This document shows, piece after piece, positions 1-64,000 of a stretch of DNA of 64,000 nucleotides. This DNA comes from Streptomyces griseus subsp. griseus (lineage in GTDB: Bacteria; Actinomycetota; Actinomycetes; Streptomycetales; Streptomycetaceae), in contig NZ_CP032543.1 of assembly GCF_003610995.1 (NCBI RefSeq), forward strand, positions 5,456,001-5,520,000, in the 5' to 3' direction. A program made the position numbers and the translations under genes. The notes below the pieces were generated by a model, which ran no database searches, was not told the origin of the DNA, and worked only from the letters and a program-made list of their open reading frames with translations. Within the stretch, counting starts at the first letter, position 1, and every line of letters begins with the position of its first letter.

Positions 1-38
1 ACGGCCTGCTGCGCGCGGGCGTGGAGCCCACCGAGTAG
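1..38 (+). CDS. C-terminal end of a gene cut by the window edge
   Basis: An open frame reads GLLRAGVEPTE and ends in TAG at 36-38. A strong hairpin follows at once, which is what the end of a real transcription unit looks like. Too little remains to name the product. Confidence 0.4.
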   Translation, partial: GLLRAGVEPTE

Positions 39-54
39 CGCGACCCGTTCCACC

Positions 55-97
55 CGTGAGAGCCGCCGCCCCGACCCCCGGGACGGCGGCTCTCACG
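55..97 (+). terminator. Hairpin terminator after the left-edge gene
   Basis: A perfect 14-bp stem (arms 55-68 and 84-97) with a C-rich loop lies 17 bases after the stop codon. There is no U tract, as is usual for Streptomyces terminators. Confidence 0.7.
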
Positions 98-211
98 CGT
101 TCAAGAGGTGAACGTACAACGCGCCCTGCCTGGTCAGCAGATGGGTCCGGACCAATCTCGGTGTGAAGTATTGACGGCCCTGTGTCGGCGGGGTTAACTC
201 CTGCCGCAACG

Positions 212-239
212 CCGGTACCGGTTCCGGAACCGGTACCGG
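212..239. promoter_or_regulatory. 28-bp perfect palindrome upstream of the LacI gene, candidate operator
   Basis: All 28 bases are self-complementary around a central CG at 225-226, and the innermost part reads GGTTCCGGAACC. The centre is about 105 bases before the start of the LacI-type gene. LacI-family operators usually have a central CG, so autoregulation is possible. The palindrome differs from the TGAGAGCGCTCTCA sites elsewhere in the window, so another regulator is equally possible. Symmetry is seen; function is inferred. Confidence 0.5.
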
Positions 240-330
240 ACGCCTCTCCCGGTATGTGCTCCGCAGCCCTGCCCCTGCCCTGCTCAGCCCTGTTCCAGCC
301 TGCCCCTTGCCTGGTCCAACGGAGGCCCAG

Positions 331-1305
331 ATGCGTGTCACCATCGCCGATGTCGCCCGTGAGGCCGGCGTCAGCAAGACGACCGTGTCGCGGGTCATCA
401 ACACCAAGGGCGAGGTGGACGGGGCGACCGCCGCCCGTGTTCGTGAAGTGATCGCACACCTCGGCTATGTGCCCAGCTCCGGAGCCGTGGGCCTGGCCCG
501 CGGCTCCAGCCGTACCGTCGGCATGCTGGTCCCCTCGCTGACCTGGCCGTGGATGGGCGAACTGCTCCAGGGGGTCGTCGACACCGTCGAGGCCGCCGAC
601 TACGGGCTGCTGCTCTTCACCTGCAACCGGGGCGCCGAGTCCGTCCAGCGCTTCACCACCCAGGTGACCGCGCGCGCCTTCGACGGGCTCGTCGTCGTGG
701 AGCCGGAGAACACCCTCGGCCACCTCACCGAACTGCACCGCGACGGCCTGCCGATCGTGCTCATCGACGACCGCGGCCACCACCCCGAATTCCCCTCCGT
801 CGTGACCACCAACCACGAGGGAGGAGCGTCGGCGGCCCGCCACCTGCTCGCCGCCGGACGCTCCAGGCCCGTCGTCCTCACCGGACCCCAGCACTTCGGC
901 TGCGTACGGGACCGGCTCGGCGGATTCCGCTCGGTCCTGCCCGAAGCCCGCGTCGTCGAGGGGGACTTCACCGAACTCGGCGGCCGCCTCGCCATGGAGG
1001 AACTCCTCGCCCGGGGCGTCGCGTTCGACTCCGTCTTCGCGCACAACGACATCAGCGCGGCCGGCGTGCTGCGGGCCCTGCGGGTCGCCGGACGCCGGAT
1101 CCCGGACGATGTCGCGGTCGTCGGCTTCGACGACATCGCGATGGCCGAACACACCGAACCGCCCCTCACCACCGTGCGCCAGCCCACCCGCCGCATGGGT
1201 GAGGCGGCGGCCCGGATGCTGCTCTCCCACCTCGGCGGCACGTCCGTACCGGACGGCCCGGCCGTGCTGCCCACCGAACTGGTCGTGCGCCACTCGGCGC
1301 CGTGA
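331..1305 (+). CDS. LacI-family transcriptional repressor
   Basis: A 324-residue DNA-binding regulator. The N-terminus MRVTIADVAREAGVSKTTVS is a classical LacI helix-turn-helix, followed by a hinge (about residues 45-60) and a periplasmic-binding-protein-like effector domain ending in DDVAVVGFDDIAMAEHTEPP. The ATG at 331 is chosen because GGAGG lies at 321-325 and the LacI fold begins directly there; an upstream in-frame ATG at 256 has no such support. It stands 89 bases before a solute-binding protein gene and heads the transporter/beta-glucosidase operon, so its effector is probably the imported oligosaccharide. It is the best local candidate to bind the TGAGAGCGCTCTCA sites at 8672 and 31364, but this is inference. 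Confidence 0.92.
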   Translation: MRVTIADVAREAGVSKTTVSRVINTKGEVDGATAARVREVIAHLGYVPSSGAVGLARGSSRTVGMLVPSLTWPWMGELLQGVVDTVEAADYGLLLFTCNRGAESVQRFTTQVTARAFDGLVVVEPENTLGHLTELHRDGLPIVLIDDRGHHPEFPSVVTTNHEGGASAARHLLAAGRSRPVVLTGPQHFGCVRDRLGGFRSVLPEARVVEGDFTELGGRLAMEELLARGVAFDSVFAHNDISAAGVLRALRVAGRRIPDDVAVVGFDDIAMAEHTEPPLTTVRQPTRRMGEAAARMLLSHLGGTSVPDGPAVLPTELVVRHSAP

Positions 1306-1394
1306 CGGACCCGGCCGCCCCGGCCGCGCCCCGCCCCACCCCTTCCACCCTCCGCCGGATCGCCCCGACCCGGCAGCCCTTCCCTGGAGTCGCC

Positions 1395-3074
1395 ATGTCG
1401 TCACGCCGTCGCACCACGCTCAGAGCGGTCGCCGCAGCCACCGTCGTGATCGCCCTCGCCGCCGGATGCTCGAACGCCAACTCCGGTGCCAACAAAGGCG
1501 GCGGGGCCTCCGCCACCGGCGTACTGACCCTCGGCAAGCCGGACGGGCCGCAGACCAACAACAGCAACCCCTTCCTCAGCACCTCGGCGGGCGCCACTCT
1601 CGGCTACCGGTTCATGATCTACGAGCCGCTGGCCATGACGAACATGATCAAGCCCGCAGACAAGGCGGACCCGTGGCTGGCCACCGACTGGGACTGGCAG
1701 GACAACTTCACCAAGGTCACCTTCACGCTGGACGAGCGGGCGAAGTGGGCCGACGGCAAGGACCTCACGGCCGCCGACGTGGAGTACACGTTCAACCTCT
1801 TGAAGAAGCACCCGGCGCTCAACGGCAACGGGATCCCCTTCGACGGGATCGCGGTCGAGGACGGGAAGGTCGTCCTGACCTTCAAGGAGTCCCAGTTCGT
1901 CAACCAGAACAAGATCATCCAGACGTTCATCGTGCCCAAGCACATCTGGGAGAAGGTCGACAACCCGGAGACCTGGCCCAACCGGACGCCCGTCGGCTCC
2001 GGCCCGTACAAGCTGAAGACGTTCACCCCGCAGACCACCACCCTGATCGCCACGCCGGCCTACTGGAACGGCAAGACCAAGGTCAAGGAGCTGCGCTACA
2101 CCGCGTACAACGACAACAGCGCCGCCACCACCGCGCTGGCCACCGGCAAGGTCGAGTGGTCCTTCGTCTTCATGCCCAACCACAAGCAGCTCTTCATCGA
2201 CAAGGACCCCAAGAACCACAAGCTGTGGTTCCCCTCCGGCCTCGGCATCCACGGCCTCTGGTTCAACACCGCCCGCAAGCCCTTCGACAACCCGGCGCTC
2301 CGCAAGGCGATGGCGATGGTCGTCGACCGCAAGGCCATCCACATCCAGGCCCAGGCCACGCTCTACCCGGAGATCACCAACCCGACCGGCATCCCGCTCC
2401 CGGCCGGTGATCCCTTCCTCGCCCCCGAGTACCAGAGCGCCAACACCAAGCCCGATGTCGCCGGAGCGAAGAAGCTGCTCGACGAAGCCGGCTTCAAGCT
2501 GAGCGGCGGGGTGCTCAAGGACCCGTCCGGCAAGCCGGTGACGCTCACCTTCACCGACCCGGCCGGCTGGAACGACTACATCACCGGTCTCGCGATCATC
2601 AAGGACAACATCAAGGAACTCGGCATCGAGGCCAAGGTCAAGACCCAGACCGCCGAGGCCTGGGGCGTGGACGTGGCCAACGGCAACTTCGACGCCACCC
2701 TGCACTGGACCAACAGCGGTGCCACGCCCTACGACATGTACCAGAACGTCATGGACGGGGCGATCCTCCAGCCCATCGGCAAGAGCTCCCAGGCGGGCAA
2801 CTTCGGCCGCTTCAAGAACGACGAGGCGACCGCCGCCCTCAAGGAGTACGCCAACGCCAAGGACGAGCAGACCCGCACCAAGGCGATGCACCTCCTGCAG
2901 AAGATCTTCGTGGAGCAGGCGCCCATGATCCCGACGGCCGCCGCCCCGATCGGCGCCGAGTACTCCACCAAGAACTGGATCGGCTGGCCCACCGAGGCCA
3001 ACCCCTACGCCCCGCCGCAGCACACCCAGCCCAGCGCGCTGGAGATCGTGCTGAACCTCACGCCCGCCAAGTAA
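1395..3074 (+). CDS. ABC transporter substrate-binding lipoprotein, family 5 (peptide/oligosaccharide type)
   Basis: A 559-residue extracellular solute-binding protein of the SBP_bac_5 (OppA/DppA) class. A basic start, a hydrophobic stretch and the lipobox LAAGC (Cys near residue 25) show a lipoprotein signal peptide. The mature protein has family features such as [19 protein letters not shown] and, later, [15 protein letters not shown]. The start has CTGGAG at 1384-1389. It is the first gene of a block with two ATPases, two permeases and a GH1 beta-glucosidase. Family 5 proteins mostly bind peptides, but some (for example Thermotoga cellobiose/laminaribiose binders) carry beta-glucosides, which suits this context. 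Substrate is inferred, not shown. Confidence 0.9.
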
Positions 3075-3093
3075 GCACGGGGAAGAACCGGCC

Positions 3094-4158
3094 ATGACCA
3101 CCGATCAGTCCGAGACCGCGCGCACCGGCACCGATGTGGTGCTGGAAGCGCGCGGGGTGACCAAGCACTTTCCCCTGCGCCGCACCGCGCGCGACCTGTT
3201 CGCCCGCGAGCGCCGCAGCGTCCACGCCGTCGACGACGTCTCGCTCCGGCTCCGGCGCGGCACCGTCACGGCCCTGGTGGGGGAGTCCGGCTCGGGCAAG
3301 TCCACCGTCGCCCGCCTGCTCGCCCAGCTCTACCCGCTCACCTCGGGCGAGATACGGCTGGGCGGCAAGCCCGTCGTCGCCGGTCGCGGCCGGTCCTTCC
3401 GCCGTTACGTACGCCGGGTCCAGCTGATCTTCCAGGACCCGTTCGCCTCGCTGAACCCGGTGCACACCGTGCGCTACCACCTGACCCGCGCCCTGAAGAT
3501 CCACGGCCGGGCGGGCAGCGGGGACAAGGAGCTGGAGCAGGCCCTCACCGATCTGCTGAACCGGGTCCAGCTCACCCCGCCCCACCAGTACCTGGACAAG
3601 TTCCCGCACGAGCTGTCCGGCGGGCAGCGCCAGCGCGTCGCCATCGCCCGCGCGCTCGGCGCCGACCCGCAGGTCCTCCTCGCCGACGAGCCGGTCTCCA
3701 TGCTGGACGTGTCGATCCGGCTCGGCGTCCTCAACCTGCTCCGCGACCTCAAGGAGCGGCTGCACCTGGCGATCCTCTACATCACCCATGACATCGCCTC
3801 TGCCCGCTACTTCGCGGACACCACCCTCGTCATGTACGCGGGCCGGATCGTCGAGGGCGGCGACAGCGAGAGGGTCACCCAGCGCCCCGCCCACCCCTAC
3901 ACGCAGCTCCTCATCGCCTCCGCGCCCGACCCGGACCGGGTCGTCGCCGAGGAGGAGCAGGAGGAGACCGGCACCGGCGAGCCACCCTCCCTCATCGCCC
4001 CGCCGGCCGGCTGCCGCTTCCACCCCCGCTGCCCCAAGGCCATGGAGCGCTGCCGCACCGAACTCCCGCCGCGCTTCGACCTGGTGGACGGGCAGTGGGC
4101 GGCCTGCTGGCTGTACGACGGCACCACCACCGCCGCCGAGAAGGAGGCCTCCCGGTGA
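3094..4158 (+). CDS. Oligopeptide-type ABC transporter ATPase (DppF/OppF-like)
   Basis: A 354-residue cytoplasmic ATPase that powers the importer. Walker A is GESGSGKST (about residue 67), the signature is [15 protein letters not shown], and Walker B is [12 protein letters not shown]. The C-terminal oligopeptide-transporter region contains the Cys motif [14 protein letters not shown], typical of the OppD/F and DppD/F group. Its start follows the SBP gene by 19 bases and its TGA overlaps the GTG of the permease gene, indicating translational coupling. The partner ATPase is at 6142. Confidence 0.93.
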
Positions 4159-5135
4159 AGTACCTCCTCCAACGGCTCGCCTTCTACGCCGTCACCGCCT
4201 GGGCCGCCATCACCATCAACTTCCTCATCCCGCGCCTGATGCCCGGCGACCCGGTCCAGGCCCTGCTCAGCCGCTACCAGGGCCAGCTGGACACCAAGGC
4301 CATCGACTCCCTCAAGGCGCTCTTCGGCCTCGACGAGCAGCAGTCGCTCTGGCAGCAGTACACCGACTACTGGGCCCACCTCCTCGACGGAGACCTCGGC
4401 CTCTCCTTCACCTTCTTCCCGACCCCGGTCAGCGAGGTGATCGTCCAGTCCCTGCCCTGGACGCTCGCCCTGGTCGGCGTCACCACGCTCCTCAGCTTCG
4501 TCCTGGGCACCGGCATCGGCGTCTACAGCGGCTGGAAGCGCGGCTCCTGGCTGGACGGACTGCTGCCCGTCACCACCTTCATCTCCTCCATCCCCTACTT
4601 CTGGCTCGGCCTCATCGCCATCGCCCTGTTCGCCGAGAAGTGGTCCCTCTTCCCGAACTCCGGCGGTTACGACAGCGCCCTCGTCCCGGCCTTCGACTGG
4701 CCGTTCATCTCCAGCGCGCTCTACCACGCCTTCCTGCCCGGCGTGACGATCGTGCTGAGCGCGGTGGCCGGCTGGATCCTCGGCATGCGGAACATGATGG
4801 TCACCGTCTCCTCCGAGGACTACGTGATGGTGGCGCAGGCCAAGGGGCTCTCCGAGCGGCGTGTGATGTTCGGCTACGCGGCCCGCAACGCGGTCCTCCC
4901 CAACATCTCCGGCTTCGCCCTCTCCCTCGGCTTCATCGTCGGCGGCACGCTGCTGGTGGAGATGGTCTTCACCTATCCGGGCATCGGCTTCCAGCTGCTC
5001 CAGGCGGTCGGCGCCAAGGACTACCCGCTGATGCAGGGCGTCTTCCTGATCATCACGCTCTCCGTCCTGGCCGCCAACCTCCTGGCCGACCTCGTCTACG
5101 CCGCCCTCGACCCCCGCACCCGGAAGGAGGCGTAG
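4155..5135 (+). CDS. ABC transporter permease (DppB-like)
   Basis: A 326-residue inner-membrane permease of the peptide importer class. It begins with an N-terminal membrane segment ([20 protein letters not shown]), has the DppB-type LMPGDP motif near residue 30 and the EAA-like loop [17 protein letters not shown] facing the ATPase. The GTG at 4155 overlaps the preceding stop (GTGA), which fixes the start; a longer frame to 4095 would run deep into the ATPase gene. It pairs with the DppC-type permease at 5141. Confidence 0.92.
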
Positions 5136-5140
5136 ACCTC

Positions 5141-6145
5141 GTGTCCATCACCGCCACCGATGTCGCCGTCCTGGACGGCGCGCCCGCACCCGAGGCGCCC
5201 ACCCGCCGGGCCCGGCTCCGGTTCCTGCGTGGGGGCAAGACCCGTACCGGGCTGCTCATGCTCGGGTTCTTCGTCCTGCTGGCCGTCATCGGCCCGTGGA
5301 TCGCCCCGTACGACCCCGACGCGATGAGCGACCAGCTCCTCCAACCGCCCTCCGGGGCACACTGGTTCGGGACCACCCACACCGGTCAGGACGTCCTCTC
5401 CCAGATCCTCGTGGGCACCCGGGGCGTCCTGATCGTCGGGTTCGTCGCGGCGGTCATCGCCACCGTGCTGTCCGTCCTCATCGGGGTCAGCGCCGGATTC
5501 CTCGGCGGGGCCGTCGACGAGGTCCTCTCCGCGCTCGCCAACATCTTCCTGGTGCTGCCCGGCCTCCCGCTGATCATCATCGTCGCGAGCTTCGTCCCGG
5601 ACACCGGCGACCTGCTCATCGCCTTCGCCATTGCCCTGACCTCCTGGGCCTGGGGCTCGCGCATCCTGCGCGCCCAGACGCTGTCGCTGCGCCGCCGCGA
5701 CTACGTGGAGGCGGCCCGCGCCACCGGCGAGTCCACCTGGCGGATCATCCTCTTCGAGATCATGCCGAACCTCACCGCCGTGATCGCCTCCGGCTTCGTC
5801 GGCACGGTCATCTTCGCCGTCCTCACCGAGATCACCCTCGCCTTCATCGGCGTCGCGGACATCTCGCACTGGAACTGGGGCACGGTCCTCTTCTGGGCCC
5901 AGTCCAACCAGGCCCTCGCCCAGGGTGCCTGGTGGTGGTTCGTCCCGGCCGGACTCTGCATCGCCCTGCTGGGCACCGCGCTCGCCCTCATCAACTTCGG
6001 CATCGACGAGTTCGTCAACCCGCGCCTGCGCACCGCCACCGGCTCCTCCCGGAAGGTGAAGATGCGCGTCGGCTTCACCCCCGTCGCCCGCAAGCCGCTG
6101 AGCGCCGACCACCGCCAGCACAGCAGCAAGGAGCCGCGCCCATGA
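5141..6145 (+). CDS. ABC transporter permease (DppC-like)
   Basis: A 334-residue inner-membrane permease, second half of the membrane channel. After a polar N-terminus of about 35 residues comes GLLMLGFFVLLAVIGPWIAPYDP, the typical DppC start, then HWFGTTHTGQDVLSQI and the EAA loop RDYVEAARATGESTWRII. The GTG at 5141 has GGAAGGAGG at 5122-5130. Its stop overlaps the ATG of the next ATPase (ATGA), so the block is one operon. The C-terminus has a positively charged tail after the last membrane segment. Confidence 0.92.
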   Translation: MSITATDVAVLDGAPAPEAPTRRARLRFLRGGKTRTGLLMLGFFVLLAVIGPWIAPYDPDAMSDQLLQPPSGAHWFGTTHTGQDVLSQILVGTRGVLIVGFVAAVIATVLSVLIGVSAGFLGGAVDEVLSALANIFLVLPGLPLIIIVASFVPDTGDLLIAFAIALTSWAWGSRILRAQTLSLRRRDYVEAARATGESTWRIILFEIMPNLTAVIASGFVGTVIFAVLTEITLAFIGVADISHWNWGTVLFWAQSNQALAQGAWWWFVPAGLCIALLGTALALINFGIDEFVNPRLRTATGSSRKVKMRVGFTPVARKPLSADHRQHSSKEPRP

Positions 6146-7137
6146 GCGCCGAGCCGGTCCTCACCATCAGCGGACTCAACGTCGACTACGGCACCGACGA
6201 GCGGGCCGTGCACGCCCTGCGGGACATCGACCTCACCCTCCACCGGGGCGAAGTCCTCGGCCTGGCAGGGGAGTCGGGGTCGGGCAAGTCGACCCTCGCG
6301 TATGCCGTGACCCGGCTGCTCCAGCCGCCCGGGGTGATCACCGGGGGAGACGTCCACTACCACCGGCCGGGCGGCGACCGCCTCGACATCCTCTCGCTCT
6401 CCCCGGAACAGCTCCGCGCCTTCCGCTGGCAGGAGCTGTCCATCGTGTTCCAGGGGGCGATGAACTCCCTCAACCCGGTGCACACGGTCCACAGCCAGCT
6501 CACCGACGTACTGAAGGCCCACCGCCCCGATCTGAGGAAGGCCCAGCGCACGGACCGGGCCATGGAGTTGCTCAGTCTGGTCGGGATCTCCACCGACCGG
6601 CTCGCCGCCTACCCGCACCAGCTCTCCGGCGGCATGCGGCAGCGTGTGATGATCGCGATGGCGCTCGCCCTGGAGCCCGAGATCGTCATCATGGACGAGC
6701 CGACGACCGCGCTGGACGTGGTGATGCAGCGCCAGATCCTGCGGCGGCTGGTCCAGTTGAGGGAACAGCTCAACTTCTCCGTCGTGTTCATCACCCACGA
6801 CATCTCGCTCCTGATCGAATTCTCGGACCGGATCGCGATCATGTACGGGGGCCGCATCGTGGAGGAGGCGGGCGCGGCCGAGATCTACCGCGACCCCCGC
6901 CACCCCTACAGCGACGGCCTGCTCCACTCCTTCCCCGCGCTCCACGGCCCGCGCCGCGAGCTGACCGGCATCCCCGGCTCGCCCCCGCACCTGTCCGCGA
7001 TGCCCGCCGGGTGCGCCTTCCACCCTCGCTGCGGCAAGGCGTTCGAGCCGTGCGGCGTACAGGTCCCGCCGCTGGCCGCCCCGGCCCTGTCACCCGCAGA
7101 AGACCGCCGCACGGTCGCCTGCCATCTGCACGCCTGA
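6142..7137 (+). CDS. Oligopeptide-type ABC transporter ATPase (DppD/OppD-like)
   Basis: A 331-residue ATPase, partner of the protein at 3094. It shows Walker [10 protein letters not shown], signature LSGGMRQRVMIAMAL, Walker B IVIMDEPTTALD and the H-loop FITHDISLL. The C-terminal region has the CAFHPRCGKAFEPC cysteine motif. Two ATPases and two permeases form the full heteromeric importer. The order here (SBP, F, B, C, D) differs from the usual SBP, B, C, D, F. Confidence 0.93.
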   Translation: MSAEPVLTISGLNVDYGTDERAVHALRDIDLTLHRGEVLGLAGESGSGKSTLAYAVTRLLQPPGVITGGDVHYHRPGGDRLDILSLSPEQLRAFRWQELSIVFQGAMNSLNPVHTVHSQLTDVLKAHRPDLRKAQRTDRAMELLSLVGISTDRLAAYPHQLSGGMRQRVMIAMALALEPEIVIMDEPTTALDVVMQRQILRRLVQLREQLNFSVVFITHDISLLIEFSDRIAIMYGGRIVEEAGAAEIYRDPRHPYSDGLLHSFPALHGPRRELTGIPGSPPHLSAMPAGCAFHPRCGKAFEPCGVQVPPLAAPALSPAEDRRTVACHLHA

Positions 7138-7176
7138 CCCGGCGGCCCCACCAGGCCCCTACGTAACGGAGACCGG

Positions 7177-8589
<1,413 letters not shown>

Positions 8590-8671
8590 CGTCCAGGCGC
8601 ACCCCGGACTCCACCGTGTGATGCGTCAACACCACTGATCCGTGAAACGGTTCGGCCTGACCGGCCCTGAA

Positions 8672-8685
8672 TGAGAGCGCTCTCA
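8672..8685. promoter_or_regulatory. LacI-type operator TGAGAGCGCTCTCA before the GH3 gene
   Basis: A perfect 14-bp palindrome with the central CG typical of LacI-family sites, ending two bases before the GH3 start codon at 8688. An identical copy lies at 31364-31377. It resembles the published cellulose/cellobiose repressor site TGGGAGCGCTCCCA of actinomycetes but differs at the third base of each half. Its left half (GAGAG) is also the only ribosome-binding-like sequence for the GH3 gene. Confidence 0.8.
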
Positions 8686-8687
8686 GA

Positions 8688-11600
8688 ATGTCTGACACCC
8701 CGTACCGCCGCCCCCGTAAGGGCAGAAGCAGACCGGCGACCGCCTTCCTGGCCGCCGCCGCGATCCTGGCCACCCTGCTCGCCGGGGCCGCGCCCAGCCA
8801 GGCCGCCGCCGACGACCCGGCCCCCGTCCTCATCGACCGCTTCGAGGGCGAGGTGCCGCTCGGCAACAACCCGCCCGCCGACGCCATCTTCACCTGGGGC
8901 GGCAACGCCACCGACCACCCGCAGCTCAGGCTCGCCGACCGCTCGGACGCCCCCGAGGGCGAGCGGGTCCTCGAAGGCTCCTACGACATCACCGCCTACG
9001 GCGGGTTCAGCCACGAGTTCGCCGTCGACACCCCGCCCCAGAACTGGACCGCCCACCAGGGCATCCGCTTCTGGTGGTACGGCCAGAACAAGGCGCCCCT
9101 GCCGCCCGGTTCGGGCAAGCGCATCCACTTCGAGATCAAGGACGGCGGCGCCAACGGCGGCGCGTCCGAGCTGTGGACCACCTCCTTCACCGACGACTGG
9201 GAAGGCTGGCAGCAGGTCGAGATCCCCTTCGCGGACTTCGTCTACCGCGCCGACTACCAGCCCGTCGGCGGCATCGACCAGATCCTCGGCCTGAACGAGA
9301 TGTGGGGCTACGCCTTCACCTTCCCGCCCGGCGCCCCCGGCACCTTCGCCCTGGACGCCGTGGAGCTCTACGGCAAGGCGGACCCGGCGCTCACCGCGAG
9401 CGTGGTCACCGACACGGCCGTGCGCCCGGTGAGGAACGGCACCAGCGCCGACCTCACCCTCTCCGTCGCCACGACCGGCTCGGCCCCCACCGAGGAGCCC
9501 ATCACCGTCACGTACGCCACCCAGGGCGGCACGGCGGTCGCGGGCAAGGACTACACCCCGGTCACCGGCAGCCACACCTTCCCCGCGGGCACCGCGTCCG
9601 GCACCGCGCACAAGGTCACCATCCGCACGGCGAAGTCGTCCACGCCCTCCGAGGCGAAGACGATCCCTCTCGAGGTGACCGTCACCGGCGCCAAGGCCCC
9701 CAAGGAGAACCCGCAGGTCGTCATCGACGCCCACGGACTCCCGTACCAGAACGCCAAGCTGCCGGTGAAGCAGCGCGTCGCCGACCTGCTGGCCCGCATG
9801 TCACCCGCCGAGAAGGCCGGCCAGATGACCCAGGCCGAGCGCAACGCCCTGCGCCTGCCCGGTGACATCGCCGCCTACGACCTCGGCTCGCTGCTCTCCG
9901 GCGGCGGCTCGGTCCCCACCCCCAACACGGCCGCCGCCTGGGCCAAGATGGTCGACGCCTACCAGCTGCGCGCCCAGGCCACCCGCTTCCAGATCCCGCT
10001 GATCTACGGCGTGGACGCGGTGCACGGCCACAACAACGTCATCGGCGCGACGATCATGCCGCACAACATCGGCATCGGCGCGGGCCGCGACCCGAGGAGC
10101 GCCGAGAGGACGGGCGCCATCACCGCCAGGGAAGTCCGCGCCACCGGCATCCCGTGGGACTTCGCCCCCTGCGTCTGCGTCACCCGCGACGAGCGCTGGG
10201 GCCGCTCCTACGAGGCCTTCGGTGAGGACCCGGCGCTGGTCGAGGCCATGGAGACGGTCATCCAGGGCATGCAGGGCGACCCCTCCGGCAAGGACCTGCA
10301 CCGCAACGACAAGGTCCTCGGCAGCGCGAAGCACTTCGTCGGCGACGGCGGCACCGAGTACGGCTCCGCCACCACCGGCTCGTACACGATCGACCAGGGC
10401 ATCACCAAGGTCACCCGCCAGGAGCTGGAGGCGGTGCACCTGTCGCCGTTCGCGGAGTCGGTCAAGCGGGGCGTGGGCACGGTCATGCCGTCGTACTCCT
10501 CCCTCGACATCCTGGGCGACGGCAAGGGCCCGGTGAAGATGCACGCCAACGCCGAGATGATCAACGGCGTCCTCAAGGACCGCATGGGCTTCGAGGGCTT
10601 CGTCATCAGCGACTGGCAGGCCATCGACCAGATCCCCGGCGACTACCCGAGCGACGTCCGTACGTCGATCAACGCCGGACTCGACATGATCATGGTTCCG
10701 ACCGCGTACCAGGAATTCACCAAGACACTCAAGGAAGAGGTCGCGGCGGGCCGGATCAGCCAGGCCCGGATCGACGACGCGGTCTCCCGCATCCTCACCC
10801 AGAAGTTCCGCCTCGGCCTCTTCGAGAAGCCGTACGCGGACACCACACACCTCGGCAAGGTCGGCTCGCCCGAGCACCGCGCGGTGGCCCGCGAGGCGGC
10901 CGCCAAGTCGCAGGTGCTGCTGAAGAACGACGGGGCCGTCCTGCCGCTCAAGCCGAACCAGAAGGTCTACGTCGCCGGGTCCAACGCCGACGACATCGGC
11001 AACCAGGCCGGCGGCTGGACGATCAGCTGGCAGGGCTCCTCCGGGAAGACCACTCCCGGCACGACGATCCTGGAGGGGATGAGGAAGGCGGCGAAGAACC
11101 CCGACTCCGTCACCTACTCGAAGGACGCCTCGGCAGCCACGGACGGTCACGACGTCGGCGTGGTGGTCGTCGGCGAGACGCCGTACGCCGAAGGCATCGG
11201 TGACGTCGGCAACGGCCACGACCTGGAGCTGACGGCCGCCGACAAGGCCGCCGTCGACAAGGTCTGCGCCGCCATGAAGTGCGCGGTCCTCATCGTCTCG
11301 GGCCGCCCGCAGCTCATCGGCGACCAGCTCGGCAGGATCAACGCGCTGGTGGCCTCCTGGCTGCCGGGCTCCGAGGGCGACGGCGTCGCGGACGTCCTCT
11401 ACGGCAAGCGCGCCTTCACCGGCCAGCTGCCGGTGACCTGGCCGAAGTCCGAGGCGCAGCTCCCCATCAACGTGGGAGACACGGCCTACGACCCGCAGTT
11501 CCCGTACGGCTGGGGCCTGACCACCCTGAACAGGCCCCCGGCCGGTGGCGAGCTGACCCTCGCGGCTCTCGCCGTCGCCGCCCAGGTCGCCCAGAAGGCG

Positions 11601-11786
11601 AAGCTGGGGAAGACCCCGGCGGGCAAGGCGATCGTGGACCAGGCGCGGCTGCTGGTCCAGCAGAAGATCAACGGGAGGTTCACGCAGGCGGTCTCGAAGC
11701 CGTTCGCGGAGGCGGACCACCTGCTGCTCAAGGGCGACCTGACGGGCGCGGTGGCCAAGCTGCGCACGGCGTACAGGGCCGCCTAG
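8688..11786 (+). CDS. Secreted multidomain GH3 beta-glucosidase/exo-glucanase
   Basis: A 1032-residue exported enzyme. The first 40 residues are a Sec signal peptide ending near PSQAAA. Then come a carbohydrate-binding-like beta-sandwich (CBM11/CIA30 style, about 45-230), a Calx-beta-like domain (about 240-345) and the GH3 catalytic domain starting at KQRVADLLARMSPAEKAGQM. The nucleophile Asp is in FVISDW (D642), KHFVGDGGT is present, and the GETPYAEGIGD block resembles barley-type exo-1,3/1,4-glucanases. The C-terminal 75 residues form an Ala-rich helical extension. No in-frame ATG, GTG or TTG exists between 8688 and the upstream stop. Likely extracellular partner of the GH1 and transporter operon. 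Confidence 0.92.
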   Translation: MSDTPYRRPRKGRSRPATAFLAAAAILATLLAGAAPSQAAADDPAPVLIDRFEGEVPLGNNPPADAIFTWGGNATDHPQLRLADRSDAPEGERVLEGSYDITAYGGFSHEFAVDTPPQNWTAHQGIRFWWYGQNKAPLPPGSGKRIHFEIKDGGANGGASELWTTSFTDDWEGWQQVEIPFADFVYRADYQPVGGIDQILGLNEMWGYAFTFPPGAPGTFALDAVELYGKADPALTASVVTDTAVRPVRNGTSADLTLSVATTGSAPTEEPITVTYATQGGTAVAGKDYTPVTGSHTFPAGTASGTAHKVTIRTAKSSTPSEAKTIPLEVTVTGAKAPKENPQVVIDAHGLPYQNAKLPVKQRVADLLARMSPAEKAGQMTQAERNALRLPGDIAAYDLGSLLSGGGSVPTPNTAAAWAKMVDAYQLRAQATRFQIPLIYGVDAVHGHNNVIGATIMPHNIGIGAGRDPRSAERTGAITAREVRATGIPWDFAPCVCVTRDERWGRSYEAFGEDPALVEAMETVIQGMQGDPSGKDLHRNDKVLGSAKHFVGDGGTEYGSATTGSYTIDQGITKVTRQELEAVHLSPFAESVKRGVGTVMPSYSSLDILGDGKGPVKMHANAEMINGVLKDRMGFEGFVISDWQAIDQIPGDYPSDVRTSINAGLDMIMVPTAYQEFTKTLKEEVAAGRISQARIDDAVSRILTQKFRLGLFEKPYADTTHLGKVGSPEHRAVAREAAAKSQVLLKNDGAVLPLKPNQKVYVAGSNADDIGNQAGGWTISWQGSSGKTTPGTTILEGMRKAAKNPDSVTYSKDASAATDGHDVGVVVVGETPYAEGIGDVGNGHDLELTAADKAAVDKVCAAMKCAVLIVSGRPQLIGDQLGRINALVASWLPGSEGDGVADVLYGKRAFTGQLPVTWPKSEAQLPINVGDTAYDPQFPYGWGLTTLNRPPAGGELTLAALAVAAQVAQKAKLGKTPAGKAIVDQARLLVQQKINGRFTQAVSKPFAEADHLLLKGDLTGAVAKLRTAYRAA

Positions 11787-11811
11787 CGGTCCGGTGCCAT
11801 CCGGTGCTCCG

Positions 11812-11838
11812 GGCGGGCGACGGCGTTTGTCGCCCGCC
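11812..11838 (+). terminator. Hairpin terminator after the GH3 gene
   Basis: A 10-bp perfect stem (11812-11821 with 11829-11838) and a 7-base loop, 25 bases after the GH3 stop. Confidence 0.6.
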
Positions 11839-11854
11839 TGGAGTAGCGTTAAGT

Positions 11855-13242
11855 ATGAGGAAACGGTTCTTCCCCTCGCTGCTGGCGGGCCTGCTGCTCA
11901 TCATGGCGGCGGCCGCACTCGCCCTGACCTCCCCTGCGTCGGCCGCCCCCGCGGCGACGATCACCGATGCCGCCCAGGCCCTGCGCGAGGACCCGGTCTA
12001 TGTGGACCCGGCCGCCCGCGATCAGCTCTCCGTCGCTGACGAGAAGGCCCTGGAAGCCACCATCCGGAACGCGGACAAGCCGGTCTTCGTCGCCGTGCTG
12101 CCCGACACCGATGCCTTCCCCGCGGAAAGCCTCCTCCGGACCCTGCGCAACGACACCGGCATCACCGGCCTCTACGCGGTACGCCTCGGCGACGGCTTCA
12201 ACGCGGGCGCGGACCCGCAGGTCATGCCGACGAGGGCGGTCGAGAACCTGACCGCGTCCGTCAAGACCTCCGCCACCGCCACCGATGCTTCGGCCCAGCT
12301 CGACGCCTTCGTCGACCGGGCCGTCGAACAGGCCCGGGGCACCGCCCCCGCCTCCTGGTCCGGCGGTGGCGGCGCGGCCGACGACCCCGGCGCCCCGGTC
12401 GCCGGTCTGATCACGCTCGGCGCCCTGGTGGCGGCGGGCGGCGCGGGCGCGTACGCGATCTCGCGCCGGAACAAGCGGCGGAAGGCGGAGGAGGAGCGGG
12501 CGGCCCTCGACAAGCTGCGGGTCGTGGTGGACGAGGACATCACGGCGTACGGCGAGACGCTGGAACGCCTGGACTTCCACCCCGCCGAACCGGGCGCCGA
12601 CGACACCATGCGCGGCGACTACGAACGGGCCCTGGACTCCTACGAGAGCGCCAAGACGAGGATGGAGAAGGCCGCGCACCCCTCGGACGTGCGGGGGTCA
12701 CCCAGTCCCTGGAGGACGGCCGCTACTCCCTCGCGGTCCTGGAGGCCCGCCGCACGGGCGCGGAGATACCGGCCCGCCGCCCGCCGTGCTTCTTCGACCC
12801 ACGGCACGGCCCCTCGGTCGCCGATGTGCTCTGGACCCCCTCGGGCGGCGCGTCCCGCGAGGTCCCGGTCTGCGGCGCCGACGAGATCCGGCTGACGCGG
12901 GGCGAGGACCCGATGAGCCGTACGGTCGACGTCGGCGACGGCAACCGCCGCCCGTACTGGGAGGCGGGCCCGGCCTACGGCCCCTGGGCCGGCGGCTACT
13001 TCGGCGGCGGCCTGCTCCCCGGCCTTCTGGTCGGCACGATGCTCGGCTCCATGCTCGCCACTCCGGCGTACGCCTCCGAGTACGGCGGCGGTGACTTCGG
13101 CGGTGGGGAGTGGGGCGGCGGCGACTTCTCCGGCTCCGACTTCGACTCGTCCGGCTTCGGCGGGGGAGGCGGCTTCGGGGACGGGGGCGGCTTCGGAGAC
13201 GGCGGAGGGTTCGGCGGCGGTGACTTCGGCGGCGGCTTCTAG
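11855..13242 (+). pseudogene. Frameshifted gene for a secreted, membrane-anchored TPM-like protein with Gly-rich tail
   Basis: The frame from ATG 11855 encodes a Sec signal peptide, a domain reminiscent of TPM/YgcG-type extracytoplasmic proteins (about residues 30-155), one membrane segment (GLITLGALVAAGGAGAYAI) and a charged cytoplasmic helix. It then loses sense after SDVRG. One extra G in the GGGGG run at 12693-12697 joins it to the frame VTQSLEDGRYSLAVLEARR, which continues to a Gly/Asp/Phe-rich C-terminus and TAG at 13240-13242. The result would be about 462 residues. Either a sequence error or a real frameshift. TAGCGT five bases before the ATG and no Shine-Dalgarno suggest a leaderless start. 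Function unknown. Confidence 0.7.
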
Positions 13243-13264
13243 CGGGCCGCCGGCCGGGAAGCCG

Positions 13265-14272
13265 CTACCGCACCGTCCACCACACGAGCACGCCCGCGAG
13301 GACGATCAACGAGCACAGCACCACATTGATCCGCCTGTAGTCGACGAGGACGGCGGCGAACTCGCGGAGGGTCGCGTTGGGCCAGAAGTACGCGGCGGTG
13401 GGGGAGCCCACGACCTGTCCGCGGATCTCCATCCGGCGGGCGGTGAGGGCGGCGCGGAACGCGTGGTAGTTGTTCGTGACCACGACGCACCGGTAGTCGG
13501 GCTTCGCCTCCTCCATGATGGCCTTGCTGAACCGCAGGTTCTCCTCGGTGTTCGTCGACCGGTCCTCCCGCCGGATCAGATGGGCCGGAAATCCCTCGGC
13601 CACCAGGTGGTCGGCCATGGCGTGCGACTCCGGCAGCTTCTCGTCCGGCCCCTGCCCGCCCGAGGTGATGAGGATGGGCGAGCCCCCGCGCCTGGCGAGC
13701 CGCGCGTGCACGGCCCGCCCCCGCCTGAGGCGGCTCGCGAGGAGCGGCGGCACGGTGGAGCCGCCGATGAGCCCGGACCCCAGCACCACGACGAAGTCGG
13801 CCTTACGCCGCACCCGCAGGCGCCCGTAGAGGAACGCGTAACAGACGAAGCACAGGAACAGGAACGAGAAGTAGAGCGCCAGCCCACCGGTGGCGGCCGC
13901 CACCGCGATGAGCGCCGGACTCCGTACGCTCACCGCGGCGGCCAGCAGCGCGACCACCCCGACGATGGCGAGGGCGGCGCCCAGCGAGAGCAGATTGGAC
14001 GGGCTCCGCCCCTCTTTCCGCAGCATCCGTACGCCGTTGACGAAGAGGAAGTACGTCAGCAGAAGGACGGCCACCGCCCCGAGCGTCAACAACGCCCAGG
14101 CCGCGACCGCGCCCGAGGTGGACTCGGACCGGATGAGCCGGTACAGCCAGGCGGCCAGGGCGCAGAGCACGGCGAGCCCCAGAACGACGGCGTTGCTGAA
14201 CTTCCTGCGGTCGTGCAGAACGCTCACACAGAAGACGAGGAGAAGGAGCGCCGCGGGGGCGTAGACGAGCAT
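13265..14272 (-). CDS. Membrane protein with DUF218 (YdcF/SanA/ElyC-like) domain
   Basis: About 335 residues. The N-terminal half holds roughly five hydrophobic segments, starting at MLVYAPAALLLLVFCVSVL. The C-terminal half is a DUF218 domain: VLGSGLIGGSTVPPLL, ITSGGQGPDEKLPES, STNTEENLRFS and VVTNNYHAFRAALTARR. The family is linked with cell-envelope sugar-nucleotide or lipid-carrier processes, but the activity is not settled. The start at 14272 is chosen because the membrane topology begins there; a longer frame up to 14380 adds a Pro-rich segment without support. It is convergent with the frameshifted gene on its left. Confidence 0.82.
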   Translation of the reverse strand: MLVYAPAALLLLVFCVSVLHDRRKFSNAVVLGLAVLCALAAWLYRLIRSESTSGAVAAWALLTLGAVAVLLLTYFLFVNGVRMLRKEGRSPSNLLSLGAALAIVGVVALLAAAVSVRSPALIAVAAATGGLALYFSFLFLCFVCYAFLYGRLRVRRKADFVVVLGSGLIGGSTVPPLLASRLRRGRAVHARLARRGGSPILITSGGQGPDEKLPESHAMADHLVAEGFPAHLIRREDRSTNTEENLRFSKAIMEEAKPDYRCVVVTNNYHAFRAALTARRMEIRGQVVGSPTAAYFWPNATLREFAAVLVDYRRINVVLCSLIVLAGVLVWWTVR

Positions 14273-14496
14273 GGGCACAGGGTAGGGGGCGGGGTCCGGG
14301 CGGGGAACGGCGAGGTGGGGCCCGGCGTCGGCCGGAGAGGGGCGCTGTGTCAGGCTGCGGCGCGTGGGGTGGACATACAAGGTGCACGGGGGAGGTGCGC
14401 CGGGCGGACCGAGGCGTCGCGGACCGGTGACGCCTGCGGCCGGGCCGCGAAAATTCAGGGCGTGCCCTTTCCAGGGGCTGAGCCGTTGAACCGGTC

Positions 14497-14730
14497 ATGA
14501 AGAAGCGAAGCGTTCTCGCCGCCGTCACTCTCGCCACCGGAGCGGTCATCGCCGCCATCGCCCCGCACCCCGGAGGCGGGGACACCGCCCACGCGGCCGA
14601 GCCGCCCATCAGCCTGGGCGCGCTGGACAACGTCGGCGATCTCGGCAAGGTGGTCGACGGCGCGGCGGACACGGCCTCCTCCACGGCAGGCACGGTGACC
14701 ACGACCCTCTCCGACGCCCGCTTCAGCTGA
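14497..14730 (+). CDS. Small secreted protein, function unknown
   Basis: A 77-residue product with a clear Sec signal peptide (MKKRSVLAAVTLATGAVIAA, cleavage probably after AHAA near residue 34). The mature part is about 43 residues, acidic, without Cys, and rich in Gly, Asp, Thr and Ser. A perfect hairpin follows the stop, so it appears to be a single-gene unit. No family recognised. Confidence 0.65.
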   Translation: MKKRSVLAAVTLATGAVIAAIAPHPGGGDTAHAAEPPISLGALDNVGDLGKVVDGAADTASSTAGTVTTTLSDARFS

Positions 14731-14767
14731 GCCGACGGACAGAGACACCGACACCGTCACAGCCACA

Positions 14768-14799
14768 GGCGGCCCACCGGGAAGAACCGGTGGGCCGCC
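14768..14799. terminator. Strong hairpin terminator
   Basis: A 13-bp perfect stem GGCGGCCCACCGG with loop GAAGAA, 37 bases after the small secreted protein gene. Confidence 0.75.
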
Positions 14800-14902
14800 T
14801 TCCGCGTGCCCGGCTCTCCCCCGACCGATCCGGGCATGGATCGGTCGGGTCCGGCAGGCTGCTCCCTTCCTACGGTGAACGGGAAGGGAAGGCGGGACAA
14901 GG

Positions 14903-15571
14903 TTGCTGGACCGACTGAACGAGGCCATGGAGTACCTCGAGTCGCATCTCGGAGGGCGCATCGAGGCCGCAGACCTCGCGCGCACCGCGATGACCTCGGA
15001 ATACCACTTCCGCCGGATGTTCTCGGCGCCGGCGGGCGTTCCGCTCGCGGAGTACATCCGCCGTCGCCGTATGACCCTCGCGGGCGCGGAAGCGTTCCGG
15101 GTGGTGGGGAGGCGGGCACGCGTTCCGCTGATCCATGAGGGGCCGAATCAAGCCATTGCGGAGTTCATCCGAGGCATCGGCCGGGAGGAGCTGGACCGCA
15201 TCGAGGCCCTCTCCGACCAGGAGCCCGCCGGGCTGCCCGGGGTGAGCGACCAGCTCGACCCGAGCCGGGCGGAGGGCACCGAGCTCGACTACCACCACGG
15301 GGTGGTGACGGGGCGGCAGGAGCCTCCGGCGGACTGGGACTCCCTTGCCGTGCCTGCCGGTTCCTGGGCGGTCTTCGAGAGTGAGGGCGAGTTCCCGCAG
15401 GCCCTCCGGCACCTCTGGCGGGACGTCTTCACTCAGTGGTTCCCGTCGAACCCGTACGCCTCCCGGCCGGACCCGGAGATCCTGCGGGTGCGGTTGTACG
15501 AGGAGGGGAAGCGGGCGGAGGCCGAGCTCTGGATCCCGGTGGAGCGCGCGCACCGTGGGCCGAGCGCGTAG
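14903..15571 (+). CDS. AraC/GyrI-type regulator with internal deletion of the second helix-turn-helix
   Basis: A 222-residue protein beginning at TTG 14903. Residues 1-55 match the first half of an AraC-type DNA-binding domain (AADLARTAMTSEYHFRRMFS, then YIRRRRMTLAGAE). The sequence then jumps at about base 15090 straight into AFRVVGRRARVPLIHEG, which in this family belongs to the GyrI-like effector domain. The second AraC helix-turn-helix and the linker, normally some 70 residues, are missing without a frame change. The GyrI-like part continues to the end. DNA binding is probably lost or altered. The comparison with the full-length family is from memory. Confidence 0.75.
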   Translation: MLDRLNEAMEYLESHLGGRIEAADLARTAMTSEYHFRRMFSAPAGVPLAEYIRRRRMTLAGAEAFRVVGRRARVPLIHEGPNQAIAEFIRGIGREELDRIEALSDQEPAGLPGVSDQLDPSRAEGTELDYHHGVVTGRQEPPADWDSLAVPAGSWAVFESEGEFPQALRHLWRDVFTQWFPSNPYASRPDPEILRVRLYEEGKRAEAELWIPVERAHRGPSA

Positions 15572-15746
15572 GCGGAAAAACGCTGGTTTACGGCCAGGGG
15601 CATATGCGCTCCCTTACTGGTCCAGACCTATTGTGCGGAGGCTTGCCGCTCGCTAGCTTTCTCTCGGCGGCGCGCGCTGGCCGGTTCGGCTCTTCCCATT
15701 CGCTGATGCACCGTCATGTGCATCGACTGAAAACGGAGTTACCGAT

Positions 15747-15989
15747 ATGCGTACACGAATCACCGCGCTCGCGGTCACCGCGGTGGCGGCGGCTGCGATG
15801 GTCCTCGGCACGGCCTCCACCGCCTCGGCGACCGGCCCCGGCTTCTGGCTCCGCAGCCACCACAGCAGCCTGGCGGAGTGTCAGGCGGTCGGGAACGCCG
15901 GCGCTGACAATGCTCTCTGGAGCCGCGTCTTCATCTGCAACCCGTACGCGGGCAAGCCCGGCGTGTACGAGCTGTGGGTGCGCTACTAG
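15747..15989 (+). CDS. Small secreted protein, function unknown
   Basis: An 80-residue product with a Sec signal peptide (MRTRITALAVTAVAAAAMVL, cleavage after ASA near residue 28). The mature part of about 52 residues has two Cys that could pair (SLAECQAV and VFICNPYAG). The ATG has AACGGAG 9 bases upstream. A nested hairpin follows. No family recognised. Confidence 0.65.
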   Translation: MRTRITALAVTAVAAAAMVLGTASTASATGPGFWLRSHHSSLAECQAVGNAGADNALWSRVFICNPYAGKPGVYELWVRY

Positions 15990-16015
15990 GCCGTGTTGTA
16001 GAAGTGGGCTCGTTC

Positions 16016-16054
16016 CCTCGTCTCGCGCCGAGATGATCTCGGTGTGAGACGAGG
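16016..16054 (+). terminator. Nested inverted repeat, terminator or remnant of an IS end
   Basis: Outer arms CCTCGTCTC/GAGACGAGG enclose inner arms CCGAGA/TCTCGG with a TGA loop and a GCG/TGT bulge. It lies 27 bases after the 15747 gene and would work as its terminator. From GTG 16044 the reading VRRGDL resembles the first residues of some Streptomyces IS5-type transposases, but the similarity stops there. Confidence 0.45.
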
Positions 16055-16210
16055 GGATCTCGCCGGCGGGCGGTGGGCGGCCTCCTGCTTTCGACCGCGA
16101 GGACCACGTGGCCCGGTACGCGGTCGAGTGCGGGATCGCCGGCCCGGGCTGTCGGTTCTCTGTGTCATGCTGACCGCGACCAGGGTCGACCGCGCGACGG
16201 AGAGGTGACG

Positions 16211-16540
16211 ATGGGGGCTCAGTACTACGGCGCCGACAGCGAGAACGGCGACCGCATCGACGACCCCTCCGAGGACGCGCTGTTCATGATGATCAGCGAC
16301 CTCAACGACTCCGACAACACCTTCGTGATGGTCCAGCCCGACGAGGACGACCCCGCGTGGTTCGCTTCCGTGGCCGTCCTGGACGGAGGCGGCTACGAGA
16401 TCGTCCGACGAGACACCACCCGCAACGAGCACGGGATCGCCACAGCGGCCAGTGCCGACGACATCGCCCGCGACCTCACCGTATGGATGGCCGCCCGCGA
16501 CTTCCCCGGGCGGCCGAGCAGGCAGGTCAGCGAGTTCTGA
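16211..16540 (+). CDS. Small acidic cytoplasmic protein, resembles Imm1-type immunity proteins
   Basis: A 109-residue acidic protein with no signal peptide. The ATG at 16211 has GAGAGGTGA just upstream. Its layout (a helix DPSEDALFMMISDL, beta strands around DNTFVMVQPDE and WFASVAVLDGGGYEIVRRD, and a last helix with ADDIARDLTVWMAARDF) recalls Imm1-type immunity proteins of polymorphic toxin systems. No toxin gene lies nearby. The family link is a weak impression; otherwise hypothetical. Confidence 0.55.
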   Translation: MGAQYYGADSENGDRIDDPSEDALFMMISDLNDSDNTFVMVQPDEDDPAWFASVAVLDGGGYEIVRRDTTRNEHGIATAASADDIARDLTVWMAARDFPGRPSRQVSEF

Positions 16541-17023
16541 AACGCGGTCAGGACCGCCCCGCGCCCATGAAGGCCGCCCCGCTTCCGGCCGTGATGCCGG
16601 GGGGCTCCAGCGCCCGGTCCGGCTGAGCCGAACGGCGCAGGCAGAGGCCAGGACGGCCCATCGGTGCTCTCGGAGGGCCGCTTTGCCCTGCTATGTCGGC
16701 CACGGAAATGACGTGAACTCTCCTGTTGGTGCGCCTTCGTCCTGGGGCGGCGAAGCCGTACGGGGAACATCGACGGGTTACTCATCGAGCAGGGCGCCAC
16801 GCGGCGGGCGCGGCGGGCGCGGAGGGACATGCGCTGGACGCGGACCGGCCCGCGCCGCATCGCGCGTCGGTCCCGGCCGGCGCGTTCGCCCACATCCGCG
16901 GGGGCCGTTCGTGATGGTGGTGTGGTGCGGGTCCGATCGTGAGTGACCTTGCCGTTTCGGCAAGCGTATTTGTCGTTCCGTCCGCCCCGGGCGCACCATC
17001 TCCATCAACTGGAGGTGGTCCGC
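16541..17023. other. 483-base region without a gene
   Basis: No frame with convincing start, ribosome-binding site and protein-like sequence was seen on either strand. The only structure noted is the inverted repeat CTTGCC-N5-GGCAAG at 16948-16964, before the flavoprotein gene. Confidence 0.5.
16948..16964. promoter_or_regulatory. Inverted repeat CTTGCC-N5-GGCAAG, candidate operator
   Basis: Six-base perfect arms around GTTTC, centred about 68 bases before the ATG of the flavoprotein gene at 17024. The position suits a promoter-proximal regulator site. Confidence 0.35.
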
Positions 17024-18013
17024 ATGACGAGCAGGACGGACGTGAGCGACATGAGGCGGCAGCGGTACGACGTGGTGATCGTGGGAGGCGGGGCGGCCGG
17101 CCTCAGCGGGGCGCTTACCCTGGCGCGGGCCCGGCGGTCGGTGCTGGTGATCGACGCGGGGGAGCCCCGTAACGCTCCCGCGTCCCATGTCCACAACTAC
17201 CTGGGCCGTGAGTCGACCCCGCCCGGGGAGCTGCTGGCGATCGGCCGGGACGAGGTGGCCGGATACGGCGGGGAGATCGTCGAAGGTCGGGTGGCCACGG
17301 CCGAGCGGCTGCCGGAGGACGGCGGCTTCCGCGTCGTGCTGGAGGACGGCACCGCGGTGGAGGCGCGCAGGCTGCTGGTGACGACGGGGCTGGTGGACGA
17401 GTTGCCGCCGGTGCCGGGGCTGGCGGAGCGGTGGGGGCGTGAGGTGCTGCACTGCCCGTACTGCCACGGGCGCGAGGTGGCGGACCGCCCGATCGGGGTG
17501 CTGTCCACCGGCCCCTTCGCCGTACATCAGGCGCTGATGTGGCGGCAGTGGAGCGATGACGTCACCCTCTTCCGCCACACGGGTCCGGAGCCGACGGACG
17601 AGGAGTATGAGCAGCTCGCCGCGCGCGGGGTGGCGGTGGTGGACGGCGAGGTGACGGGCCTGGAGGTCACGGACGACCGCTTCACCGGCGTACGCCTGGC
17701 GGGCGGCCGGGTGATTCCGCGCGAGGCCCTCGTGATCCAGGCCCGGTTCACCGCCCGCTCGGCCGTACTCGAATCGCTGGGGCTGGTCCCGGTCGCGCAG
17801 GAGATGGGCGGTGAGGTGATCGGCACGTACGTCCCCACCGACCCGGTCGGCGCGACGGAGGTCCCCGGTGTCTGGGCGGCGGGCAACGTCACCCGCCTCA
17901 CCGAGCAGGTCATCGGTGCCGCCGCCGCCGGGCTGATGGCGGGGAGCGCGATCAACGGCGACCTGATCGCCGAGGACACCCGTACGGCGGTGGAGGCGCG
18001 GCGGCGCGGCTGA
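17024..18013 (+). CDS. NAD(P)/FAD-dependent oxidoreductase, thioredoxin-reductase-like
   Basis: A 329-residue flavoprotein. The FAD-binding motif is VVIVGGGAAGLSGALTLARA (about residues 15-34). A CxxC dithiol sits in LHCPYCHGREV (about 145-155), a form shared by thioredoxin-reductase-like and dithiol-oxidase-like (GliT/HlmI-type) enzymes. The second FAD signature is GVWAAGNVTRLTEQVIGAAAAG near the C-terminus. The ATG at 17024 is preceded by GGAGGTGG at 17011. No thioredoxin gene is adjacent, so it is not the canonical trxB-trxA pair. The substrate is unknown. Confidence 0.85.
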   Translation: MTSRTDVSDMRRQRYDVVIVGGGAAGLSGALTLARARRSVLVIDAGEPRNAPASHVHNYLGRESTPPGELLAIGRDEVAGYGGEIVEGRVATAERLPEDGGFRVVLEDGTAVEARRLLVTTGLVDELPPVPGLAERWGREVLHCPYCHGREVADRPIGVLSTGPFAVHQALMWRQWSDDVTLFRHTGPEPTDEEYEQLAARGVAVVDGEVTGLEVTDDRFTGVRLAGGRVIPREALVIQARFTARSAVLESLGLVPVAQEMGGEVIGTYVPTDPVGATEVPGVWAAGNVTRLTEQVIGAAAAGLMAGSAINGDLIAEDTRTAVEARRRG

Positions 18014-18324
18014 GGGCGAGAGCGCGCCTCCTCCCGCGATCCGGTCGCGGACGCGGCCACGAGAGCACGGCCGTGAGGAGGCCGCCCGCCCACCCCGAGA
18101 ACGCGGCCGGCTCGCCCTGAGCGCGGGCCGTCATGGCCGGGGGCTCCGCAGGTGCCCGCCGCCTGCGATGGTCCTGGGTGGTGGGGGTGGAGTGCTGGGC
18201 TGGGGGCGGCGGCTTTGCGCCGGATCACGATCTATTTCCGGCAAGTGGCCTACAAGGTAGGCAAGTTGAGGGGAATCTTTCAACGCCTCAACGCCTCAAC
18301 GGCCGACTGTGAAGGGTGCCCCTC
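18014..18324. other. 311-base region without a gene
   Basis: No supported coding frame was seen. The right end, AT-richer than its surroundings (about 18225-18290), probably holds the promoter of the ricin-like gene; no hexamers were assigned. Confidence 0.4.
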
Positions 18325-18792
18325 ATGTCCAGCGTCTTCCGCACGCTCCTCGTGCCCGCTCTGCTCGCCCTGACGTCCTTCGCCCTGCCGTCACCTGTCG
18401 CGGCGGCCGCCGCGGCACCGGCCGCCGGGACCATGTGCCTGAACAGCAACTATCCGACGACCCGCATCGTCAACGTCGCTTCGTGCAACTCCGGTTCCAG
18501 CCAGCGCTGGACCGTCAGCGGTGAGGCGATCCACCAGTCCGCGCACCCGGGTATGTGCCTGACCAGCGACTACCCGAGGACCCGGATCGTCAATGTCGAG
18601 CCGTGCGACTCCGGGACCCGGCAGCGCTGGACCGTCAGCGGTGAGGCGATCTACCAGTCCGCGCACCCGGGCATGTGCCTGTCCAGTGACCACCCGAGGA
18701 CCAGGATCGTGAACGTGGAGCCGTGCAACCCGTCCGGGATCCGCCAGCACTGGACCGGGCAGGGCGAGCAGATCAGCATGACCCTCGTCTGA
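18325..18792 (+). CDS. Secreted three-repeat ricin-B-like (beta-trefoil) protein
   Basis: About 155 residues. A Sec signal peptide (MSSVFRTLLVPALLALTSFA, cleavage near VAAAAAAP) precedes three 40-residue repeats, each with MCL, then TRIVNV, C and QRW or QHW. One Cys pair and a QxW per 40 residues is the pattern of ricin-B subdomains, so the mature protein is probably one lone carbohydrate-binding beta-trefoil. The repeats are spaced exactly 120 bases. ATG 18325 is preferred over GTG 18316 because GAAGGG lies 8 bases before it. Confidence 0.75.
   Translation: MSSVFRTLLVPALLALTSFALPSPVAAAAAAPAAGTMCLNSNYPTTRIVNVASCNSGSSQRWTVSGEAIHQSAHPGMCLTSDYPRTRIVNVEPCDSGTRQRWTVSGEAIYQSAHPGMCLSSDHPRTRIVNVEPCNPSGIRQHWTGQGEQISMTLV
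18433..18792 (+). repeat. Three tandem 120-base coding repeats
   Basis: The phrase ATGTGCCTG recurs at 18433, 18553 and 18673, exactly 120 bases apart. Units share long near-identical stretches such as GCGCTGGACCGTCAGCGG. The repeats encode the beta-trefoil subdomains of the secreted protein. Confidence 0.8.
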
Positions 18793-18850
18793 TGCCCTGA
18801 TGCCCTGATGCCCTGAGCCGTCGTCAGGGCCCGTCGGAGCTTCTCCGCCC

Positions 18851-19318
18851 CTACTGCGGTGCGCCCTGCCGCTGGGACTTCTGAGCCGCGCCTGCCGCGC
18901 GCAGGGCGATGCCCGCCCAGACGCCCGCCAGGACCACCGCGGCCGCCGCCATCGCGGCCAGCTCCGGTGTCTCCGGACGCCAGCCCAGGGAGAGGCGCGT
19001 GCCGATGAAGAGGAGGATGACGGCGATCGTGCCCGGCGAGGGGACCGGCACCCGGGCCGCCGCTGCTCGCAGGATCGCGGCCGCCGCCAGGCCGGTGACG
19101 GCCCAGGCGCCGACGTACGTCCACGGCGACCCCGGGGCGGCGGTGAGCAGCCCGTAGTCGTCGGGGCCCAGGCGGAACAGCGAGCCGGCCCAGCCCAGGC
19201 CCACCCCGAAGGCGGCGACGCCCACCACCCAGAGGGCGTGGCGCCACAACGGGCCCGGGCGTACGGTCACTTCGTCGTCTGCGGCGCCGCCCGGATCGGA
19301 CGGGTCCAGGAAATCCAT
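18851..19318 (-). CDS. Small integral membrane protein, function unknown
   Basis: A 155-residue protein with about four hydrophobic segments (HALWVVGVAAFGVGLGWAG, YVGAWAVTGLAAAAIL, TIAVILLFIGTRL and AAAAVVLAGVWAGIAL). The ATG at 19318 overlaps the TGA of the HxlR regulator gene (TGATG), so the two are translationally coupled on the minus strand. No family recognised. Confidence 0.75.
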   Translation of the reverse strand: MDFLDPSDPGGAADDEVTVRPGPLWRHALWVVGVAAFGVGLGWAGSLFRLGPDDYGLLTAAPGSPWTYVGAWAVTGLAAAAILRAAAARVPVPSPGTIAVILLFIGTRLSLGWRPETPELAAMAAAAVVLAGVWAGIALRAAGAAQKSQRQGAPQ

Positions 19319-19743
19319 CACGTCCGTACAGACGCACGAAGGGGGCCGGGCGTTCCGTCGGACGGGCCCGTGAACCGGCCGCGGGCCTCCTCGATATGGC
19401 CGAGGTGCCGCTGGGTCCAGTCGCACATGAGGTGGACCGTCCCCCGCAGGCCCTGGCCCGGCTCGGTGAGGGTGTACTCGACCTTCGGCGGCACGGTGGG
19501 GTGCACGGTCCTGTCGACCAGGCCGTTGCGCTCCAGCATGCGCAGGTTCTGGGTGAGCATCTTGTGGCTGATGCCCTCGACCTCCTTCAGGACCTCGCTG
19601 AAGCGCAGGGTGCTGTCACCGAGGGCCTCGATGATCAGGAGCGCCCACTTGTTGGCGACGTCCGAGAAGATCTCCCGCGCCAGGGAGTCCGCGCGGCGCA
19701 GGTCCGCCTCGTCGGGCGAGCCGCTGAACTGCTGGGTCACCAT
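19318..19743 (-). CDS. HxlR-family winged-helix regulator
   Basis: A 141-residue regulator. The HxlR core is visible: FSDVANKWALLIIEALGDSTLRFSEVLKEV, then GISHKMLTQNLRMLERNGLVDR and VEYTLTEPGQGL. It lacks a Cys in the N-terminal region where thiol-sensing members often have one. It is divergent from the RidA gene with 109 bases between, the common arrangement for an HxlR regulator and its target, and coupled to the membrane protein gene downstream. Confidence 0.9.
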   Translation of the reverse strand: MVTQQFSGSPDEADLRRADSLAREIFSDVANKWALLIIEALGDSTLRFSEVLKEVEGISHKMLTQNLRMLERNGLVDRTVHPTVPPKVEYTLTEPGQGLRGTVHLMCDWTQRHLGHIEEARGRFTGPSDGTPGPLRASVRT

Positions 19744-19799
19744 GAGGTTCCTCCGTCACCGAAAAGTGCGTTCTTCCACGTCAGGGCTGACTCTCCTAC

Positions 19800-19814
19800 G
19801 GTTCCTGAGTAACC
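19800..19814. promoter_or_regulatory. Inverted repeat GGTTCCTGAGTAACC, candidate HxlR operator
   Basis: A 15-bp near-perfect palindrome in the HxlR-RidA intergenic region, 38 bases before the RidA start. The position suggests control by the adjacent HxlR regulator. Confidence 0.5.
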
Positions 19815-19852
19815 ACAAGAGACCGACAGGTCTTCACGAGGAGGCGCGGAAC

Positions 19853-20260
19853 ATGGCCATCACACTGCTGGACCCCGAGGGGCTGCCGAAGGTCGGCGTG
19901 TACCGGCAGGTCGCGGTCGCGACGGGCTCGAAGCTCGTCTTCGTCGCCGGGCAGGTCGCCTGGGACGCGGACGGCACCAAGGTCGGTGAGGGCGACCTCG
20001 CCGCCCAGGTGGAGCGGTGCTACCTGAACATCGGGACCGCCCTGGCCGGGGCCGGCGGCTCCTTCGCGGACGTGGTGAAGCTGACGGTGTACGTCGTCGA
20101 CTGGACGCCCGACAAGATGCCGCGGTTCCTGGAGGGCGCGGCCCGGGCGGCGGAGAAGCTGGGCACCACCCCGGTCCCGCCGGGCACGCTCGTGGGAGTC
20201 GCGGCCCTCGACGTACCGGAGCATCTGGTCGAGATCGAGGCGACGGCGGTCCTGGACTGA
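19853..20260 (+). CDS. RidA-family protein (Rid/YjgF)
   Basis: A 135-residue RidA-fold protein. RidA enzymes hydrolyse reactive enamines/imines from PLP enzymes, while some subgroups have other roles. Family features include LVFVAGQVAWDADG, LAGAGGSFADVVKLTVYVVD and VGVAALDVPEHLVEIEATAVL. The arginine that binds the substrate carboxylate in true RidA (in an RxAV motif) is not present: the C-terminal strand reads VGVAALDVPEHLVEIEA, so enamine deaminase activity is doubtful. The ATG at 19853 has GAGGAGG upstream. Confidence 0.85.
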   Translation: MAITLLDPEGLPKVGVYRQVAVATGSKLVFVAGQVAWDADGTKVGEGDLAAQVERCYLNIGTALAGAGGSFADVVKLTVYVVDWTPDKMPRFLEGAARAAEKLGTTPVPPGTLVGVAALDVPEHLVEIEATAVLD

Positions 20261-20477
20261 GCCGGGGCCGAGGCCGGGGCCGGGGCCGGTGCGGGACCCC
20301 GGCCCGAGGCCCGGGCGCCGCCCCTCCCCGTACGGCGTAACGCCGCCCGGCGGATGACGGACCCCCGGGGCCGAGGAGCACGCCGGAGCCATGTGTGAGC
20401 TTCCGTTACGGGGATACGCGGAGGGGACCGGGCGCCACAGGGGTGCCGGTACGTCGGCAACGTAAAGGGAGAATTTC

Positions 20478-20744
20478 GTGGGCATCATCGCCTGGATCCT
20501 CATCGGCCTGTTCGCGGGACTCATCGCCAAGGCGCTGACGCCGGGCAAGGACCCGGGGGGCTGCCTCGTGACGATCGTGATCGGCATCGTGGGCGGTCTG
20601 CTCGGCGGCTGGCTGGGCAAGGTGATCTTCGGTGTGGACTCGATCGACGGATTCTTCAGCCTGTCGACGTGGATCGCCGCCATCGTCGGTTCGGTGATCG
20701 TTCTGCTGCTCTACCGCGTGGTCACGGGCCAGCGCTCCCGCTGA
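20478..20744 (+). CDS. GlsB/YeaQ/YmgE-family small membrane protein
   Basis: An 88-residue protein with three membrane segments and the family pattern IAWILIGLFAGLIAKALTPG, GCLVTIVIGIVGGLLGGWLG and WIAAIVGSVIVLLLYRVV. The family (Transgly_assoc) is often stress-induced; the biochemical role is unknown. The GTG at 20478 has AAAGGGAG 10 bases upstream. Confidence 0.85.
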   Translation: MGIIAWILIGLFAGLIAKALTPGKDPGGCLVTIVIGIVGGLLGGWLGKVIFGVDSIDGFFSLSTWIAAIVGSVIVLLLYRVVTGQRSR

Positions 20745-20832
20745 CCGGGCCCGGCGCCTCGGAACGGATCGGTCCTCGACTTCCTCGACATCGTCTTCCC
20801 CGACGTCCTCGACGGGTCGATTCGTCCGTGTT

Positions 20833-20846
20833 TGCCTACATTGGCA
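20833..20846. promoter_or_regulatory. Inverted repeat TGCC-N6-GGCA upstream of the catalase
   Basis: TGCCTACATTGGCA lies 76 bases before the catalase ATG in a likely promoter region. Catalase genes in Streptomyces are often under a Fur-like (CatR) or OxyR repressor; assignment is inferred from position only. Confidence 0.35.
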
Positions 20847-20921
20847 GGGGGTCAGTAGGGCAGCTATAGCAGGAGCCATCGCCGACACGTCCGCGGAAGA
20901 CAGACAAGAGGAAACGACGAC

Positions 20922-22445
20922 ATGACCGACACCTCGCGCAAGCCGACCACCTCCGACTCGGGCGCCCCGGTGGAGAGCGACGAGCATTCGCTCACCGTCG
21001 GCCCGGGCGGGCCGATCCTGCTCCAGGACTCGTACCTGATCGAGCAGATGGCCCAGTTCAACCGCGAACGCATCCCCGAGCGGCAGCCGCACGCCAAGGG
21101 CAGCGGCGCGTTCGGGAAGTTCGAGGTGACCGCGGACGTCTCCGCGTACACGAAGGCCGCGCTCTTCCAGCCCGGCACCACGACCGACCTGGTGGCCCGG
21201 TTCTCCACCGTCGCGGGCGAGCGCGGCAGCCCGGACACCTGGCGGGACCCGCGCGGCTTCGCGGTGAAGTTCTACACCAGCGAGGGCAACTACGACATGG
21301 TGGGCAACAACACCCCCGTGTTCTTCGTGAAGGACCCGATGAAGTTCCAGCACTTCATCCGGTCCCAGAAACGCCGGGCGGACAACAACCTCCGCGACCA
21401 CGACATGCAGTGGGACTTCTGGACGCTCTCCCCGGAGTCGGCCCACCAGGTCACCTGGCTGATGGGCGACCGGGGCATCCCGCGCACCTGGCGCCACATG
21501 AACGGCTACACCTCCCACACGTACATGTGGATCAACGAGGCGGGCCAGCGGTTCTGGGTGAAGTACCACTTCAAGACCGACCAGGGCATCGAGACGTTCA
21601 CGCAGGACGAGGCCGACCAGATGGCCTCCGCGGACACGGATTACCACACGCGTGATCTGTTCGAGCACATCCGCGACGGCGAGTACCCGAGCTGGACGCT
21701 GAAGGTCCAGATCATGCCGTACGAGGAGGCGAAGGACTACCGGTTCAACCCGTTCGACCTGACCAAGGTGTGGCCGCACGCCGACTACCCGCTGATCGAG
21801 GTCGGCCGGATGACGCTGGACCGCAACCCCACGGACAACCACGCCGAGATCGAGCAGGCGGCGTTCCAGCCGAACAACTTCGTCCCAGGCATCGGCCCGA
21901 GCCCGGACCGCATGCTTCTGGGACGCCTGTTCAGCTACGCGGACGCGCACCGCTACCGCATCGGCGGCAACTACCAGCAGCTGCCCGTCAACGCTCCCGT
22001 CGCCCCGGTGCACACGTACTCCAAGGACGGGGCGATGGCGTACCGGAAGACCAGCGACCCGGTCTACGCCCCGAACTCCAAGGGCGGCCCGGCGGCCGAC
22101 ACGGAGCGCCACGGCACCCCGCCGAGCTGGTACGCCGACGGCGACATCACCCGGGCGGCCTACGTCGACCACGCCGAGGACGACGACTGGGGCCAGGCGG
22201 GCACCATGGTCCGCGAGGTCCTGGACGACGCGGCCCGGGACCGGCTGGTGGACAACGTGGTCGGCCACCTGCTGAACGGCGTGACCGAGCCGGTGCTCCA
22301 GCGGGCGTTCGCGTACTGGTCGAACATCGACAGCACCATCGGCGAGCGCATCGAGCAGGGCGTGCGCGCGAAGTCCGGCGAGAAGGACCCGAAGGCGGCG
22401 GACCAGGGCAACCCGGCCCGCTCGTCGATGCAGCACAAGGCCTGA
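20922..22445 (+). CDS. Monofunctional haem catalase (clade 3 type)
   Basis: A 507-residue catalase that converts hydrogen peroxide to water and oxygen. The catalytic His is in RQPHAKG (H57), the distal Asn in VGNNTPVFF (N129/N130) and the proximal haem Tyr in [12 protein letters not shown] (Y339). The length fits the small-subunit group. The ATG at 20922 follows GAGGAAACGACG. A strong hairpin follows the gene. No regulator gene is adjacent. Confidence 0.96.
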
Positions 22446-22478
22446 GGCGAGGGCTCACCCCTCCCCGGGACCACGGCA

Positions 22479-22517
22479 CAGGCCCCCTTCCCCGCTGTCG
22501 GCGGGGGCGGGGGCCTG
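22479..22517 (+). terminator. Hairpin terminator after the catalase
   Basis: CAGGCCCCC pairs with GGGGGCCTG with a further G/C stem inside, 34 bases after the catalase stop and before the convergent PPOX gene. Confidence 0.7.
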
Positions 22518-22539
22518 ACGTGTGCCGTGGGTCAGCAGG

Positions 22540-23127
22540 TCACTCCGCCGCCCCCTCCACCGTCTCCCACGTCTGAGGCACCCACACCCCCGACCGGCGC
22601 AGCGCGTTCGAGCAGTGGCGGAAGATCTCGTCTATCTCCACGACCAGGGCGAGCTTCGGGCGCCGGCCCTTCACGGTCATCGCGTCGAAGAACGGGGCGT
22701 CCGTGAGGATGCGGGCGCGGCCGTTGACGCGGAGGACGTCCATCGCGCCGGGGATCAGGTAGAGCAGGCCCACGTGCGGGTTGGACAGGATGTTGTGGAA
22801 GCTGTCCGCCCTGCGGTTGCCCAGGCGGTCGGGGAGGGCCAGCGTGGCGGGGTCCAGGACGTGGGTGAAACCGGGGCCGTCGCCGCGCGGGGTGACGTCG
22901 CAGTTGCCGGACGCGTCGGACGTGGAGACCGCGCAGAACGGGGAGCGGGCCAGCAGCTCCAGGTCGTCCTCGGTGAGCCGGTCGTGGACCTTGTCGATCA
23001 CGATGGGGTGCGGGGTGCCCAGGATCTCGCGCAGCTCCTCCGCCGAGCCCAGGGGCACGGCTCCGGCCAGTGGGCCGGAGAAGGGGGCGGCGGCGGGATC
23101 GGCGGCGGCGTCGGCGGCGTACGGCAA
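22540..23127 (-). CDS. Pyridoxamine 5'-phosphate oxidase-family flavoprotein
   Basis: A 195-residue protein of the PPOX split-barrel group, like the MSMEG_1061 family of FMN-dependent proteins. Recognisable parts are LLARSPFCAVSTSDASGNCDVTPRGDGPGFTHVLD, NILSNPHVGLLYLIPG, RVNGRARILTD and the C-terminal IDEIFRHCSNALRRSGVW. The TTG at 23127 is taken as start, with GGAG about 9 bases upstream on its strand. It is divergent from the siderophore importer with a degenerate iron box between, so it may be iron-regulated. The true substrate is unknown. Confidence 0.85.
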   Translation of the reverse strand: MPYAADAAADPAAAPFSGPLAGAVPLGSAEELREILGTPHPIVIDKVHDRLTEDDLELLARSPFCAVSTSDASGNCDVTPRGDGPGFTHVLDPATLALPDRLGNRRADSFHNILSNPHVGLLYLIPGAMDVLRVNGRARILTDAPFFDAMTVKGRRPKLALVVEIDEIFRHCSNALRRSGVWVPQTWETVEGAAE

Positions 23128-23174
23128 GGAAGCGCTCCGGGCTTGTGGGGTGCGGCGGTGTGGGGGCGGACCGG

Positions 23175-23193
23175 CGCTGTTAGGGTGACCTTA
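23175..23193. promoter_or_regulatory. Degenerate iron box (DmdR1/DtxR type)
   Basis: On the minus strand the site begins TAAGGTCACCCTAAC and agrees with about 13 of 19 positions of the TWAGGTWAGSCTWACCTWA consensus. It lies 48 bases before the PPOX start and about 150 bases before the permease gene, so it could control both directions. Confidence 0.55.
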
Positions 23194-23340
23194 CTTTGGG
23201 CGCCCTGTACTGCCTCCTCCGGGGTGCCCGGGTGCGGACGGCCGCGCGCCGGGGCGCCCCCTGCCCGAACGCGCCGATGAGCAAGGGTGAGACACCGTGC
23301 ACAACCGTATTCCGGTCGCCGCCGTCCCGGGGGCCGGGCC

Positions 23341-24408
23341 GTGAGCGGCTCCGTCCTCCCGCGCGAGGAGAGAACGACGGGCGGCGGCAGGGAAGCGCGG
23401 GCCAGGCGCAGCCGGCCCGTCCTCGCCCTCGGGCTCCTGGCCGCCCTCGGTGTGCTCGTGCTCGCCGTCGTGGCGAGCCTCGCCATCGGCTCCGGGGACG
23501 TGCCGTTCCGCGATGTGCTGCCCGGCGTCCTCGACCCCGACCTCACCGTCAAGGGCCAGCTGGTCATCCAGGAGGTCCGCATCCCGCGTACCGTCGCCGG
23601 GCTGCTCGCCGGGGCGGCGCTCGGCCTCGCGGGGACCGTCATGCAGGGCGTCGCCCGTAACCCCCTCGCCGACCCCCAGCTCCTGGGCATCAACGCGGGC
23701 GCCTCCGTCGCCGTCGTCTGCTCCATCACGCTGCTCGGCTTCACCGTCGCCACCCAGTTCATCTGGTTCGGCTTCCTCGGCGCCCTGCTCGCCGCCCTCC
23801 TCGTCTACGGGGTCGGCTCGCTCGGCCGGGAAGGCGCGACCCCGGTCAAGCTGGCCCTCGCGGGCGCCGCCACCAGCGCCGTACTCACCTCGGTCACCAG
23901 CGCGATCCTGCTCCAGGACCGCGGGAGCTACGACCAGTTCCGGTTCTGGCAGCTCGGGGCGCTGACCGCCCGCTCCTCCGAGGTGCTCTGGCAGGTCTCC
24001 CCGTTCATCCTCGTCGGGGCCGTCCTCGCCCTCTCGCTCGGGCCGCAGCTCAACGCCCTCTCCCTCGGCGACGACCTCGCGCGCGGCCTCGGCCAGCGGG
24101 TCGGGGCCGCCCGCATGGTCTCCGCCCTCGCCGTGGTCGTGCTCTGCGGCGCCGCCACCGTCGTCGCCGGGCCGATCGGCTTCGTCGGCCTCGCCGTACC
24201 GCACGCCGCCCGCCTCATCACCGGACCCGACTACCGCTGGGTGCTCCCGTACAGCATGGTTCTCGCCCCGATCATGCTGCTCTTCGCCGACATCGTCGGA
24301 CGGGTGATCGCCCCGCCCGGCGAGGTGCAGGTCGGTGTGATCACCGCCGCGATCGGCTGCGTCCCCTTCATCTGGCTGGTCCGGCGCAGGAAGCTGGTGG
24401 AACTGTGA
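23341..24408 (+). CDS. FecCD-family iron-siderophore ABC permease
   Basis: About 355 residues with nine to ten membrane segments. Family marks are [43 protein letters not shown] near the start and GPIGFVGLAVPHAARLITG toward the end. The GTG at 23341 is preferred because it follows a G-rich stretch and begins a normal cytoplasmic N-terminus; GTG 23287 is an alternative. Its stop overlaps the GTG of the second permease (GTGA). First gene of a permease-permease-ATPase-SBP cluster. Confidence 0.92.
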   Translation: MSGSVLPREERTTGGGREARARRSRPVLALGLLAALGVLVLAVVASLAIGSGDVPFRDVLPGVLDPDLTVKGQLVIQEVRIPRTVAGLLAGAALGLAGTVMQGVARNPLADPQLLGINAGASVAVVCSITLLGFTVATQFIWFGFLGALLAALLVYGVGSLGREGATPVKLALAGAATSAVLTSVTSAILLQDRGSYDQFRFWQLGALTARSSEVLWQVSPFILVGAVLALSLGPQLNALSLGDDLARGLGQRVGAARMVSALAVVVLCGAATVVAGPIGFVGLAVPHAARLITGPDYRWVLPYSMVLAPIMLLFADIVGRVIAPPGEVQVGVITAAIGCVPFIWLVRRRKLVEL

Positions 24409-25484
24409 GCCCGGGACCCGTCTCAGCCGTGGACACGGAGAAGGGCCGGCTCGCCGATGCCGTACGGCAGGTCTCCGCCGTACGCGGACGGGGGCGGCGC
24501 AGGTCCGTGACCGTCGCGGCGGCCCTGCTCGTCGCCCTGGTCGCCGTCTTCGGCGTCTCGCTCAGCTTCGGCGACATGGTCATGCCCATCGGCAAGGTCG
24601 TCGAGACGCTGCTCGGGGGCGGCGACGGCGGCTCGCGGTTCGTCGTCCTGGAGCTACGGCTGCCCCGGGCCCTCCTCGCGGTCCTCGTCGGCGCCGCGTT
24701 CGGGCTCTCCGGCGGCGTCTTCCAGACCGTGCTGCGCAATCCGCTCGCCAGCCCGGACCTCATCGGCATCAGCGCCGGGGCCAGCGCCGTCGCCGTCACC
24801 GCGGCCCTCCTCTTCCAGGTCAGCGGGCTCGCCCTCTCCGCGAGCGCCCTGGCCGGGGCGCTCGCCGCCGGGGTCGCGATCTACGGACTCGCCTGGCGGC
24901 AGGGCGTCGCCGGACAGCGGCTCGTCCTCGTCGGGATCGGCGTCGGCATGGGGCTCTCCAGCGTCGTCTGGTACGTGATGGCCCGCTCCGACGTCACCGA
25001 CGCGCAGGAGGCCTTCCGCTGGCTGGCCGGCAGCCTCAACGGGCGCTCCTGGGGCCAGTTCTGGCCGATCCTCGGCGCGCTCGCCCTCCTCGTCCCGCTC
25101 ACCGCCGTCGCCGCGCACGCCCTGCGGCCCCTCCAGCTGGGGGACGACACGGCCGCCGGACTCGGTACGAAGGTGGAGACCGGCCGGCTCGCCCTGCTCG
25201 GGTGTGCCACGGCCCTGGCGGGGGTCGCCACGGCGGCGGCCGGGCCCGTCGGGTTCGTGGCCTTCGTCGCCGCGCCGATCGCCCGCCGCCTGGTCCCCGG
25301 CCGGGGTGCCGCTCTGCCCCACGCGGCCCTGACCGGCGCCCTGCTGGTCCTCGTCGCCGACTTCGCGGCCCAGCACCTGCTGCCCTCCGTCCAGCTGCCG
25401 GTGGGTGTGGTCACCAGCATCATCGGCGCCCCGTACCTGCTGCTGCTCCTGGCCCGCGCCAACCGTGTGGGGAGTGGGGGCTGA
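24405..25484 (+). CDS. FecCD-family iron-siderophore ABC permease
   Basis: A 359-residue partner permease. It shows LRLPRALLAVLVGAAFGLSGGVFQTVLRNPLASPDLIGISAGAS and AAGPVGFVAFVAAPIARRLVPG. It starts with GTG inside the previous stop codon, so translation is coupled. The cytoplasmic N-terminus (about 35 residues) is longer than in many FecCD proteins. Confidence 0.92.
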   Translation: MSPGPVSAVDTEKGRLADAVRQVSAVRGRGRRRSVTVAAALLVALVAVFGVSLSFGDMVMPIGKVVETLLGGGDGGSRFVVLELRLPRALLAVLVGAAFGLSGGVFQTVLRNPLASPDLIGISAGASAVAVTAALLFQVSGLALSASALAGALAAGVAIYGLAWRQGVAGQRLVLVGIGVGMGLSSVVWYVMARSDVTDAQEAFRWLAGSLNGRSWGQFWPILGALALLVPLTAVAAHALRPLQLGDDTAAGLGTKVETGRLALLGCATALAGVATAAAGPVGFVAFVAAPIARRLVPGRGAALPHAALTGALLVLVADFAAQHLLPSVQLPVGVVTSIIGAPYLLLLLARANRVGSGG

Positions 25485-25485
25485 G

Positions 25486-26340
25486 ATGCCGGTCCTTCGA
25501 GATGACGACAACGAAAGGCGTGGCCAGGTCGTGGCTGAGCACACTCTTCAGGCCCGGGACGTCCGGCTCGGCTACGGCGACCGGGAGATCGTCCCCGGAC
25601 TGAGCGTCACCGTCCCGCCCGGGCGGATCACCGTCATCGTCGGCCCCAACGCCTGCGGCAAGTCGACCCTGCTGCGGGCGATGGCCCGGCTGCTCGCGCC
25701 CTCCGCCGGGGCGGTGCTCCTGAACGGCCGGTCCATCCAGGAGATGCCGACCAAGGAGGTCGCCGCGGTCCTCGGCATCCTGCCGCAGAGCCCCACGGCG
25801 CCCGAGGGCATCACCGTCTCCGACCTGGTCGGCCGCGGCCGCTACCCGCACCAGGGCTGGTTCCGCCGCTGGGGCGCGGAGGACGACGAGGCGGTCGCGC
25901 AGGCGCTGCTCTCCACCGACGTACTGGAGCTGGCGGACCGGCCGGTGGACGAGCTCTCGGGCGGTCAGCGCCAGCGGGTGTGGATCGCGATGGCGCTGGC
26001 GCAGCGTACGGACATCCTGCTGCTGGACGAGCCGACGACGTTCCTGGACGCCAGCCACCAACTCGACGTCCTGGACCTGCTCACCGACCTCAACCGCGAG
26101 CGCGGCGTCACGATGGTGGCCGTCCTGCACGACCTGAACCTGGCCTGCCGGTACGCGGACCACATGATCGCCATGAAGGACGGGCGGATCCTGGCGGAGG
26201 GGCGGCCGGCCGACATCGTGACGGAGGCGCTGGTCGGCGAGGTCTTCGGGATGCGCTGCTCGGTGATCGAGGACCCGGCGTCGGCCACCCCGATGGTGGT
26301 GCCGCTGGGCCGCCACCATGTGAAGGACCCGGCGGCCTGA
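25486..26340 (+). CDS. Iron-siderophore ABC transporter ATPase
   Basis: A 284-residue FepC/FhuC-type ATPase: Walker A GPNACGKST, Q-loop GILPQSPTAPEGITVSDLVGRGRYPHQ, signature [15 protein letters not shown], Walker B ILLLDEPTTFLD and H-loop AVLHDLNLACRYAD. The ATG at 25486 is directly after the permease stop; a GTG at 25531 is a possible alternative that trims a 15-residue N-terminal extension. Confidence 0.93.
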   Translation: MPVLRDDDNERRGQVVAEHTLQARDVRLGYGDREIVPGLSVTVPPGRITVIVGPNACGKSTLLRAMARLLAPSAGAVLLNGRSIQEMPTKEVAAVLGILPQSPTAPEGITVSDLVGRGRYPHQGWFRRWGAEDDEAVAQALLSTDVLELADRPVDELSGGQRQRVWIAMALAQRTDILLLDEPTTFLDASHQLDVLDLLTDLNRERGVTMVAVLHDLNLACRYADHMIAMKDGRILAEGRPADIVTEALVGEVFGMRCSVIEDPASATPMVVPLGRHHVKDPAA

Positions 26341-26373
26341 GACCGTACGGTCCACCCGATGGCACCGTTGTCA

Positions 26374-26392
26374 TTAGGTGAGGCTAACCTAA
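26374..26392. promoter_or_regulatory. Iron box TTAGGTGAGGCTAACCTAA
   Basis: A 19-bp site agreeing with 18 of 19 positions of the DtxR/IdeR/DmdR1 consensus. It ends 5 bases before the siderophore-binding protein ATG and covers its translation-initiation region. Iron-loaded repressor bound here should shut the gene off. Confidence 0.9.
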
Positions 26393-26397
26393 AGGGC

Positions 26398-27423
26398 ATG
26401 AACGCTTCCGCATCCCGGCGCCCGCGCCGCACCCCCGTCCTGATGGCCGGTGCCGTCGCCGCCCTGCTCGTCGGCGTCTCCGCCTGCGGTACGTCGGACG
26501 ACTCCTCCTCCGACTCGTCCGGCTCCGCGTCCCCCGCCGCCTCCGAAGGCGCCTTCCCCGCCAAGGTCGCGACGAAGTTCGGCGAGGTCACCCTCGACAA
26601 GCAGCCCAAGCGCATCGTCGCGCTCGGCTGGGGCGACGCCGAGACCGTGCTCGCGCTCGGCGGCCAGCCGGTCGGGGCGAGCGACTGGCTGCCGTTCGGC
26701 GGCGAGGGCGTCGGCCCCTGGGCGAAGGGGATGTACGACAAGGCCCCCGAGCTCATCGGCACGATGGAGCCGGAGTTCGAGAAGATCGCCTCCCTCCAGC
26801 CGGACCTCATCCTGGACACCAAGTCCAGCGGTGACCAGACCCGGTACGACACGCTGAAGAAGATCGCCCCGACCGTCGGCGTGCCCAAGGACGGCGACCA
26901 GTACAAGATCTCGTGGGAGCAGCAGACCACGATGATCGCCGCCGCGATGGGTGTGCCCGAGAAGGGCAAGGAGCTGATCGCGGAGACCGGGAAGAAGTTC
27001 GAGGCGGCCGCGAAGGCGCACCCCGAGTTCAAGGACGCCACGATCGTGCTCGGCTCGCGCACCTCCGAGGGGTACGGCGCGTACGTCGGCGGCACCGGCC
27101 GGGTCGACTTCGTGGAGCGCCTCGGCTTCAAGAACAGCCCGGCCGTCGAGGCCAAGGGCGGTGAGGGCTTCTCGGTCTCCGTCTCCAAGGAGAACCTGGA
27201 ACTCCTGGACGCCGACCTCACGGTGATGACCCCGATCGGCATCCCCGCCACGGACATCAGCAACGACCCGCTGTACCAGGCGGTCCCGTCGGTCAAGGCC
27301 GGCAACGCGCTGATCTTCGAGGACCAGCTCATCTCGCAGGCGTTCGCCACGGACTCGGTGCTCTCCGTCTCGTACGCACTGGAGAAGGTCGTCCCGCTCT
27401 TCGCGGAGAAGGTCAAGAAGTAA
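26398..27423 (+). CDS. Iron-siderophore-binding lipoprotein
   Basis: A 341-residue periplasmic-binding-protein fold (FepB/FhuD class). The lipobox is VGVSACG (Cys near residue 28), followed by a Ser/Ala linker. Family features are PKRIVALGWGDAETVLALGGQPVG, SLQPDLILDT and a C-terminal AFATDSVLSVSYALEKVVPLF. The ATG at 26398 sits just after an iron box, with AAAGGG as ribosome-binding site. It is the last gene of the importer cluster and has its own iron box, so it can be made apart from the permeases. The siderophore is not known. Confidence 0.93.
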   Translation: MNASASRRPRRTPVLMAGAVAALLVGVSACGTSDDSSSDSSGSASPAASEGAFPAKVATKFGEVTLDKQPKRIVALGWGDAETVLALGGQPVGASDWLPFGGEGVGPWAKGMYDKAPELIGTMEPEFEKIASLQPDLILDTKSSGDQTRYDTLKKIAPTVGVPKDGDQYKISWEQQTTMIAAAMGVPEKGKELIAETGKKFEAAAKAHPEFKDATIVLGSRTSEGYGAYVGGTGRVDFVERLGFKNSPAVEAKGGEGFSVSVSKENLELLDADLTVMTPIGIPATDISNDPLYQAVPSVKAGNALIFEDQLISQAFATDSVLSVSYALEKVVPLFAEKVKK

Positions 27424-27477
27424 CCTCCGCACGCACGGGGACGGCAGGCCCGTACGCCCGTACCCCCACGTACGACA

Positions 27478-27517
27478 GCGCGCCCCGCACCCGGGATGTC
27501 ACGGGTGCGGGGCGCGC
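27478..27517. terminator. Long hairpin terminator
   Basis: A 16-bp perfect stem (arms 27478-27493 and 27502-27517) with an 8-base loop between the siderophore-binding gene and the convergent YceI gene; it can serve both. Confidence 0.8.
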
Positions 27518-27632
27518 CGCTTCTTCGCGCAGGCCCCCGAGTCAGCCGGCGGGAGCCCGCGCGGCGTACGGGGCGTCGTCGGTGCCGTTCGGACCACCGC
27601 GGGGCCGCCCGTACTGCCGCGTCAGGCGTGGG

Positions 27633-28256
27633 TCACGCCTGCGGCGCCGCCTTGATCGCGGAGATGTCGAAGTTCAGCTTGACCTTGTCGCTGACCATGA
27701 CCCCGCCCGTCTCCAGCGCCGCGTTCCAGGTCAGGCCCCAGTCGGAGCGCAGGATGTCCGTGCTGCCCTCGAAGCCGACGCGCTCGTTGCCGTAGACGTC
27801 GGTGGCGGAGCCGTTGAACTCCAGGTCGATGGAGAGCGGGCGCGTGACGTCCTTGATGGTCAGGTCGCCGGTGATCCGGTACGCCTCGCCGCCCAGCTGC
27901 TCGGCGCCCGTCGACCGGAACGTCATCAGGGGGAATTTCTCGGCGTCGAAGAAGTCGCCGCTGACCAGGTGGCCGTCGCGGTCGGCGATGCCGGTGTCGA
28001 CGCTCGCGATCTTCACGTCGATGGCGGCGGAGGAGTTCGCCGGGTCGGTGCCGTCCAGGGTCAGGGTGCCCTCGTGCTCGCCGAAGGAGCCGCGCACGTT
28101 GGTGACCATCGCGTGGCGCACCGTGAAGCCGATGCTGCTGTGGGCCGGGTCGATGGTGTACGTGCCGGTCAGGGCGGCCAGCGCCGGGTCCACCGCGGGG
28201 GCTTCGGCGGTGGCGGTCGGGGTGGCGGCGGTCGACTTGCGGTTGAACAGAGCCAT
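27633..28256 (-). CDS. YceI-family protein
   Basis: A 207-residue lipocalin-like protein: TGTYTIDPAHSSIGFTVRHAMVTNVRGSF at the start of the domain, AAIDVKIASVDTGIADRDGHL and SGDFFDAEKFPLMTFRST in the middle. YceI proteins bind polyisoprenoid-like lipids. There is no signal peptide: the first 30 residues are Ala/Thr/Pro-rich and the protein is probably cytoplasmic, as in most Streptomyces YceI proteins. Repeats at 28330 and 28367 lie upstream. Confidence 0.9.
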   Translation of the reverse strand: MALFNRKSTAATPTATAEAPAVDPALAALTGTYTIDPAHSSIGFTVRHAMVTNVRGSFGEHEGTLTLDGTDPANSSAAIDVKIASVDTGIADRDGHLVSGDFFDAEKFPLMTFRSTGAEQLGGEAYRITGDLTIKDVTRPLSIDLEFNGSATDVYGNERVGFEGSTDILRSDWGLTWNAALETGGVMVSDKVKLNFDISAIKAAPQA

Positions 28257-28329
28257 GGCTCCTCCTCGGGGGACGTGTGCGAGCGGTGCTGTGCGGGGGT
28301 GGCACAGATGCAGCGGTGTCGTCGGCGTT

Positions 28330-28380
28330 GTTTAACCTTCAACGAGATCGACCCTAACGTCATCTTGTTCAAAGTTCAAC
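28330..28380. promoter_or_regulatory. AT-rich repeat pair upstream of yceI, candidate regulator site
   Basis: GTTTAACCTTCAAC (28330-28343) and GTTCAAAGTTCAAC (28367-28380) are two related blocks 37 bases apart; the second is itself a direct repeat of GTTCAA. They are unusual in such GC-rich surroundings and lie 74-124 bases before the YceI start. MarR-family regulators often control yceI in actinomycetes; none is encoded next to it. Confidence 0.45.
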
Positions 28381-28556
28381 CTTTCTCTGTGTAGGGGGCG
28401 TGCCGGAGATGGGTCGAGGGGGTGCAGGGGGGTGTCCCGTCCGGTGCCGCCCTCTGGCGGACGCGCGTAGAACTCGGGCACTATCTCCCTGCCCGGCGTG
28501 CGAGGACCCGCGCCCGTGCGCCCACCGTTTTGTCATGAGCAGGAGGAAAATCACCC

Positions 28557-29081
28557 ATGGTGAACCGCCCACGACTCCGCTCCGCCCTCACCGCCCTGGC
28601 CCTCGTCCTCGGCGCCCTCTTCGTCCCCGGCGTCGGCGCCCTCGGCAGCGGCGCCACCGAGGCGCACGCCGTCACCAAGCTGACCCACGCACAGGCGACC
28701 TCCCGGTTCAGCTCCTCCGGGATCACCTGGTCGTCCTCGGGCAACTGCTCCAACCGCAACGTCTCCACCTGCACGTCCTTCGACCAGCTCAACCTGCCGA
28801 CCGCCCAGGGCGCCCAGACGCTCAAGAGCGCCACGGGCTGCGCGCTGAGGATCACCGGCGGTACGGAGACCGGGCACGCCGGCGGCACGTACTCCCACTG
28901 GAACGGCTACAAGCTGGACTTCGCCAAGAGCACCTGCCTGAACAACTACGTCACCGGCGTCTTCACCTACATCGGGGTACGCGGCGACGGCGCCCGCCAG
29001 TACCAGTCCGGCTCCGGCAACATCTACGCCGACGAGGGCAACCACTGGGACGTGACCTACTACAACTGCGGGGGCTGCTGA
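28557..29081 (+). CDS. Secreted protein, possibly peptidase M15-like
   Basis: A 174-residue exported protein. Signal peptide about residues 1-38 (cleavage after AHA). The mature part has six Cys and the block GCALRITGGTETGHAGGTYSHWNGYKLDF, whose His/Asp spacing recalls the zinc site of M15 D,D-peptidases (H-x6-D), followed by DEGNHWDVTYYNC with another His. A cell-wall peptidase-like fold is plausible but not proven. The ATG at 28557 has AGGAGGAAA upstream. Confidence 0.7.
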   Translation: MVNRPRLRSALTALALVLGALFVPGVGALGSGATEAHAVTKLTHAQATSRFSSSGITWSSSGNCSNRNVSTCTSFDQLNLPTAQGAQTLKSATGCALRITGGTETGHAGGTYSHWNGYKLDFAKSTCLNNYVTGVFTYIGVRGDGARQYQSGSGNIYADEGNHWDVTYYNCGGC

Positions 29082-29100
29082 CCCCCCTTACGCACACGCA

Positions 29101-29137
29101 CGGGCCGCCCGCCCCCTCTCGAAGGGCGGACGGCCCG
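29101..29137. terminator. Bidirectional hairpin terminator
   Basis: CGGGCCG-C-CCGCCC pairs with GGGCGG-A-CGGCCCG (one mismatch) between two convergent genes. Confidence 0.7.
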
Positions 29138-29151
29138 CTCACCCGCAAGGC

Positions 29152-29853
29152 TCAGCCGATCGGGTCCACCGTCGGCCCCTCCCGCTCCAGCAGCTTCCGG
29201 GCGAACCCCTCCCACTGCGCGTACCGGTCCGGGTACGCGGACCGCTGCACCGCCTGGCACGCCTTGCCCGGCTCCATCGACTGCCAGCCCTTGATCTGGA
29301 GCAGCCCCGGGTTGGTGGTCGGCGACGGCAGCCCGTAGAAGGACTTCGACGCGGTCGGGACGTGGGTGATCTGCTTCGGGGTGCCCCAGCCCATGCTCGG
29401 ACGCTGCTGGAAGATCCCGAGGGAGTCGTGGTCCACCGGAGTCGTGTAGTTGACGAACTTGGACTCCTGCATGGCCGTCATCAGGGCGATCACCTGCCCC
29501 TGCTCCGGGATGTCCGCCCCCTTCCCGACGCCGATGACCGTACGCGCGTGCGCGAGCTGTTCCGGGCCCAGGTCCGAGGGGTCGGCGAAGGCCGCGCGCA
29601 GGTGGCTGTCCGGGGCCGTCTTGAGGAGGTGGGCCGTCGCGGTGTCCACCTGGCCGGTGGGCGCCAGCCCGTAACTCTGCTGGAAGGTGCGCAGGCCCTG
29701 GGCGGAGGCGGGCGGCGGGGGCGTGGAGGCCTGGGCGGCGGCGGTGGGGGCCGCCGCCAGCAGGACGACGGCGGCGAGCGCCGCGAGCGTACGGCGGGGG
29801 AGCCCGGTCACTGGCCTGCGGACGGTCTTTCGCCTACAGAGGTTCTTTCGCAT
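29152..29853 (-). CDS. Secreted peptidoglycan-binding/lysozyme-like domain protein
   Basis: A 233-residue exported protein. A basic N-terminus and LAALAAVVLLAAAPTAAAQA form the signal peptide. Residues about 50-80 (LRTFQQSYGLAPTGQVDTATAHLL) look like a small peptidoglycan-binding domain. The rest (VIALMTAMQESKFVNY, HDSLGIFQQRPSMGWGTPKQI, CQAVQRSAYPDRYAQWE) is a lysozyme-like/transglycosylase-like fold common in Streptomyces secreted proteins. Activity is inferred only. Confidence 0.75.
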   Translation of the reverse strand: MRKNLCRRKTVRRPVTGLPRRTLAALAAVVLLAAAPTAAAQASTPPPPASAQGLRTFQQSYGLAPTGQVDTATAHLLKTAPDSHLRAAFADPSDLGPEQLAHARTVIGVGKGADIPEQGQVIALMTAMQESKFVNYTTPVDHDSLGIFQQRPSMGWGTPKQITHVPTASKSFYGLPSPTTNPGLLQIKGWQSMEPGKACQAVQRSAYPDRYAQWEGFARKLLEREGPTVDPIG

Positions 29854-29953
29854 ACGGAACGTTTCCGGGACGCCGCAGCGAAAGTCAAGAATGCCGTGAA
29901 TAGTATGAATTGATGGTGTGTCGCGCCCCGAGGGCTGTGCAGGCAGAGAGCGC

Positions 29954-29978
29954 CCTCCGCCGGACCGGCCGGCGGAGG
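29954..29978 (-). terminator. Hairpin terminator downstream of the GH64 gene
   Basis: A perfect 10-bp stem CCTCCGCCGG/CCGGCGGAGG with a 5-base loop, second of two consecutive hairpins after the GH64 stop on the minus strand. Confidence 0.65.
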
Positions 29979-29985
29979 ACGCTCA

Positions 29986-30010
29986 CCTGACGGCCGCGAC
30001 GGCCGTCAGG
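29986..30010 (-). terminator. Hairpin overlapping the GH64 stop codon
   Basis: CCTGACGGCC pairs with GGCCGTCAGG and includes the TGA of the GH64 gene (30006-30008, minus strand). Confidence 0.6.
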
Positions 30011-31231
30011 CCCCCACGCTCACCGTGAAGCGGCGCGGATTCCCGTCGTGCGCCGCGCCCGAGACATCGGGCTCGCCGTCCGGGCGCACATCGTCGTACG
30101 GGAAGGCGTAGCCGATCGGGCTGTTGGCGTGGACCACGCGGGACCAGTGGTTGGTCACTTCGCCCTTGTAGTAGTCCGACACCGATGTGCCGTTCGGCTG
30201 GCTGGGGTGGCTCAGCATGATCGACCGGTTGAAGCCGGCCGCCAGCCGCGCCAGGATCGCCTTCTTGTCGTCGGAGTCACCCGGGTTGTTGGTGAACGGC
30301 CCGTGGTTGCAGGTGAAGATGTCCTTCGTCTCCGGCTTGGTGAAGGTGTGGCCGCCCTCGAACGTCAGCGTGTCCCCGCTGACCCGGCCGGCCAGCGTGC
30401 CCCGGCCGCCCTGGAGGTCGATCCGCAGGTCCTCGGAGCGGTACTTCTCCCAGACCTCGTCGATCTGCGCCTCGAACAGGCCCCGGAACGGCATCTCGTC
30501 GGGCCGGTCGAAGTACGGCGCCATGATGTTCTGCGGCGAGACGACCCGCAGCACCTTGCCGTCGTCGCCCCGGGTGACCAGCTTGTCCCACGGCTGCCCA
30601 TCGGCGGCCGCCTGGGCGATCAGGTCCTCGGCGATCCGCTCCGCAGCGCCCTCGGGTGGGGGGCCACCACATGGGTGCCGTCACCCTCCAGCGTGATGCC
30701 GATCGGGAGGGCGGTGATCAGGTCCACGTAGCTGATGTTGGAGTACAGCTGCTCGGTGTTGAAGGTGAATTCGGCGAACGCCCAGGTCCGCCCGTAGTTC
30801 GGGTCCGTCGGCGTCGCGAAGGCGGGCTCCACCAGCGAGGGGCCCGGGTTGAGGAAGAAGTCCAGCTTGTCGTCGCGGACGAAGTAGACCCGCGCCCCGT
30901 ACATCTGCGGCAGGGTCAGCACCACCGGGGCCGCGCCCGCGCCGTTGAGCGGGATCGCGCAGTCGACCGGGAGCGGGGTCTGCGGGGCGCCGGGGGAGTC
31001 GGGGCGGTAGACCTCGCCGTTCGGCCGGAGCAGCACCCAGCGGTCGGTGCCCAGCTCATGGCCGGTGACGTACGCGTGCACCGTGCCCGGCAACGACTTG
31101 TTCTCCAGGGCGATTTCGCAGGTGGCGGGCGCGGCCGAGGCGCGCGGGCTGAGGGCGGTGCCCCAGGCGGGGTACGTCAGCGCGGCAGCCGACGCGGCGG
31201 CGCCGGTCAGGAACATTCGGCGTGAAATCAC
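30006..31231 (-). pseudogene. Frameshifted GH64 beta-1,3-glucanase gene, Tat-secreted
   Basis: From GTG 31231 (GGGAG 8 bases upstream) the product starts with a twin-arginine signal, ISRRMFLTGAAASAAAL, and continues as a GH64 laminaripentaose-producing-type beta-1,3-glucanase (LPGTVHAYVTGHELGTDRWV, FFLNPGPSLVEPAFATPTDPN, FTFNTEQLYSNISYVDL). The frame fails at THVVAPHP. One extra base in the GGG run at 30654-30656 (plus strand) restores HPEGAAERIAEDLIAQAAADG and the rest of the domain to 30006, giving about 408 residues. A sequence error is likely. It shares the intergenic TGAGAGCGCTCTCA site with the GH101 gene. The enzyme would cut beta-1,3-glucan outside the cell. Confidence 0.85.
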
Positions 31232-31363
31232 GAGGGAACTCCCGAGTGTGTGGGGGCCGCAGACGGGTCGTGGGGGTGTGGGGGGAGGGACCGGACAGTG
31301 GGGGTGTCTGCGGGGGTGCGCACCACTCTTACGAGGGGTGCGGCGGGCGTCAAGACTTATGTC

Positions 31364-31377
31364 TGAGAGCGCTCTCA
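31364..31377. promoter_or_regulatory. LacI-type operator TGAGAGCGCTCTCA between GH64 and GH101
   Basis: Identical to the 14-bp palindrome before the GH3 gene. It lies 132 bases from the GH64 start on one side and 226 bases from the GH101 start on the other, so it could repress either or both divergent promoters. Confidence 0.8.
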
Positions 31378-31603
31378 AAAACTCCGGGTCTTCACAACTC
31401 GTCGCCCGGAAGCGGTACTTGCCGCAGTCGAGCGGGTGCGATCCGTGACCATACGGAGGTGGTTGCGGCCAAGAGGTGAACGAGTCGCCGCGACGGCCCG
31501 CGTACGGCCCACTTGGACTAACGGACCGGGGTTGTTGGACGGAGAAGGCCCCCGGGCCCGGCATGCGTTGACGGTGTCCCGACACGGCGACTACTCAGGG
31601 GCC

Positions 31604-34600
31604 ATGTCGCCAAGATTCCCCTCCGCCGGCCTGGTCGCCGTCGCCTCAGCCGCCGTCCTGGCGCTCGTGGGGACCGCCGCCCTCCCCGCTGCAGCCGCCA
31701 CCGATCCGTCCCCCGCGCCACCGGCCGCAGCGGCGAAGCCCAGCGGCTCCGTCACCATCGGCTCCACCCAGCTCACGGTCGCCGTGGCCGACGACTTCCC
31801 GCGCGTCCTCTCGTACACCGACCGGGCCAGTGGCAAGAGCCTCCTCGGCAGTACGCGCCCGGTCACCGCCGTCACCCTCAACGGCACCGCCCACCCGGTG
31901 AAGCTCAAGGGCGCGCCGAAGGTGAACGGCTCCGCCGCCCGCTACACCCTCGCCTTCACCGGTCTGCCCGGCGTGGAGGTCGACGCCTCACTCACCGTCT
32001 CCGGCCGGACCACCACCTTCAAGGTGACCGCCGTCCGCGACACCGCCGCCTTCCGGGTGGGGACCATCGACATCCCCGGCCACGACCTGATCTCCGTCGG
32101 CTCCGCCGAACCCGGCGCCGCCACCGCGTTCACGACCCTGGACCCGGACTCCACCCGCACCGCCGACGTGTTCGCCGAGGTCACCTGGGAGACCGAGCCG
32201 GACCCCGCCCCCGTCGGCGCCACCTACGCGATCCTCAACACCTCCTCCCTCGCCGCCACCGTGGAGTCCAACTCCTCCTACGACAAGCCCTCGGGCCCCA
32301 CCGGCGGCGATGACGCCCGCCTCTGGCGCCAGGCCCGCACGGAGGCCGACGGGAGCGGTGTCCGGGTCGGCGTCAGCTCCGGCCAGTGGACCTACCGGGG
32401 CGAGGGCGCACCGAAGCCGGAGAGCGGGGAGAACCTGCCCTGGGCCAAGGTCGTCGTCACCCCGGACGCCAACGGGGACAAGACCGTCGACTGGCAGGAC
32501 GGGGCCATCGCCTTCCGCTCCATCGGCATCACCGCGCCCGGCAGCGAGGAGACCGCCGACCGGGTCGTCACCCACATCCCGTTCAACTTCGCCAGCCAGG
32601 CCACCCACCCCTTCCTGCGCACCCTCGACGACGTCAAGCGGATCTCGCAGGCCACTGACGGCCTCGGCCAGCTCGCGGTTCTCAAGGGGTACGGCTCCGA
32701 GGGCCATGACTCCGCCCATCCGGACTACGGCGGCAACTACAACAAGCGGGCCGGCGGCCTCAAGGACCTCAACACCCTGCTCAAGCAGGGCAAGAAGTGG
32801 GGCGCCACCTTCGGCGTCCACGTCAACGCCACCGAGTCCTATCCGGAGGCCAACGCCTTCAGCGAGCAGCTCGTCGACAAGACCAAGCCCGGCTGGAACT
32901 GGCTCAACCAGAGCTACTACATCGACCAGCGCCGCGACATCAACAGCGGCGACCTGGCCAAGCGTTTCCAGCAGCTGCGCGACGAGACCGACAGGAACCT
33001 GAGCTTCCTCTACATCGACGTCTACTACACCCACGGCTGGATCGCCGACAAGACCATCCGGTCCGTCCAGAAGCAGGGCTGGACCGTCGGCACCGAGTGG
33101 GCCGACAAGTTCGAACGCGCCTCGCTCTGGTCGCACTGGGCCAACGACCTGAACTACGGCGGCGCCACCAACAAGGGCCTCAACTCGCAGATCATCCGCT
33201 TCATCCGCAACGGCGAGAAGGACGTCTGGAACAGCCACCCGGTCCTGGGCCAGAGCGTCCTGGAGGACTTCGAGGGGTGGACCGGCGAGAGTGACTGGAA
33301 CGCCTTCACCGCCAACATCTGGCAGAAGAACCTCCCCGCCAAGTACCTCCAGCAGCAGAAGATCACCCGCTGGGACGGCAACGACATCACCTTCACCGGG
33401 GGAGTGCGCGGCACGGTCGAGGGCGGGAAGCGGACCTTCTACGAGCAGGGCCGCAAGGTGCTCAGCGGCACCGACTACCTGCTGCCCTGGGACGGCGGCA
33501 GGAAGCTCTACCACTACAGCGAGTCCGGCGGCACCAGCACCTGGGAGGTGCCGGGGAAGGGCCCGTACACGGTCTACAGACTCACCGACAACGGGCGCGA
33601 GAAGACCGCCACGGTCCGCCCGGTGAACGGGAAGATCACGCTGACCGCCACCGCCGGACAGCCCTACGTCCTCCACCCGGGCCGGGCGCCCCGGGCAGCC
33701 GACCCCGCATGGGGCCAGGGCACGCCCCTCAAGGACCCCGGCTTCAACGACCGTGACCTCACCGGCTGGACGAAGACCGGCACGGTCGTACGGGACACCG
33801 ACGACCAGGGCCGCAACAGCGCCGCCCTCTCCGGCACCGCCCCGGCCGCCCTCGCCCAGCCCGTCACCGGCCTCAGGCCCGGCAAGCGCTACACCGCCTC
33901 CGCCCTCATCGAGGTGGAGCCCGGCACGACCCGCCGTACGGTGCTGAGCGCGGGCGGGAGGTCCGTGGCCGTCGAACGTTCCACGGCCGAGGACTTCGTC
34001 GCCGCGTCCGACTGGCACGGCACCCGCTTCCAGCGTGCCAAGGTCAGCTTCACCGCCCCGGCCGGCGGCCGCACCACCCTGCGTATCGAGGCGGCGGCGG
34101 GCTCCACGGCGACGGTCCGCGCCGATGACGTACGGATCGTCGAGAACGCCCCCGCCACCCGGCCCGGCACCCTCGTGTACGAGGACTTCGAGGCGGTCGA
34201 CCAGGGCTGGGGCCCCTTCCTGAAGGGGAACGCGGGCGGCTCCACCGACCCCCGCACCAGCGTCTCCCAGCTGAACGCCCCGTACACCCAATCCGGCTGG
34301 AACGGGAAGCTGATCGACGACGTGCTCGGGGGAAGGAGTCCCTCAAGTCCCACGAGGAGAACACCGGGCTCGTCTACCGCACCGCACCCTGGACCGTGCC
34401 GATGCGGGACGGGCACCGCTACCAGGTGGCGTTCGACTACCAGTCCAGCCACGCCGGCGCCTACAGCTGGGTCGACGGCTACGACCGGGTCGCGGACGGC
34501 AAGCCCACCTCCACCGAGACCCGCACCACCCCGATCGGGCAGCGGCGCACCACCGGCCACTTCACCCAGACCCTCACCGCGGGCTGCGGCGACACCTGGA

Positions 34601-35484
34601 CCGGGCTGCGGAAGCGGGCCGGGGCGCCCGAGGGCGCGGACTTCGTCCTCGACGCGTTCACCGTCACCGACCTGGGCCCCGCCCCGGCCGGGCAGGAGGC
34701 GGTCTGCGGCACGCTCGGTCTCGCCGCCGACGCCGAGACCCTGGAGCCGGGCGCCCCGAACACGGTCAAGGCGGTCTTCGGCAACGACGAGGCGACCGCC
34801 GCCACCGGGGTCGAGCTGGCACTGACCGTGCCCGAGGGGTGGCAGGCCGAGGCGGTCGGCCCGGTCGCCTTCGACTCCGTCGCCCCGGGCGCGAAGGTCA
34901 CCGGCAGCTGGCGGGTCACCCCGCCGGTGGACGCCCCGTACGAGACGTACCAGCTCGGCGCCCAGGCCACGTACGCCGTGGGAGGCTCCCCGCGTACGCT
35001 CGGCGCGCAGACCTCCGTACGCACTCTGCCGCCCCCGCCCACCGAGGACAGCTGGGCCAGTGACCTCGACTGGACGGCCTCCCGGAACGGCTGGGGCCCC
35101 GTGGAGCGCGACCGGTCGAACGGGGAGACCGGGACCGGCGACGGCCCTCCGCTGACCATCGGCGGTGTCGTCTACGCCAAGGGCCTCGGTACCCACGCCC
35201 CGGCGAAGATCCGCTACTACCTGGGCGGGAAGTGCACCTCCTTCACCGCCGAGGTCGGCGTCGACGACGTCCAGGCCACGCGCGGCAGCGTGCGGTTCTC
35301 CGTCACCGCCGACGGGACGGAGAAGGTGACGTCGCCGGTGCTGGGCGCCGCCGACCCGGCCTGGAAGCTCACCGCCGACGTCACCGGCGCGCGGTACGTC
35401 GAGCTCGTCGTCGACGACGGCGGGGACGGCAACGGCAACGACCACGCCGACTGGGGCAACGCCCGCTTCCACTGCGGAGGTTGA
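31604..35484 (+). pseudogene. Frameshifted GH101 endo-alpha-N-acetylgalactosaminidase gene, secreted
   Basis: A product of about 1293 residues if one base is restored. After a Sec signal (MSPRFPSAGLVAVASAAVLA) come beta-sandwich regions and the GH101 barrel with nucleophile Asp in FLYIDVYYTHGW (D472) and acid/base Glu in VGTEWAD (E498). Galactose-binding-like domains, a NEW3-like domain (LALTVPEGWQAEAVGPVAF) and an NPCBM domain (WASDLDWTASRNGWGP to the end) follow. The frame breaks after DDVLGG; one more G in the run 34328-34332 restores KESLKSHEENTGLVYRTAPW. GH101 enzymes release the Gal-beta-1,3-GalNAc disaccharide from mucin-type O-glycans. Start ATG 31604 has AGGGG upstream. Confidence 0.85.
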
Positions 35485-35543
35485 ACCTCCGTCGAACGGT
35501 GGTCGAGGCACGGTGGAGCGGAGCTGAACAGTGCTGGGCCATA

Positions 35544-35569
35544 CTGAGGGGGCCTTCGGGCCCCCTCAG
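35544..35569 (+). terminator. Hairpin terminator with TTCG tetraloop
   Basis: CTGAGGGGGCC-TTCG-GGCCCCCTCAG, 11 perfect pairs, 59 bases after the GH101 stop. Confidence 0.85.
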
Positions 35570-35747
35570 GTCCATGTGTCCCACGGCACATCATCTCTTT
35601 GTAGGGTTCTCACAGCGTGGAGCGGCGTTTCGCTGGTGGATCGCGTGCCCGGCGGGATGGTTCTGTTCACACCCACCACGAAACCGGGCAGGAGACTGTA
35701 CGGAGTCGACGGCGCGATTTCTGGGTCGGGGTTCGTAGGGTCGATGC

Positions 35748-37331
35748 ATGACCGTTGTGGACGAAACCCAGGGTGAGCCGAGCGATACGCGTGGCCGGGT
35801 GGCCGAACTGCTGGCCCTGCGCGAGCAGGCCCGGCGCGGCCCCAGCGAGCGCGCGACCCAGGCGCAGCACGCCAAGGGCAAGCTGACCGCGCGCGAGCGC
35901 ATCGAGCTGCTGCTGGACCCGGGCTCGTTCAAGGAGGTCGAACAGCTCCGCCGCCACCGCGCGACCGGGTTCGGCCTGGAGGCCAAGAAGCCGTACACCG
36001 ACGGTGTCATCACCGGCTGGGGCACGGTCGAGGGCCGCACGGTCTTCGTCTACGCGCACGACTTCCGGATCTTCGGCGGGGCGCTGGGCGAGGCCCACGC
36101 CACCAAGATCCACAAGATCATGGACATGGCCATCTCGGCCGGTGCCCCGCTGGTCTCCCTGAACGACGGCGCCGGCGCCCGTATCCAGGAGGGCGTCTCC
36201 GCGCTCGCCGGCTACGGCGGCATCTTCCAGCGCAACACGCGCGCCTCGGGTGTCATCCCGCAGATCAGCGTGATGCTCGGCCCGTGCGCGGGCGGCGCGG
36301 CCTACAGCCCCGCGCTCACCGACTTCGTCTTCATGGTCCGCGAGACCTCGCAGATGTTCATCACCGGACCGGACGTCGTCAAGGCGGTCACCGGCGAGGA
36401 GATCACCCAGAACGGCCTCGGCGGCGCGGATGTGCACGCCGAGACCTCCGGCGTCGCGCACTTCGCGTACGACGACGAGGAGACCTGCATCGCCGAGGTC
36501 CGCTACCTCATCGGGATGCTGCCCTCCAACAACCGCGAGAACCCGCCGACCGTCGAGAGCGACGACCCGGCCGACCGCCGCGGCGACGTGCTGCTGGACC
36601 TGGTCCCGGCCGACGGGAACCGCCCCTACGACATGCACCAGGTGATCGAGGAGCTCGTCGACGACGGCGACTACCTGGAGATCCACGAGCGCTGGGCCCG
36701 CAACATCATCTGCGCGATGGCCCGCCTGGACGGCCAGGTCGTCGGCATCGTCGCCAACCAGCCGCAGGCGCTGGCCGGGGTGCTGGACATCGAGGCGTCC
36801 GAGAAGGCCGCCCGGTTCGTCCAGATGTGTGATGCCTTCAACATCCCGATCATCACCCTTCTGGACGTCCCCGGCTTCCTGCCCGGCGTCGACCAGGAGC
36901 ACGGTGGGATCATCCGGCACGGCGCCAAGCTGCTGTACGCCTACTGCAACGCCACCGTGCCCCGGATCTCGCTGATCCTGCGGAAGGCCTACGGAGGCGC
37001 GTACATCGTCATGGACAGCCAGTCCATCGGGGCCGACCTCACCTACGCCTGGCCCACCAACGAGATCGCGGTGATGGGCGCCGAAGGTGCCGCCAACGTC
37101 ATCTTCCGCCGCCAGATCGCGGACGCCGAGGACCCCGAGGCCATGCGCACCCGCATGGTCAAGGAGTACAAGGCCGAGCTGATGCACCCCTACTACGCGG
37201 CCGAGCGCGGCCTCGTCGACGACGTCATCGACCCCGCCGAGACCCGCGAGGTGCTCATCGCCTCGCTCGCCATGCTCCGCAACAAGCACGCCGACCTGCC
37301 GTCCCGCAAGCACGGCAACCCCCCGCAGTAG
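35748..37331 (+). CDS. accB: Acyl-CoA carboxylase (propionyl/acetyl-CoA) beta subunit, carboxyltransferase
   Basis: A 527-residue biotin-dependent carboxyltransferase, AccB/PccB type. It moves carboxyl from biotin to acetyl- or propionyl-CoA to give malonyl- or methylmalonyl-CoA for fatty acids and polyketides. N-terminal half: AKGKLTARERIELLLDPGSF, GGALGEAHATKIHKIMDMA, GAGARIQEGVSALAGYGGIF and GPCAGGAAYSPAL. C-terminal half: DVPGFLPGVDQEHGGIIRHGAKLLYAY and RKAYGGAYIVMDS. The epsilon subunit gene follows at 37403. TAGGGT six bases before the ATG may be a -10 hexamer of a leaderless transcript. Confidence 0.96.
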   Translation: MTVVDETQGEPSDTRGRVAELLALREQARRGPSERATQAQHAKGKLTARERIELLLDPGSFKEVEQLRRHRATGFGLEAKKPYTDGVITGWGTVEGRTVFVYAHDFRIFGGALGEAHATKIHKIMDMAISAGAPLVSLNDGAGARIQEGVSALAGYGGIFQRNTRASGVIPQISVMLGPCAGGAAYSPALTDFVFMVRETSQMFITGPDVVKAVTGEEITQNGLGGADVHAETSGVAHFAYDDEETCIAEVRYLIGMLPSNNRENPPTVESDDPADRRGDVLLDLVPADGNRPYDMHQVIEELVDDGDYLEIHERWARNIICAMARLDGQVVGIVANQPQALAGVLDIEASEKAARFVQMCDAFNIPIITLLDVPGFLPGVDQEHGGIIRHGAKLLYAYCNATVPRISLILRKAYGGAYIVMDSQSIGADLTYAWPTNEIAVMGAEGAANVIFRRQIADAEDPEAMRTRMVKEYKAELMHPYYAAERGLVDDVIDPAETREVLIASLAMLRNKHADLPSRKHGNPPQ

Positions 37332-37402
37332 TCGCCCGGCGCAGCGGCGCGATCCGCCGCACGGTCCACGACAGCCTGCCGAGAAGACGGAGAAACCCCA
37401 CC

Positions 37403-37606
37403 ATGAGCCTGACTTCCGCCGAGTCCGTCCTGCGCGTCGAGAAGGGGCACGCCGCCCCCGAGGAGCTGGCGGCCATCACCGCCGTCCTGATGGCCCGCGC
37501 CGCCGCCCAGCCGTCCGCCTCCGTCCACCGGGGCCGCGACACGGCCGGCTGGCGCCGTCTGGAGCGCACGCCGGGCTTCCGCGCCCCGCACAGCTGGCAG
37601 GGCTGA
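37403..37606 (+). CDS. accE: Acyl-CoA carboxylase epsilon subunit
   Basis: A 67-residue small subunit that stabilises or activates actinobacterial acyl-CoA carboxylases. The core VEKGHAAPEELAAITAVLMAR and the C-terminal WRRLERTPGFRAPHSWQG are typical. The AT-containing leader AGAAGACGGAG provides a ribosome-binding site. It follows the beta subunit by 71 bases, the standard order in Streptomyces. Confidence 0.9.
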   Translation: MSLTSAESVLRVEKGHAAPEELAAITAVLMARAAAQPSASVHRGRDTAGWRRLERTPGFRAPHSWQG

Positions 37607-37657
37607 CCCCGGCCGCGTACGGCGTCGCACAGCGCTGACCCGTGGCGCACAGTGTTA

Positions 37658-37701
37658 CGGGAAGGGCCCCGCACTCCACCAGGAGTGCGGGGCCCTTCCC
37701 G
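37658..37701. terminator. Bidirectional terminator between accE and cvnD
   Basis: A perfect 20-bp stem (37658-37677 with 37682-37701) with a 4-base loop between convergent transcription units. Confidence 0.85.
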
Positions 37702-37716
37702 TACGTACCGCGGGCC

Positions 37717-38298
37717 TCAGCGCAGGCGGGCCATCAGGGCGTGTTCCACCAGCGTGATGAGCGCGCTCTTGGCGTCGGCGCGGTGGCGGGCGTCCGTCGT
37801 CAGGATCGGGGTGTCCGGTCCGATCTGGAGCGCCTCGCGTACCTCGTCGGGGGTGTAGGGCTGGTGTCCGTCGAAGCCGTTGAGGGCGATGACGAAGGGG
37901 AGGCCGCTGTTCTCGAAGTAGTCGACGGCCGGGAAGCAGTCGGCGAGGCGGCGGGTGTCGACGAGGACGACGGCGCCGATGGCGCCGCGGACCAGGTCGT
38001 CCCACATGAACCAGAAGCGGTCCTGGCCCGGCGTACCGAAGAGGTACAGGATCAGGTCCTGGTCCAGGGTGATACGACCGAAGTCCATGGCCACCGTCGT
38101 GGTGGTCTTGTCCCCGGTGTGGGTCAGATCGTCGATGCCCGCGGACGCGGACGTCATCACGGCTTCGGTGCGCAGCGGATTGATCTCCGAAACGGCACCG
38201 ACAAACGTGGTCTTACCCACGCCGAAGCCCCCTGCCACCACGATCTTCGCCGAGGTAGTGGAGCGGGCCGCTCCGCCGCTAGAGCTTGCGAAGTCCAC
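37717..38298 (-). CDS. cvnD: Conservon GTPase-like ATP/GTP-binding protein CvnD (first conservon)
   Basis: A 193-residue Ras-like GTPase of the conservon type. The P-loop is VVAGGFGVGKTTFVGAVSEI (about 20-39), the switch II-like motif is LFGTPGQDRFWFMWDDL, and the base-recognition region is IALNGFDG rather than NKxD. The last gene of cvnA-B-C-D; its start overlaps the end of cvnC by 20 bases. Its product differs from that of the second cvnD (43104) at only about six residues. Confidence 0.93.
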   Translation of the reverse strand: MDFASSSGGAARSTTSAKIVVAGGFGVGKTTFVGAVSEINPLRTEAVMTSASAGIDDLTHTGDKTTTTVAMDFGRITLDQDLILYLFGTPGQDRFWFMWDDLVRGAIGAVVLVDTRRLADCFPAVDYFENSGLPFVIALNGFDGHQPYTPDEVREALQIGPDTPILTTDARHRADAKSALITLVEHALMARLR

Positions 38299-38929
38299 TG
38301 AGCACCCTTTCGAGCAGTGTCACATCTGGCTGGCCGCCGGCGGTCTCGTCGCCGCCGGGCTGATGGATAGCGACGAGTCCCGCCTCGGCCAGGTCGGCGA
38401 CGAGGATCCGGGCAACGCCGAGGGGGATCGAGAGCAGTGCCGAAATCTCGGCGACCGACTTGATCTCGATGCAGAGCCGGCAGATCCGCTGGTGCTCGGG
38501 CAACTGCCCTTGCAGCCGGGACGGATCGGCCGTGGTGCTGACCAGCGCCTCGATGGCGAGCTGGTAACGCGGCCGGGTCCGGCCGCCGGTCATGGCGTAC
38601 GGACGGACCAGCGGGTTGTGCGCGGCGGGCAGGGCGGGCTCGGGGGCCCGCCGCTGCTCCACCGGCTGGATACGCTGCTGCTGAGGCGCGTCGTACCACT
38701 GCTGTTGCTGTTGCTGCTGCGGCCACGGTGAACCCGGCTGCTGCTGGGGCCAGTCGGACCCCTGCGCGCCATGGGCACCCTGCGGCTGCTGCGGCTGCTG
38801 GTATGGCTGATATGCGTTCCCCGGAGCCTGGCCGTTGGATCCTGCGGGGTAGCCGAAACGGTTGTCGCCGTGCTCACCCGGAACACTCTGTTCACCCTCG
38901 TATGGGTGTCCGCCTGTGGGTGTTGCCAC
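38279..38929 (-). CDS. cvnC: DUF742 conservon protein CvnC (first conservon)
   Basis: A 216-residue protein. The N-terminal 110 residues are low-complexity (Gln/Pro/Gly, including seven Gln in a row) and probably disordered. The DUF742 domain follows: NPLVRPYAMTGGRTRP, LAIEALVSTTADP, LPEHQRICRLC, VAEISALLSIPLGVARILVADLAEAGLV, a winged-helix-like fold. The GTG at 38929 is taken because GGAGGAAAC stands directly before it. The second conservon's CvnC lacks the Gln-rich stretch. Confidence 0.88.
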   Translation of the reverse strand: MATPTGGHPYEGEQSVPGEHGDNRFGYPAGSNGQAPGNAYQPYQQPQQPQGAHGAQGSDWPQQQPGSPWPQQQQQQQWYDAPQQQRIQPVEQRRAPEPALPAAHNPLVRPYAMTGGRTRPRYQLAIEALVSTTADPSRLQGQLPEHQRICRLCIEIKSVAEISALLSIPLGVARILVADLAEAGLVAIHQPGGDETAGGQPDVTLLERVLSGLRKL

Positions 38930-39019
38930 GTTTCCTCCTCCGACTGCCGGTCGCCGATCCCAGTGGGGCCGCGCCACCGCACCTTATGGCGCGGTGGCGA
39001 GAAACGCACTGTCTGTCTA

Positions 39020-39442
39020 CTAGTTAAGAAGACTTCCCTGAAGTTCGGCGCGGAGATCCGGAGTCAGGACGCTGCCCGCGCGGTCGACCAGAAGTGCCAT
39101 CTCGTACCCGACCAGACCGATGTCGGCATCCGGGTGGGCGAGAACGGCAAGTGACGAACCGTCCGAGATGGACATGATGAAGAGGAATCCCCGCTCCATC
39201 TCCACCACGGTCTGGTTCACGGCCCCACCCTCGAAGATTCGGGAGGCGCCCGCGGTCAGCGACGTCAGACCGGAGGCGACGGCCGCCAGCTGGTCGGCGC
39301 GGTCGCGCGGGAACCCTTCGGACATGGCCAGCAGGAGTCCGTCGGCGGAGACCACCACCGTGTGCGACACCCCGGGGGTGTTGTCCACGAAGTTGGTGAT
39401 CAACCAGTTCAGATTCTGCGCCGCCTGGCTCATCGCGCTCAC
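39020..39442 (-). CDS. cvnB: Roadblock/LC7-domain protein CvnB (first conservon)
   Basis: A 140-residue roadblock/LC7 protein, a likely regulator or GAP-like partner of the CvnD GTPase. Family pattern: NLNWLITNFVDNTPGVSHTVVVSADGLLLAMSEG, LAAVASGLTSLTAGASRIF and GSSLAVLAHPDADIGLVGYEM. GTG 39442 has AGGAG upstream inside the end of cvnA and is one base from the cvnA stop, so it is translationally coupled. Confidence 0.93.
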   Translation of the reverse strand: MSAMSQAAQNLNWLITNFVDNTPGVSHTVVVSADGLLLAMSEGFPRDRADQLAAVASGLTSLTAGASRIFEGGAVNQTVVEMERGFLFIMSISDGSSLAVLAHPDADIGLVGYEMALLVDRAGSVLTPDLRAELQGSLLN

Positions 39443-39443
39443 A

Positions 39444-42400
39444 CTAACGCTCCTGGTTGTAGGTGTTACTGGTGTCCGACCCCGCGTTGCGCCCCCGCTG
39501 GATGCCCCGCCGCAGGTTGCTCAACCTGCCGCGGACGTCCTCGGGTGCGCGGGAGACCTGTGGGCCGCCCTGCTGGGTCTGCTCCGCCGTGCCCTCGACC
39601 AGGTTGGCCTTGGGCACGCGCCGGGGGAGGCCGGAGGGGGTGATTCCGCCCGCCTTCGGCTCCCGGAGCTTCTCGGCCCGCTCCCAGCGCTCGTCGTTCG
39701 TCGAACGCCAGTCGTCGGTGCCGTCCCCGTCCGTCTGCGGGGCCTGCCGCTCTTCCTGCTGCTGCGGCTGCCGCTGGGGAAGGGGAGCGGGCTGCTCGTT
39801 GCCCCGGCCGCTCGGCTGCCAGTGCTGCGCACCGCCGCGGCGAGGCAGACCGGCTTCGGTCAGCTCGTGGCCGACGTTCGGGGCGGACCCCGGACGCTCG
39901 AAGCCTACGCGCTCCTGCGACGGCGCGGGAACGCTCGGAACAGATTCCGCCTCAGCCTGCCGAACCGGCTCAAAACTGTTCTGGAAACCGCTCTGAACAG
40001 GCCAGTCGTCCTGGTGGGACTGGTCGGTCGGGGCAGCGTACCGGTCGGCGGCGTACGGGTCCTGCGGGTTCTCCGGAGCGGCATATGCCGCTTCCGCGTA
40101 CCCCTCCTGAGGCTGTGCCTGCGGCCCGTTCTGCTCCTGCTGCTGCGGGTAGCCGTCGTCGGCGCCGTACCCCTGCTGCTCGTAGGAGCCGTCGTACGGA
40201 GCCTGCTGCTGGGCCTGCTGCTGAGCGGGGTCCTGGCCGTACCGGTCCTGGCCGTAGGACTCCTGCGCGTACCCCTGCGCACCGTTGTCGTACGGGTCCA
40301 GTCCGGCGTACGGCTCCTGGCCGTACCGCTGGTCCTGGGCGTAACCCTGCTGGTCCTGGTCGTAGCCCTGCTGCTCCTGGGAGCCGTCCGCGAACGGGGA
40401 GCCGGGGCCGGTCTGGGCCTCCAGCGCCGCCCGGCGCTCCTCGCGCATCAGCGAACGGTTGACCGGGTCCAGCTGGGCCGGGTCCGCCGGGACCTCGTAG
40501 CGCGAGTCGTCGAAGCCGAGCTCCGCCGCGGTGCGCATCTGGCCGTGCTGCGGCGCCGGGTCGAAGGCGCTCTGCTGCTCCGGGATGATGGAGGAGACCG
40601 TGAAGTCGCCCTGCCCGGGCAGGGAATCGCCACTGCCACCGTGGGTGATCACGTCCGGGAGCATGACCAGCGACGTCGTCCCGGCCTGCTCGCCCGAGGG
40701 GCGCAACTGGACCCGGATGCCGTGCCGGTCGGCGAGCCGGCCGACCACGAACAGACCCATGCGCTGCGAGACGGCGGCGTCCACCGTCGGCGGGTTGGCC
40801 AGCTTGTGGTTGATGTCGGCGAAGTCCTCGGCGGTGAGGCCGATCCCCTTGTCGTGGATCTCGACCATCACACGGCCGTCGGGCAGCCGGGTCGCGGTGA
40901 CGCGGACCTTGGTCTGCGGCGAGGAGAACGTGGTGGCGTTCTCCAGCAGCTCGGCCAGCAGGTGCACGAGGTCGGTGACGGCCCGGCCGTGGATCTCGGC
41001 CTCGGGCACCCCGGACAACTCGATGCGCTCGTACGACTCCACCTCGGAGGAGGCGGCCCGCAGGACGTCGACCAGCGGCACCGGCTGGTCCCAGCGGCGG
41101 CCGGGCTCCTCGCCGGAGAGGACGAGCAGGTTCTCGCCGTTGCGTCGCATACGGGTGGCCAGGTGGTCCAGTTTGAAGAGGCTCTCCAGCTGGTCCGGGT
41201 CCGCCTCGTTGTTCTCCAGGTCGGTGATGAGGGTCAGCTGGCCCTCGATGAGCGACTGGTTGCGGCGCGAGAGGTTGGTGAAGATCGCGTTGACGTTGCC
41301 CCGCAGCATGGCCTGCTCGGCGGCGAGCCGGACGGCCTCGCGGTGCACCTGGTCGAAGGCGCGGGCGACCTCGCCGATCTCGTCCCGCGTGGTGATCGGG
41401 ATGGGCTGCACTCGGGTGTCGACCCGGCCCGGGTCGGTGCGGGAGAGCTGGTCGACGAGGGAGGGCAGCCGCTGCTCGGCGATGGAGAAGGCGGCGGTAC
41501 GCAGCCGCTGCATCGCGCGGCTCATCTGGCGGGCCATGAGCCCGGCCAGGACGAAGGCGGCCAGCAGCGCGATGACGACGATGAGCCCGTTGGCGATGGC
41601 GTCGGACTTGGCGTCGGAGGAGATCTCCGCGGCCTCCTTCACCGCCTTGTCGACGAGTTCCTTCTCGACGGTCGTGTAGCCCTCGAACTTGGCGGTGGAC
41701 GCGGCCATCCAGGTCTCGGGCGTGATGCCCTTCTTCGCCAGCTCCTCGGGCTCCTGGCCCCGGCCGATCTCCTGCACCATGCCGTCCAAGACCGAACCGT
41801 CGATGCTCGGCGGCGCGACGAAGGGCTGACCTGCGGCATCGGCCTGCTCACGGACGGCCTTGAGCTGCTTGGCCCCGTCGGCGGCCTTGCCCGCCATGAC
41901 CTGCCTGAGGCGGTCCACGTCGGCCTGGGTGCCGCCGGCGTTGAACTCGGCGAGGGCGATCTGCTCCAGGTAGTTGTACGAACCGAAGGCCTTGACCTGG
42001 TCGTTGTAGACGGCCGGCTTCTGGCTCGGGCGCACCAGCAGGTGCATGCCGATCGAGCGCTGAAGCGATTCTGCAGCCTTGGACAACTCAAGCGCGTAGA
42101 CGGTCCGGCCGTAACTGGTGATGTTGCCGGTACCGAGGCCGAGCTCGTTGGCGAACTGCATCAGCGAGTGCTGGACCTGGGTGTAGCCCTCTTCGGTCTT
42201 CACCGGGTCCAGCGCCTGCGAGTAGGCGGCCTTGCGGAGTTCGGGGAGCTTGGGCTCGTCGACCTTGAAGAGCTTGAGGCGGCGCTCCAGGCCGGGCTTG
42301 GCGGGCATCTCCTTCACCGCGGCGTCGAAGGCCGTACGCGCCTCGTCCGTGGTGGCCCGGGTCTGCTCGACGACGTCGGCGGTCCGGTCGCCGGAGAGCA

Positions 42401-42740
42401 GCGGCTGCGCGGTGAGGTCCCGCTCGTTGAGCAGGGCCTGCCCGTAGTCCGAGGCGGCGCGGACGACGCGCGCGATCTTCTCGGCCTCCTGGGCCTCGCT
42501 CCAGGTGTCGATCGACCCTTTCACCTGGAAGCCGCCCATGATCAGGCCGATGACGACCGGGATCAGGAGGATCGCGTTCAGCCGGGTGGCCACCCGCCAG
42601 TTGCGCGGGGCGAACCGGCTGGTGCTGCCTCCGGCCGGCTCCGGCTCGGGCGCCTGTGCAGGGGGCGCCGCAGCGTGCGACGGCGGGGTGAAATTGCCCC
42701 GCTCGGGCTGCACCGCGGAGCCCTCGTTACTTCGCCTCAC
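39444..42740 (-). CDS. cvnA: Conservon sensor histidine kinase-like protein CvnA (first conservon)
   Basis: A 1098-residue membrane protein. One membrane segment at about 54-72 (LNAILLIPVVIGLIMGGF), an extracellular NIT-type sensor region of about 310 residues, a second segment near 388 (GLIVVIALLAAFVLAGL), a HAMP region, a dimerisation helix with LDHLATRMRRNGENLLVL (His near 524), an ATPase domain (ELLENATTF near 600, DKGIGL), then a disordered Pro/Gln/Gly-rich tail of about 390 residues. The start GTG 42740 has AGAGG 11 bases before it, the same spacing as in the second cvnA. Head of the operon. Confidence 0.93.
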   Translation of the reverse strand: MRRSNEGSAVQPERGNFTPPSHAAAPPAQAPEPEPAGGSTSRFAPRNWRVATRLNAILLIPVVIGLIMGGFQVKGSIDTWSEAQEAEKIARVVRAASDYGQALLNERDLTAQPLLSGDRTADVVEQTRATTDEARTAFDAAVKEMPAKPGLERRLKLFKVDEPKLPELRKAAYSQALDPVKTEEGYTQVQHSLMQFANELGLGTGNITSYGRTVYALELSKAAESLQRSIGMHLLVRPSQKPAVYNDQVKAFGSYNYLEQIALAEFNAGGTQADVDRLRQVMAGKAADGAKQLKAVREQADAAGQPFVAPPSIDGSVLDGMVQEIGRGQEPEELAKKGITPETWMAASTAKFEGYTTVEKELVDKAVKEAAEISSDAKSDAIANGLIVVIALLAAFVLAGLMARQMSRAMQRLRTAAFSIAEQRLPSLVDQLSRTDPGRVDTRVQPIPITTRDEIGEVARAFDQVHREAVRLAAEQAMLRGNVNAIFTNLSRRNQSLIEGQLTLITDLENNEADPDQLESLFKLDHLATRMRRNGENLLVLSGEEPGRRWDQPVPLVDVLRAASSEVESYERIELSGVPEAEIHGRAVTDLVHLLAELLENATTFSSPQTKVRVTATRLPDGRVMVEIHDKGIGLTAEDFADINHKLANPPTVDAAVSQRMGLFVVGRLADRHGIRVQLRPSGEQAGTTSLVMLPDVITHGGSGDSLPGQGDFTVSSIIPEQQSAFDPAPQHGQMRTAAELGFDDSRYEVPADPAQLDPVNRSLMREERRAALEAQTGPGSPFADGSQEQQGYDQDQQGYAQDQRYGQEPYAGLDPYDNGAQGYAQESYGQDRYGQDPAQQQAQQQAPYDGSYEQQGYGADDGYPQQQEQNGPQAQPQEGYAEAAYAAPENPQDPYAADRYAAPTDQSHQDDWPVQSGFQNSFEPVRQAEAESVPSVPAPSQERVGFERPGSAPNVGHELTEAGLPRRGGAQHWQPSGRGNEQPAPLPQRQPQQQEERQAPQTDGDGTDDWRSTNDERWERAEKLREPKAGGITPSGLPRRVPKANLVEGTAEQTQQGGPQVSRAPEDVRGRLSNLRRGIQRGRNAGSDTSNTYNQER

Positions 42741-42853
42741 TCGACCAACAACCTCTCGGCGTCGGCACCTACGTTGTGCCGGATTATTCGTTCAGGGCCG
42801 TGACTACTCGGGAGTTCGACGAATTGCAGCACGGGTACAGGCCCCCCTCCAAA

Positions 42854-42878
42854 CACTCGGAATGGATCATTCCGAGTG
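42854..42878. promoter_or_regulatory. Inverted repeat CACTCGGAAT-N5-ATTCCGAGTG upstream of the first cvnA
   Basis: Ten-base perfect arms around GGATC, centred 126 bases before the cvnA start on the minus strand. Placement suits an operator for a dimeric regulator. It is not T-rich after the arms, so a terminator role is less likely. Confidence 0.5.
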
Positions 42879-42911
42879 GTCCACGCCTCAGATAAAACGG
42901 GCATAAAGAGC

Positions 42912-42935
42912 GAGCCCCGTCAAAAGGCGGGGCTC
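42912..42935 (-). terminator. Short hairpin
   Basis: GAGCCCCG-N8-CGGGGCTC with an A-rich loop, between the second cvnD and the first cvnA. Possibly a second terminator after the long one. Confidence 0.5.
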
Positions 42936-43009
42936 ATGTGAGCGCAGTGGCATCGGGTGGATGCGTCGGGTGGTGGCGCGGGGCCAATTCTCTGTCGAAA
43001 TGTTATGAA

Positions 43010-43051
43010 CGCGGGGGCGGATCGTGTCAAACGACACAGGCCGCCCCCGCG
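43010..43051 (-). terminator. Terminator after the second conservon
   Basis: An 11-bp G/C stem (43010-43020 with 43041-43051) whose loop itself contains GTGTC/GACAC arms, 53 bases after the cvnD stop on the minus strand. Confidence 0.7.
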
Positions 43052-43103
43052 TGACTACAGCAACTTCCGTATGGCAAAAACGACTTACGCCTACTCGTCG
43101 TGA

Positions 43104-43685
43104 CTACTTCAGGCGTGCCATCAGAGCGTGCTCGACCAGGGTGATCAGGCCGCTCTTGGCATCCGCCCGGTGCCGGGCATCCGTGGTGATGATGGGTGCG
43201 TCCGGTCCGATCTGGAGCGCTTCGCGTACCTCGTCGGGGGTGTAGGGCTGGTGTCCGTCGAAGCCGTTGAGGGCGATGACGAAGGGGAGGCCGCTGTTCT
43301 CGAAGTAGTCGACGGCGGGGAAGCAGTCGGCGAGGCGGCGGGTGTCGACGAGGACGACGGCGCCGATGGCGCCGCGGACCAGGTCGTCCCACATGAACCA
43401 GAAGCGGTCCTGGCCCGGCGTACCGAAGAGGTACAGGATCAGGTCCTGGTCCAGGGTGATACGTCCGAAGTCCATGGCCACCGTCGTGGTGGTCTTGTCC
43501 CCGGTGTGGGTCAGATCGTCGATGCCCGCGGACGCGGACGTCATCACGGCTTCGGTGCGCAGCGGATTGATCTCCGAAACGGCACCGACAAACGTGGTCT
43601 TACCCACGCCGAAGCCGCCCGCCACCACGATCTTCGCGGAGGTAGTGGCGCGGGCCGTACCGCCGCTAGAGCTTGCGAAGTCCAC
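43104..43685 (-). CDS. cvnD: Conservon GTPase-like protein CvnD (second conservon)
   Basis: A 193-residue Ras-like GTPase with the same P-loop (GGFGVGKTTFVGAVSEI) and GTPGQDRFWFMW motif as the first CvnD. The two proteins are about 97% identical. From 43222 to 43616 the DNA differs from 37835-38229 at only about three positions, which points to recent gene conversion. It overlaps the end of cvnC by 20 bases. Confidence 0.93.
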   Translation of the reverse strand: MDFASSSGGTARATTSAKIVVAGGFGVGKTTFVGAVSEINPLRTEAVMTSASAGIDDLTHTGDKTTTTVAMDFGRITLDQDLILYLFGTPGQDRFWFMWDDLVRGAIGAVVLVDTRRLADCFPAVDYFENSGLPFVIALNGFDGHQPYTPDEVREALQIGPDAPIITTDARHRADAKSGLITLVEHALMARLK

Positions 43686-44073
43686 TGAGCACCCTTTCGA
43701 GCAGTGTCACATCCGGCGCGCCGCCGGCCTCTCCATTGCCCGGCTGGTGGATGGCCACCATGCCGGCTTCCGCCAGGTCCGCCACAAGGATGCGGGCGAC
43801 ACCGAGCGGCATCGACAGCAGCGCGGAGACCTCGGCCACGGACTTGACCTCGCGGCAGAGGTGGCAGATCCGCTGGTGCTCGGGGAGCAGCGTCCCCAGA
43901 TGCGCCGGGTCCGCGGTGGTGCTGACCAGTGCCTCTATCGCGAGCTGGTAACGCGGCCGGGTCCGGCCACCGGTCATGGCGTAAGGACGAACCAGCGGCT
44001 GGTCGCCTCCCTCGTCGTACGACGCATGGTGCAGTGCGCCGTACGGATCGGGTGAGGCGGGTGGCGGGGTCAT
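43666..44073 (-). CDS. cvnC: DUF742 conservon protein CvnC (second conservon)
   Basis: A 135-residue DUF742 protein: QPLVRPYAMTGGRTRP, LPEHQRICHLC, VAEVSALLSMPLGVARILVADLAEAGMVAIHQPG. ATG 44073 has GGAGG 6 bases before it; a longer frame to 44118 is unlikely. The N-terminal region is short and lacks the Gln-rich segment of the first CvnC. Confidence 0.9.
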   Translation of the reverse strand: MTPPPASPDPYGALHHASYDEGGDQPLVRPYAMTGGRTRPRYQLAIEALVSTTADPAHLGTLLPEHQRICHLCREVKSVAEVSALLSMPLGVARILVADLAEAGMVAIHQPGNGEAGGAPDVTLLERVLSGLRKL

Positions 44074-44208
44074 GAATCCTCCGGGCGTGACAGCAGGTTC
44101 TCGGCTTGCCGTCTGCAAGGGGCCGGTGAGGGGACTAAGGCGGCCTGGCGGGTGAGGGTTGTGGGCATTACCTGAGGGGATCGTGTCGTGAATCCGCAGG
44201 ACGGCCGC

Positions 44209-44631
44209 CTAATGAAGCAGACTGCCCTGGAGCTCGGCGCGGAGGTCGGGCGTGAGGACGGTGCCCGCACGGTCGACCAGGAGGGCCATCTCGTACCCGA
44301 CCAGACCGATGTCGGCGTCCGGGTGGGCGAGAACGGCGAGTGAGGACCCGTCGGAGATGGACATGAGGAAGAGGAACCCTCGCTCCATCTCCACAACGGT
44401 CTGGCTGACGGCGCCGCCCTCGAAGATCCGTGAGGCACCCGCCGTCAGCGACGTCAGACCGGAGGCCACGGCCGCCAGCTGATCGGCGCGGTCGCGCGGG
44501 AAACCTTCGGACATCGCCAGCAGCAGGCCATCCGCGGAGACCACCACCGTGTGGGACACCCCTGGGGTGTTGTCCACGAAGTTGGTGATCAGCCAGTTCA
44601 GATTCTGCGCGGCCTGACTCATGGGGCTCAA
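44209..44631 (-). CDS. cvnB: Roadblock/LC7-domain protein CvnB (second conservon)
   Basis: A 140-residue roadblock protein about 96-97% identical in protein to the first CvnB but with more silent DNA differences than the cvnD pair. The TTG at 44631 adjoins the cvnA TAG and has AGGAG inside cvnA; ATG 44622 three codons later is an alternative. Confidence 0.92.
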   Translation of the reverse strand: MSPMSQAAQNLNWLITNFVDNTPGVSHTVVVSADGLLLAMSEGFPRDRADQLAAVASGLTSLTAGASRIFEGGAVSQTVVEMERGFLFLMSISDGSSLAVLAHPDADIGLVGYEMALLVDRAGTVLTPDLRAELQGSLLH

Positions 44632-47600
44632 CTAACGCTCCTGCTGGTGAGTGGGGCCGAGATGGATGCTGCCGGTCGACGGGCCGTTGTTGGCCTGCCG
44701 TCCCTGCTGGATGCCCCGGCGGAGATTGGTCAGACGACCGCGCACGTCATCGGGCGCACGCGAGACCTGAGGTCCGGACTGGTGATTCTGCTGCTGAGCG
44801 GTCCCCGGAACCAAATTGGCGCGGGGAACACGGCGGGGCAGCCCGGAAGTGGTGACCCCGCCGGCAGCCGGCTTCTTGACCCGCTCGGCCTGGCGTACGA
44901 GTTCGTCGTTGGGCGAGGCACGCCAGGAGCTGGTGACCGGAGCCTCGGCCGCACCACGCCGGGGCATGGGCGGAACCGGTACGCCGGCGGGCTCGGGAGC
45001 GGCCGGTGCCTGCGGCTCGGCGCTCTGCTGGCCGCCCTGGCCGGGGCCGTGGAACCAGTTGGTCTCCAGGGTGTCGTACAGCGGCGTACGACCGTCGCCG
45101 GGACCGGCCGGCGGCAGGGCCTCCGGCTGCTGGGGGAGGGCGGGGCGGTACGGGGCCTCGCCCGCCGGGGACGCCGACGGGCGCGGGGCGCCGAAGCCGT
45201 TGCCCTCCGGGCCGCGCTGACGCGGCGCGGGCAGCTGCTGGCCCTGGTTCTGCGGCGGCGCGTTGAAGTCGGGCCGCGCGAACTGGGCGGTGCTGGCCGG
45301 GTCCTGGGCCTGCTGGCCGTACCCGAGGCCCTGGTTCTGCTGGAACGGCGCGCTGAAGTCCGGCCGGGCGAACTGCGAGGTGGCGCCCGGGTCCTGGTGG
45401 CTGTCCGCCGGCCGCTGGTTCAGCGGGGCGTTGAACGCCTGGTCCTGGCCGTTGCCCATCGGCCGGGCGAACTGCCCGGTCGCGTCGTGCTCCTCGTGGC
45501 CGCGCGGGGCGTCCACACCCCAGGCCGCGGCCTGCGGGCGCTGCTGCGGGTTGCCGCCGGGCAGCTCGGCCCGGGGACCACCGGTCGGCGGCAGCTGACG
45601 GCCGGGGCCGCCGGGCTGCTGGAAGCCGCCCTGGCCGGGGCCGTTCTGCTCGTGCCGGGCCTGCTGGGGCTGCGGCTCACCGGGACCCTGCTGGTACTGG
45701 CCCTGCTGCTGACCGGGCTGGCCCATGCCGTGCTGGCCTTGCTGGCCGTGCTGGTTCTGCGGGGCGAACGCGTTCGAGCGGCCGCTCTGGCCGGGGGAGG
45801 CCGGAGCGCCGTGACCGAACAGGTTGGTCTGGCCCTGCTCCGTACGGCCGGAGGTGTCACCCTGACCGCGCGCGCCGAGCCGGGCGCCGTTGCCGAAGGC
45901 GCCGGAGAGGCCGCCGCCCTGGCGCTGCGGCTCCTGGCCCGCGAAGGGCTGGTTCGGGCCGCCCTGCGGGCCGTTGTTCTGCTGGCGGCCGGGGCCGTTG
46001 TCCCGCGCGGGGAGGGCGGCGCGCGGACCGGAGCCCGCACCGACCTGGCCGCGCTGGCCGCCGGGGGCCGAGCCGAGGCTCTTGGCACCCGGTCCGCCCG
46101 GACCGCCGCCGAGCCCCGGACGCTGGCCGTTGCCCGCGCCGTTGCCGCCCGCGAGCAGGCCGCCGGGGGCGCCGCCGGGCTGCTGGCCCTGACCCTGCTT
46201 GGACGGGGGCTGCTTGCCGCCGTGGGCGACATCGACGGGCAGCATGACCAGCGCGGTGGTGCCGCCGGAGTCGGAGGGGCGCAGCTGGATGCGGATGCCG
46301 TGACGCAGCGACAGCCGGCCGACCACGAACAGACCCATGCGGCGGGAGACCGAGACGTCCACGGTGGGCGGCTGCGCGAGCCGCTCGTTGATCGCCGCGA
46401 GGTCCTCGGGGGAGAGGCCGATACCCGTGTCGTGGATCTCGACCAGCACACGGCCGTCGGGCAGCGCGTGACCGGTGACCCGGACCTTCGTCTGCGGCGA
46501 GGAGAACGATGTCGCGTTCTCCAGCAGCTCGGCGAGGAGGTGCACGAGGTCGTTGACGACCCGGCCGGCGACCTCGGTCGCCGGGACCGCGGAGAGTTCG
46601 ATGCGCTCGTACTGCTCCACCTCGGATGCGGCGGCACGGAGCACGTCGACCAGCGGGACGGGCCGTGTCCACCGGCGGCCCGGCTCCTCACCCGCGAGGA
46701 CGAGGAGGTTCTCACCGTTACGGCGCATACGGGTGGCGAGGTGGTCCAGCTTGAAGAGCGAGGAGAGCTGGTCCGGGTCGGCCTCGCGCGACTCCAGCTC
46801 GGAGATGAGCGAGAGCTGACGCTGGATGAGGCCCTGCGAACGGCGCGAGAGGTTGGTGAACATCGCGTTGACGTTGCCTCGCAGCAGGGCCTGCTCGGCG
46901 GCGAGGCGGACGGCCTCACGGTGCACGTCGTCGAAGGCCGCGGCCACCTGGCCGATCTCGTCCCGGGAGTGCACACCGACCGACTCGACGGAGGTGTCGA
47001 CGTCCTGCGGGTCGGTCTCGGAGAGCTGCTTGACGAGCTCGGGCAGCCGGTCCTGGGCGACCCGGGTGGCGGTGTCCTGGAGGCGGCGCAGCGAGCGGAT
47101 CATGGAGCGGGCCACCACGAAGGCGCCCACCAGCGAGACACCGAGGACGAGGAGGATGACCGCACCGTTGATGATCGCCTCGCGCTGGGAGGCCTCGCGC
47201 AGCTCGCGCGCCTTGGCCTCCATGTCGCTGAGGAGGGTGGTCTCGATCGTCTTCATCGCGTCGATCTTGGTGGACGACTGGTCGTACCAGTCCATGTACG
47301 AGCGCACCTTCGCCCCCTCGATCCCGTTCGGGGTGTCGAGGATGTGCTTGGCGTACATGTTCGCCGCGTTGATCTCGGGGTTGTTCCCGTTGTCCAGCGG
47401 CGCCATCAGGTCCACCGCGCTCTCGCCGGTCGACCCGTAGATCGACTTGAACGAGCTGATCGCGCGGGTTTCCTTGTCGAGGGCGTTGGAGCCGAACTGC
47501 TTGTCGTTCTCGTTGAGGTGCGGTTCCTTGACCGAGCCGCCGGGCAGCGCCGCCGAGATGACGGCACGCTGGATCGAGGCGTACTCCTTGGCGGAGGAGA

Positions 47601-48369
47601 ACGCCGCCAGCGCACGGGTCCGCTTGATCATGTCCGGGTTGCTGGTCGCCTGGGCCATGTCCTGGGAGAGGCTGAGCAGCGAGGTGATCAGCTGGCTGTA
47701 CTGGTCGATGGTGTTGAGGGACGGTGCGCCGTCCTCGTACGCCGACTTGCGGATCGACCGGATGTCGCCGAGCTGGGAGGCGATCTGGGCGACGCTCGCG
47801 TGGATGCTCTCCAGCGCGTCGTCGTTCTCGAAGTCGCCGATCTCGTTGGTCGCGTCCAGGAACGCGTCCTTGGCCTGGTCGGTCTTCTCGCGGGGCTGGG
47901 TGACCTTGTAGTCGGTCGCCTTGGAGCCGTTGGAGAGCGGACCGGCGGACCGGTCGCGCTCCACCTGGAGGGCCTGCGCGAGCGAGGTCGCCTGCTTGGT
48001 CATCTGGGTCAGGAGCTGCATGTGCTCCAGCTGCTGCATGTCCGTCATGGACTCGTTGATCCGCAGACCGCCCAGGCTGGTCGCTGCGACCACGGGGAGG
48101 GCGAGGAGCGAGACCAGTCGCGTACTGATGCGCCAGTTACGGAGCGCTATTCGCGACCCCGTGTCGACCGGGCCGCGGGAAGCGGGAGGCGTGCCCGGCT
48201 CGGCCCCGCTGCTCGCCGTGGAGCCCGGGCGCTGGGCGCGGTCGCTGTTGTCGCCGGCAGCGGCCGGCCCGGGGTTCTGGGCGTGCTGGGGCGAGGAACC
48301 GCGGTCGGTCCCGCCGCGCGGCTCCTGTTCCGCCGGAGCGCTGCCATCCCTCTTGAAACGTCCCTGCAC
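44632..48369 (-). CDS. cvnA: Conservon sensor histidine kinase-like protein CvnA (second conservon)
   Basis: A 1245-residue protein. After about 80 low-complexity residues come a membrane segment near 91 (LVSLLALPVVAATSLGGL), an extracellular NIT-type sensor of about 300 residues, a second segment near 406 (GAVILLVLGVSLVGAFVVA), HAMP, LDHLATRMRRNGENLLVL (His near 541), ELLENATSF near 618, DTGIGL, and a Gln/Gly/Pro-rich tail of about 520 residues. GTG 48369 is chosen because AGAGG lies 11 bases upstream, the same layout as the first cvnA; the frame stays open to 48789 but that part does not look coding. The sensor regions of the two CvnA proteins differ strongly, so signals probably differ. 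Confidence 0.9.
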   Translation of the reverse strand: MQGRFKRDGSAPAEQEPRGGTDRGSSPQHAQNPGPAAAGDNSDRAQRPGSTASSGAEPGTPPASRGPVDTGSRIALRNWRISTRLVSLLALPVVAATSLGGLRINESMTDMQQLEHMQLLTQMTKQATSLAQALQVERDRSAGPLSNGSKATDYKVTQPREKTDQAKDAFLDATNEIGDFENDDALESIHASVAQIASQLGDIRSIRKSAYEDGAPSLNTIDQYSQLITSLLSLSQDMAQATSNPDMIKRTRALAAFSSAKEYASIQRAVISAALPGGSVKEPHLNENDKQFGSNALDKETRAISSFKSIYGSTGESAVDLMAPLDNGNNPEINAANMYAKHILDTPNGIEGAKVRSYMDWYDQSSTKIDAMKTIETTLLSDMEAKARELREASQREAIINGAVILLVLGVSLVGAFVVARSMIRSLRRLQDTATRVAQDRLPELVKQLSETDPQDVDTSVESVGVHSRDEIGQVAAAFDDVHREAVRLAAEQALLRGNVNAMFTNLSRRSQGLIQRQLSLISELESREADPDQLSSLFKLDHLATRMRRNGENLLVLAGEEPGRRWTRPVPLVDVLRAAASEVEQYERIELSAVPATEVAGRVVNDLVHLLAELLENATSFSSPQTKVRVTGHALPDGRVLVEIHDTGIGLSPEDLAAINERLAQPPTVDVSVSRRMGLFVVGRLSLRHGIRIQLRPSDSGGTTALVMLPVDVAHGGKQPPSKQGQGQQPGGAPGGLLAGGNGAGNGQRPGLGGGPGGPGAKSLGSAPGGQRGQVGAGSGPRAALPARDNGPGRQQNNGPQGGPNQPFAGQEPQRQGGGLSGAFGNGARLGARGQGDTSGRTEQGQTNLFGHGAPASPGQSGRSNAFAPQNQHGQQGQHGMGQPGQQQGQYQQGPGEPQPQQARHEQNGPGQGGFQQPGGPGRQLPPTGGPRAELPGGNPQQRPQAAAWGVDAPRGHEEHDATGQFARPMGNGQDQAFNAPLNQRPADSHQDPGATSQFARPDFSAPFQQNQGLGYGQQAQDPASTAQFARPDFNAPPQNQGQQLPAPRQRGPEGNGFGAPRPSASPAGEAPYRPALPQQPEALPPAGPGDGRTPLYDTLETNWFHGPGQGGQQSAEPQAPAAPEPAGVPVPPMPRRGAAEAPVTSSWRASPNDELVRQAERVKKPAAGGVTTSGLPRRVPRANLVPGTAQQQNHQSGPQVSRAPDDVRGRLTNLRRGIQQGRQANNGPSTGSIHLGPTHQQER

Positions 48370-48947
48370 TAGCGTCGCAACCTCTGGACCAGGCGTTCCG
48401 TCCGGATAGGGACAGAACGGTGTCGGCGTCGTGGGGCGCTGGACGCGCCCCATGGTGGTCGTTGAGTGACCGGCGTACTTCCCCCTCCCGCCGCCGCTCG
48501 GCGCTGCGTTGCGCCCCGGTGCGCCGGTCTGAAACCCGCGGCGGTGCGTGGAATTCCAGCACAGTGCAGGATCTCCAACAAGGGCCATGTACCGGGCTGT
48601 GACCTGCGTGACACGTTGTGATGAACGAGTAACAAGCAGTGGAGAGTGATCGTGGGTAAAACGGACGATCGGGGATGAGTCACTTAGGGGCAGGGGGTGT
48701 CCCAGTCGCGATGATCGGGAGCGGAATGATGGATTCAGGGAGGTAATGTCCGTTTCCCGGGCCATGATCGGCTGACCGTAATGGGTCAATTGTCGATTAC
48801 TTCGTGAGCAAACTCACATGATGATCGTCGCCTCATCCCGGCTCCGGCGGGGAATCGGATGTTTAGCCTGACGCTTTACAGGGATGGCGAATCCGACAAG
48901 CCGGCGCCGCCGAGGCGGCGCCCGAACCGACAGGGTCCTGACGGCAG
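48370..48947. other. Divergent control region between the second conservon and the small NPRRT gene
   Basis: This 578-base stretch contains no convincing gene. AT-richer segments at 48590-48690 and 48770-48830 are probable promoter regions. GTGAG-N4-CTCAC is present at 48804-48817. Confidence 0.5.
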
Positions 48948-49130
48948 ATGAAGACGACGACCACGATCCGCAACATTGCCAACCCCCGGCGCACCACGCT
49001 GGCGCACCTCAAGGACGCCGAGGCGCTCCAGACACCCTTCCTGCCGGAGCACGCCGCCGACCTGCCCAACGTCACGGCCAACCCGCGCCGCACCATCCTG
49101 ATGGAAGCCCCGGCCTCGGCCGCCCAGTAG
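48948..49130 (+). CDS. 60-residue protein with a repeated NPRRT motif, function unknown
   Basis: Begins MKTTTTIRNIANPRRTTLAH and ends with NPRRTILMEAPASAAQ. The motif ANPRRT-[TI]-L occurs twice, about 32 residues apart, with an acidic centre (LKDAEALQTPFLPEHAADLP). No signal peptide, no Cys. ATG 48948 has ACGGCAG upstream, a weak ribosome-binding site. Codon use (almost all G/C at third positions) is that of a real Streptomyces gene. It is divergent from the second conservon. No family is known to me. Confidence 0.65.
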   Translation: MKTTTTIRNIANPRRTTLAHLKDAEALQTPFLPEHAADLPNVTANPRRTILMEAPASAAQ

Positions 49131-49223
49131 CCGCCCCGCGATGGGCGAGGCTGCGCCCCCTCACCGCGTTAGCCTGGAGCGTCAGTCTTCAGCCAGCCAG
49201 CAAGTGAGGGGCGACAGCATCCC

Positions 49224-50009
49224 GTGCGCATCGCCAGGTTCTCCATCGACGGCAATGTCGCCTTCGGCGCCGTCGAGGGACAGGGCACCGTGGAATCCGG
49301 TGACCTCGTCCTTGACATCATCAAGGGCATCCCGTACGCCGACTTCGAGCTCTCGGGCACCAAGGTCCCGCTGAACAAGGTCCGGCTGCTGCCCCCCGTG
49401 CTCCCCAACAAGGTCGTGGCCATCGGCCGCAACTACGCGGAGCACGCCGCCGAGCTCGGCCACGAGGTCCCCGACGCGCCCATCACCTTCTTCAAGCCCA
49501 CCACCTCGGTGATCGGCTCCGGCGACGCGATCGAGTACCCCTCCTTCTCGAACGAGCTCCACCACGAGGCCGAGCTGGCCGTCGTCATCGGCCGCATGTG
49601 CCGCGAGGTCCCGCGCGAGCGCGTCAAGGACGTCGTTCTCGGCTACACCTGCGCCAACGACGTCACCGCCCGCGATGTGCAGCAGCGTGAGAAGCAGTGG
49701 GCCCGCGCCAAGGGCTTCGACACCTCCTGCCCGCTGGGCCCCTGGGTGGAGACCGACGTGGACCCCCACGACCTCACCATCCAGGCGACGGTCAACGGCG
49801 AGCAGCGGCAGCTCGGCCGCACGAGCGACATGGTCCGCTCCATCGAGGACCTGGTCGTCCACATCACGGAGGCCATGACGCTGCTCCCGGGCGATGTGAT
49901 CCTCACGGGCACCCCCGCGGGGGTCGGCCCCCTGCACGTCGGCGACGAGGTCGCCGTCACCATCGAAGGCATCGGCACTCTCACCAACAAGGTGATCAAG
50001 CGTGGCTAA
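49224..50009 (+). CDS. Fumarylacetoacetate hydrolase (FAH)-family protein
   Basis: A 261-residue cytoplasmic enzyme of the FAH superfamily, which cleaves or isomerises C-C bonds of 2-oxo acids in aromatic breakdown. Metal-site features: [52 protein letters not shown] and the C-terminal [21 protein letters not shown]. It starts at GTG 49224. Its end overlaps the start of gltX by 8 bases. The substrate is unknown. Confidence 0.9.
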
Positions 50010-51477
50010 CGCACCTGTACGCGTCCGTTTCTGTCCCTCCCCGACCGGCAACCCCCACGTGGGCCTGGTCCGCACGGCCCTCTTCAACTGGGCCTTCGCC
50101 CGGCACCACCAGGGCACCCTGGTCTTCCGGATCGAGGACACCGACGCCGCGCGCGACTCCGAGGAGTCCTACCAGCAGCTGCTCGACTCGATGCGCTGGC
50201 TGGGCCTGGACTGGGACGAGGGCCCCGAGATCGGCGGCCCGCACGCGCCCTACCGCCAGTCGCAGCGGATGGACCTGTACAAGGACGTCGCCGAGAAGCT
50301 GCTCGCCGCCGGGTACGCGTACGCCTGCTACTGCACCGCCGATGAGCTGGACGCCCGCCGCGACGCCGCCCGCGCCGCCGGGAAGCCGTCCGGCTACGAC
50401 GGGCACTGCCGCGACCTCACCGCCGAGCAGAAGGCGGCGTACGAGGCCGAGGGCCGCACCTCGATCGTCCGCTTCCGGATGCCCGACGAGGCCATCACCT
50501 TCACCGACCTGGTCCGCGGCGAGATCACCGTCCAGCCGGAGAACGTCCCGGACTACGGCATCGTCCGCGCCAACGGGGCCCCGCTCTACACCCTGGTCAA
50601 CCCGGTCGACGACGCGCTGATGGAGATCACCCACGTCCTGCGCGGTGAGGACCTGCTCTCCTCCACCCCGCGCCAGATCGCCCTGTACCGGGCCCTCATC
50701 GAGCTGGGCATCGCCAAGGACACCCCCGCCTTCGGCCACCTGCCGTACGTCATGGGCGAGGGCAACAAGAAGCTCTCCAAGCGCGACCCGCAGGCCTCCC
50801 TCAACCTCTACCGGGAGCGCGGCTTCCTCCCCGAGGGGCTGCTGAACTACCTGTCGCTGCTCGGCTGGTCGATCGCCGAGGACCGCGACATCTTCTCGGT
50901 GGACGAGCTGGTCGCCGCGTTCGACATCGAGGACGTCAACGCCAACCCGGCCCGCTTCGACCTCAAGAAGGCCGAGCACATCAACGCCGAGCACATCCGC
51001 ATGCTGGAGGTGAAGGACTTCACCGAGGCCTGCGGCCCCTGGCTGAAGGCCCCGTTCGCGCCCTGGGCCCCGGAGGCCTTCGACGCGGAGAAGTGGACGG
51101 CGATCGCCCCCTACGCCCAGACCCGCGTGACGGTGCTCTCCGACATCACCGACAACGTCGACTTCCTCTTCCTCGACGAGCCGGTGGAGGACGAGGCGTC
51201 CTGGGCCAAGGCCATGAAGGGGGACCCGGCCGCGCTCCTGACCACGGCCCGCGCCAACCTGGAAGCGGCCGACTGGAGCGACGCGGAGTCCCTGAAGAAC
51301 GCCGTGCTCACCGCGGGCGAGGCCCACGGCCTCAAGCTCGGCAAGGCCCAGGCCCCGGTCCGGGTCGCCGTGACCGGCCGCACCATCGGCCTGCCGCTCT
51401 TCGAGTCCCTGGAGATCCTGGGCCGTGAGAGGAGCCTGGCCCGCATCGACGCGGCGCTGGCCAAGCTGACCGCGTAG
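50002..51477 (+). CDS. gltX: Glutamyl-tRNA synthetase
   Basis: A 491-residue class I aminoacyl-tRNA synthetase that charges tRNA-Glu. The HIGH-like motif is [20 protein letters not shown] and the KMSKS-like motif is KKLSKRD. The anticodon-binding domain forms the C-terminal third. The GTG start lies within the previous gene, so it is coupled. Streptomyces lacks GlnRS, so this enzyme also mischarges tRNA-Gln for the amidotransferase route; both tRNA genes lie just downstream. Confidence 0.97.
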
Positions 51478-51497
51478 GCGCGCGAGCCACCCGGAGG

Positions 51498-51525
51498 AGG
51501 GCCGCAGCCGACCGGTTGCGGCCCT
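51498..51525 (+). terminator. Hairpin terminator after gltX
   Basis: AGGGCCGCA pairs with TGCGGCCCT around a 10-base loop, 20 bases after the stop. Confidence 0.65.
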
Positions 51526-51577
51526 TCTCCGGCCTCTGCCCCGACGCGAGCGTCCGTCGGCGGCTACCGTGGCGTAC

Positions 51578-52297
51578 ATGCCGATCCGAGCCGTGCTCTG
51601 GGACATCGACGACACGATCTTCGACTACGCGGGCGCCGACCGCACCGGGATGCGCCTGCACCTGGAGGGCGAGGGCCTGCCGATGGCGTACGCCTCGGTC
51701 GACGAGGCCCTCGACGCCTGGAAGGCGATCACCGTCCGGCACTGGGCGCGCGTCGCCGCCGGGGAGACGGACTTCCTCGGGCAGCGCCGGGACCGGGTGC
51801 GGGAGTTCCTCTCCCGGACCATGGAGGACGCCGAGGCCGACGCCTGGTTCGCCGGGCACCTGTCCCACTACGAGGCCGCCTGGAGGCTCTTCCCGGACGT
51901 GCTCCCGGTCCTGGACCGGCTGGTACCCGACTACCGGCACGCGATCCTCTCCAACTCCAGCATCGACCACCAGCACCGCAAACTCACCGCGCTCGGCATC
52001 CGGGACCGGTTCGAGGCGATGGTCTGCGCCGTTGAGCTGGGCGTCTCCAAGCCGGCGGCCGGCGCTTTCCACGCGGCCTGCGAGGAGCTCGCGCTGGACC
52101 CGCACGAGGTGGCGTACGTGGGCGACGAGCCGGACATCGACGCCTCGGGCGCCGTCGCCGCCGGGCTGACCGGCATCTGGCTGGACCGGCGGGGGAGGGG
52201 CGGGCGGCCGGATCTCGTGACGATCACCGGGCTGGACCAGCTCCCCGCCCTGCTGGCGGGCCAAACCCGTTTTGGAGCGCCGGACACCTTCGGGTAA
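51578..52297 (+). CDS. HAD-superfamily hydrolase
   Basis: A 239-residue haloacid-dehalogenase-like hydrolase. Motif I is VLWDIDDTIFDY (nucleophile DxD), motif II is AILSNSS, motif III is the Lys in VSKPAAGAFHAA, and motif IV is VAYVGDEPDIDASGA. The helical cap lies between motifs I and II. Substrate unknown; small phosphometabolites are usual. ATG 51578 is preferred over GTG 51569; there is no ribosome-binding site and TACCGT stands 7 bases before, suggesting a leaderless message. Confidence 0.9.
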   Translation: MPIRAVLWDIDDTIFDYAGADRTGMRLHLEGEGLPMAYASVDEALDAWKAITVRHWARVAAGETDFLGQRRDRVREFLSRTMEDAEADAWFAGHLSHYEAAWRLFPDVLPVLDRLVPDYRHAILSNSSIDHQHRKLTALGIRDRFEAMVCAVELGVSKPAAGAFHAACEELALDPHEVAYVGDEPDIDASGAVAAGLTGIWLDRRGRGGRPDLVTITGLDQLPALLAGQTRFGAPDTFG

Positions 52298-52300
52298 TGT
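52272..52300 (+). promoter_or_regulatory. Promoter of the tRNA cluster
   Basis: TTGGAG (52272-52277) and TAATGT (52295-52300) are 17 bases apart, a good housekeeping-sigma promoter. It overlaps the 3' end of the HAD gene and faces the tRNA genes that start 86 bases later. Confidence 0.65.
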
Positions 52301-52385
52301 TCTTTCTGCGCCGCCCGAGCGGGATGGAAGATCCGGCCGGGAAGCGCGGACAGAGATGAAGCCCCCTCCAGGGGTTGCATTTCAG

Positions 52386-52457
52386 TGGGCTATGGTGTAA
52401 TTGGCAACACTACGGTTTCTGGTACCGTCATTCTAGGTTCGAGTCCTGGTAGCCCAG
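52386..52457 (+). tRNA. tRNA-Gln (anticodon CTG)
   Basis: A 72-base cloverleaf: acceptor TGGGCTA/TAGCCCA, anticodon stem ACGGT/ACCGT around TTCTGGT, T-arm CTAGG-TTCGAGT-CCTGG, discriminator G. CCA is not encoded. Confidence 0.96.
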
Positions 52458-52496
52458 CGCAGTACCGAGCAAGACCAGCAGTATCCAGCAGGACAA

Positions 52497-52569
52497 GCCC
52501 CCGTTGTGTAGCGGCCTAGCACGCTGCCCTCTCACGGCAGTAGCGCCGGTTCGAATCCGGTCGGGGGTA
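52497..52569 (+). tRNA. tRNA-Glu (anticodon CTC)
   Basis: A 73-base cloverleaf: acceptor GCCCCCG/CGGGGGT, anticodon loop CTCTCAC on stem CTGCC/GGCAG, T-arm GCCGG-TTCGAAT-CCGGT. First of three copies. Confidence 0.96.
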
Positions 52570-52631
52570 CAGATCCTTCCCGCGAGAACATCATGGGTCG
52601 CACCCATCGCTCTCGATGCAGGATCGCTAGG

Positions 52632-52704
52632 GCCCCCGTTGTGTAGCGGCCTAGCACGCTGCCCTCTCACGGCAGTAGCGCCGGTTCGAATCCGGTCGGG
52701 GGTA
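52632..52704 (+). tRNA. tRNA-Glu (anticodon CTC), second copy
   Basis: Identical to the copy at 52497. Confidence 0.96.
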
Positions 52705-52716
52705 CTTGTCACACCA

Positions 52717-52788
52717 TGGGCTATGGTGTAATTGGCAACACTACGGTTTCTGGTACCGTCATTCTAGGTTCGAGTCCTGGTAGCCCAG
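52717..52788 (+). tRNA. tRNA-Gln (anticodon CTG), second copy
   Basis: Identical to the copy at 52386; 12 bases after the preceding tRNA-Glu. Confidence 0.96.
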
Positions 52789-52808
52789 CGCAAGTCAGCA
52801 GTATCCAC

Positions 52809-52881
52809 GCCCCCGTTGTGTAGTGGCCTAGCACGCTGCCCTCTCACGGCAGTAGCGCCGGTTCGAATCCGGTCGGGGGTA
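52809..52881 (+). tRNA. tRNA-Glu (anticodon CTC), third copy
   Basis: Same as the other two except one base in the D-arm (TAGTGG in place of TAGCGG). Confidence 0.96.
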
Positions 52882-52898
52882 CAACAGAGCGGCACGGG

Positions 52899-52928
52899 AA
52901 GGCCCTTCACTTCGGTGGAGGGCCTTTT
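52899..52928 (+). terminator. Terminator of the tRNA cluster
   Basis: AAGGCCCTTCAC-TTCG-GTGGAGGGCCTT followed by TT, a classical hairpin with a TTCG loop and a short U run. Confidence 0.9.
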
Positions 52929-53060
52929 CGCTTGCCCAGGCCAGGGCTCCCGGAGTCAAGTCGCCTACGTCGCACGGCTGTTGGCCAGGGTGAAGAAAAG
53001 GGCCGCCACGGCGCTGGGGCGGCCTTCCGGAGCAGGGGGAGAGGAGCGGAGGGGAGAGGA

Positions 53061-53091
53061 GCCGTACGGGCGGGAGGTCAGCCCGTACGGC
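53061..53091 (-). terminator. Hairpin terminator at the end of ndgR
   Basis: GCCGTACGGGC pairs perfectly with GCCCGTACGGC around a 9-base loop; it includes the last codons and faces the minus-strand ndgR gene. Confidence 0.65.
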
Positions 53092-53793
53092 GCAGGGCCT
53101 CGCTCAGCCGTGCGGCCGAGTCGATGACCGCCTGGGCGTGCATCCGGCCCGGGTGGCGGGTCAGCCGCTCGATCGGGCCGGAGACCGAGACGGCGGCGAC
53201 CACCCGGTTCGAGGGGCCGCGGACCGGGGCCGAGACCGAGGCGACGCCCGGCTCCCGCTCGCCGATCGACTGGGCCCACCCCCGCCGCCGCACGCCGGAG
53301 AGCGCCGTCGCCGTGAACCTGGCCCCTGGAGGCCGCGGTGCAGGCGCTCCGGCTCCTCCCAGGCCATCAGGATCTGGGCCGATGAGCCGGCCTTCATGGT
53401 GAGCGTGGAGCCGACCGGCACCGTGTCCCGGAGTCCGGACAGCCGCTCCGCCGCCGCCACGCAGATACGCATGTCGCCCTGCCGGCGGTAGAGCTGCGCG
53501 CTCTCGCCGGTGATGTCCCGCAGGTGGGTGAGTACCGGTCCGGCCGTGGCCAGCAGGCGGTCCTCGCCCGCCGCGGCGGCCAGTTCCGACAGCCGGGGGC
53601 CGAGGATGAAACGGCCCTGCATGTCCCTCGCCACCATCCGGTGGTGTTCCAGTGCCACGGCCAGTCGGTGGGCCGTGGGCCGTGCGAGCCCGGTCGCCGC
53701 GACCAGCCCGGCGAGGGTGGCCGGACCGGACTCCAGGGCGCTCAATACCAGAGCTGCCTTGTCGAGAACGCCGACGCCGCTAGAGTTGTCCAT
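53078..53793 (-). pseudogene. ndgR: Frameshifted IclR-family regulator NdgR gene
   Basis: From ATG 53793 (MDNSSGVGVLDKAALVLSAL) it encodes an IclR helix-turn-helix (LAGLVAATGLARPTAHRLAV) and most of the ligand-binding domain, then loses sense after LHRGLQG. One extra C in the CCCC run at 53323-53326 (plus strand) restores ARFTATALSGVRRRGWAQSI and continues to 53078, giving 238 residues, the length I recall for S. coelicolor NdgR. NdgR controls leucine and other amino-acid genes and is divergent from leuCD here as in other Streptomyces. Loss of a conserved core regulator is unlikely, so a sequence error is suspected. Confidence 0.85.
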
Positions 53794-53823
53794 ACGACGA
53801 TACTCCCGTCTCACTCTGTGAAA

Positions 53824-53852
53824 CGCAAGTTCAATTTTCGGCGGAAGTTGCG
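53824..53852. promoter_or_regulatory. Inverted repeat CGCAAGTTC-N11-GAAGTTGCG in the ndgR-leuC region
   Basis: Two nine-base arms with one mismatch pair, 31 bases upstream of ndgR and 114 bases before leuC. It contains the AT-rich core AATTTTC. A candidate NdgR operator by position. Confidence 0.5.
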
Positions 53853-53965
53853 AACCTGTACGGGCGGCCCTACAACGGCCGCAGCCACCGCCCCGCAGAG
53901 GATCCGGACGGCGGCGCACCGAATCTCTAGTTGGGCCGGCGAAGACGCCGGCCGGAGGGAAAGCG

Positions 53966-55393
53966 ATGGGTAGGACACTCGCGGAAAAGGTCTGGGACGA
54001 CCATGTCGTCCGGCGCGCGGAGGGCGAGCCCGACCTTCTCTTCATCGATCTGCACCTGCTGCACGAGGTGACCAGCCCGCAGGCCTTCGACGGACTGCGC
54101 CAGGCCGGACGTCCGGTGCGACGCCTCGACCTCACCATCGCCACCGAGGACCACAACACCCCGACCCTCGACATCGACAAGCCGATCGCCGACCCGGTCT
54201 CCCGCGCCCAGCTGGAGACCCTGCGGAAGAACTGTGCGGACTTCGGCGTCCGGCTGCACCCGCTCGGTGACGTGGAGCAGGGCGTCGTGCACGTGGTCGG
54301 CCCCCAGCTGGGCCTGACCCAGCCCGGCACCACCGTGGTCTGCGGCGACTCCCACACCTCCACGCACGGGGCGTTCGGCGCACTGGCGTTCGGCATCGGC
54401 ACCAGCCAGGTGGAGCACGTCCTGGCCACCCAGACGCTGCCGCTGGCCCGCCCGAAGACCATGGCCATCACGGTCGACGGCGAACTGCCCGAGGACGTCA
54501 CCGCCAAGGACCTGATCCTCGCCATCATCACCCGGATCGGCACCGGTGGCGGTCAGGGCTACATCCTCGAATACCGCGGCTCCGCCATCGAGAAGCTCTC
54601 GATGGAGGCCCGGATGACCATCTGCAACATGTCGATCGAGGCCGGTGCCCGCGCGGGCATGATCGCCCCGGACGAGACCACCTTCGCCTATCTGGAGGGC
54701 CGCGACGCCGCCCCCAAGGGCGAGGAGTGGGACGCCGCCGTCGCGTACTGGAAGACGCTGCGCTCCGACGACGACGCGGTGTTCGACGCCGAGGTCGTCA
54801 TCGACGCCACCGAACTGGCCCCGTTCGTCACCTGGGGCACCAACCCCGGCCAGGGCGCGCCGCTCTCCGCGCACGTCCCCGACCCCGCTTCGTACGAGGA
54901 CGCCTCGGAGCGCAACGCCGCCGAAAAGGCCCTGGAGTACATGGGGTTGACCGCCGGGCAGCCGCTGCGCGAGATCAGCGTGGACACCGTCTTCGTAGGC
55001 TCGTGCACCAACGGCCGCATCGAGGACCTGCGCAACGCCGCGGCGATCCTGGACGGCCGCAAAGTCGCCGACGGCGTACGGATGCTGGTCGTCCCGGGCT
55101 CCGTCCGGGTCGCCCTCCAGGCCGTCTCCGAGGGCCTGGACAAGGTCTTCACCGGGGCCGGCGCCGAATGGCGGCACGCGGGTTGCTCGATGTGCCTCGG
55201 TATGAACCCCGATCAGCTGGCCCCCGGCGAGCGCTCCGCCTCCACCTCGAACCGCAACTTCGAGGGCCGGCAGGGCAAGGGCGGCCGCACCCACCTGGTC
55301 TCCCCCCAGGTCGCCGCCGCCACCGCCGTACTGGGCCATCTGGCCTCGCCCGCCGACCTGTCCGACACCCGTACCCCCGCCGGAGTCGCATAG
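53966..55393 (+). CDS. leuC: 3-isopropylmalate dehydratase large subunit
   Basis: A 475-residue aconitase-family subunit that isomerises 2- to 3-isopropylmalate in leucine biosynthesis. The three [4Fe-4S] cysteines are in [15 protein letters not shown] and [11 protein letters not shown]. Substrate-site features: [34 protein letters not shown]. The ATG has GGAGGGAAAGCG upstream. leuD follows after two bases. Confidence 0.97.
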
Positions 55394-55395
55394 CC

Positions 55396-55989
55396 ATGGA
55401 AGCCTTCACCACCCACACCGGCCGGGCCGTCCCGCTGCGCCGCAGCAACGTCGACACCGACCAGATCATCCCCGCCCACTGGCTGAAGAAGGTCACCCGC
55501 GACGGGTTCGAGGACGGGCTCTTCGAAGCCTGGCGCAAGGACGCCGACTTCGTCCTCAACCGCCCCGAGCGGCAGGGCGCCTCGGTCCTGGTGGCCGGTC
55601 CCGACTTCGGTACGGGCTCCTCCCGCGAACACGCGGTCTGGGCCCTGCAGAACTTCGGCTTCAAGACGGTCATCTCCTCCCGCTTCGCCGACATCTTCCG
55701 GGGCAACTCGCTGAAGAACGGCCTGCTGACCGTCGTCCTGGAGCAGAAGGTCGTCGACGCCCTCTGGGAGCTGACCGAGGCCGACCCGACCGCCGAGGTC
55801 ACCGTCGACCTGGAGGCCCGCCAGGTCCGCGCCGAGGGCATCACCGCCGACTTCGAGCTCGACGAGAACGCCCGCTGGCGCCTGCTCAACGGCCTCGACG
55901 ACATCAGCCTCACCCTTCAGAACGAAGCGGACATCGCCGCTTACGAGGCGGCCAGGCCGTCCCACAAGCCGCGTACAATTGACGCCTGA
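55396..55989 (+). CDS. leuD: 3-isopropylmalate dehydratase small subunit
   Basis: A 197-residue swivel-domain partner of LeuC. Family marks are [37 protein letters not shown] and [19 protein letters not shown]. It starts two bases after the leuC stop, in one operon. A strong hairpin follows. Confidence 0.97.
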
Positions 55990-56004
55990 GCAGCGCTTTT
56001 CCAT

Positions 56005-56040
56005 GACTGCGCCCCCTGCCTCCGGGCAGGGGGCGCAGTC
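56005..56040 (+). terminator. Terminator after leuCD
   Basis: A 16-bp perfect stem (56005-56020 with 56025-56040) and loop TCCG, 15 bases after the leuD stop. Confidence 0.85.
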
Positions 56041-56093
56041 GCTTGTTGAGCCCCCCTCGGGCGACAACTCGCCCCAGATGGCACAATCGGTGC

Positions 56094-56321
56094 ATGGAAC
56101 GCGACAGCCAACTCAAGCTCTATGGCCAAGTCGCCGACCAGTTGAAGGAAGCGCACGCGAAGGTGCGTGCACTGCAAGTCCCGGAGAGCGTACGGATGGC
56201 GCTGTCCCGGAAGCTGCTGGTCGTCACGGCCGCGGCGAAGCACGATCTCCCGGACGCGGCAAGGCGTCTGGACCGGTTGATGAAGGACCTCGATGAGGGC
56301 CGATTCCCCGAAGGTGACTGA
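56094..56321 (+). CDS. Small helical protein, function unknown
   Basis: A 75-residue charged protein, MERDSQLKLYGQVADQLKEA onward, almost entirely predicted helix (QVADQLKEAHAKVRAL, VRMALSRKLLVVTAAAKHD, ARRLDRLMKDLDEG). It is conserved in position between leuD and hupS in Streptomyces as I recall. There is no ribosome-binding site; CACAAT ends 6 bases before the ATG, so a leaderless message is likely. Confidence 0.75.
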   Translation: MERDSQLKLYGQVADQLKEAHAKVRALQVPESVRMALSRKLLVVTAAAKHDLPDAARRLDRLMKDLDEGRFPEGD

Positions 56322-56383
56322 CACGTGGAACTGCGCATCGGTCGACTTCGTTGCGGCACTAGGGTGATTAGCCCGTTTCGTGT

Positions 56384-56412
56384 TTGATTTGCGGTATATA
56401 TCTGCCTAACGT
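56384..56412 (+). promoter_or_regulatory. Promoter of hupS
   Basis: TTGATT (56384-56389) and TAACGT (56407-56412) with a 17-base spacer, in an unusually AT-rich stretch. Transcription would start near 56419, giving a leader of about 45 bases. Confidence 0.7.
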
Positions 56413-56463
56413 GCGAAAAAGCCTGAACACTTTCGTTCCGGCAATGTCTCCGAAGGGGAAGAC

Positions 56464-57129
56464 GTGAACAAGGCGCAGCTCGTAGAAGCGATTGCCGACA
56501 AGGTCGGCGGCCGCCAGCAGGCCGCAGACGCGGTCGACGCGGTGCTCGACGCGATCGTCCGTGCCGTTGTCGCCGGGGACCGTGTCTCGGTCACCGGCTT
56601 CGGCTCGTTCGAGAAGGTCGACCGCCCCGCCCGGTACGCCCGCAACCCGCAGACGGGTGAGCGCGTCCGGGTCAAGAAGACCTCGGTGCCCCGCTTCCGT
56701 GCGGGTCAGGGGTTCAAGGACCTGGTGAGCGGCTCGAAGAAGCTCCCCAAGAACGACGTGGCCGTGAAGAAGGCCCCCAAGGGCAGCCTCTCGGGCGGAT
56801 CTTCCGCCGCCCGTACGACGGTCAAGGCCGCCACCGCCAAGAAGTCGGCCGCCAAGAAGGCCACGGCGAAGAAGACCACCGCCAAGAAGGCCGTGGCACC
56901 GGCGAAGAAGACCACCGCCACCGCCAAGAAGGCCACCGCCAAGAAGGCGACCGCCACGGCGAAGAAGGCCACGCCGGCCGCGAAGAAGGCGACCGCCACG
57001 GCCAAGAAGGCCACCGCGACCGCCAAGAAGACCGCGCCCGCCAAGAAGGCCACGGCGAAGAAGGCGCCCGCGAAGAAGACCACGGCGCGCACCACCACGG
57101 CCAAGAAGGCCACCGCACGCAAGAAGTGA
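56464..57129 (+). CDS. hupS: HU-family nucleoid protein with Lys/Ala-rich tail, HupS
   Basis: A 221-residue DNA-binding protein. Residues 1-92 are a HU domain ([42 protein letters not shown]). Residues 93-221 are a histone-H1-like tail of repeated AKKATA, AKKTTA and AKKAPA units ending ATARKK. This two-part form is the actinobacterial HupS/HupB type that compacts the nucleoid during sporulation. The GTG at 56464 has GAAGGGGAA upstream. Confidence 0.96.
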
Positions 57130-57162
57130 GACCGGGCAACCGCTCGCTTCACGAAACGCGCC

Positions 57163-57194
57163 GGGCCGGGCTCCCCTCCGGGGGAGCCCGGCCC
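57163..57194. terminator. Hairpin terminator after hupS
   Basis: GGGCCGGGCTCCCC-TCCG-GGGGAGCCCGGCCC, 14 perfect pairs, between convergent genes. Confidence 0.85.
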
Positions 57195-57264
57195 GCGGGC
57201 TGTCCGGGGCCGGTCGGCCCCGCGGGGTCCGTGACCCCTGTACGCTCCACAACCCCCGTACGGT

Positions 57265-57468
57265 CTAGAACGTCTGCAGCGTCACCAGCGTGATGCGCAG
57301 GGCGGCGCCCCGGCCCTCGCCCTCGATCCGCACCCGCTGCCCCGGACGCAGCAGCAGCAGGCCGCCCGCGTCGAAGGCCGGGGCGTCGAACTCCACCGGG
57401 GTGCCGTCGTCCAGCAGCACACTGCCGGTCCGGGTCTCGGGGTCGTACGTGTACGAGGTCGCCTGCAT
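57265..57468 (-). CDS. Small conserved protein with a beta-barrel-like layout, function unknown
   Basis: A 67-residue protein beginning MQATSYTYDPETRTGSVLLD and including a GGLLLLRPGQRVRIEGE segment. The pattern recalls small cold-shock-like (OB) beta-barrels, but no nucleic-acid binding motif is seen. It lies 10 bases after cofC on the minus strand and is probably cotranscribed. Confidence 0.7.
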   Translation of the reverse strand: MQATSYTYDPETRTGSVLLDDGTPVEFDAPAFDAGGLLLLRPGQRVRIEGEGRGAALRITLVTLQTF

Positions 57469-57478
57469 GGGCGGCAGC

Positions 57479-58174
57479 CTATCGGTCCCGGGTGAGGTCC
57501 GCGGTGAGCGCGAACGCGGCTGTGACCCGCTCCGTGCGCGGCCCCACTCCGAGGGCCAGTGCCACCCCCAGGTCCTCGCCCGTATCCACGTCCCGGCGCA
57601 CCGAGTCGACCCCGGGCAGCGTTATTTCCACCGCGCCCGAGGCCAGGTGCCGGGCGGCGGAGGGGCCGCCGAAAGCCGGGCGCAATTCCGTACCCCCGGC
57701 GCAGGACAGAAATGTCGTTCCGATTCCTGCCGCGTCCCGGAGAAATGTCCGGGGAAAAGCGGAGGCAAAATCGAGCACCCGAGCCAATTCCCCGCCGCGC
57801 AGGGCCGGCAGATCCGCGTTGAGAGCGGCCACCGGGAGGGCGGGCGCGAGAGCCCGCACCGAGCGCGCCCCGTACGCCAGCGCCGCGTTGAGCCCGGCCG
57901 CCGGGACATCCGCCACGATCCGTGCACCGAGCGCCGAAAGGGCCGCCCCGGCCGCCGCGTCGTCCGTGACGACCACCACACCCCGCACCCGGGGACAGGC
58001 GAGCGCCGCCGCCACCGTGTCCTGGGCGAAGGCCAGGGCCAGCCGGGGCCGGGCGAGCTCGCCCGCCGCCCGCCCCAGGCGGCTCTTGGCCCGCGCGAGC
58101 GGCTTCAGCGGAACGACCAGGGACCAGAGCCCCGCCGGATCGGTGTTCGTGGCGATCTCCCCCTCCGTGCGCAT
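57479..58174 (-). CDS. cofC: 2-phospho-L-lactate (phosphoenolpyruvate) guanylyltransferase, F420 biosynthesis
   Basis: A 231-residue CofC/FbiD enzyme that joins GTP with phosphoenolpyruvate or phospholactate to start the F420 side chain. Family marks: SLVVPLKPLARAKSRL, RVRGVVVVTDDAAAG, LNADLPALRGGELARVLD, GIGTTFLSCAG and DVDTGEDLGVALALGVGPRT. It is isolated from other F420 genes, as is usual in Streptomyces. Confidence 0.92.
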   Translation of the reverse strand: MRTEGEIATNTDPAGLWSLVVPLKPLARAKSRLGRAAGELARPRLALAFAQDTVAAALACPRVRGVVVVTDDAAAGAALSALGARIVADVPAAGLNAALAYGARSVRALAPALPVAALNADLPALRGGELARVLDFASAFPRTFLRDAAGIGTTFLSCAGGTELRPAFGGPSAARHLASGAVEITLPGVDSVRRDVDTGEDLGVALALGVGPRTERVTAAFALTADLTRDR

Positions 58175-58336
58175 GAGGACTTATTCTCGCCTGCCGGTAC
58201 GACAACCCGGAGGGCCGGGCCCGCAGGTGAGGCGTACGGTGTTCTCGACAGAGGAGGGGCCTGGGGCGAGACTTGACCGTCAGTAGCCGGCAACAGGTCG
58301 AAAGTTCCGATGAGGTCCTTAGAGGAAGGTGTCCGA

Positions 58337-59089
58337 GTGTCCCGCCGCAGAATCGGCTTCTGGTACCGCCTGGCGGCGGTTATCGCCAAGCCGCCGTTGG
58401 TGGTTCTGTTCAAGCGCGACTGGCGGGGGACGGAACACATTCCGGCCGACGGCGGATTCATCACCGCCGTCAATCACAACTCCTATCTGGACCCGCTCTC
58501 CTACGCCCACTTCCAGTACAACACCGGACGCGTGCCCCGGCTCCTGGCGAAGGCGGGCCTCTTCCGCACCCCCTTCGTCGGCATGATGCTGCGCGGCACC
58601 GGCCAGATCCCCGTCTACCGCGAGACGACCAACGCCCTGGACGCCTTCCGGGCCGCCGTCGACGCCATCGAACGGGGCGAGTGCGTCGCCTTCTACCCCG
58701 AGGGCACCCTCACCCGCGACCCCGACATGTGGCCGATGGCCGGCAAGACCGGCGCCGCCCGGGTCGCGCTGATGACCCGGGCCCCGGTCATCCCGGTCGC
58801 CCAGTGGGGCGCCAACCTCGCGATGCCGCCGTACGCCAAGGAGAACAAGCTCCGGCTGTTCCCCCGCAAGACGCTGACGGTCCAGGCCGGCCCGCCCGTC
58901 GACCTCAGCCGTTTCTACGATGTGGAGCCGACGCCCGAGGTGCTGCGCCAGGCGACCGAGGTCATCATGGCCGCGATCACCCGCCAGCTGGAGGACGTCC
59001 GCGGGGAGAAGGCCCCCGCCGAGCTCTACGATCACCGCAAAGCCCGTGCTGAACAACGGCGCAGGGCGCAGGGAAAGGGATCCACGTGA
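58337..59089 (+). CDS. plsC: 1-acyl-sn-glycerol-3-phosphate acyltransferase
   Basis: A 250-residue membrane-associated acyltransferase of phospholipid synthesis. The catalytic H-x4-D is in AVNHNSYLDPLSYAHF; FYPEGTLTRD and the VIPVAQWGA block follow. GTG 58337 is preferred because AGAGGAAGG lies 7 bases before it; ATG 58310 would add nine residues. It overlaps gpsA by 4 bases, giving two successive glycerolipid steps in one operon. Confidence 0.93.
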   Translation: MSRRRIGFWYRLAAVIAKPPLVVLFKRDWRGTEHIPADGGFITAVNHNSYLDPLSYAHFQYNTGRVPRLLAKAGLFRTPFVGMMLRGTGQIPVYRETTNALDAFRAAVDAIERGECVAFYPEGTLTRDPDMWPMAGKTGAARVALMTRAPVIPVAQWGANLAMPPYAKENKLRLFPRKTLTVQAGPPVDLSRFYDVEPTPEVLRQATEVIMAAITRQLEDVRGEKAPAELYDHRKARAEQRRRAQGKGST

Positions 59090-60096
59090 CGCACCCCGTA
59101 AAAGCGGCCGTCTTCGGAACCGGCTCATGGGGTACGGCGTTCGCCGTGATCCTCGCCGACGCGGGGTGCGAGGTCACCCTCTGGGGGCGCCGCGCCGAGG
59201 TCGCCGAGGCCGTCAACACCACCCGCACCAACCCGGACTACCTGCCGGGGATCACGCTCCCCGAGTCGATCCGCGCCACCACCGACCCCGCCGAGGCGCT
59301 GCGCGGGGCCGAGTTCGCCTTCCTCGTCGTCCCCTCCCAGACGCTGCGCGCCAACCTCGCCGACTGGGCCCCGCACCTGGAACAGGACACCGTCCTGGTC
59401 TCCCTGATGAAGGGCGTGGAGCTGGGCACCGCCAAGCTGATGAGCGAGGTCATCGCGGACGTCACCAAGGTCTCCGCCGACCGCATCGCCGTCGTCTCCG
59501 GCCCCAACCTGGCCAAGGAGATCGCCGAGCGCCGCCCCGCCGCGGCCGTCGTCGCCTGCGCCGACGCGTCCGTGGCCCAGCGGCTCCAGGCCGCCTGCCA
59601 CACCCCGTACTTCCGCCCGTACACCAACACCGACGTGGTCGGCTGCGAGCTCGGCGGCGCCGTGAAGAACGTCATCGGCCTCGCCGTCGGCATCGCGGAC
59701 GGCATGGGGCTCGGCGACAACACCAAGGGCTCCCTCATCACCCGCGGCCTCGCCGAGACCACCCGGCTGGGCGTGGCCATGGGCGCCGACCCGCTGACCT
59801 TCTCCGGACTCGCGGGCCTGGGCGACCTGGTGGCCACCTGCTCCTCGCCGCTCTCGCGCAACCACACCTTCGGCACCAACCTCGGGCGCGGTATGACGCT
59901 CCAGGAGACGATCGCCGTCACCAAGCAGACCGCCGAGGGCGTCAAGTCCTGCGAATCGGTCCTCGACCTGGCCCGCCGGTACGGGGTCGACATGCCCATC
60001 ACGGAGACCGTCGTCTCCATCGTCCACGAGGGCAAGTCCCCGGTCGTCGCGGTCAAGGAGCTGATGTCGCGGAGCGCCAAGGCCGAGCGACGCTGA
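59086..60096 (+). CDS. gpsA: Glycerol-3-phosphate dehydrogenase [NAD(P)+]
   Basis: A 336-residue enzyme that makes sn-glycerol 3-phosphate for lipids. NAD-binding GTGSWGTAFAVILADAGCEV (about residues 11-30), GPNLAKEIAERRPAA, and the active-site CELGGAVKNVIGLAVGIADG. The GTG at 59086 overlaps the plsC stop. Confidence 0.96.
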   Translation: MTHPVKAAVFGTGSWGTAFAVILADAGCEVTLWGRRAEVAEAVNTTRTNPDYLPGITLPESIRATTDPAEALRGAEFAFLVVPSQTLRANLADWAPHLEQDTVLVSLMKGVELGTAKLMSEVIADVTKVSADRIAVVSGPNLAKEIAERRPAAAVVACADASVAQRLQAACHTPYFRPYTNTDVVGCELGGAVKNVIGLAVGIADGMGLGDNTKGSLITRGLAETTRLGVAMGADPLTFSGLAGLGDLVATCSSPLSRNHTFGTNLGRGMTLQETIAVTKQTAEGVKSCESVLDLARRYGVDMPITETVVSIVHEGKSPVVAVKELMSRSAKAERR

Positions 60097-60121
60097 CTCC
60101 TCCCTTACCAGCAGGTACGCT
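60093..60121 (+). promoter_or_regulatory. Promoter of ddlA
   Basis: CTGACT (60093-60098) and TACGCT (60116-60121) with a 17-base spacer; the ATG of ddlA is 9 bases after the -10 hexamer, so the message is nearly or fully leaderless. The promoter overlaps the end of gpsA. Confidence 0.6.
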
Positions 60122-60130
60122 CATCGCGAT

Positions 60131-61303
60131 ATGAGCAGCGAGAACCTCCCCCAGAGCCCTGAGCGCCCCGAGAGCCCTGAGCAGCAGCGCCGCAAGCCGC
60201 GTGTGGCTGTCGTGTTCGGCGGCCGCAGCTCCGAACACGGCATCTCGGTCGTCACGGCCGGCGCCGTCATGAAGGCCATCGACCGGACGAAGTACGACGT
60301 CCTGCCGATCGGCATCACGACGGACGGCCGCTGGGCGCTCACCGCCGACGAGCCCGAACGCATGGCCATCACCGACCGCAAGGTCCCCGACGTGGCCCAG
60401 CTCGCCGAGTCCGAGGGCAGCGTCGTGCTCTCCGTGGACCCGGGCAGCCGCGAGGTCGTCTACAGCGAACCCGGCTCGGTGCCCAAGGCGCTCGGCGAGG
60501 TCGACGTGGTCTTCCCCGTGCTGCACGGCCCGTACGGGGAGGACGGCACCCTTCAGGGGCTGCTCGAACTCTCCGGTGTGCCCTACGTCGGCGCGGGCGT
60601 CCTCGCCTCGGCCGTCGGTCAGGACAAGGAGTACATGAAGCGCGTCTTCCTCTCCTTCGGCCTGCCGGTCGGACCGTACGAGGTCGTCCGGCCGCGCGAG
60701 TGGGACCGCGACCCCTCCGGCGTACGCAAGCGGATCGTGGACTTCGCCGGTGAGCACGGCTGGCCGCTGTTCATCAAGCCCGCCCGGGGCGGCTCCTCCA
60801 TGGGCATCACCAAGGTCGACGAGCTCTCCGGCCTCGACGCGGCGATCGAGGAGGCCCGCCGCCACGACCCCAAGTTCCTCGTGGAGTCGCTGCTGCGCGG
60901 CCGGGAGATCGAGTGCGGGGTGCTGGAGTTCGAGGACGGACCGCGCGCCAGCGTGCCCGCCGAGATCCCGCCGGTCACCGCGCACGAGTTCTACGACTTC
61001 GAGGCGAAGTACATCGACTCGGCCGCCGGCCTGGTGCCCGCCCCGCTCACCGAGGAGCAGACCGCCGAGGTCCAGCGGCTCGCCGTCGCCGCCTTCGACG
61101 CCACCTCCTGCGAGGGGCTGGTGCGCGCCGACTTCTTCCTCACCGAGGACGGCACCTTCGTCATCAACGAGATCAACACCCTGCCCGGCTTCACCCCGAT
61201 CTCCATGTACCCGCGCATGTGGCAGGAGAGCGGCGTGAGCTACCCGGAGCTGGTCGACCGGCTGATCCAGGCCGCGTTGACCCGCTCCACCGGACTGCGC
61301 TGA
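60131..61303 (+). CDS. ddlA: D-alanine--D-alanine ligase
   Basis: A 390-residue ATP-grasp enzyme that makes D-Ala-D-Ala for peptidoglycan. Features: VAVVFGGRSSEHGISVVTAG near the N-terminus, FPVLHGPYGEDGTLQGLLEL, FIKPARGGSSMGITKV, and the metal/substrate block FVINEINTLPGFTPISMYP. Phe or Tyr distinctions for D-Ala versus D-Lac use were not examined in detail; nothing here suggests vancomycin resistance. Confidence 0.96.
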   Translation: MSSENLPQSPERPESPEQQRRKPRVAVVFGGRSSEHGISVVTAGAVMKAIDRTKYDVLPIGITTDGRWALTADEPERMAITDRKVPDVAQLAESEGSVVLSVDPGSREVVYSEPGSVPKALGEVDVVFPVLHGPYGEDGTLQGLLELSGVPYVGAGVLASAVGQDKEYMKRVFLSFGLPVGPYEVVRPREWDRDPSGVRKRIVDFAGEHGWPLFIKPARGGSSMGITKVDELSGLDAAIEEARRHDPKFLVESLLRGREIECGVLEFEDGPRASVPAEIPPVTAHEFYDFEAKYIDSAAGLVPAPLTEEQTAEVQRLAVAAFDATSCEGLVRADFFLTEDGTFVINEINTLPGFTPISMYPRMWQESGVSYPELVDRLIQAALTRSTGLR

Positions 61304-61307
61304 GAGA

Positions 61308-61349
61308 CCCGGAAGGCCGGGACGGCAGGGGCCGTCCCGGCCTTCCGGG
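61308..61349. terminator. Terminator after ddlA
   Basis: A 19-bp perfect stem (61308-61326 with 61331-61349), directly after the ddlA stop. Confidence 0.85.
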
Positions 61350-61489
61350 CGTGGGGCATCCGTCTTCGTGGACCGGGGGGCGCCGCAGCGCAGTACGATC
61401 GCCCCGTCAGCGCGCGGAGGATCACGGTGCCGGGGCGGAGAACCGTGGTCGCGAAGGCCGCGCGTTCCAGGCGCGGCACCGGACGGGGG

Positions 61490-61723
61490 TCAGAGGTGGA
61501 CGACCGGACAGGTCAGCGTTCGTGTGATGCCGTCCACCTGCTGCACTTTGGCGACCACCATGCGGCCCAGTGCATCGACCGTGTCGGCCTGGGCCCGCAC
61601 GATCACGTCGTACGGACCGGTGACGTCCTCTGCCTGGATGACTCCCGGAATCTTGGAGATGGTCTCGGCGACGATCGACGCCTTGCCCACCTCGGTCTGA
61701 ATAAGGATGTACGCCTGTACCAC
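61490..61723 (-). CDS. Stand-alone Lrp/AsnC ligand-binding (RAM) domain protein
   Basis: A 77-residue protein containing only the RAM domain: VVQAYILIQTEVGKASIVAE, IPGVIQAEDVTGPYDVIVRAQ and LGRMVVAKVQQVDGITRTLTC. No DNA-binding part. Such proteins form dimers or oligomers and may bind amino acids. The GTG at 61723 has GGAGG upstream. It is divergent from thiL. Confidence 0.9.
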   Translation of the reverse strand: MVQAYILIQTEVGKASIVAETISKIPGVIQAEDVTGPYDVIVRAQADTVDALGRMVVAKVQQVDGITRTLTCPVVHL

Positions 61724-61963
61724 GGAACCTCCAGGGCGGCCACGAGGATCATGTGGGGGAAAGGGACGCCACGTTATCGCGTCGCCGAGGGTGACGGGGA
61801 GACCTACGGGCCGTATGACGTCCACAGCGTGGCGTACGGAGTGCGGAAGTTGACGTATCCCTTGACGGTATCGGCAGCTCTCCTGACGGTACCGACAGCA
61901 GTGACGGCTCGCGACCGGGGGCCCGGACGGGTGTCCGGGGCGATAGATGAGAGGTGAGACTCG

Positions 61964-62935
61964 GTGAAGGGAACCGTGGGCGAGTTGGGGGAGTTCGGGC
62001 TCATCAGAGAGCTCACGTCCCGGCTCACCACCACTCCGGCGGTACGGCTGGGGCCCGGCGACGACGCCGCGGTCGTGGCCGCTCCCGACCGCAGGGTCGT
62101 GGCCAGTACGGACATCCTGCTGGAAGGGCGGCACTTCCGCCGCGACTGGTCGACGGCGTACGACGTCGGTCGCAAGGCGGCGGCGCAGAACCTCGCCGAC
62201 ATCGCCGCCATGGGCGCCGTGCCCACCGCGCTGCTCCTCGGCCTCGTCGTCCCCGCCGACCTCCCGGTCACCTGGGCCGCCGAGCTGATGGACGGGCTGC
62301 GTGACGAGTGCCAGGTGGCGGGGGCGGCCGTGGTCGGCGGCGACGTGGTCGGCGGCGACACCATCACCGTCGCCATCACCGCCCTCGGCGACCTGCGCAA
62401 CCACGAGCCGGTCACCCGCGCCGGCGCCCGGCCCGGCGACGTGGTCGCCGTCACCGGCTGGCTCGGCTGGTCCGCCGCCGGATACGCCGTGCTCTCCCGC
62501 GGCTTCCGCTCGCCCCGCGCCTTCGTCGAGGCCCACCGCCGCCCCGAACCGCCGTACCACGCGGGCCCCGCGGCCGCCGGACTCGGCGCCACCGCCATGA
62601 CCGACGTCAGCGACGGGCTCGTCGCGGACCTCGGGCACATCGCCGAGGCCAGCAAGGTCCGCATCGACCTGCGCTCCGGTCTCATCGACATCCCCTCGCA
62701 GATGTCCGACATCGGCCAGGCCGTCGGCGTCGACCCGCTCCAGTGGGTGCTGACCGGGGGGGAGGACCACGCGATCGTGGCGACCTTCCCGCCGGACGCG
62801 AAGCTTCCCGCCCGCTGGAAGGTGATCGGCGAGGTCCTCAACCCCTCCGCCCTGCCCCAGGTCACCGTGGACGGCGCCCCCTGGACCAGCAAGGGCGGCT
62901 GGGACCACTTCGGGGCGATCGAGGACACCTACTAG
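61964..62935 (+). CDS. thiL: Thiamine-monophosphate kinase
   Basis: A 323-residue PurM-like ATP-dependent kinase that makes thiamine diphosphate. Features: GELGEFGLIRELTSRL, GPGDDAAVVAAPDRRVVASTD, RRDWSTAYDVGRKAAAQNLADIAAMGA, GGDVVGGD and AMTDVSDGLVADLGHIAEAS. The GTG at 61964 has GAGAGGTGAG upstream. Confidence 0.95.
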   Translation: MKGTVGELGEFGLIRELTSRLTTTPAVRLGPGDDAAVVAAPDRRVVASTDILLEGRHFRRDWSTAYDVGRKAAAQNLADIAAMGAVPTALLLGLVVPADLPVTWAAELMDGLRDECQVAGAAVVGGDVVGGDTITVAITALGDLRNHEPVTRAGARPGDVVAVTGWLGWSAAGYAVLSRGFRSPRAFVEAHRRPEPPYHAGPAAAGLGATAMTDVSDGLVADLGHIAEASKVRIDLRSGLIDIPSQMSDIGQAVGVDPLQWVLTGGEDHAIVATFPPDAKLPARWKVIGEVLNPSALPQVTVDGAPWTSKGGWDHFGAIEDTY

Positions 62936-62999
62936 AGGCCGGGCACCGGGCTCACGCGTGAACCGGTAGCGCACGTGTGCGCGTACTAGATTGCTGCGT

Positions 63000-63809
63000 A
63001 TGCCCATACCTACCGCTGTACCGCCCCGCGTCCTCACCGTCGCCGGATCCGACTCCGGCGGCGGTGCGGGGATCCAGGCCGATCTGAAGACCATGCTCGC
63101 CCTCGGTGTGCACGGCATGAGCGTGCTCACCGCCGTCACCGCACAGAACTCCCTCGGCGTCCAGGGCGCCTGGGAGCTTCCGGTGGATGCCGTACGCGCC
63201 CAGTACCGCAGCGTCGTCGACGACATCGGCGTCCAGGCGGTGAAGACCGGGATGCTCGCCTCGGCCGCGCTCGTCGAGACCGTCGCCGGACTCCTTGCCG
63301 GGACCGGCGCCCCCGTCGTCGTCGACCCGGTCGGGGTCTCCAAGCACGGGGACGCGCTGCTCGCCGCCGAGGCACTCGACTCCGTACGGACGAAGCTGCT
63401 GCCCGTCGCCACGGTGGCCACCCCGAACCTCGACGAAGTGGCCCAGCTCACGGGCGTACAGGTCACCGACGAGAACGGAATGCGCCGGGCCGCCGAGGAG
63501 ATCCTGGCGTTCGGACCGAGCTGGGCGCTCATCAAGGGCGGGCACCTGCCCGGTGACGCGGTGGACCTGCTCACCGACGGGAGCGCGGAACACTGGCTGC
63601 GCGCCCCCCGCTACGACAACCGGCACACCCACGGCACCGGCTGCACCCTCGCCTCCGCCATCGCCTCCGGGCTCGCGCTCGGCCAGGACGTGCCCACGGC
63701 GGTGGAGGGCGCGAAGGCGTACGTCACCGGCGCGATCCGGGCCGGATTCGCGCTCGGCGGCGGCATCGGCCCGGTCGACCACGGCTGGCGGACCCGGGCC
63801 GCTGAGTGA
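63000..63809 (+). CDS. thiD: Hydroxymethylpyrimidine kinase / phosphomethylpyrimidine kinase
   Basis: A 269-residue ribokinase-fold enzyme that phosphorylates HMP and HMP-P in thiamine biosynthesis. Features: [20 protein letters not shown], the conserved [13 protein letters not shown], and the anion hole [25 protein letters not shown] block near the end (here [14 protein letters not shown]). ATG 63000 is preferred over TTG 62991; TAGATT 7 bases upstream and no ribosome-binding site suggest a leaderless message. No TPP riboswitch was seen. Confidence 0.95.
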
Positions 63810-63828
63810 TCATCCTCCGCGGGACAGC

Positions 63829-63862
63829 AAAAAGCCGGTCCACCGAGGTGGACCGGCTTTTT
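63829..63862. terminator. Bidirectional terminator between thiD and rpmB
   Basis: AAAAAGCCGGTCCAC-CGAG-GTGGACCGGCTTTTT, a 15-bp stem with A and U tracts on both sides. Confidence 0.95.
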
Positions 63863-63895
63863 GGGCAACCGGAAGGCTGCGCTACGACGGAGACG

Positions 63896-64000
63896 TCAGC
63901 GCGCGACCTTGCCGGCCTTGATGCACGAGGTGCAGACGTTGAGCCGCTTCGGCGTCCGACCGACCACGGCACGCACGCGCTGGATGTTGGGGTTCCAGCG
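63896..64000 (-). CDS. rpmB: 50S ribosomal protein L28, C-terminal part (cut by window edge)
   Basis: The last 34 residues are visible: RWNPNIQRVRAVVGRTPKRL followed by NVCTSCIKAGKVAR. The remaining CxxC (CTSC) belongs to the zinc-binding four-Cys type of L28. The N-terminus lies beyond the right edge. Confidence 0.93.
   Translation of the reverse strand, partial: RWNPNIQRVRAVVGRTPKRLNVCTSCIKAGKVAR

Follow-up and report, generated by a model that had tools for sequence, protein, structure and literature searches.

The closest described relatives of the system considered here are the CebR and CelR regulons of Streptomyces and Thermobifida, in which, according to the accessible parts of the sources, a LacI repressor and a 14-bp palindrome (TGGGAGCGCTCCCA for CebR) serve an ABC importer, a beta-glucosidase and scattered secreted glycanases (PMC4898821, PMC3377646). 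In Thermotoga maritima, the operon bglREFGKL-TM0026-bglB-lamA places a cellobiose/laminaribiose importer, a beta-glucosidase and a laminarinase under one repressor, BglR, which in the available portion of the paper is a ROK-family protein serving this single operon (PMC3750489). Another 14-bp palindrome, TGAGAGCGCTCTCA, was published in 2012 in Catenulispora acidiphila and Thermobispora bispora, where it lies upstream of an operon for a putative cellobiose ABC importer; C. acidiphila also has it before a LacI gene with GH5 and before two GH16 genes, according to the authors possible endo-1,3-glucanases. As set out in the accessible text, that regulon has few targets and no regulator tied to TGAGAGCGCTCTCA by test (PMC3377646). 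A full-text search for the 14-mer returned this paper only, its 12-base core appearing also in PMC9657692, by its title concerned with a sugarcane disease spray. No Streptomyces beta-1,3-glucan LacI regulon was found in a search by title and abstract start; most subscription papers and supplementary files lie outside both searches. A study of Streptomyces sp. SirexAA-E on xylan names secreted GH64 and LacI proteins, and the 14-mer is absent from the part of its text examined (PMC12772271).

The window, a stretch of 64,000 nucleotides from Streptomyces griseus subsp. griseus, carries TGAGAGCGCTCTCA exactly before a secreted GH3 gene and again in the gap between GH64 and GH101 genes, confirming what a sequence-only reading of this DNA had reported. 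The features are as follows.

171..199, + strand: promoter-like element upstream of lacI, TTGACG-17 bp-TTAACT (from the sequence)
218..233, no strand: CCGGTTCCGGAACCGG, candidate operator of the local LacI (conserved in orthologous promoters)
331..1305, + strand: local regulator of the LacI family, with K,T as recognition pair (Pfam LacI, Peripla_BP_3; recognition residues)
1392..3074, + strand: family-5 solute-binding protein of the importer (Pfam SBP_bac_5)
3094..4158, + strand: ABC importer ATPase with oligo_HPY tail (Pfam)
4095..5135, + strand: ABC importer permease, start uncertain (Pfam)
5135..6145, + strand: second importer permease, start approximate (open frame only, identified by eye among the listed ORFs)
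6142..7137, + strand: second ATPase of the importer, start approximate (ORF 5296-7137 has ABC_tran and oligo_HPY domains)
7177..8589, + strand: GH1 beta-glucosidase-family enzyme, by eye without an obvious signal peptide (Pfam)
8672..8685, no strand: 14-bp operator TGAGAGCGCTCTCA, exact, 2 bp upstream of the GH3 ATG
8688..11786, + strand: GH3 enzyme with CBM11 and a signal-peptide-like start (Pfam)
30006..31231, - strand: GH64 beta-1,3-glucanase, frameshifted near 30,650 (frames; blast link to GH64 proteins)
31364..31377, no strand: 14-bp operator TGAGAGCGCTCTCA, exact, between the divergent GH64 and GH101 genes, 132 bp from the GH64 start
31436..34825, + strand: GH101 endo-alpha-N-acetylgalactosaminidase, true start probably downstream (Pfam)

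The frameshift, of one base, splits the window GH64 gene, which is a single open frame in relatives. Among solved relatives of the family-5 binding protein, most bear peptide-binding names and some are named as binding chitin oligosaccharides or mannosides. The sequence-only reading had assembled these parts into a beta-glucan chain, run by the adjacent LacI protein, and knew of no described Streptomyces system with exactly this set. Pfam bears out its gene calls, and the parts are suited to the use of beta-glucan, but the local LacI is not supported as the regulator. The arrangement is also of a type already known, the same 14-mer having been printed in 2012 upstream of an ABC-importer operon and two possible GH16 1,3-glucanase genes and the Thermotoga operon being similar, as far as the accessible portions of those papers go (PMC3377646, PMC3750489).

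TGAGAGCGCTCTCA is a perfect palindrome. A genome-wide search, as the earlier reading had advised, finds 6 exact copies and 0 of the reversed pattern, where base-composition arithmetic predicts about 0.02 in 7.24 Mb; allowing up to 2 mismatches, the counts are 28 and 6. The four further copies lie upstream of a second GH64 gene, a sugar-importer operon beside a GH81 gene, a GH43 gene and an alpha-lytic-type protease gene. Thus the operator does join the two window clusters, but it is not restricted to them. A shuffle scan of the window (4 matches, 3.4 expected) allowed 3 mismatches and is therefore silent on exact copies; it is not used as evidence. The GH3 site is present within 2 mismatches at the same place in 12/12 loci (among L022-L036) having GH1 and GH3, and the GH64/GH101-gap site is identical in 6/6 aligned relatives, all of which were found via a site. 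The relative SirexAA-E has one exact 14-mer at its importer cluster, within the beginning of the binding-protein gene, and a second in the GH64/GH101 gap 27 kb away.

We consider it likely that TGAGAGCGCTCTCA is the operator of a LacI repressor of beta-1,3-glucan genes encoded elsewhere in the genome, hereafter L006 LacI, and that the window LacI is a second, local repressor. This reading is based on the sites and their neighbours, their association with L006 LacI across 199 genomes, the distinct palindrome of the local LacI and a difference in recognition residues. L006 LacI, at genome positions 4,227,299-4,228,339, about 1.2 Mb from the window, has the LacI HTH and periplasmic-binding-like domains (PF00356 and PF13377). 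Beside its gene are those of a binding protein, two permeases and a GH1 enzyme, forming what we take to be a CUT1-type sugar importer locus, with GH81 also adjacent; operator sites lie at 9599 (exact) and 9762 (1 mismatch) of this locus. The nearest solved relative of the binding protein, 8bfy, is named cellobiose-binding.

The resemblance to the CebR/CelR regulons extends to the LacI and periplasmic-binding-like domains and to an importer and GH1 gene under the same operator; that operator, however, is not TGGGAGCGCTCCCA, from which it differs at one base per half-site, and the neighbours here are 1,3-glucanase families. Both regulators show LacI rather than ROK domains by Pfam, and the predicted regulon is spread over the chromosome, unlike the single BglR operon of the available T. 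maritima account (PMC3750489). As in Catenulispora and Thermobispora, the identical palindrome precedes an ABC-importer operon and putative 1,3-glucanase genes; to the few targets in the accessible part of that report, Streptomyces adds GH64, GH81, GH3 and the protease (PMC3377646).

Co-occurrence was examined in 199 genomes of the genus, 167 of which contain the 14-mer, counting L006-type LacI as present at an E-value of 1e-95 or better. The 14-mer is found in 163/169 genomes with this LacI and 4/30 without it (Fisher 8e-23, uncorrected for phylogeny). Only the best 10 first-look LacI candidates per genome were scored, so that some absences are false. Two of the four exceptions, G104 and G049, carry, 75 bp away from a site, a LacI relative (58% identical, and 69% across an incomplete match at the end of a contig); with these added, the counts become 165/171 and 2/28, a one-sided correction since the re-check was limited to the four LacI-absent, site-bearing genomes. 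In the other two, G101 and G179, no L006-type LacI was found, and none of five LacI types lies within about 10 kb at the G179 locus, L238. Six LacI-bearing genomes have no exact site; among the five examined (G007 was left out), one has three 1-mismatch sites and the other four show no match to the 14-mer with up to 2 mismatches over 13 kb. The control site TGGGAGCGCTCCCA also leans with L006 LacI (156/169 versus 20/30, p 4e-4), so that part of the signal is lineage.

Sites also occur before the regulator gene itself. In 20 chosen L006-type loci from 19 genomes, 5 picked for having no exact site, 1-mismatch sites lie 74-88 bp upstream of the matched LacI start in 7, and 10 others lack any such site, even with 2 mismatches, immediately upstream. 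An exact site lies upstream of the L006-type LacI gene in G104, and in the present genome a 2-mismatch site is found 102 bp upstream of the L006 LacI gene.

Among the alternatives, CebR, the cello-oligosaccharide repressor, might also act here, the 14-mers being weak or shared CebR operators. The two sites differ at just 2/14 positions, six exact TGGGAGCGCTCCCA sites occur elsewhere in the same genome, and the GH3 site in 9/12 close relatives is AGAGAGCGCTCCCA, half-way to the CebR site. Nevertheless, the genome has perfect palindromes of both types, each with neighbours of its own, and 16/20 genomes with CebR sites and no L006 LacI match are without the 14-mer, two of the remaining four having been found to have an L006-type LacI. 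L006 LacI is moreover only 47% identical to the LacI in the CebR position of the same genome. Because the 14-mer differs from TGGGAGCGCTCCCA and the CebR sites lie elsewhere, we regard the system as CebR-like rather than CebR, whose involvement is improbable.

The proposal that the window LacI binds the 14-mer and governs a closed regulon of two clusters draws on the position of its gene, whose neighbours include the importer genes and the first site. The mean number of sites is 3.4 in genomes where both LacI types are present, compared with 2.7 with the L006 type alone (p 0.008), and in 18/54 importer-bearing relatives the binding-protein gene has a site with at most 1 mismatch in its opening codons. 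A 14-mer within 2 mismatches is also present in window-LacI promoters, but in just 4/81. A separate palindrome, CCGGTTCCGGAACCGG, is instead conserved within 2 mismatches in 79/81 of these orthologous promoters. It is single-copy in the genome as an exact match, its near-copies being at background (59 versus 42 reversed, up to 2 mismatches), and the promoter-like element of lacI recurs, with TTAACT or TTGACT, in 18/19 aligned promoters. In the LacI family, a pair of recognition residues tracks operator positions 5 and 4, according to the accessible text of PMC2978694. This pair is K,T in 80/80 window-type proteins, R,A in 49/50 L006-type loci (R,S in one) and R,G in the LacI beside TGGGAGCGCTCCCA sites, taken as CebR by position. 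Finally, 42/45 genomes with the window LacI have the 14-mer, as do 125/154 lacking this LacI (p 0.06), whereas the L006 type alone goes with the 14-mer in 121/127 genomes and the window type alone in 0/3, all three of which have CCGGTTCCGGAACCGG exactly. In view of its own conserved palindrome, its other recognition residues and a co-occurrence that is not significant, we reject the window LacI as binder: from its sequence and distribution, it probably does not read the 14-mer, and the closed regulon is very unlikely. One of the outcomes that the earlier reading had named as fatal to this proposal, binding by a LacI protein elsewhere, is the one that co-occurrence favours.

It is very unlikely that a paralogous R,A LacI, of the L014 or L019 type with neighbouring sites AGAGAGCGCTCTCT or GGAGAGCGCTCTCC, is the main binder. 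Such proteins share the recognition pair and a nearly identical site core, but the matches listed include an L014-type gene of at least 70% identity for 26/199 genomes, against 167 with the 14-mer. Ten genomes without an L006-type match (G009, G054, G058, G087, G095, G102, G137, G149, G164 and G185) match the L014 query at an E-value of at most 1e-98 and lack the 14-mer. The paralogs are rejected on this mismatch of distribution, for which L014 was the query and L019 was not queried by itself. The view that a GC-rich palindrome has recurred by chance or as a neutral repeat has nothing beyond the small number of copies in its favour and can be dismissed on the genome counts against the reversed pattern, the consistent neighbours across genomes and the retention, inside the importer-gene copies, of AGA, a rare codon used for 1.6% of arginines.

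Across the genus, 67/75 sampled sites in 29 other genomes flank a GH64, GH16, GH81, GH3, importer, protease or LacI gene, and 51/75 flank a gene of the GH64, GH16 or GH81 clusters. At 4/75 sites lies a family of Tat-exported proteins without a known domain (L164), whose predicted structure has a mean pLDDT of 43, too low to support a search by fold; a sequence search against solved structures gave no match. A TTGAC box is present inside the site or within 60 bp before it on 48/109 target sides, compared with 10/109 when these stretches are read on the opposite strand, as a repressor close to the start point would need. Toward GH64 in the GH64/GH101 gap, however, the TTGACG box lies downstream of the operator in 7/7 sequences, so that a simple block does not explain this arrangement.

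Returning to L006 LacI as the predicted reader of TGAGAGCGCTCTCA, we infer its binding, repression and inducer from sequence. Without beta-1,3-glucan, it would occupy the target promoters and stop RNA polymerase. Its targets would comprise the secreted GH64 and GH81 enzymes (GH16 in relatives), the window GH3, GH43 and the alpha-lytic-type protease, together with its own importer-GH1 operon. An imported beta-1,3-gluco-oligosaccharide would free these promoters, and the window LacI would govern its own lacI-importer-GH1 operon via CCGGTTCCGGAACCGG. As the 14-mer follows L006 LacI and not the window LacI, the window cluster is one target of the predicted beta-1,3-glucan regulon.

beta-1,3-Glucan is a main glucan of fungal walls, and commercial enzyme mixes of the zymolyase type combine beta-1,3-glucanase with a lytic serine protease. 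The activities predicted here are similar, in a putatively co-regulated gene set. It is possible, at a little under an even chance, that Streptomyces has a dedicated fungal-wall-lysis regulon, an encoded counterpart of zymolyase, in which an L006-type LacI joins three endo-beta-1,3-glucanase families, the alpha-lytic-type protease, import and internal hydrolysis; the Tat-exported family would then supply a new enzyme acting on glucan, and the window family-5 importer would have been recruited by operators arising at differing places in each lineage.

The operator has been known since 2012 in other actinobacteria; what is new is the proposed regulator, the genus-wide target list and the inclusion of the protease, for a site printed without a tested regulator. 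The analysis also provides candidates in the regulator, the importer and the unclassified exported protein, and cautions that the nearest LacI gene may not read a given site. The shared operator suggests that a secreted protease and beta-1,3-glucanases may switch on together, which bears on how Streptomyces attack or feed on fungi.

A genome-wide search, one of the checks proposed in the sequence-only reading, returned six exact copies of the palindromic 14-mer, the predicted LacI-type operator, and no copy of the reversed pattern. Both places assigned to it in the window, at 8672 and 31364, hold an exact match, and the gene calls of the window clusters were borne out by Pfam, with the exception of the second permease, which was read only as an open frame.

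Copies of the 14-mer in the S. griseus genome (exact unless stated)
Window 8672-8685: ends 2 bp upstream of the GH3 ATG
Window 31364-31377: between the divergent GH64 and GH101 genes, 132 bp from the GH64 start
Locus L005: ~45 bp upstream of GH64
Locus L006: upstream of a binding-protein operon with two permeases and GH1
Locus L006, one mismatch: upstream of the divergent GH81
Locus L007: upstream of GH43
Locus L008: upstream of a protease gene

The L008 gene encodes a protease with an alpha-lytic prodomain; matches to its catalytic part among solved structures are chymotrypsin-like, alpha-lytic and streptogrisin proteases. A LacI gene adjoins the L006 cluster, with a two-mismatch 14-mer site 102 bp upstream of it; the sugar importer of this cluster we take to be CUT1-type. 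A single-base frameshift near 30,650, in a C-rich run, interrupts the window GH64 (30006-31231), whereas the GH64 of relatives is a single open frame; the break could reflect either a sequencing error or a real, recent loss. A second GH64 elsewhere in the same genome is intact. Two similar gene sets also follow one another on the minus strand of the window (37717-48789), with starts VDFASSSGG... and MSQAAQNLN... and then a long frame, presumably, from its appearance, a duplicated conservon-like cluster.

The sequence-only reading had the window LacI (331..1305, + strand) as the reader of the 14-mer. This is probably not so, in view of the lack of a significant tie to the site across 199 genomes of the genus (14-mer in 42 of 45 genomes with this LacI versus 125 of 154 without, p 0.06), the lack of sites in all three genomes that have the window type only, its own palindrome and its recognition residues. 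A palindrome within two mismatches of CCGGTTCCGGAACCGG is found in 79 of 81 orthologous window-LacI promoters, 3' of a TTGACG-17-TTAACT-like promoter in 18 of 19 aligned. Within the genome the exact 16-mer is confined to a single copy, at the window LacI, near-copies being common background, and it is exact in the three genomes that have the window LacI and neither an L006 match nor the 14-mer. The recognition pair, whose numbering and tie to operator positions 5 and 4 follow the text excerpted from PMC2978694, is K,T in 80/80 window-LacI orthologs, R,A in 49 of 50 loci of the L006 type (R,S in one) and R,G in the LacI at the CebR position.

The LacI beside the L006 cluster is the favoured partner. 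Calling this type present at a best E of 1e-95 or better, we find the 14-mer in 163 of 169 genomes with it versus 4 of 30 without; among the 127 genomes with the L006 type only, 121 have sites, as do four of the 27 with neither type before correction. Two of the four apparent exceptions hold a LacI 75 bp from the site (a relative at 58% in genome G104, a partial one at 69% in G049), and the table so corrected, 165/171 versus 2/28, is one-sided, the re-check having covered only the four site-bearing genomes among the 30 without an L006-type match. Lineage contributes to this signal, since the control, the CebR site against the L006-type LacI, is weaker but not null (156/169 versus 20/30, p 4e-4).

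Sister palindromes of the 14-mer, GGAGAGCGCTCTCC (five sites) and AGAGAGCGCTCTCT (three sites), were also noted.

Places of the sister palindromes (locus: position)
L008: 11482 and 12810
L013: 10020
L014: 9972 and 10081
L015: 10001
L016: 10038
L019: 2970

They lie next to genes for DUF1996, F5/8-type-C and GH16 proteins and to two LacI genes that share the R,A recognition pair; the gene adjoining the L016 site has no Pfam match. They probably mark a sibling regulon. AGAGAGCGCTCTCT also lies ~235 bp upstream of the window-type LacI in two genomes lacking the 14-mer (L241 and L242), and the L241 contig holds an additional LacI.

Exact 14-mer sites total 488, in 167 of the 199 genomes. The 75 listed by place (29 genomes, in listing order) were surveyed for the closest gene on each side, up to ~500 bp away, with blastp clustering against reference proteins of the S. 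griseus genome; one site may count toward two families.

Neighbour families at the 75 sites
GH64: 26
GH16: 19
Protease: 14
GH81: 6
GH101: 5
CUT1-type binding protein: 4
Tat-signal protein: 4
GH3: 3
LacI: 2
Some other neighbour: 21

At least one of GH64, GH16, GH81, GH3, importer, protease or LacI adjoins 67 sites; of the remaining eight, four have the Tat-signal protein and one, near a contig end, has no gene called. Pfam confirmed GH16 in two of four cluster members (one had a weak SKN1/KRE6 match only, one none) and the alpha-lytic prodomain in 3/3 protease members. In Streptomyces sp. SirexAA-E the exact sites number four: beside GH16, in an importer cluster of the window type, in the GH64/GH101 gap and upstream of the protease; of two further one-mismatch sites, the one inspected adjoins a GH16-like gene.

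The Tat-signal protein, of ~470 residues, lies directly 3' of the site.

Tat-signal family members (locus: coordinates)
L164: 3525-4952
L167: 3525-4925
L175: 3544-4917
L189: 2078-3490

The one member searched has no Pfam, NCBIfam or solved-structure match. The family has 1048 scored relatives, and among the 120 listed one is source-named a glycoside hydrolase family protein; its predicted model is helix-rich and of poor quality.

In 2012 the 14-mer was published for Catenulispora, together with its link to two GH16 enzymes that are possible 1,3-glucanases (excerpts of PMC3377646). CebR regulons work similarly (excerpts of PMC4898821 and PMC3377646), and a comparable set of parts makes up the Thermotoga BglR operon (excerpts of PMC3750489). 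Our literature search found in print no tested regulator of the 14-mer, no genus-wide Streptomyces target list and no protease as a regulon member.

Of the 109 target sides of the 75 sites, among which orthologous promoters recur, 48 have a TTGAC box no more than 60 bp ahead of the operator or within it, the distances peaking at 28 and 39 bp; the opposite strand of these regions gave 10/109. This spacing puts many operators at or just 3' of the start point, an arrangement that suits a repressor. An exception is the GH64/GH101 gap, where TTGACG toward GH64 is downstream of the operator in 7/7 aligned sequences. The inducer is one that we would infer from the target genes.

All 12 loci among L022-L036 with GH1 followed by GH3 have the 14-mer within two mismatches at the GH3 start (two exact, one with one mismatch, nine the hybrid AGAGAGCGCTCCCA). 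A further ten relatives, in which GH3 lies no more than 600 bp from GH1, lack a site there; nine of them have one within one mismatch in the opening codons of the gene for the importer's binding protein. In total, such a site is present in 18 of the 54 relatives carrying this gene (12 exact). The in-gene site includes AGA, a rare codon (1.6% of Arg codons) that close relatives without the site also keep where the codon is readable, so the place may be a decayed or nascent site. Most of the solved family-5 proteins that the binding protein resembles carry peptide-binding names, a few being named chitin-oligosaccharide- or mannoside-binding, and a sugar is a plausible substrate of the window importer. 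From the sequences compared, the window cluster seems to be linked with the regulon through an operator whose place differs between lineages.
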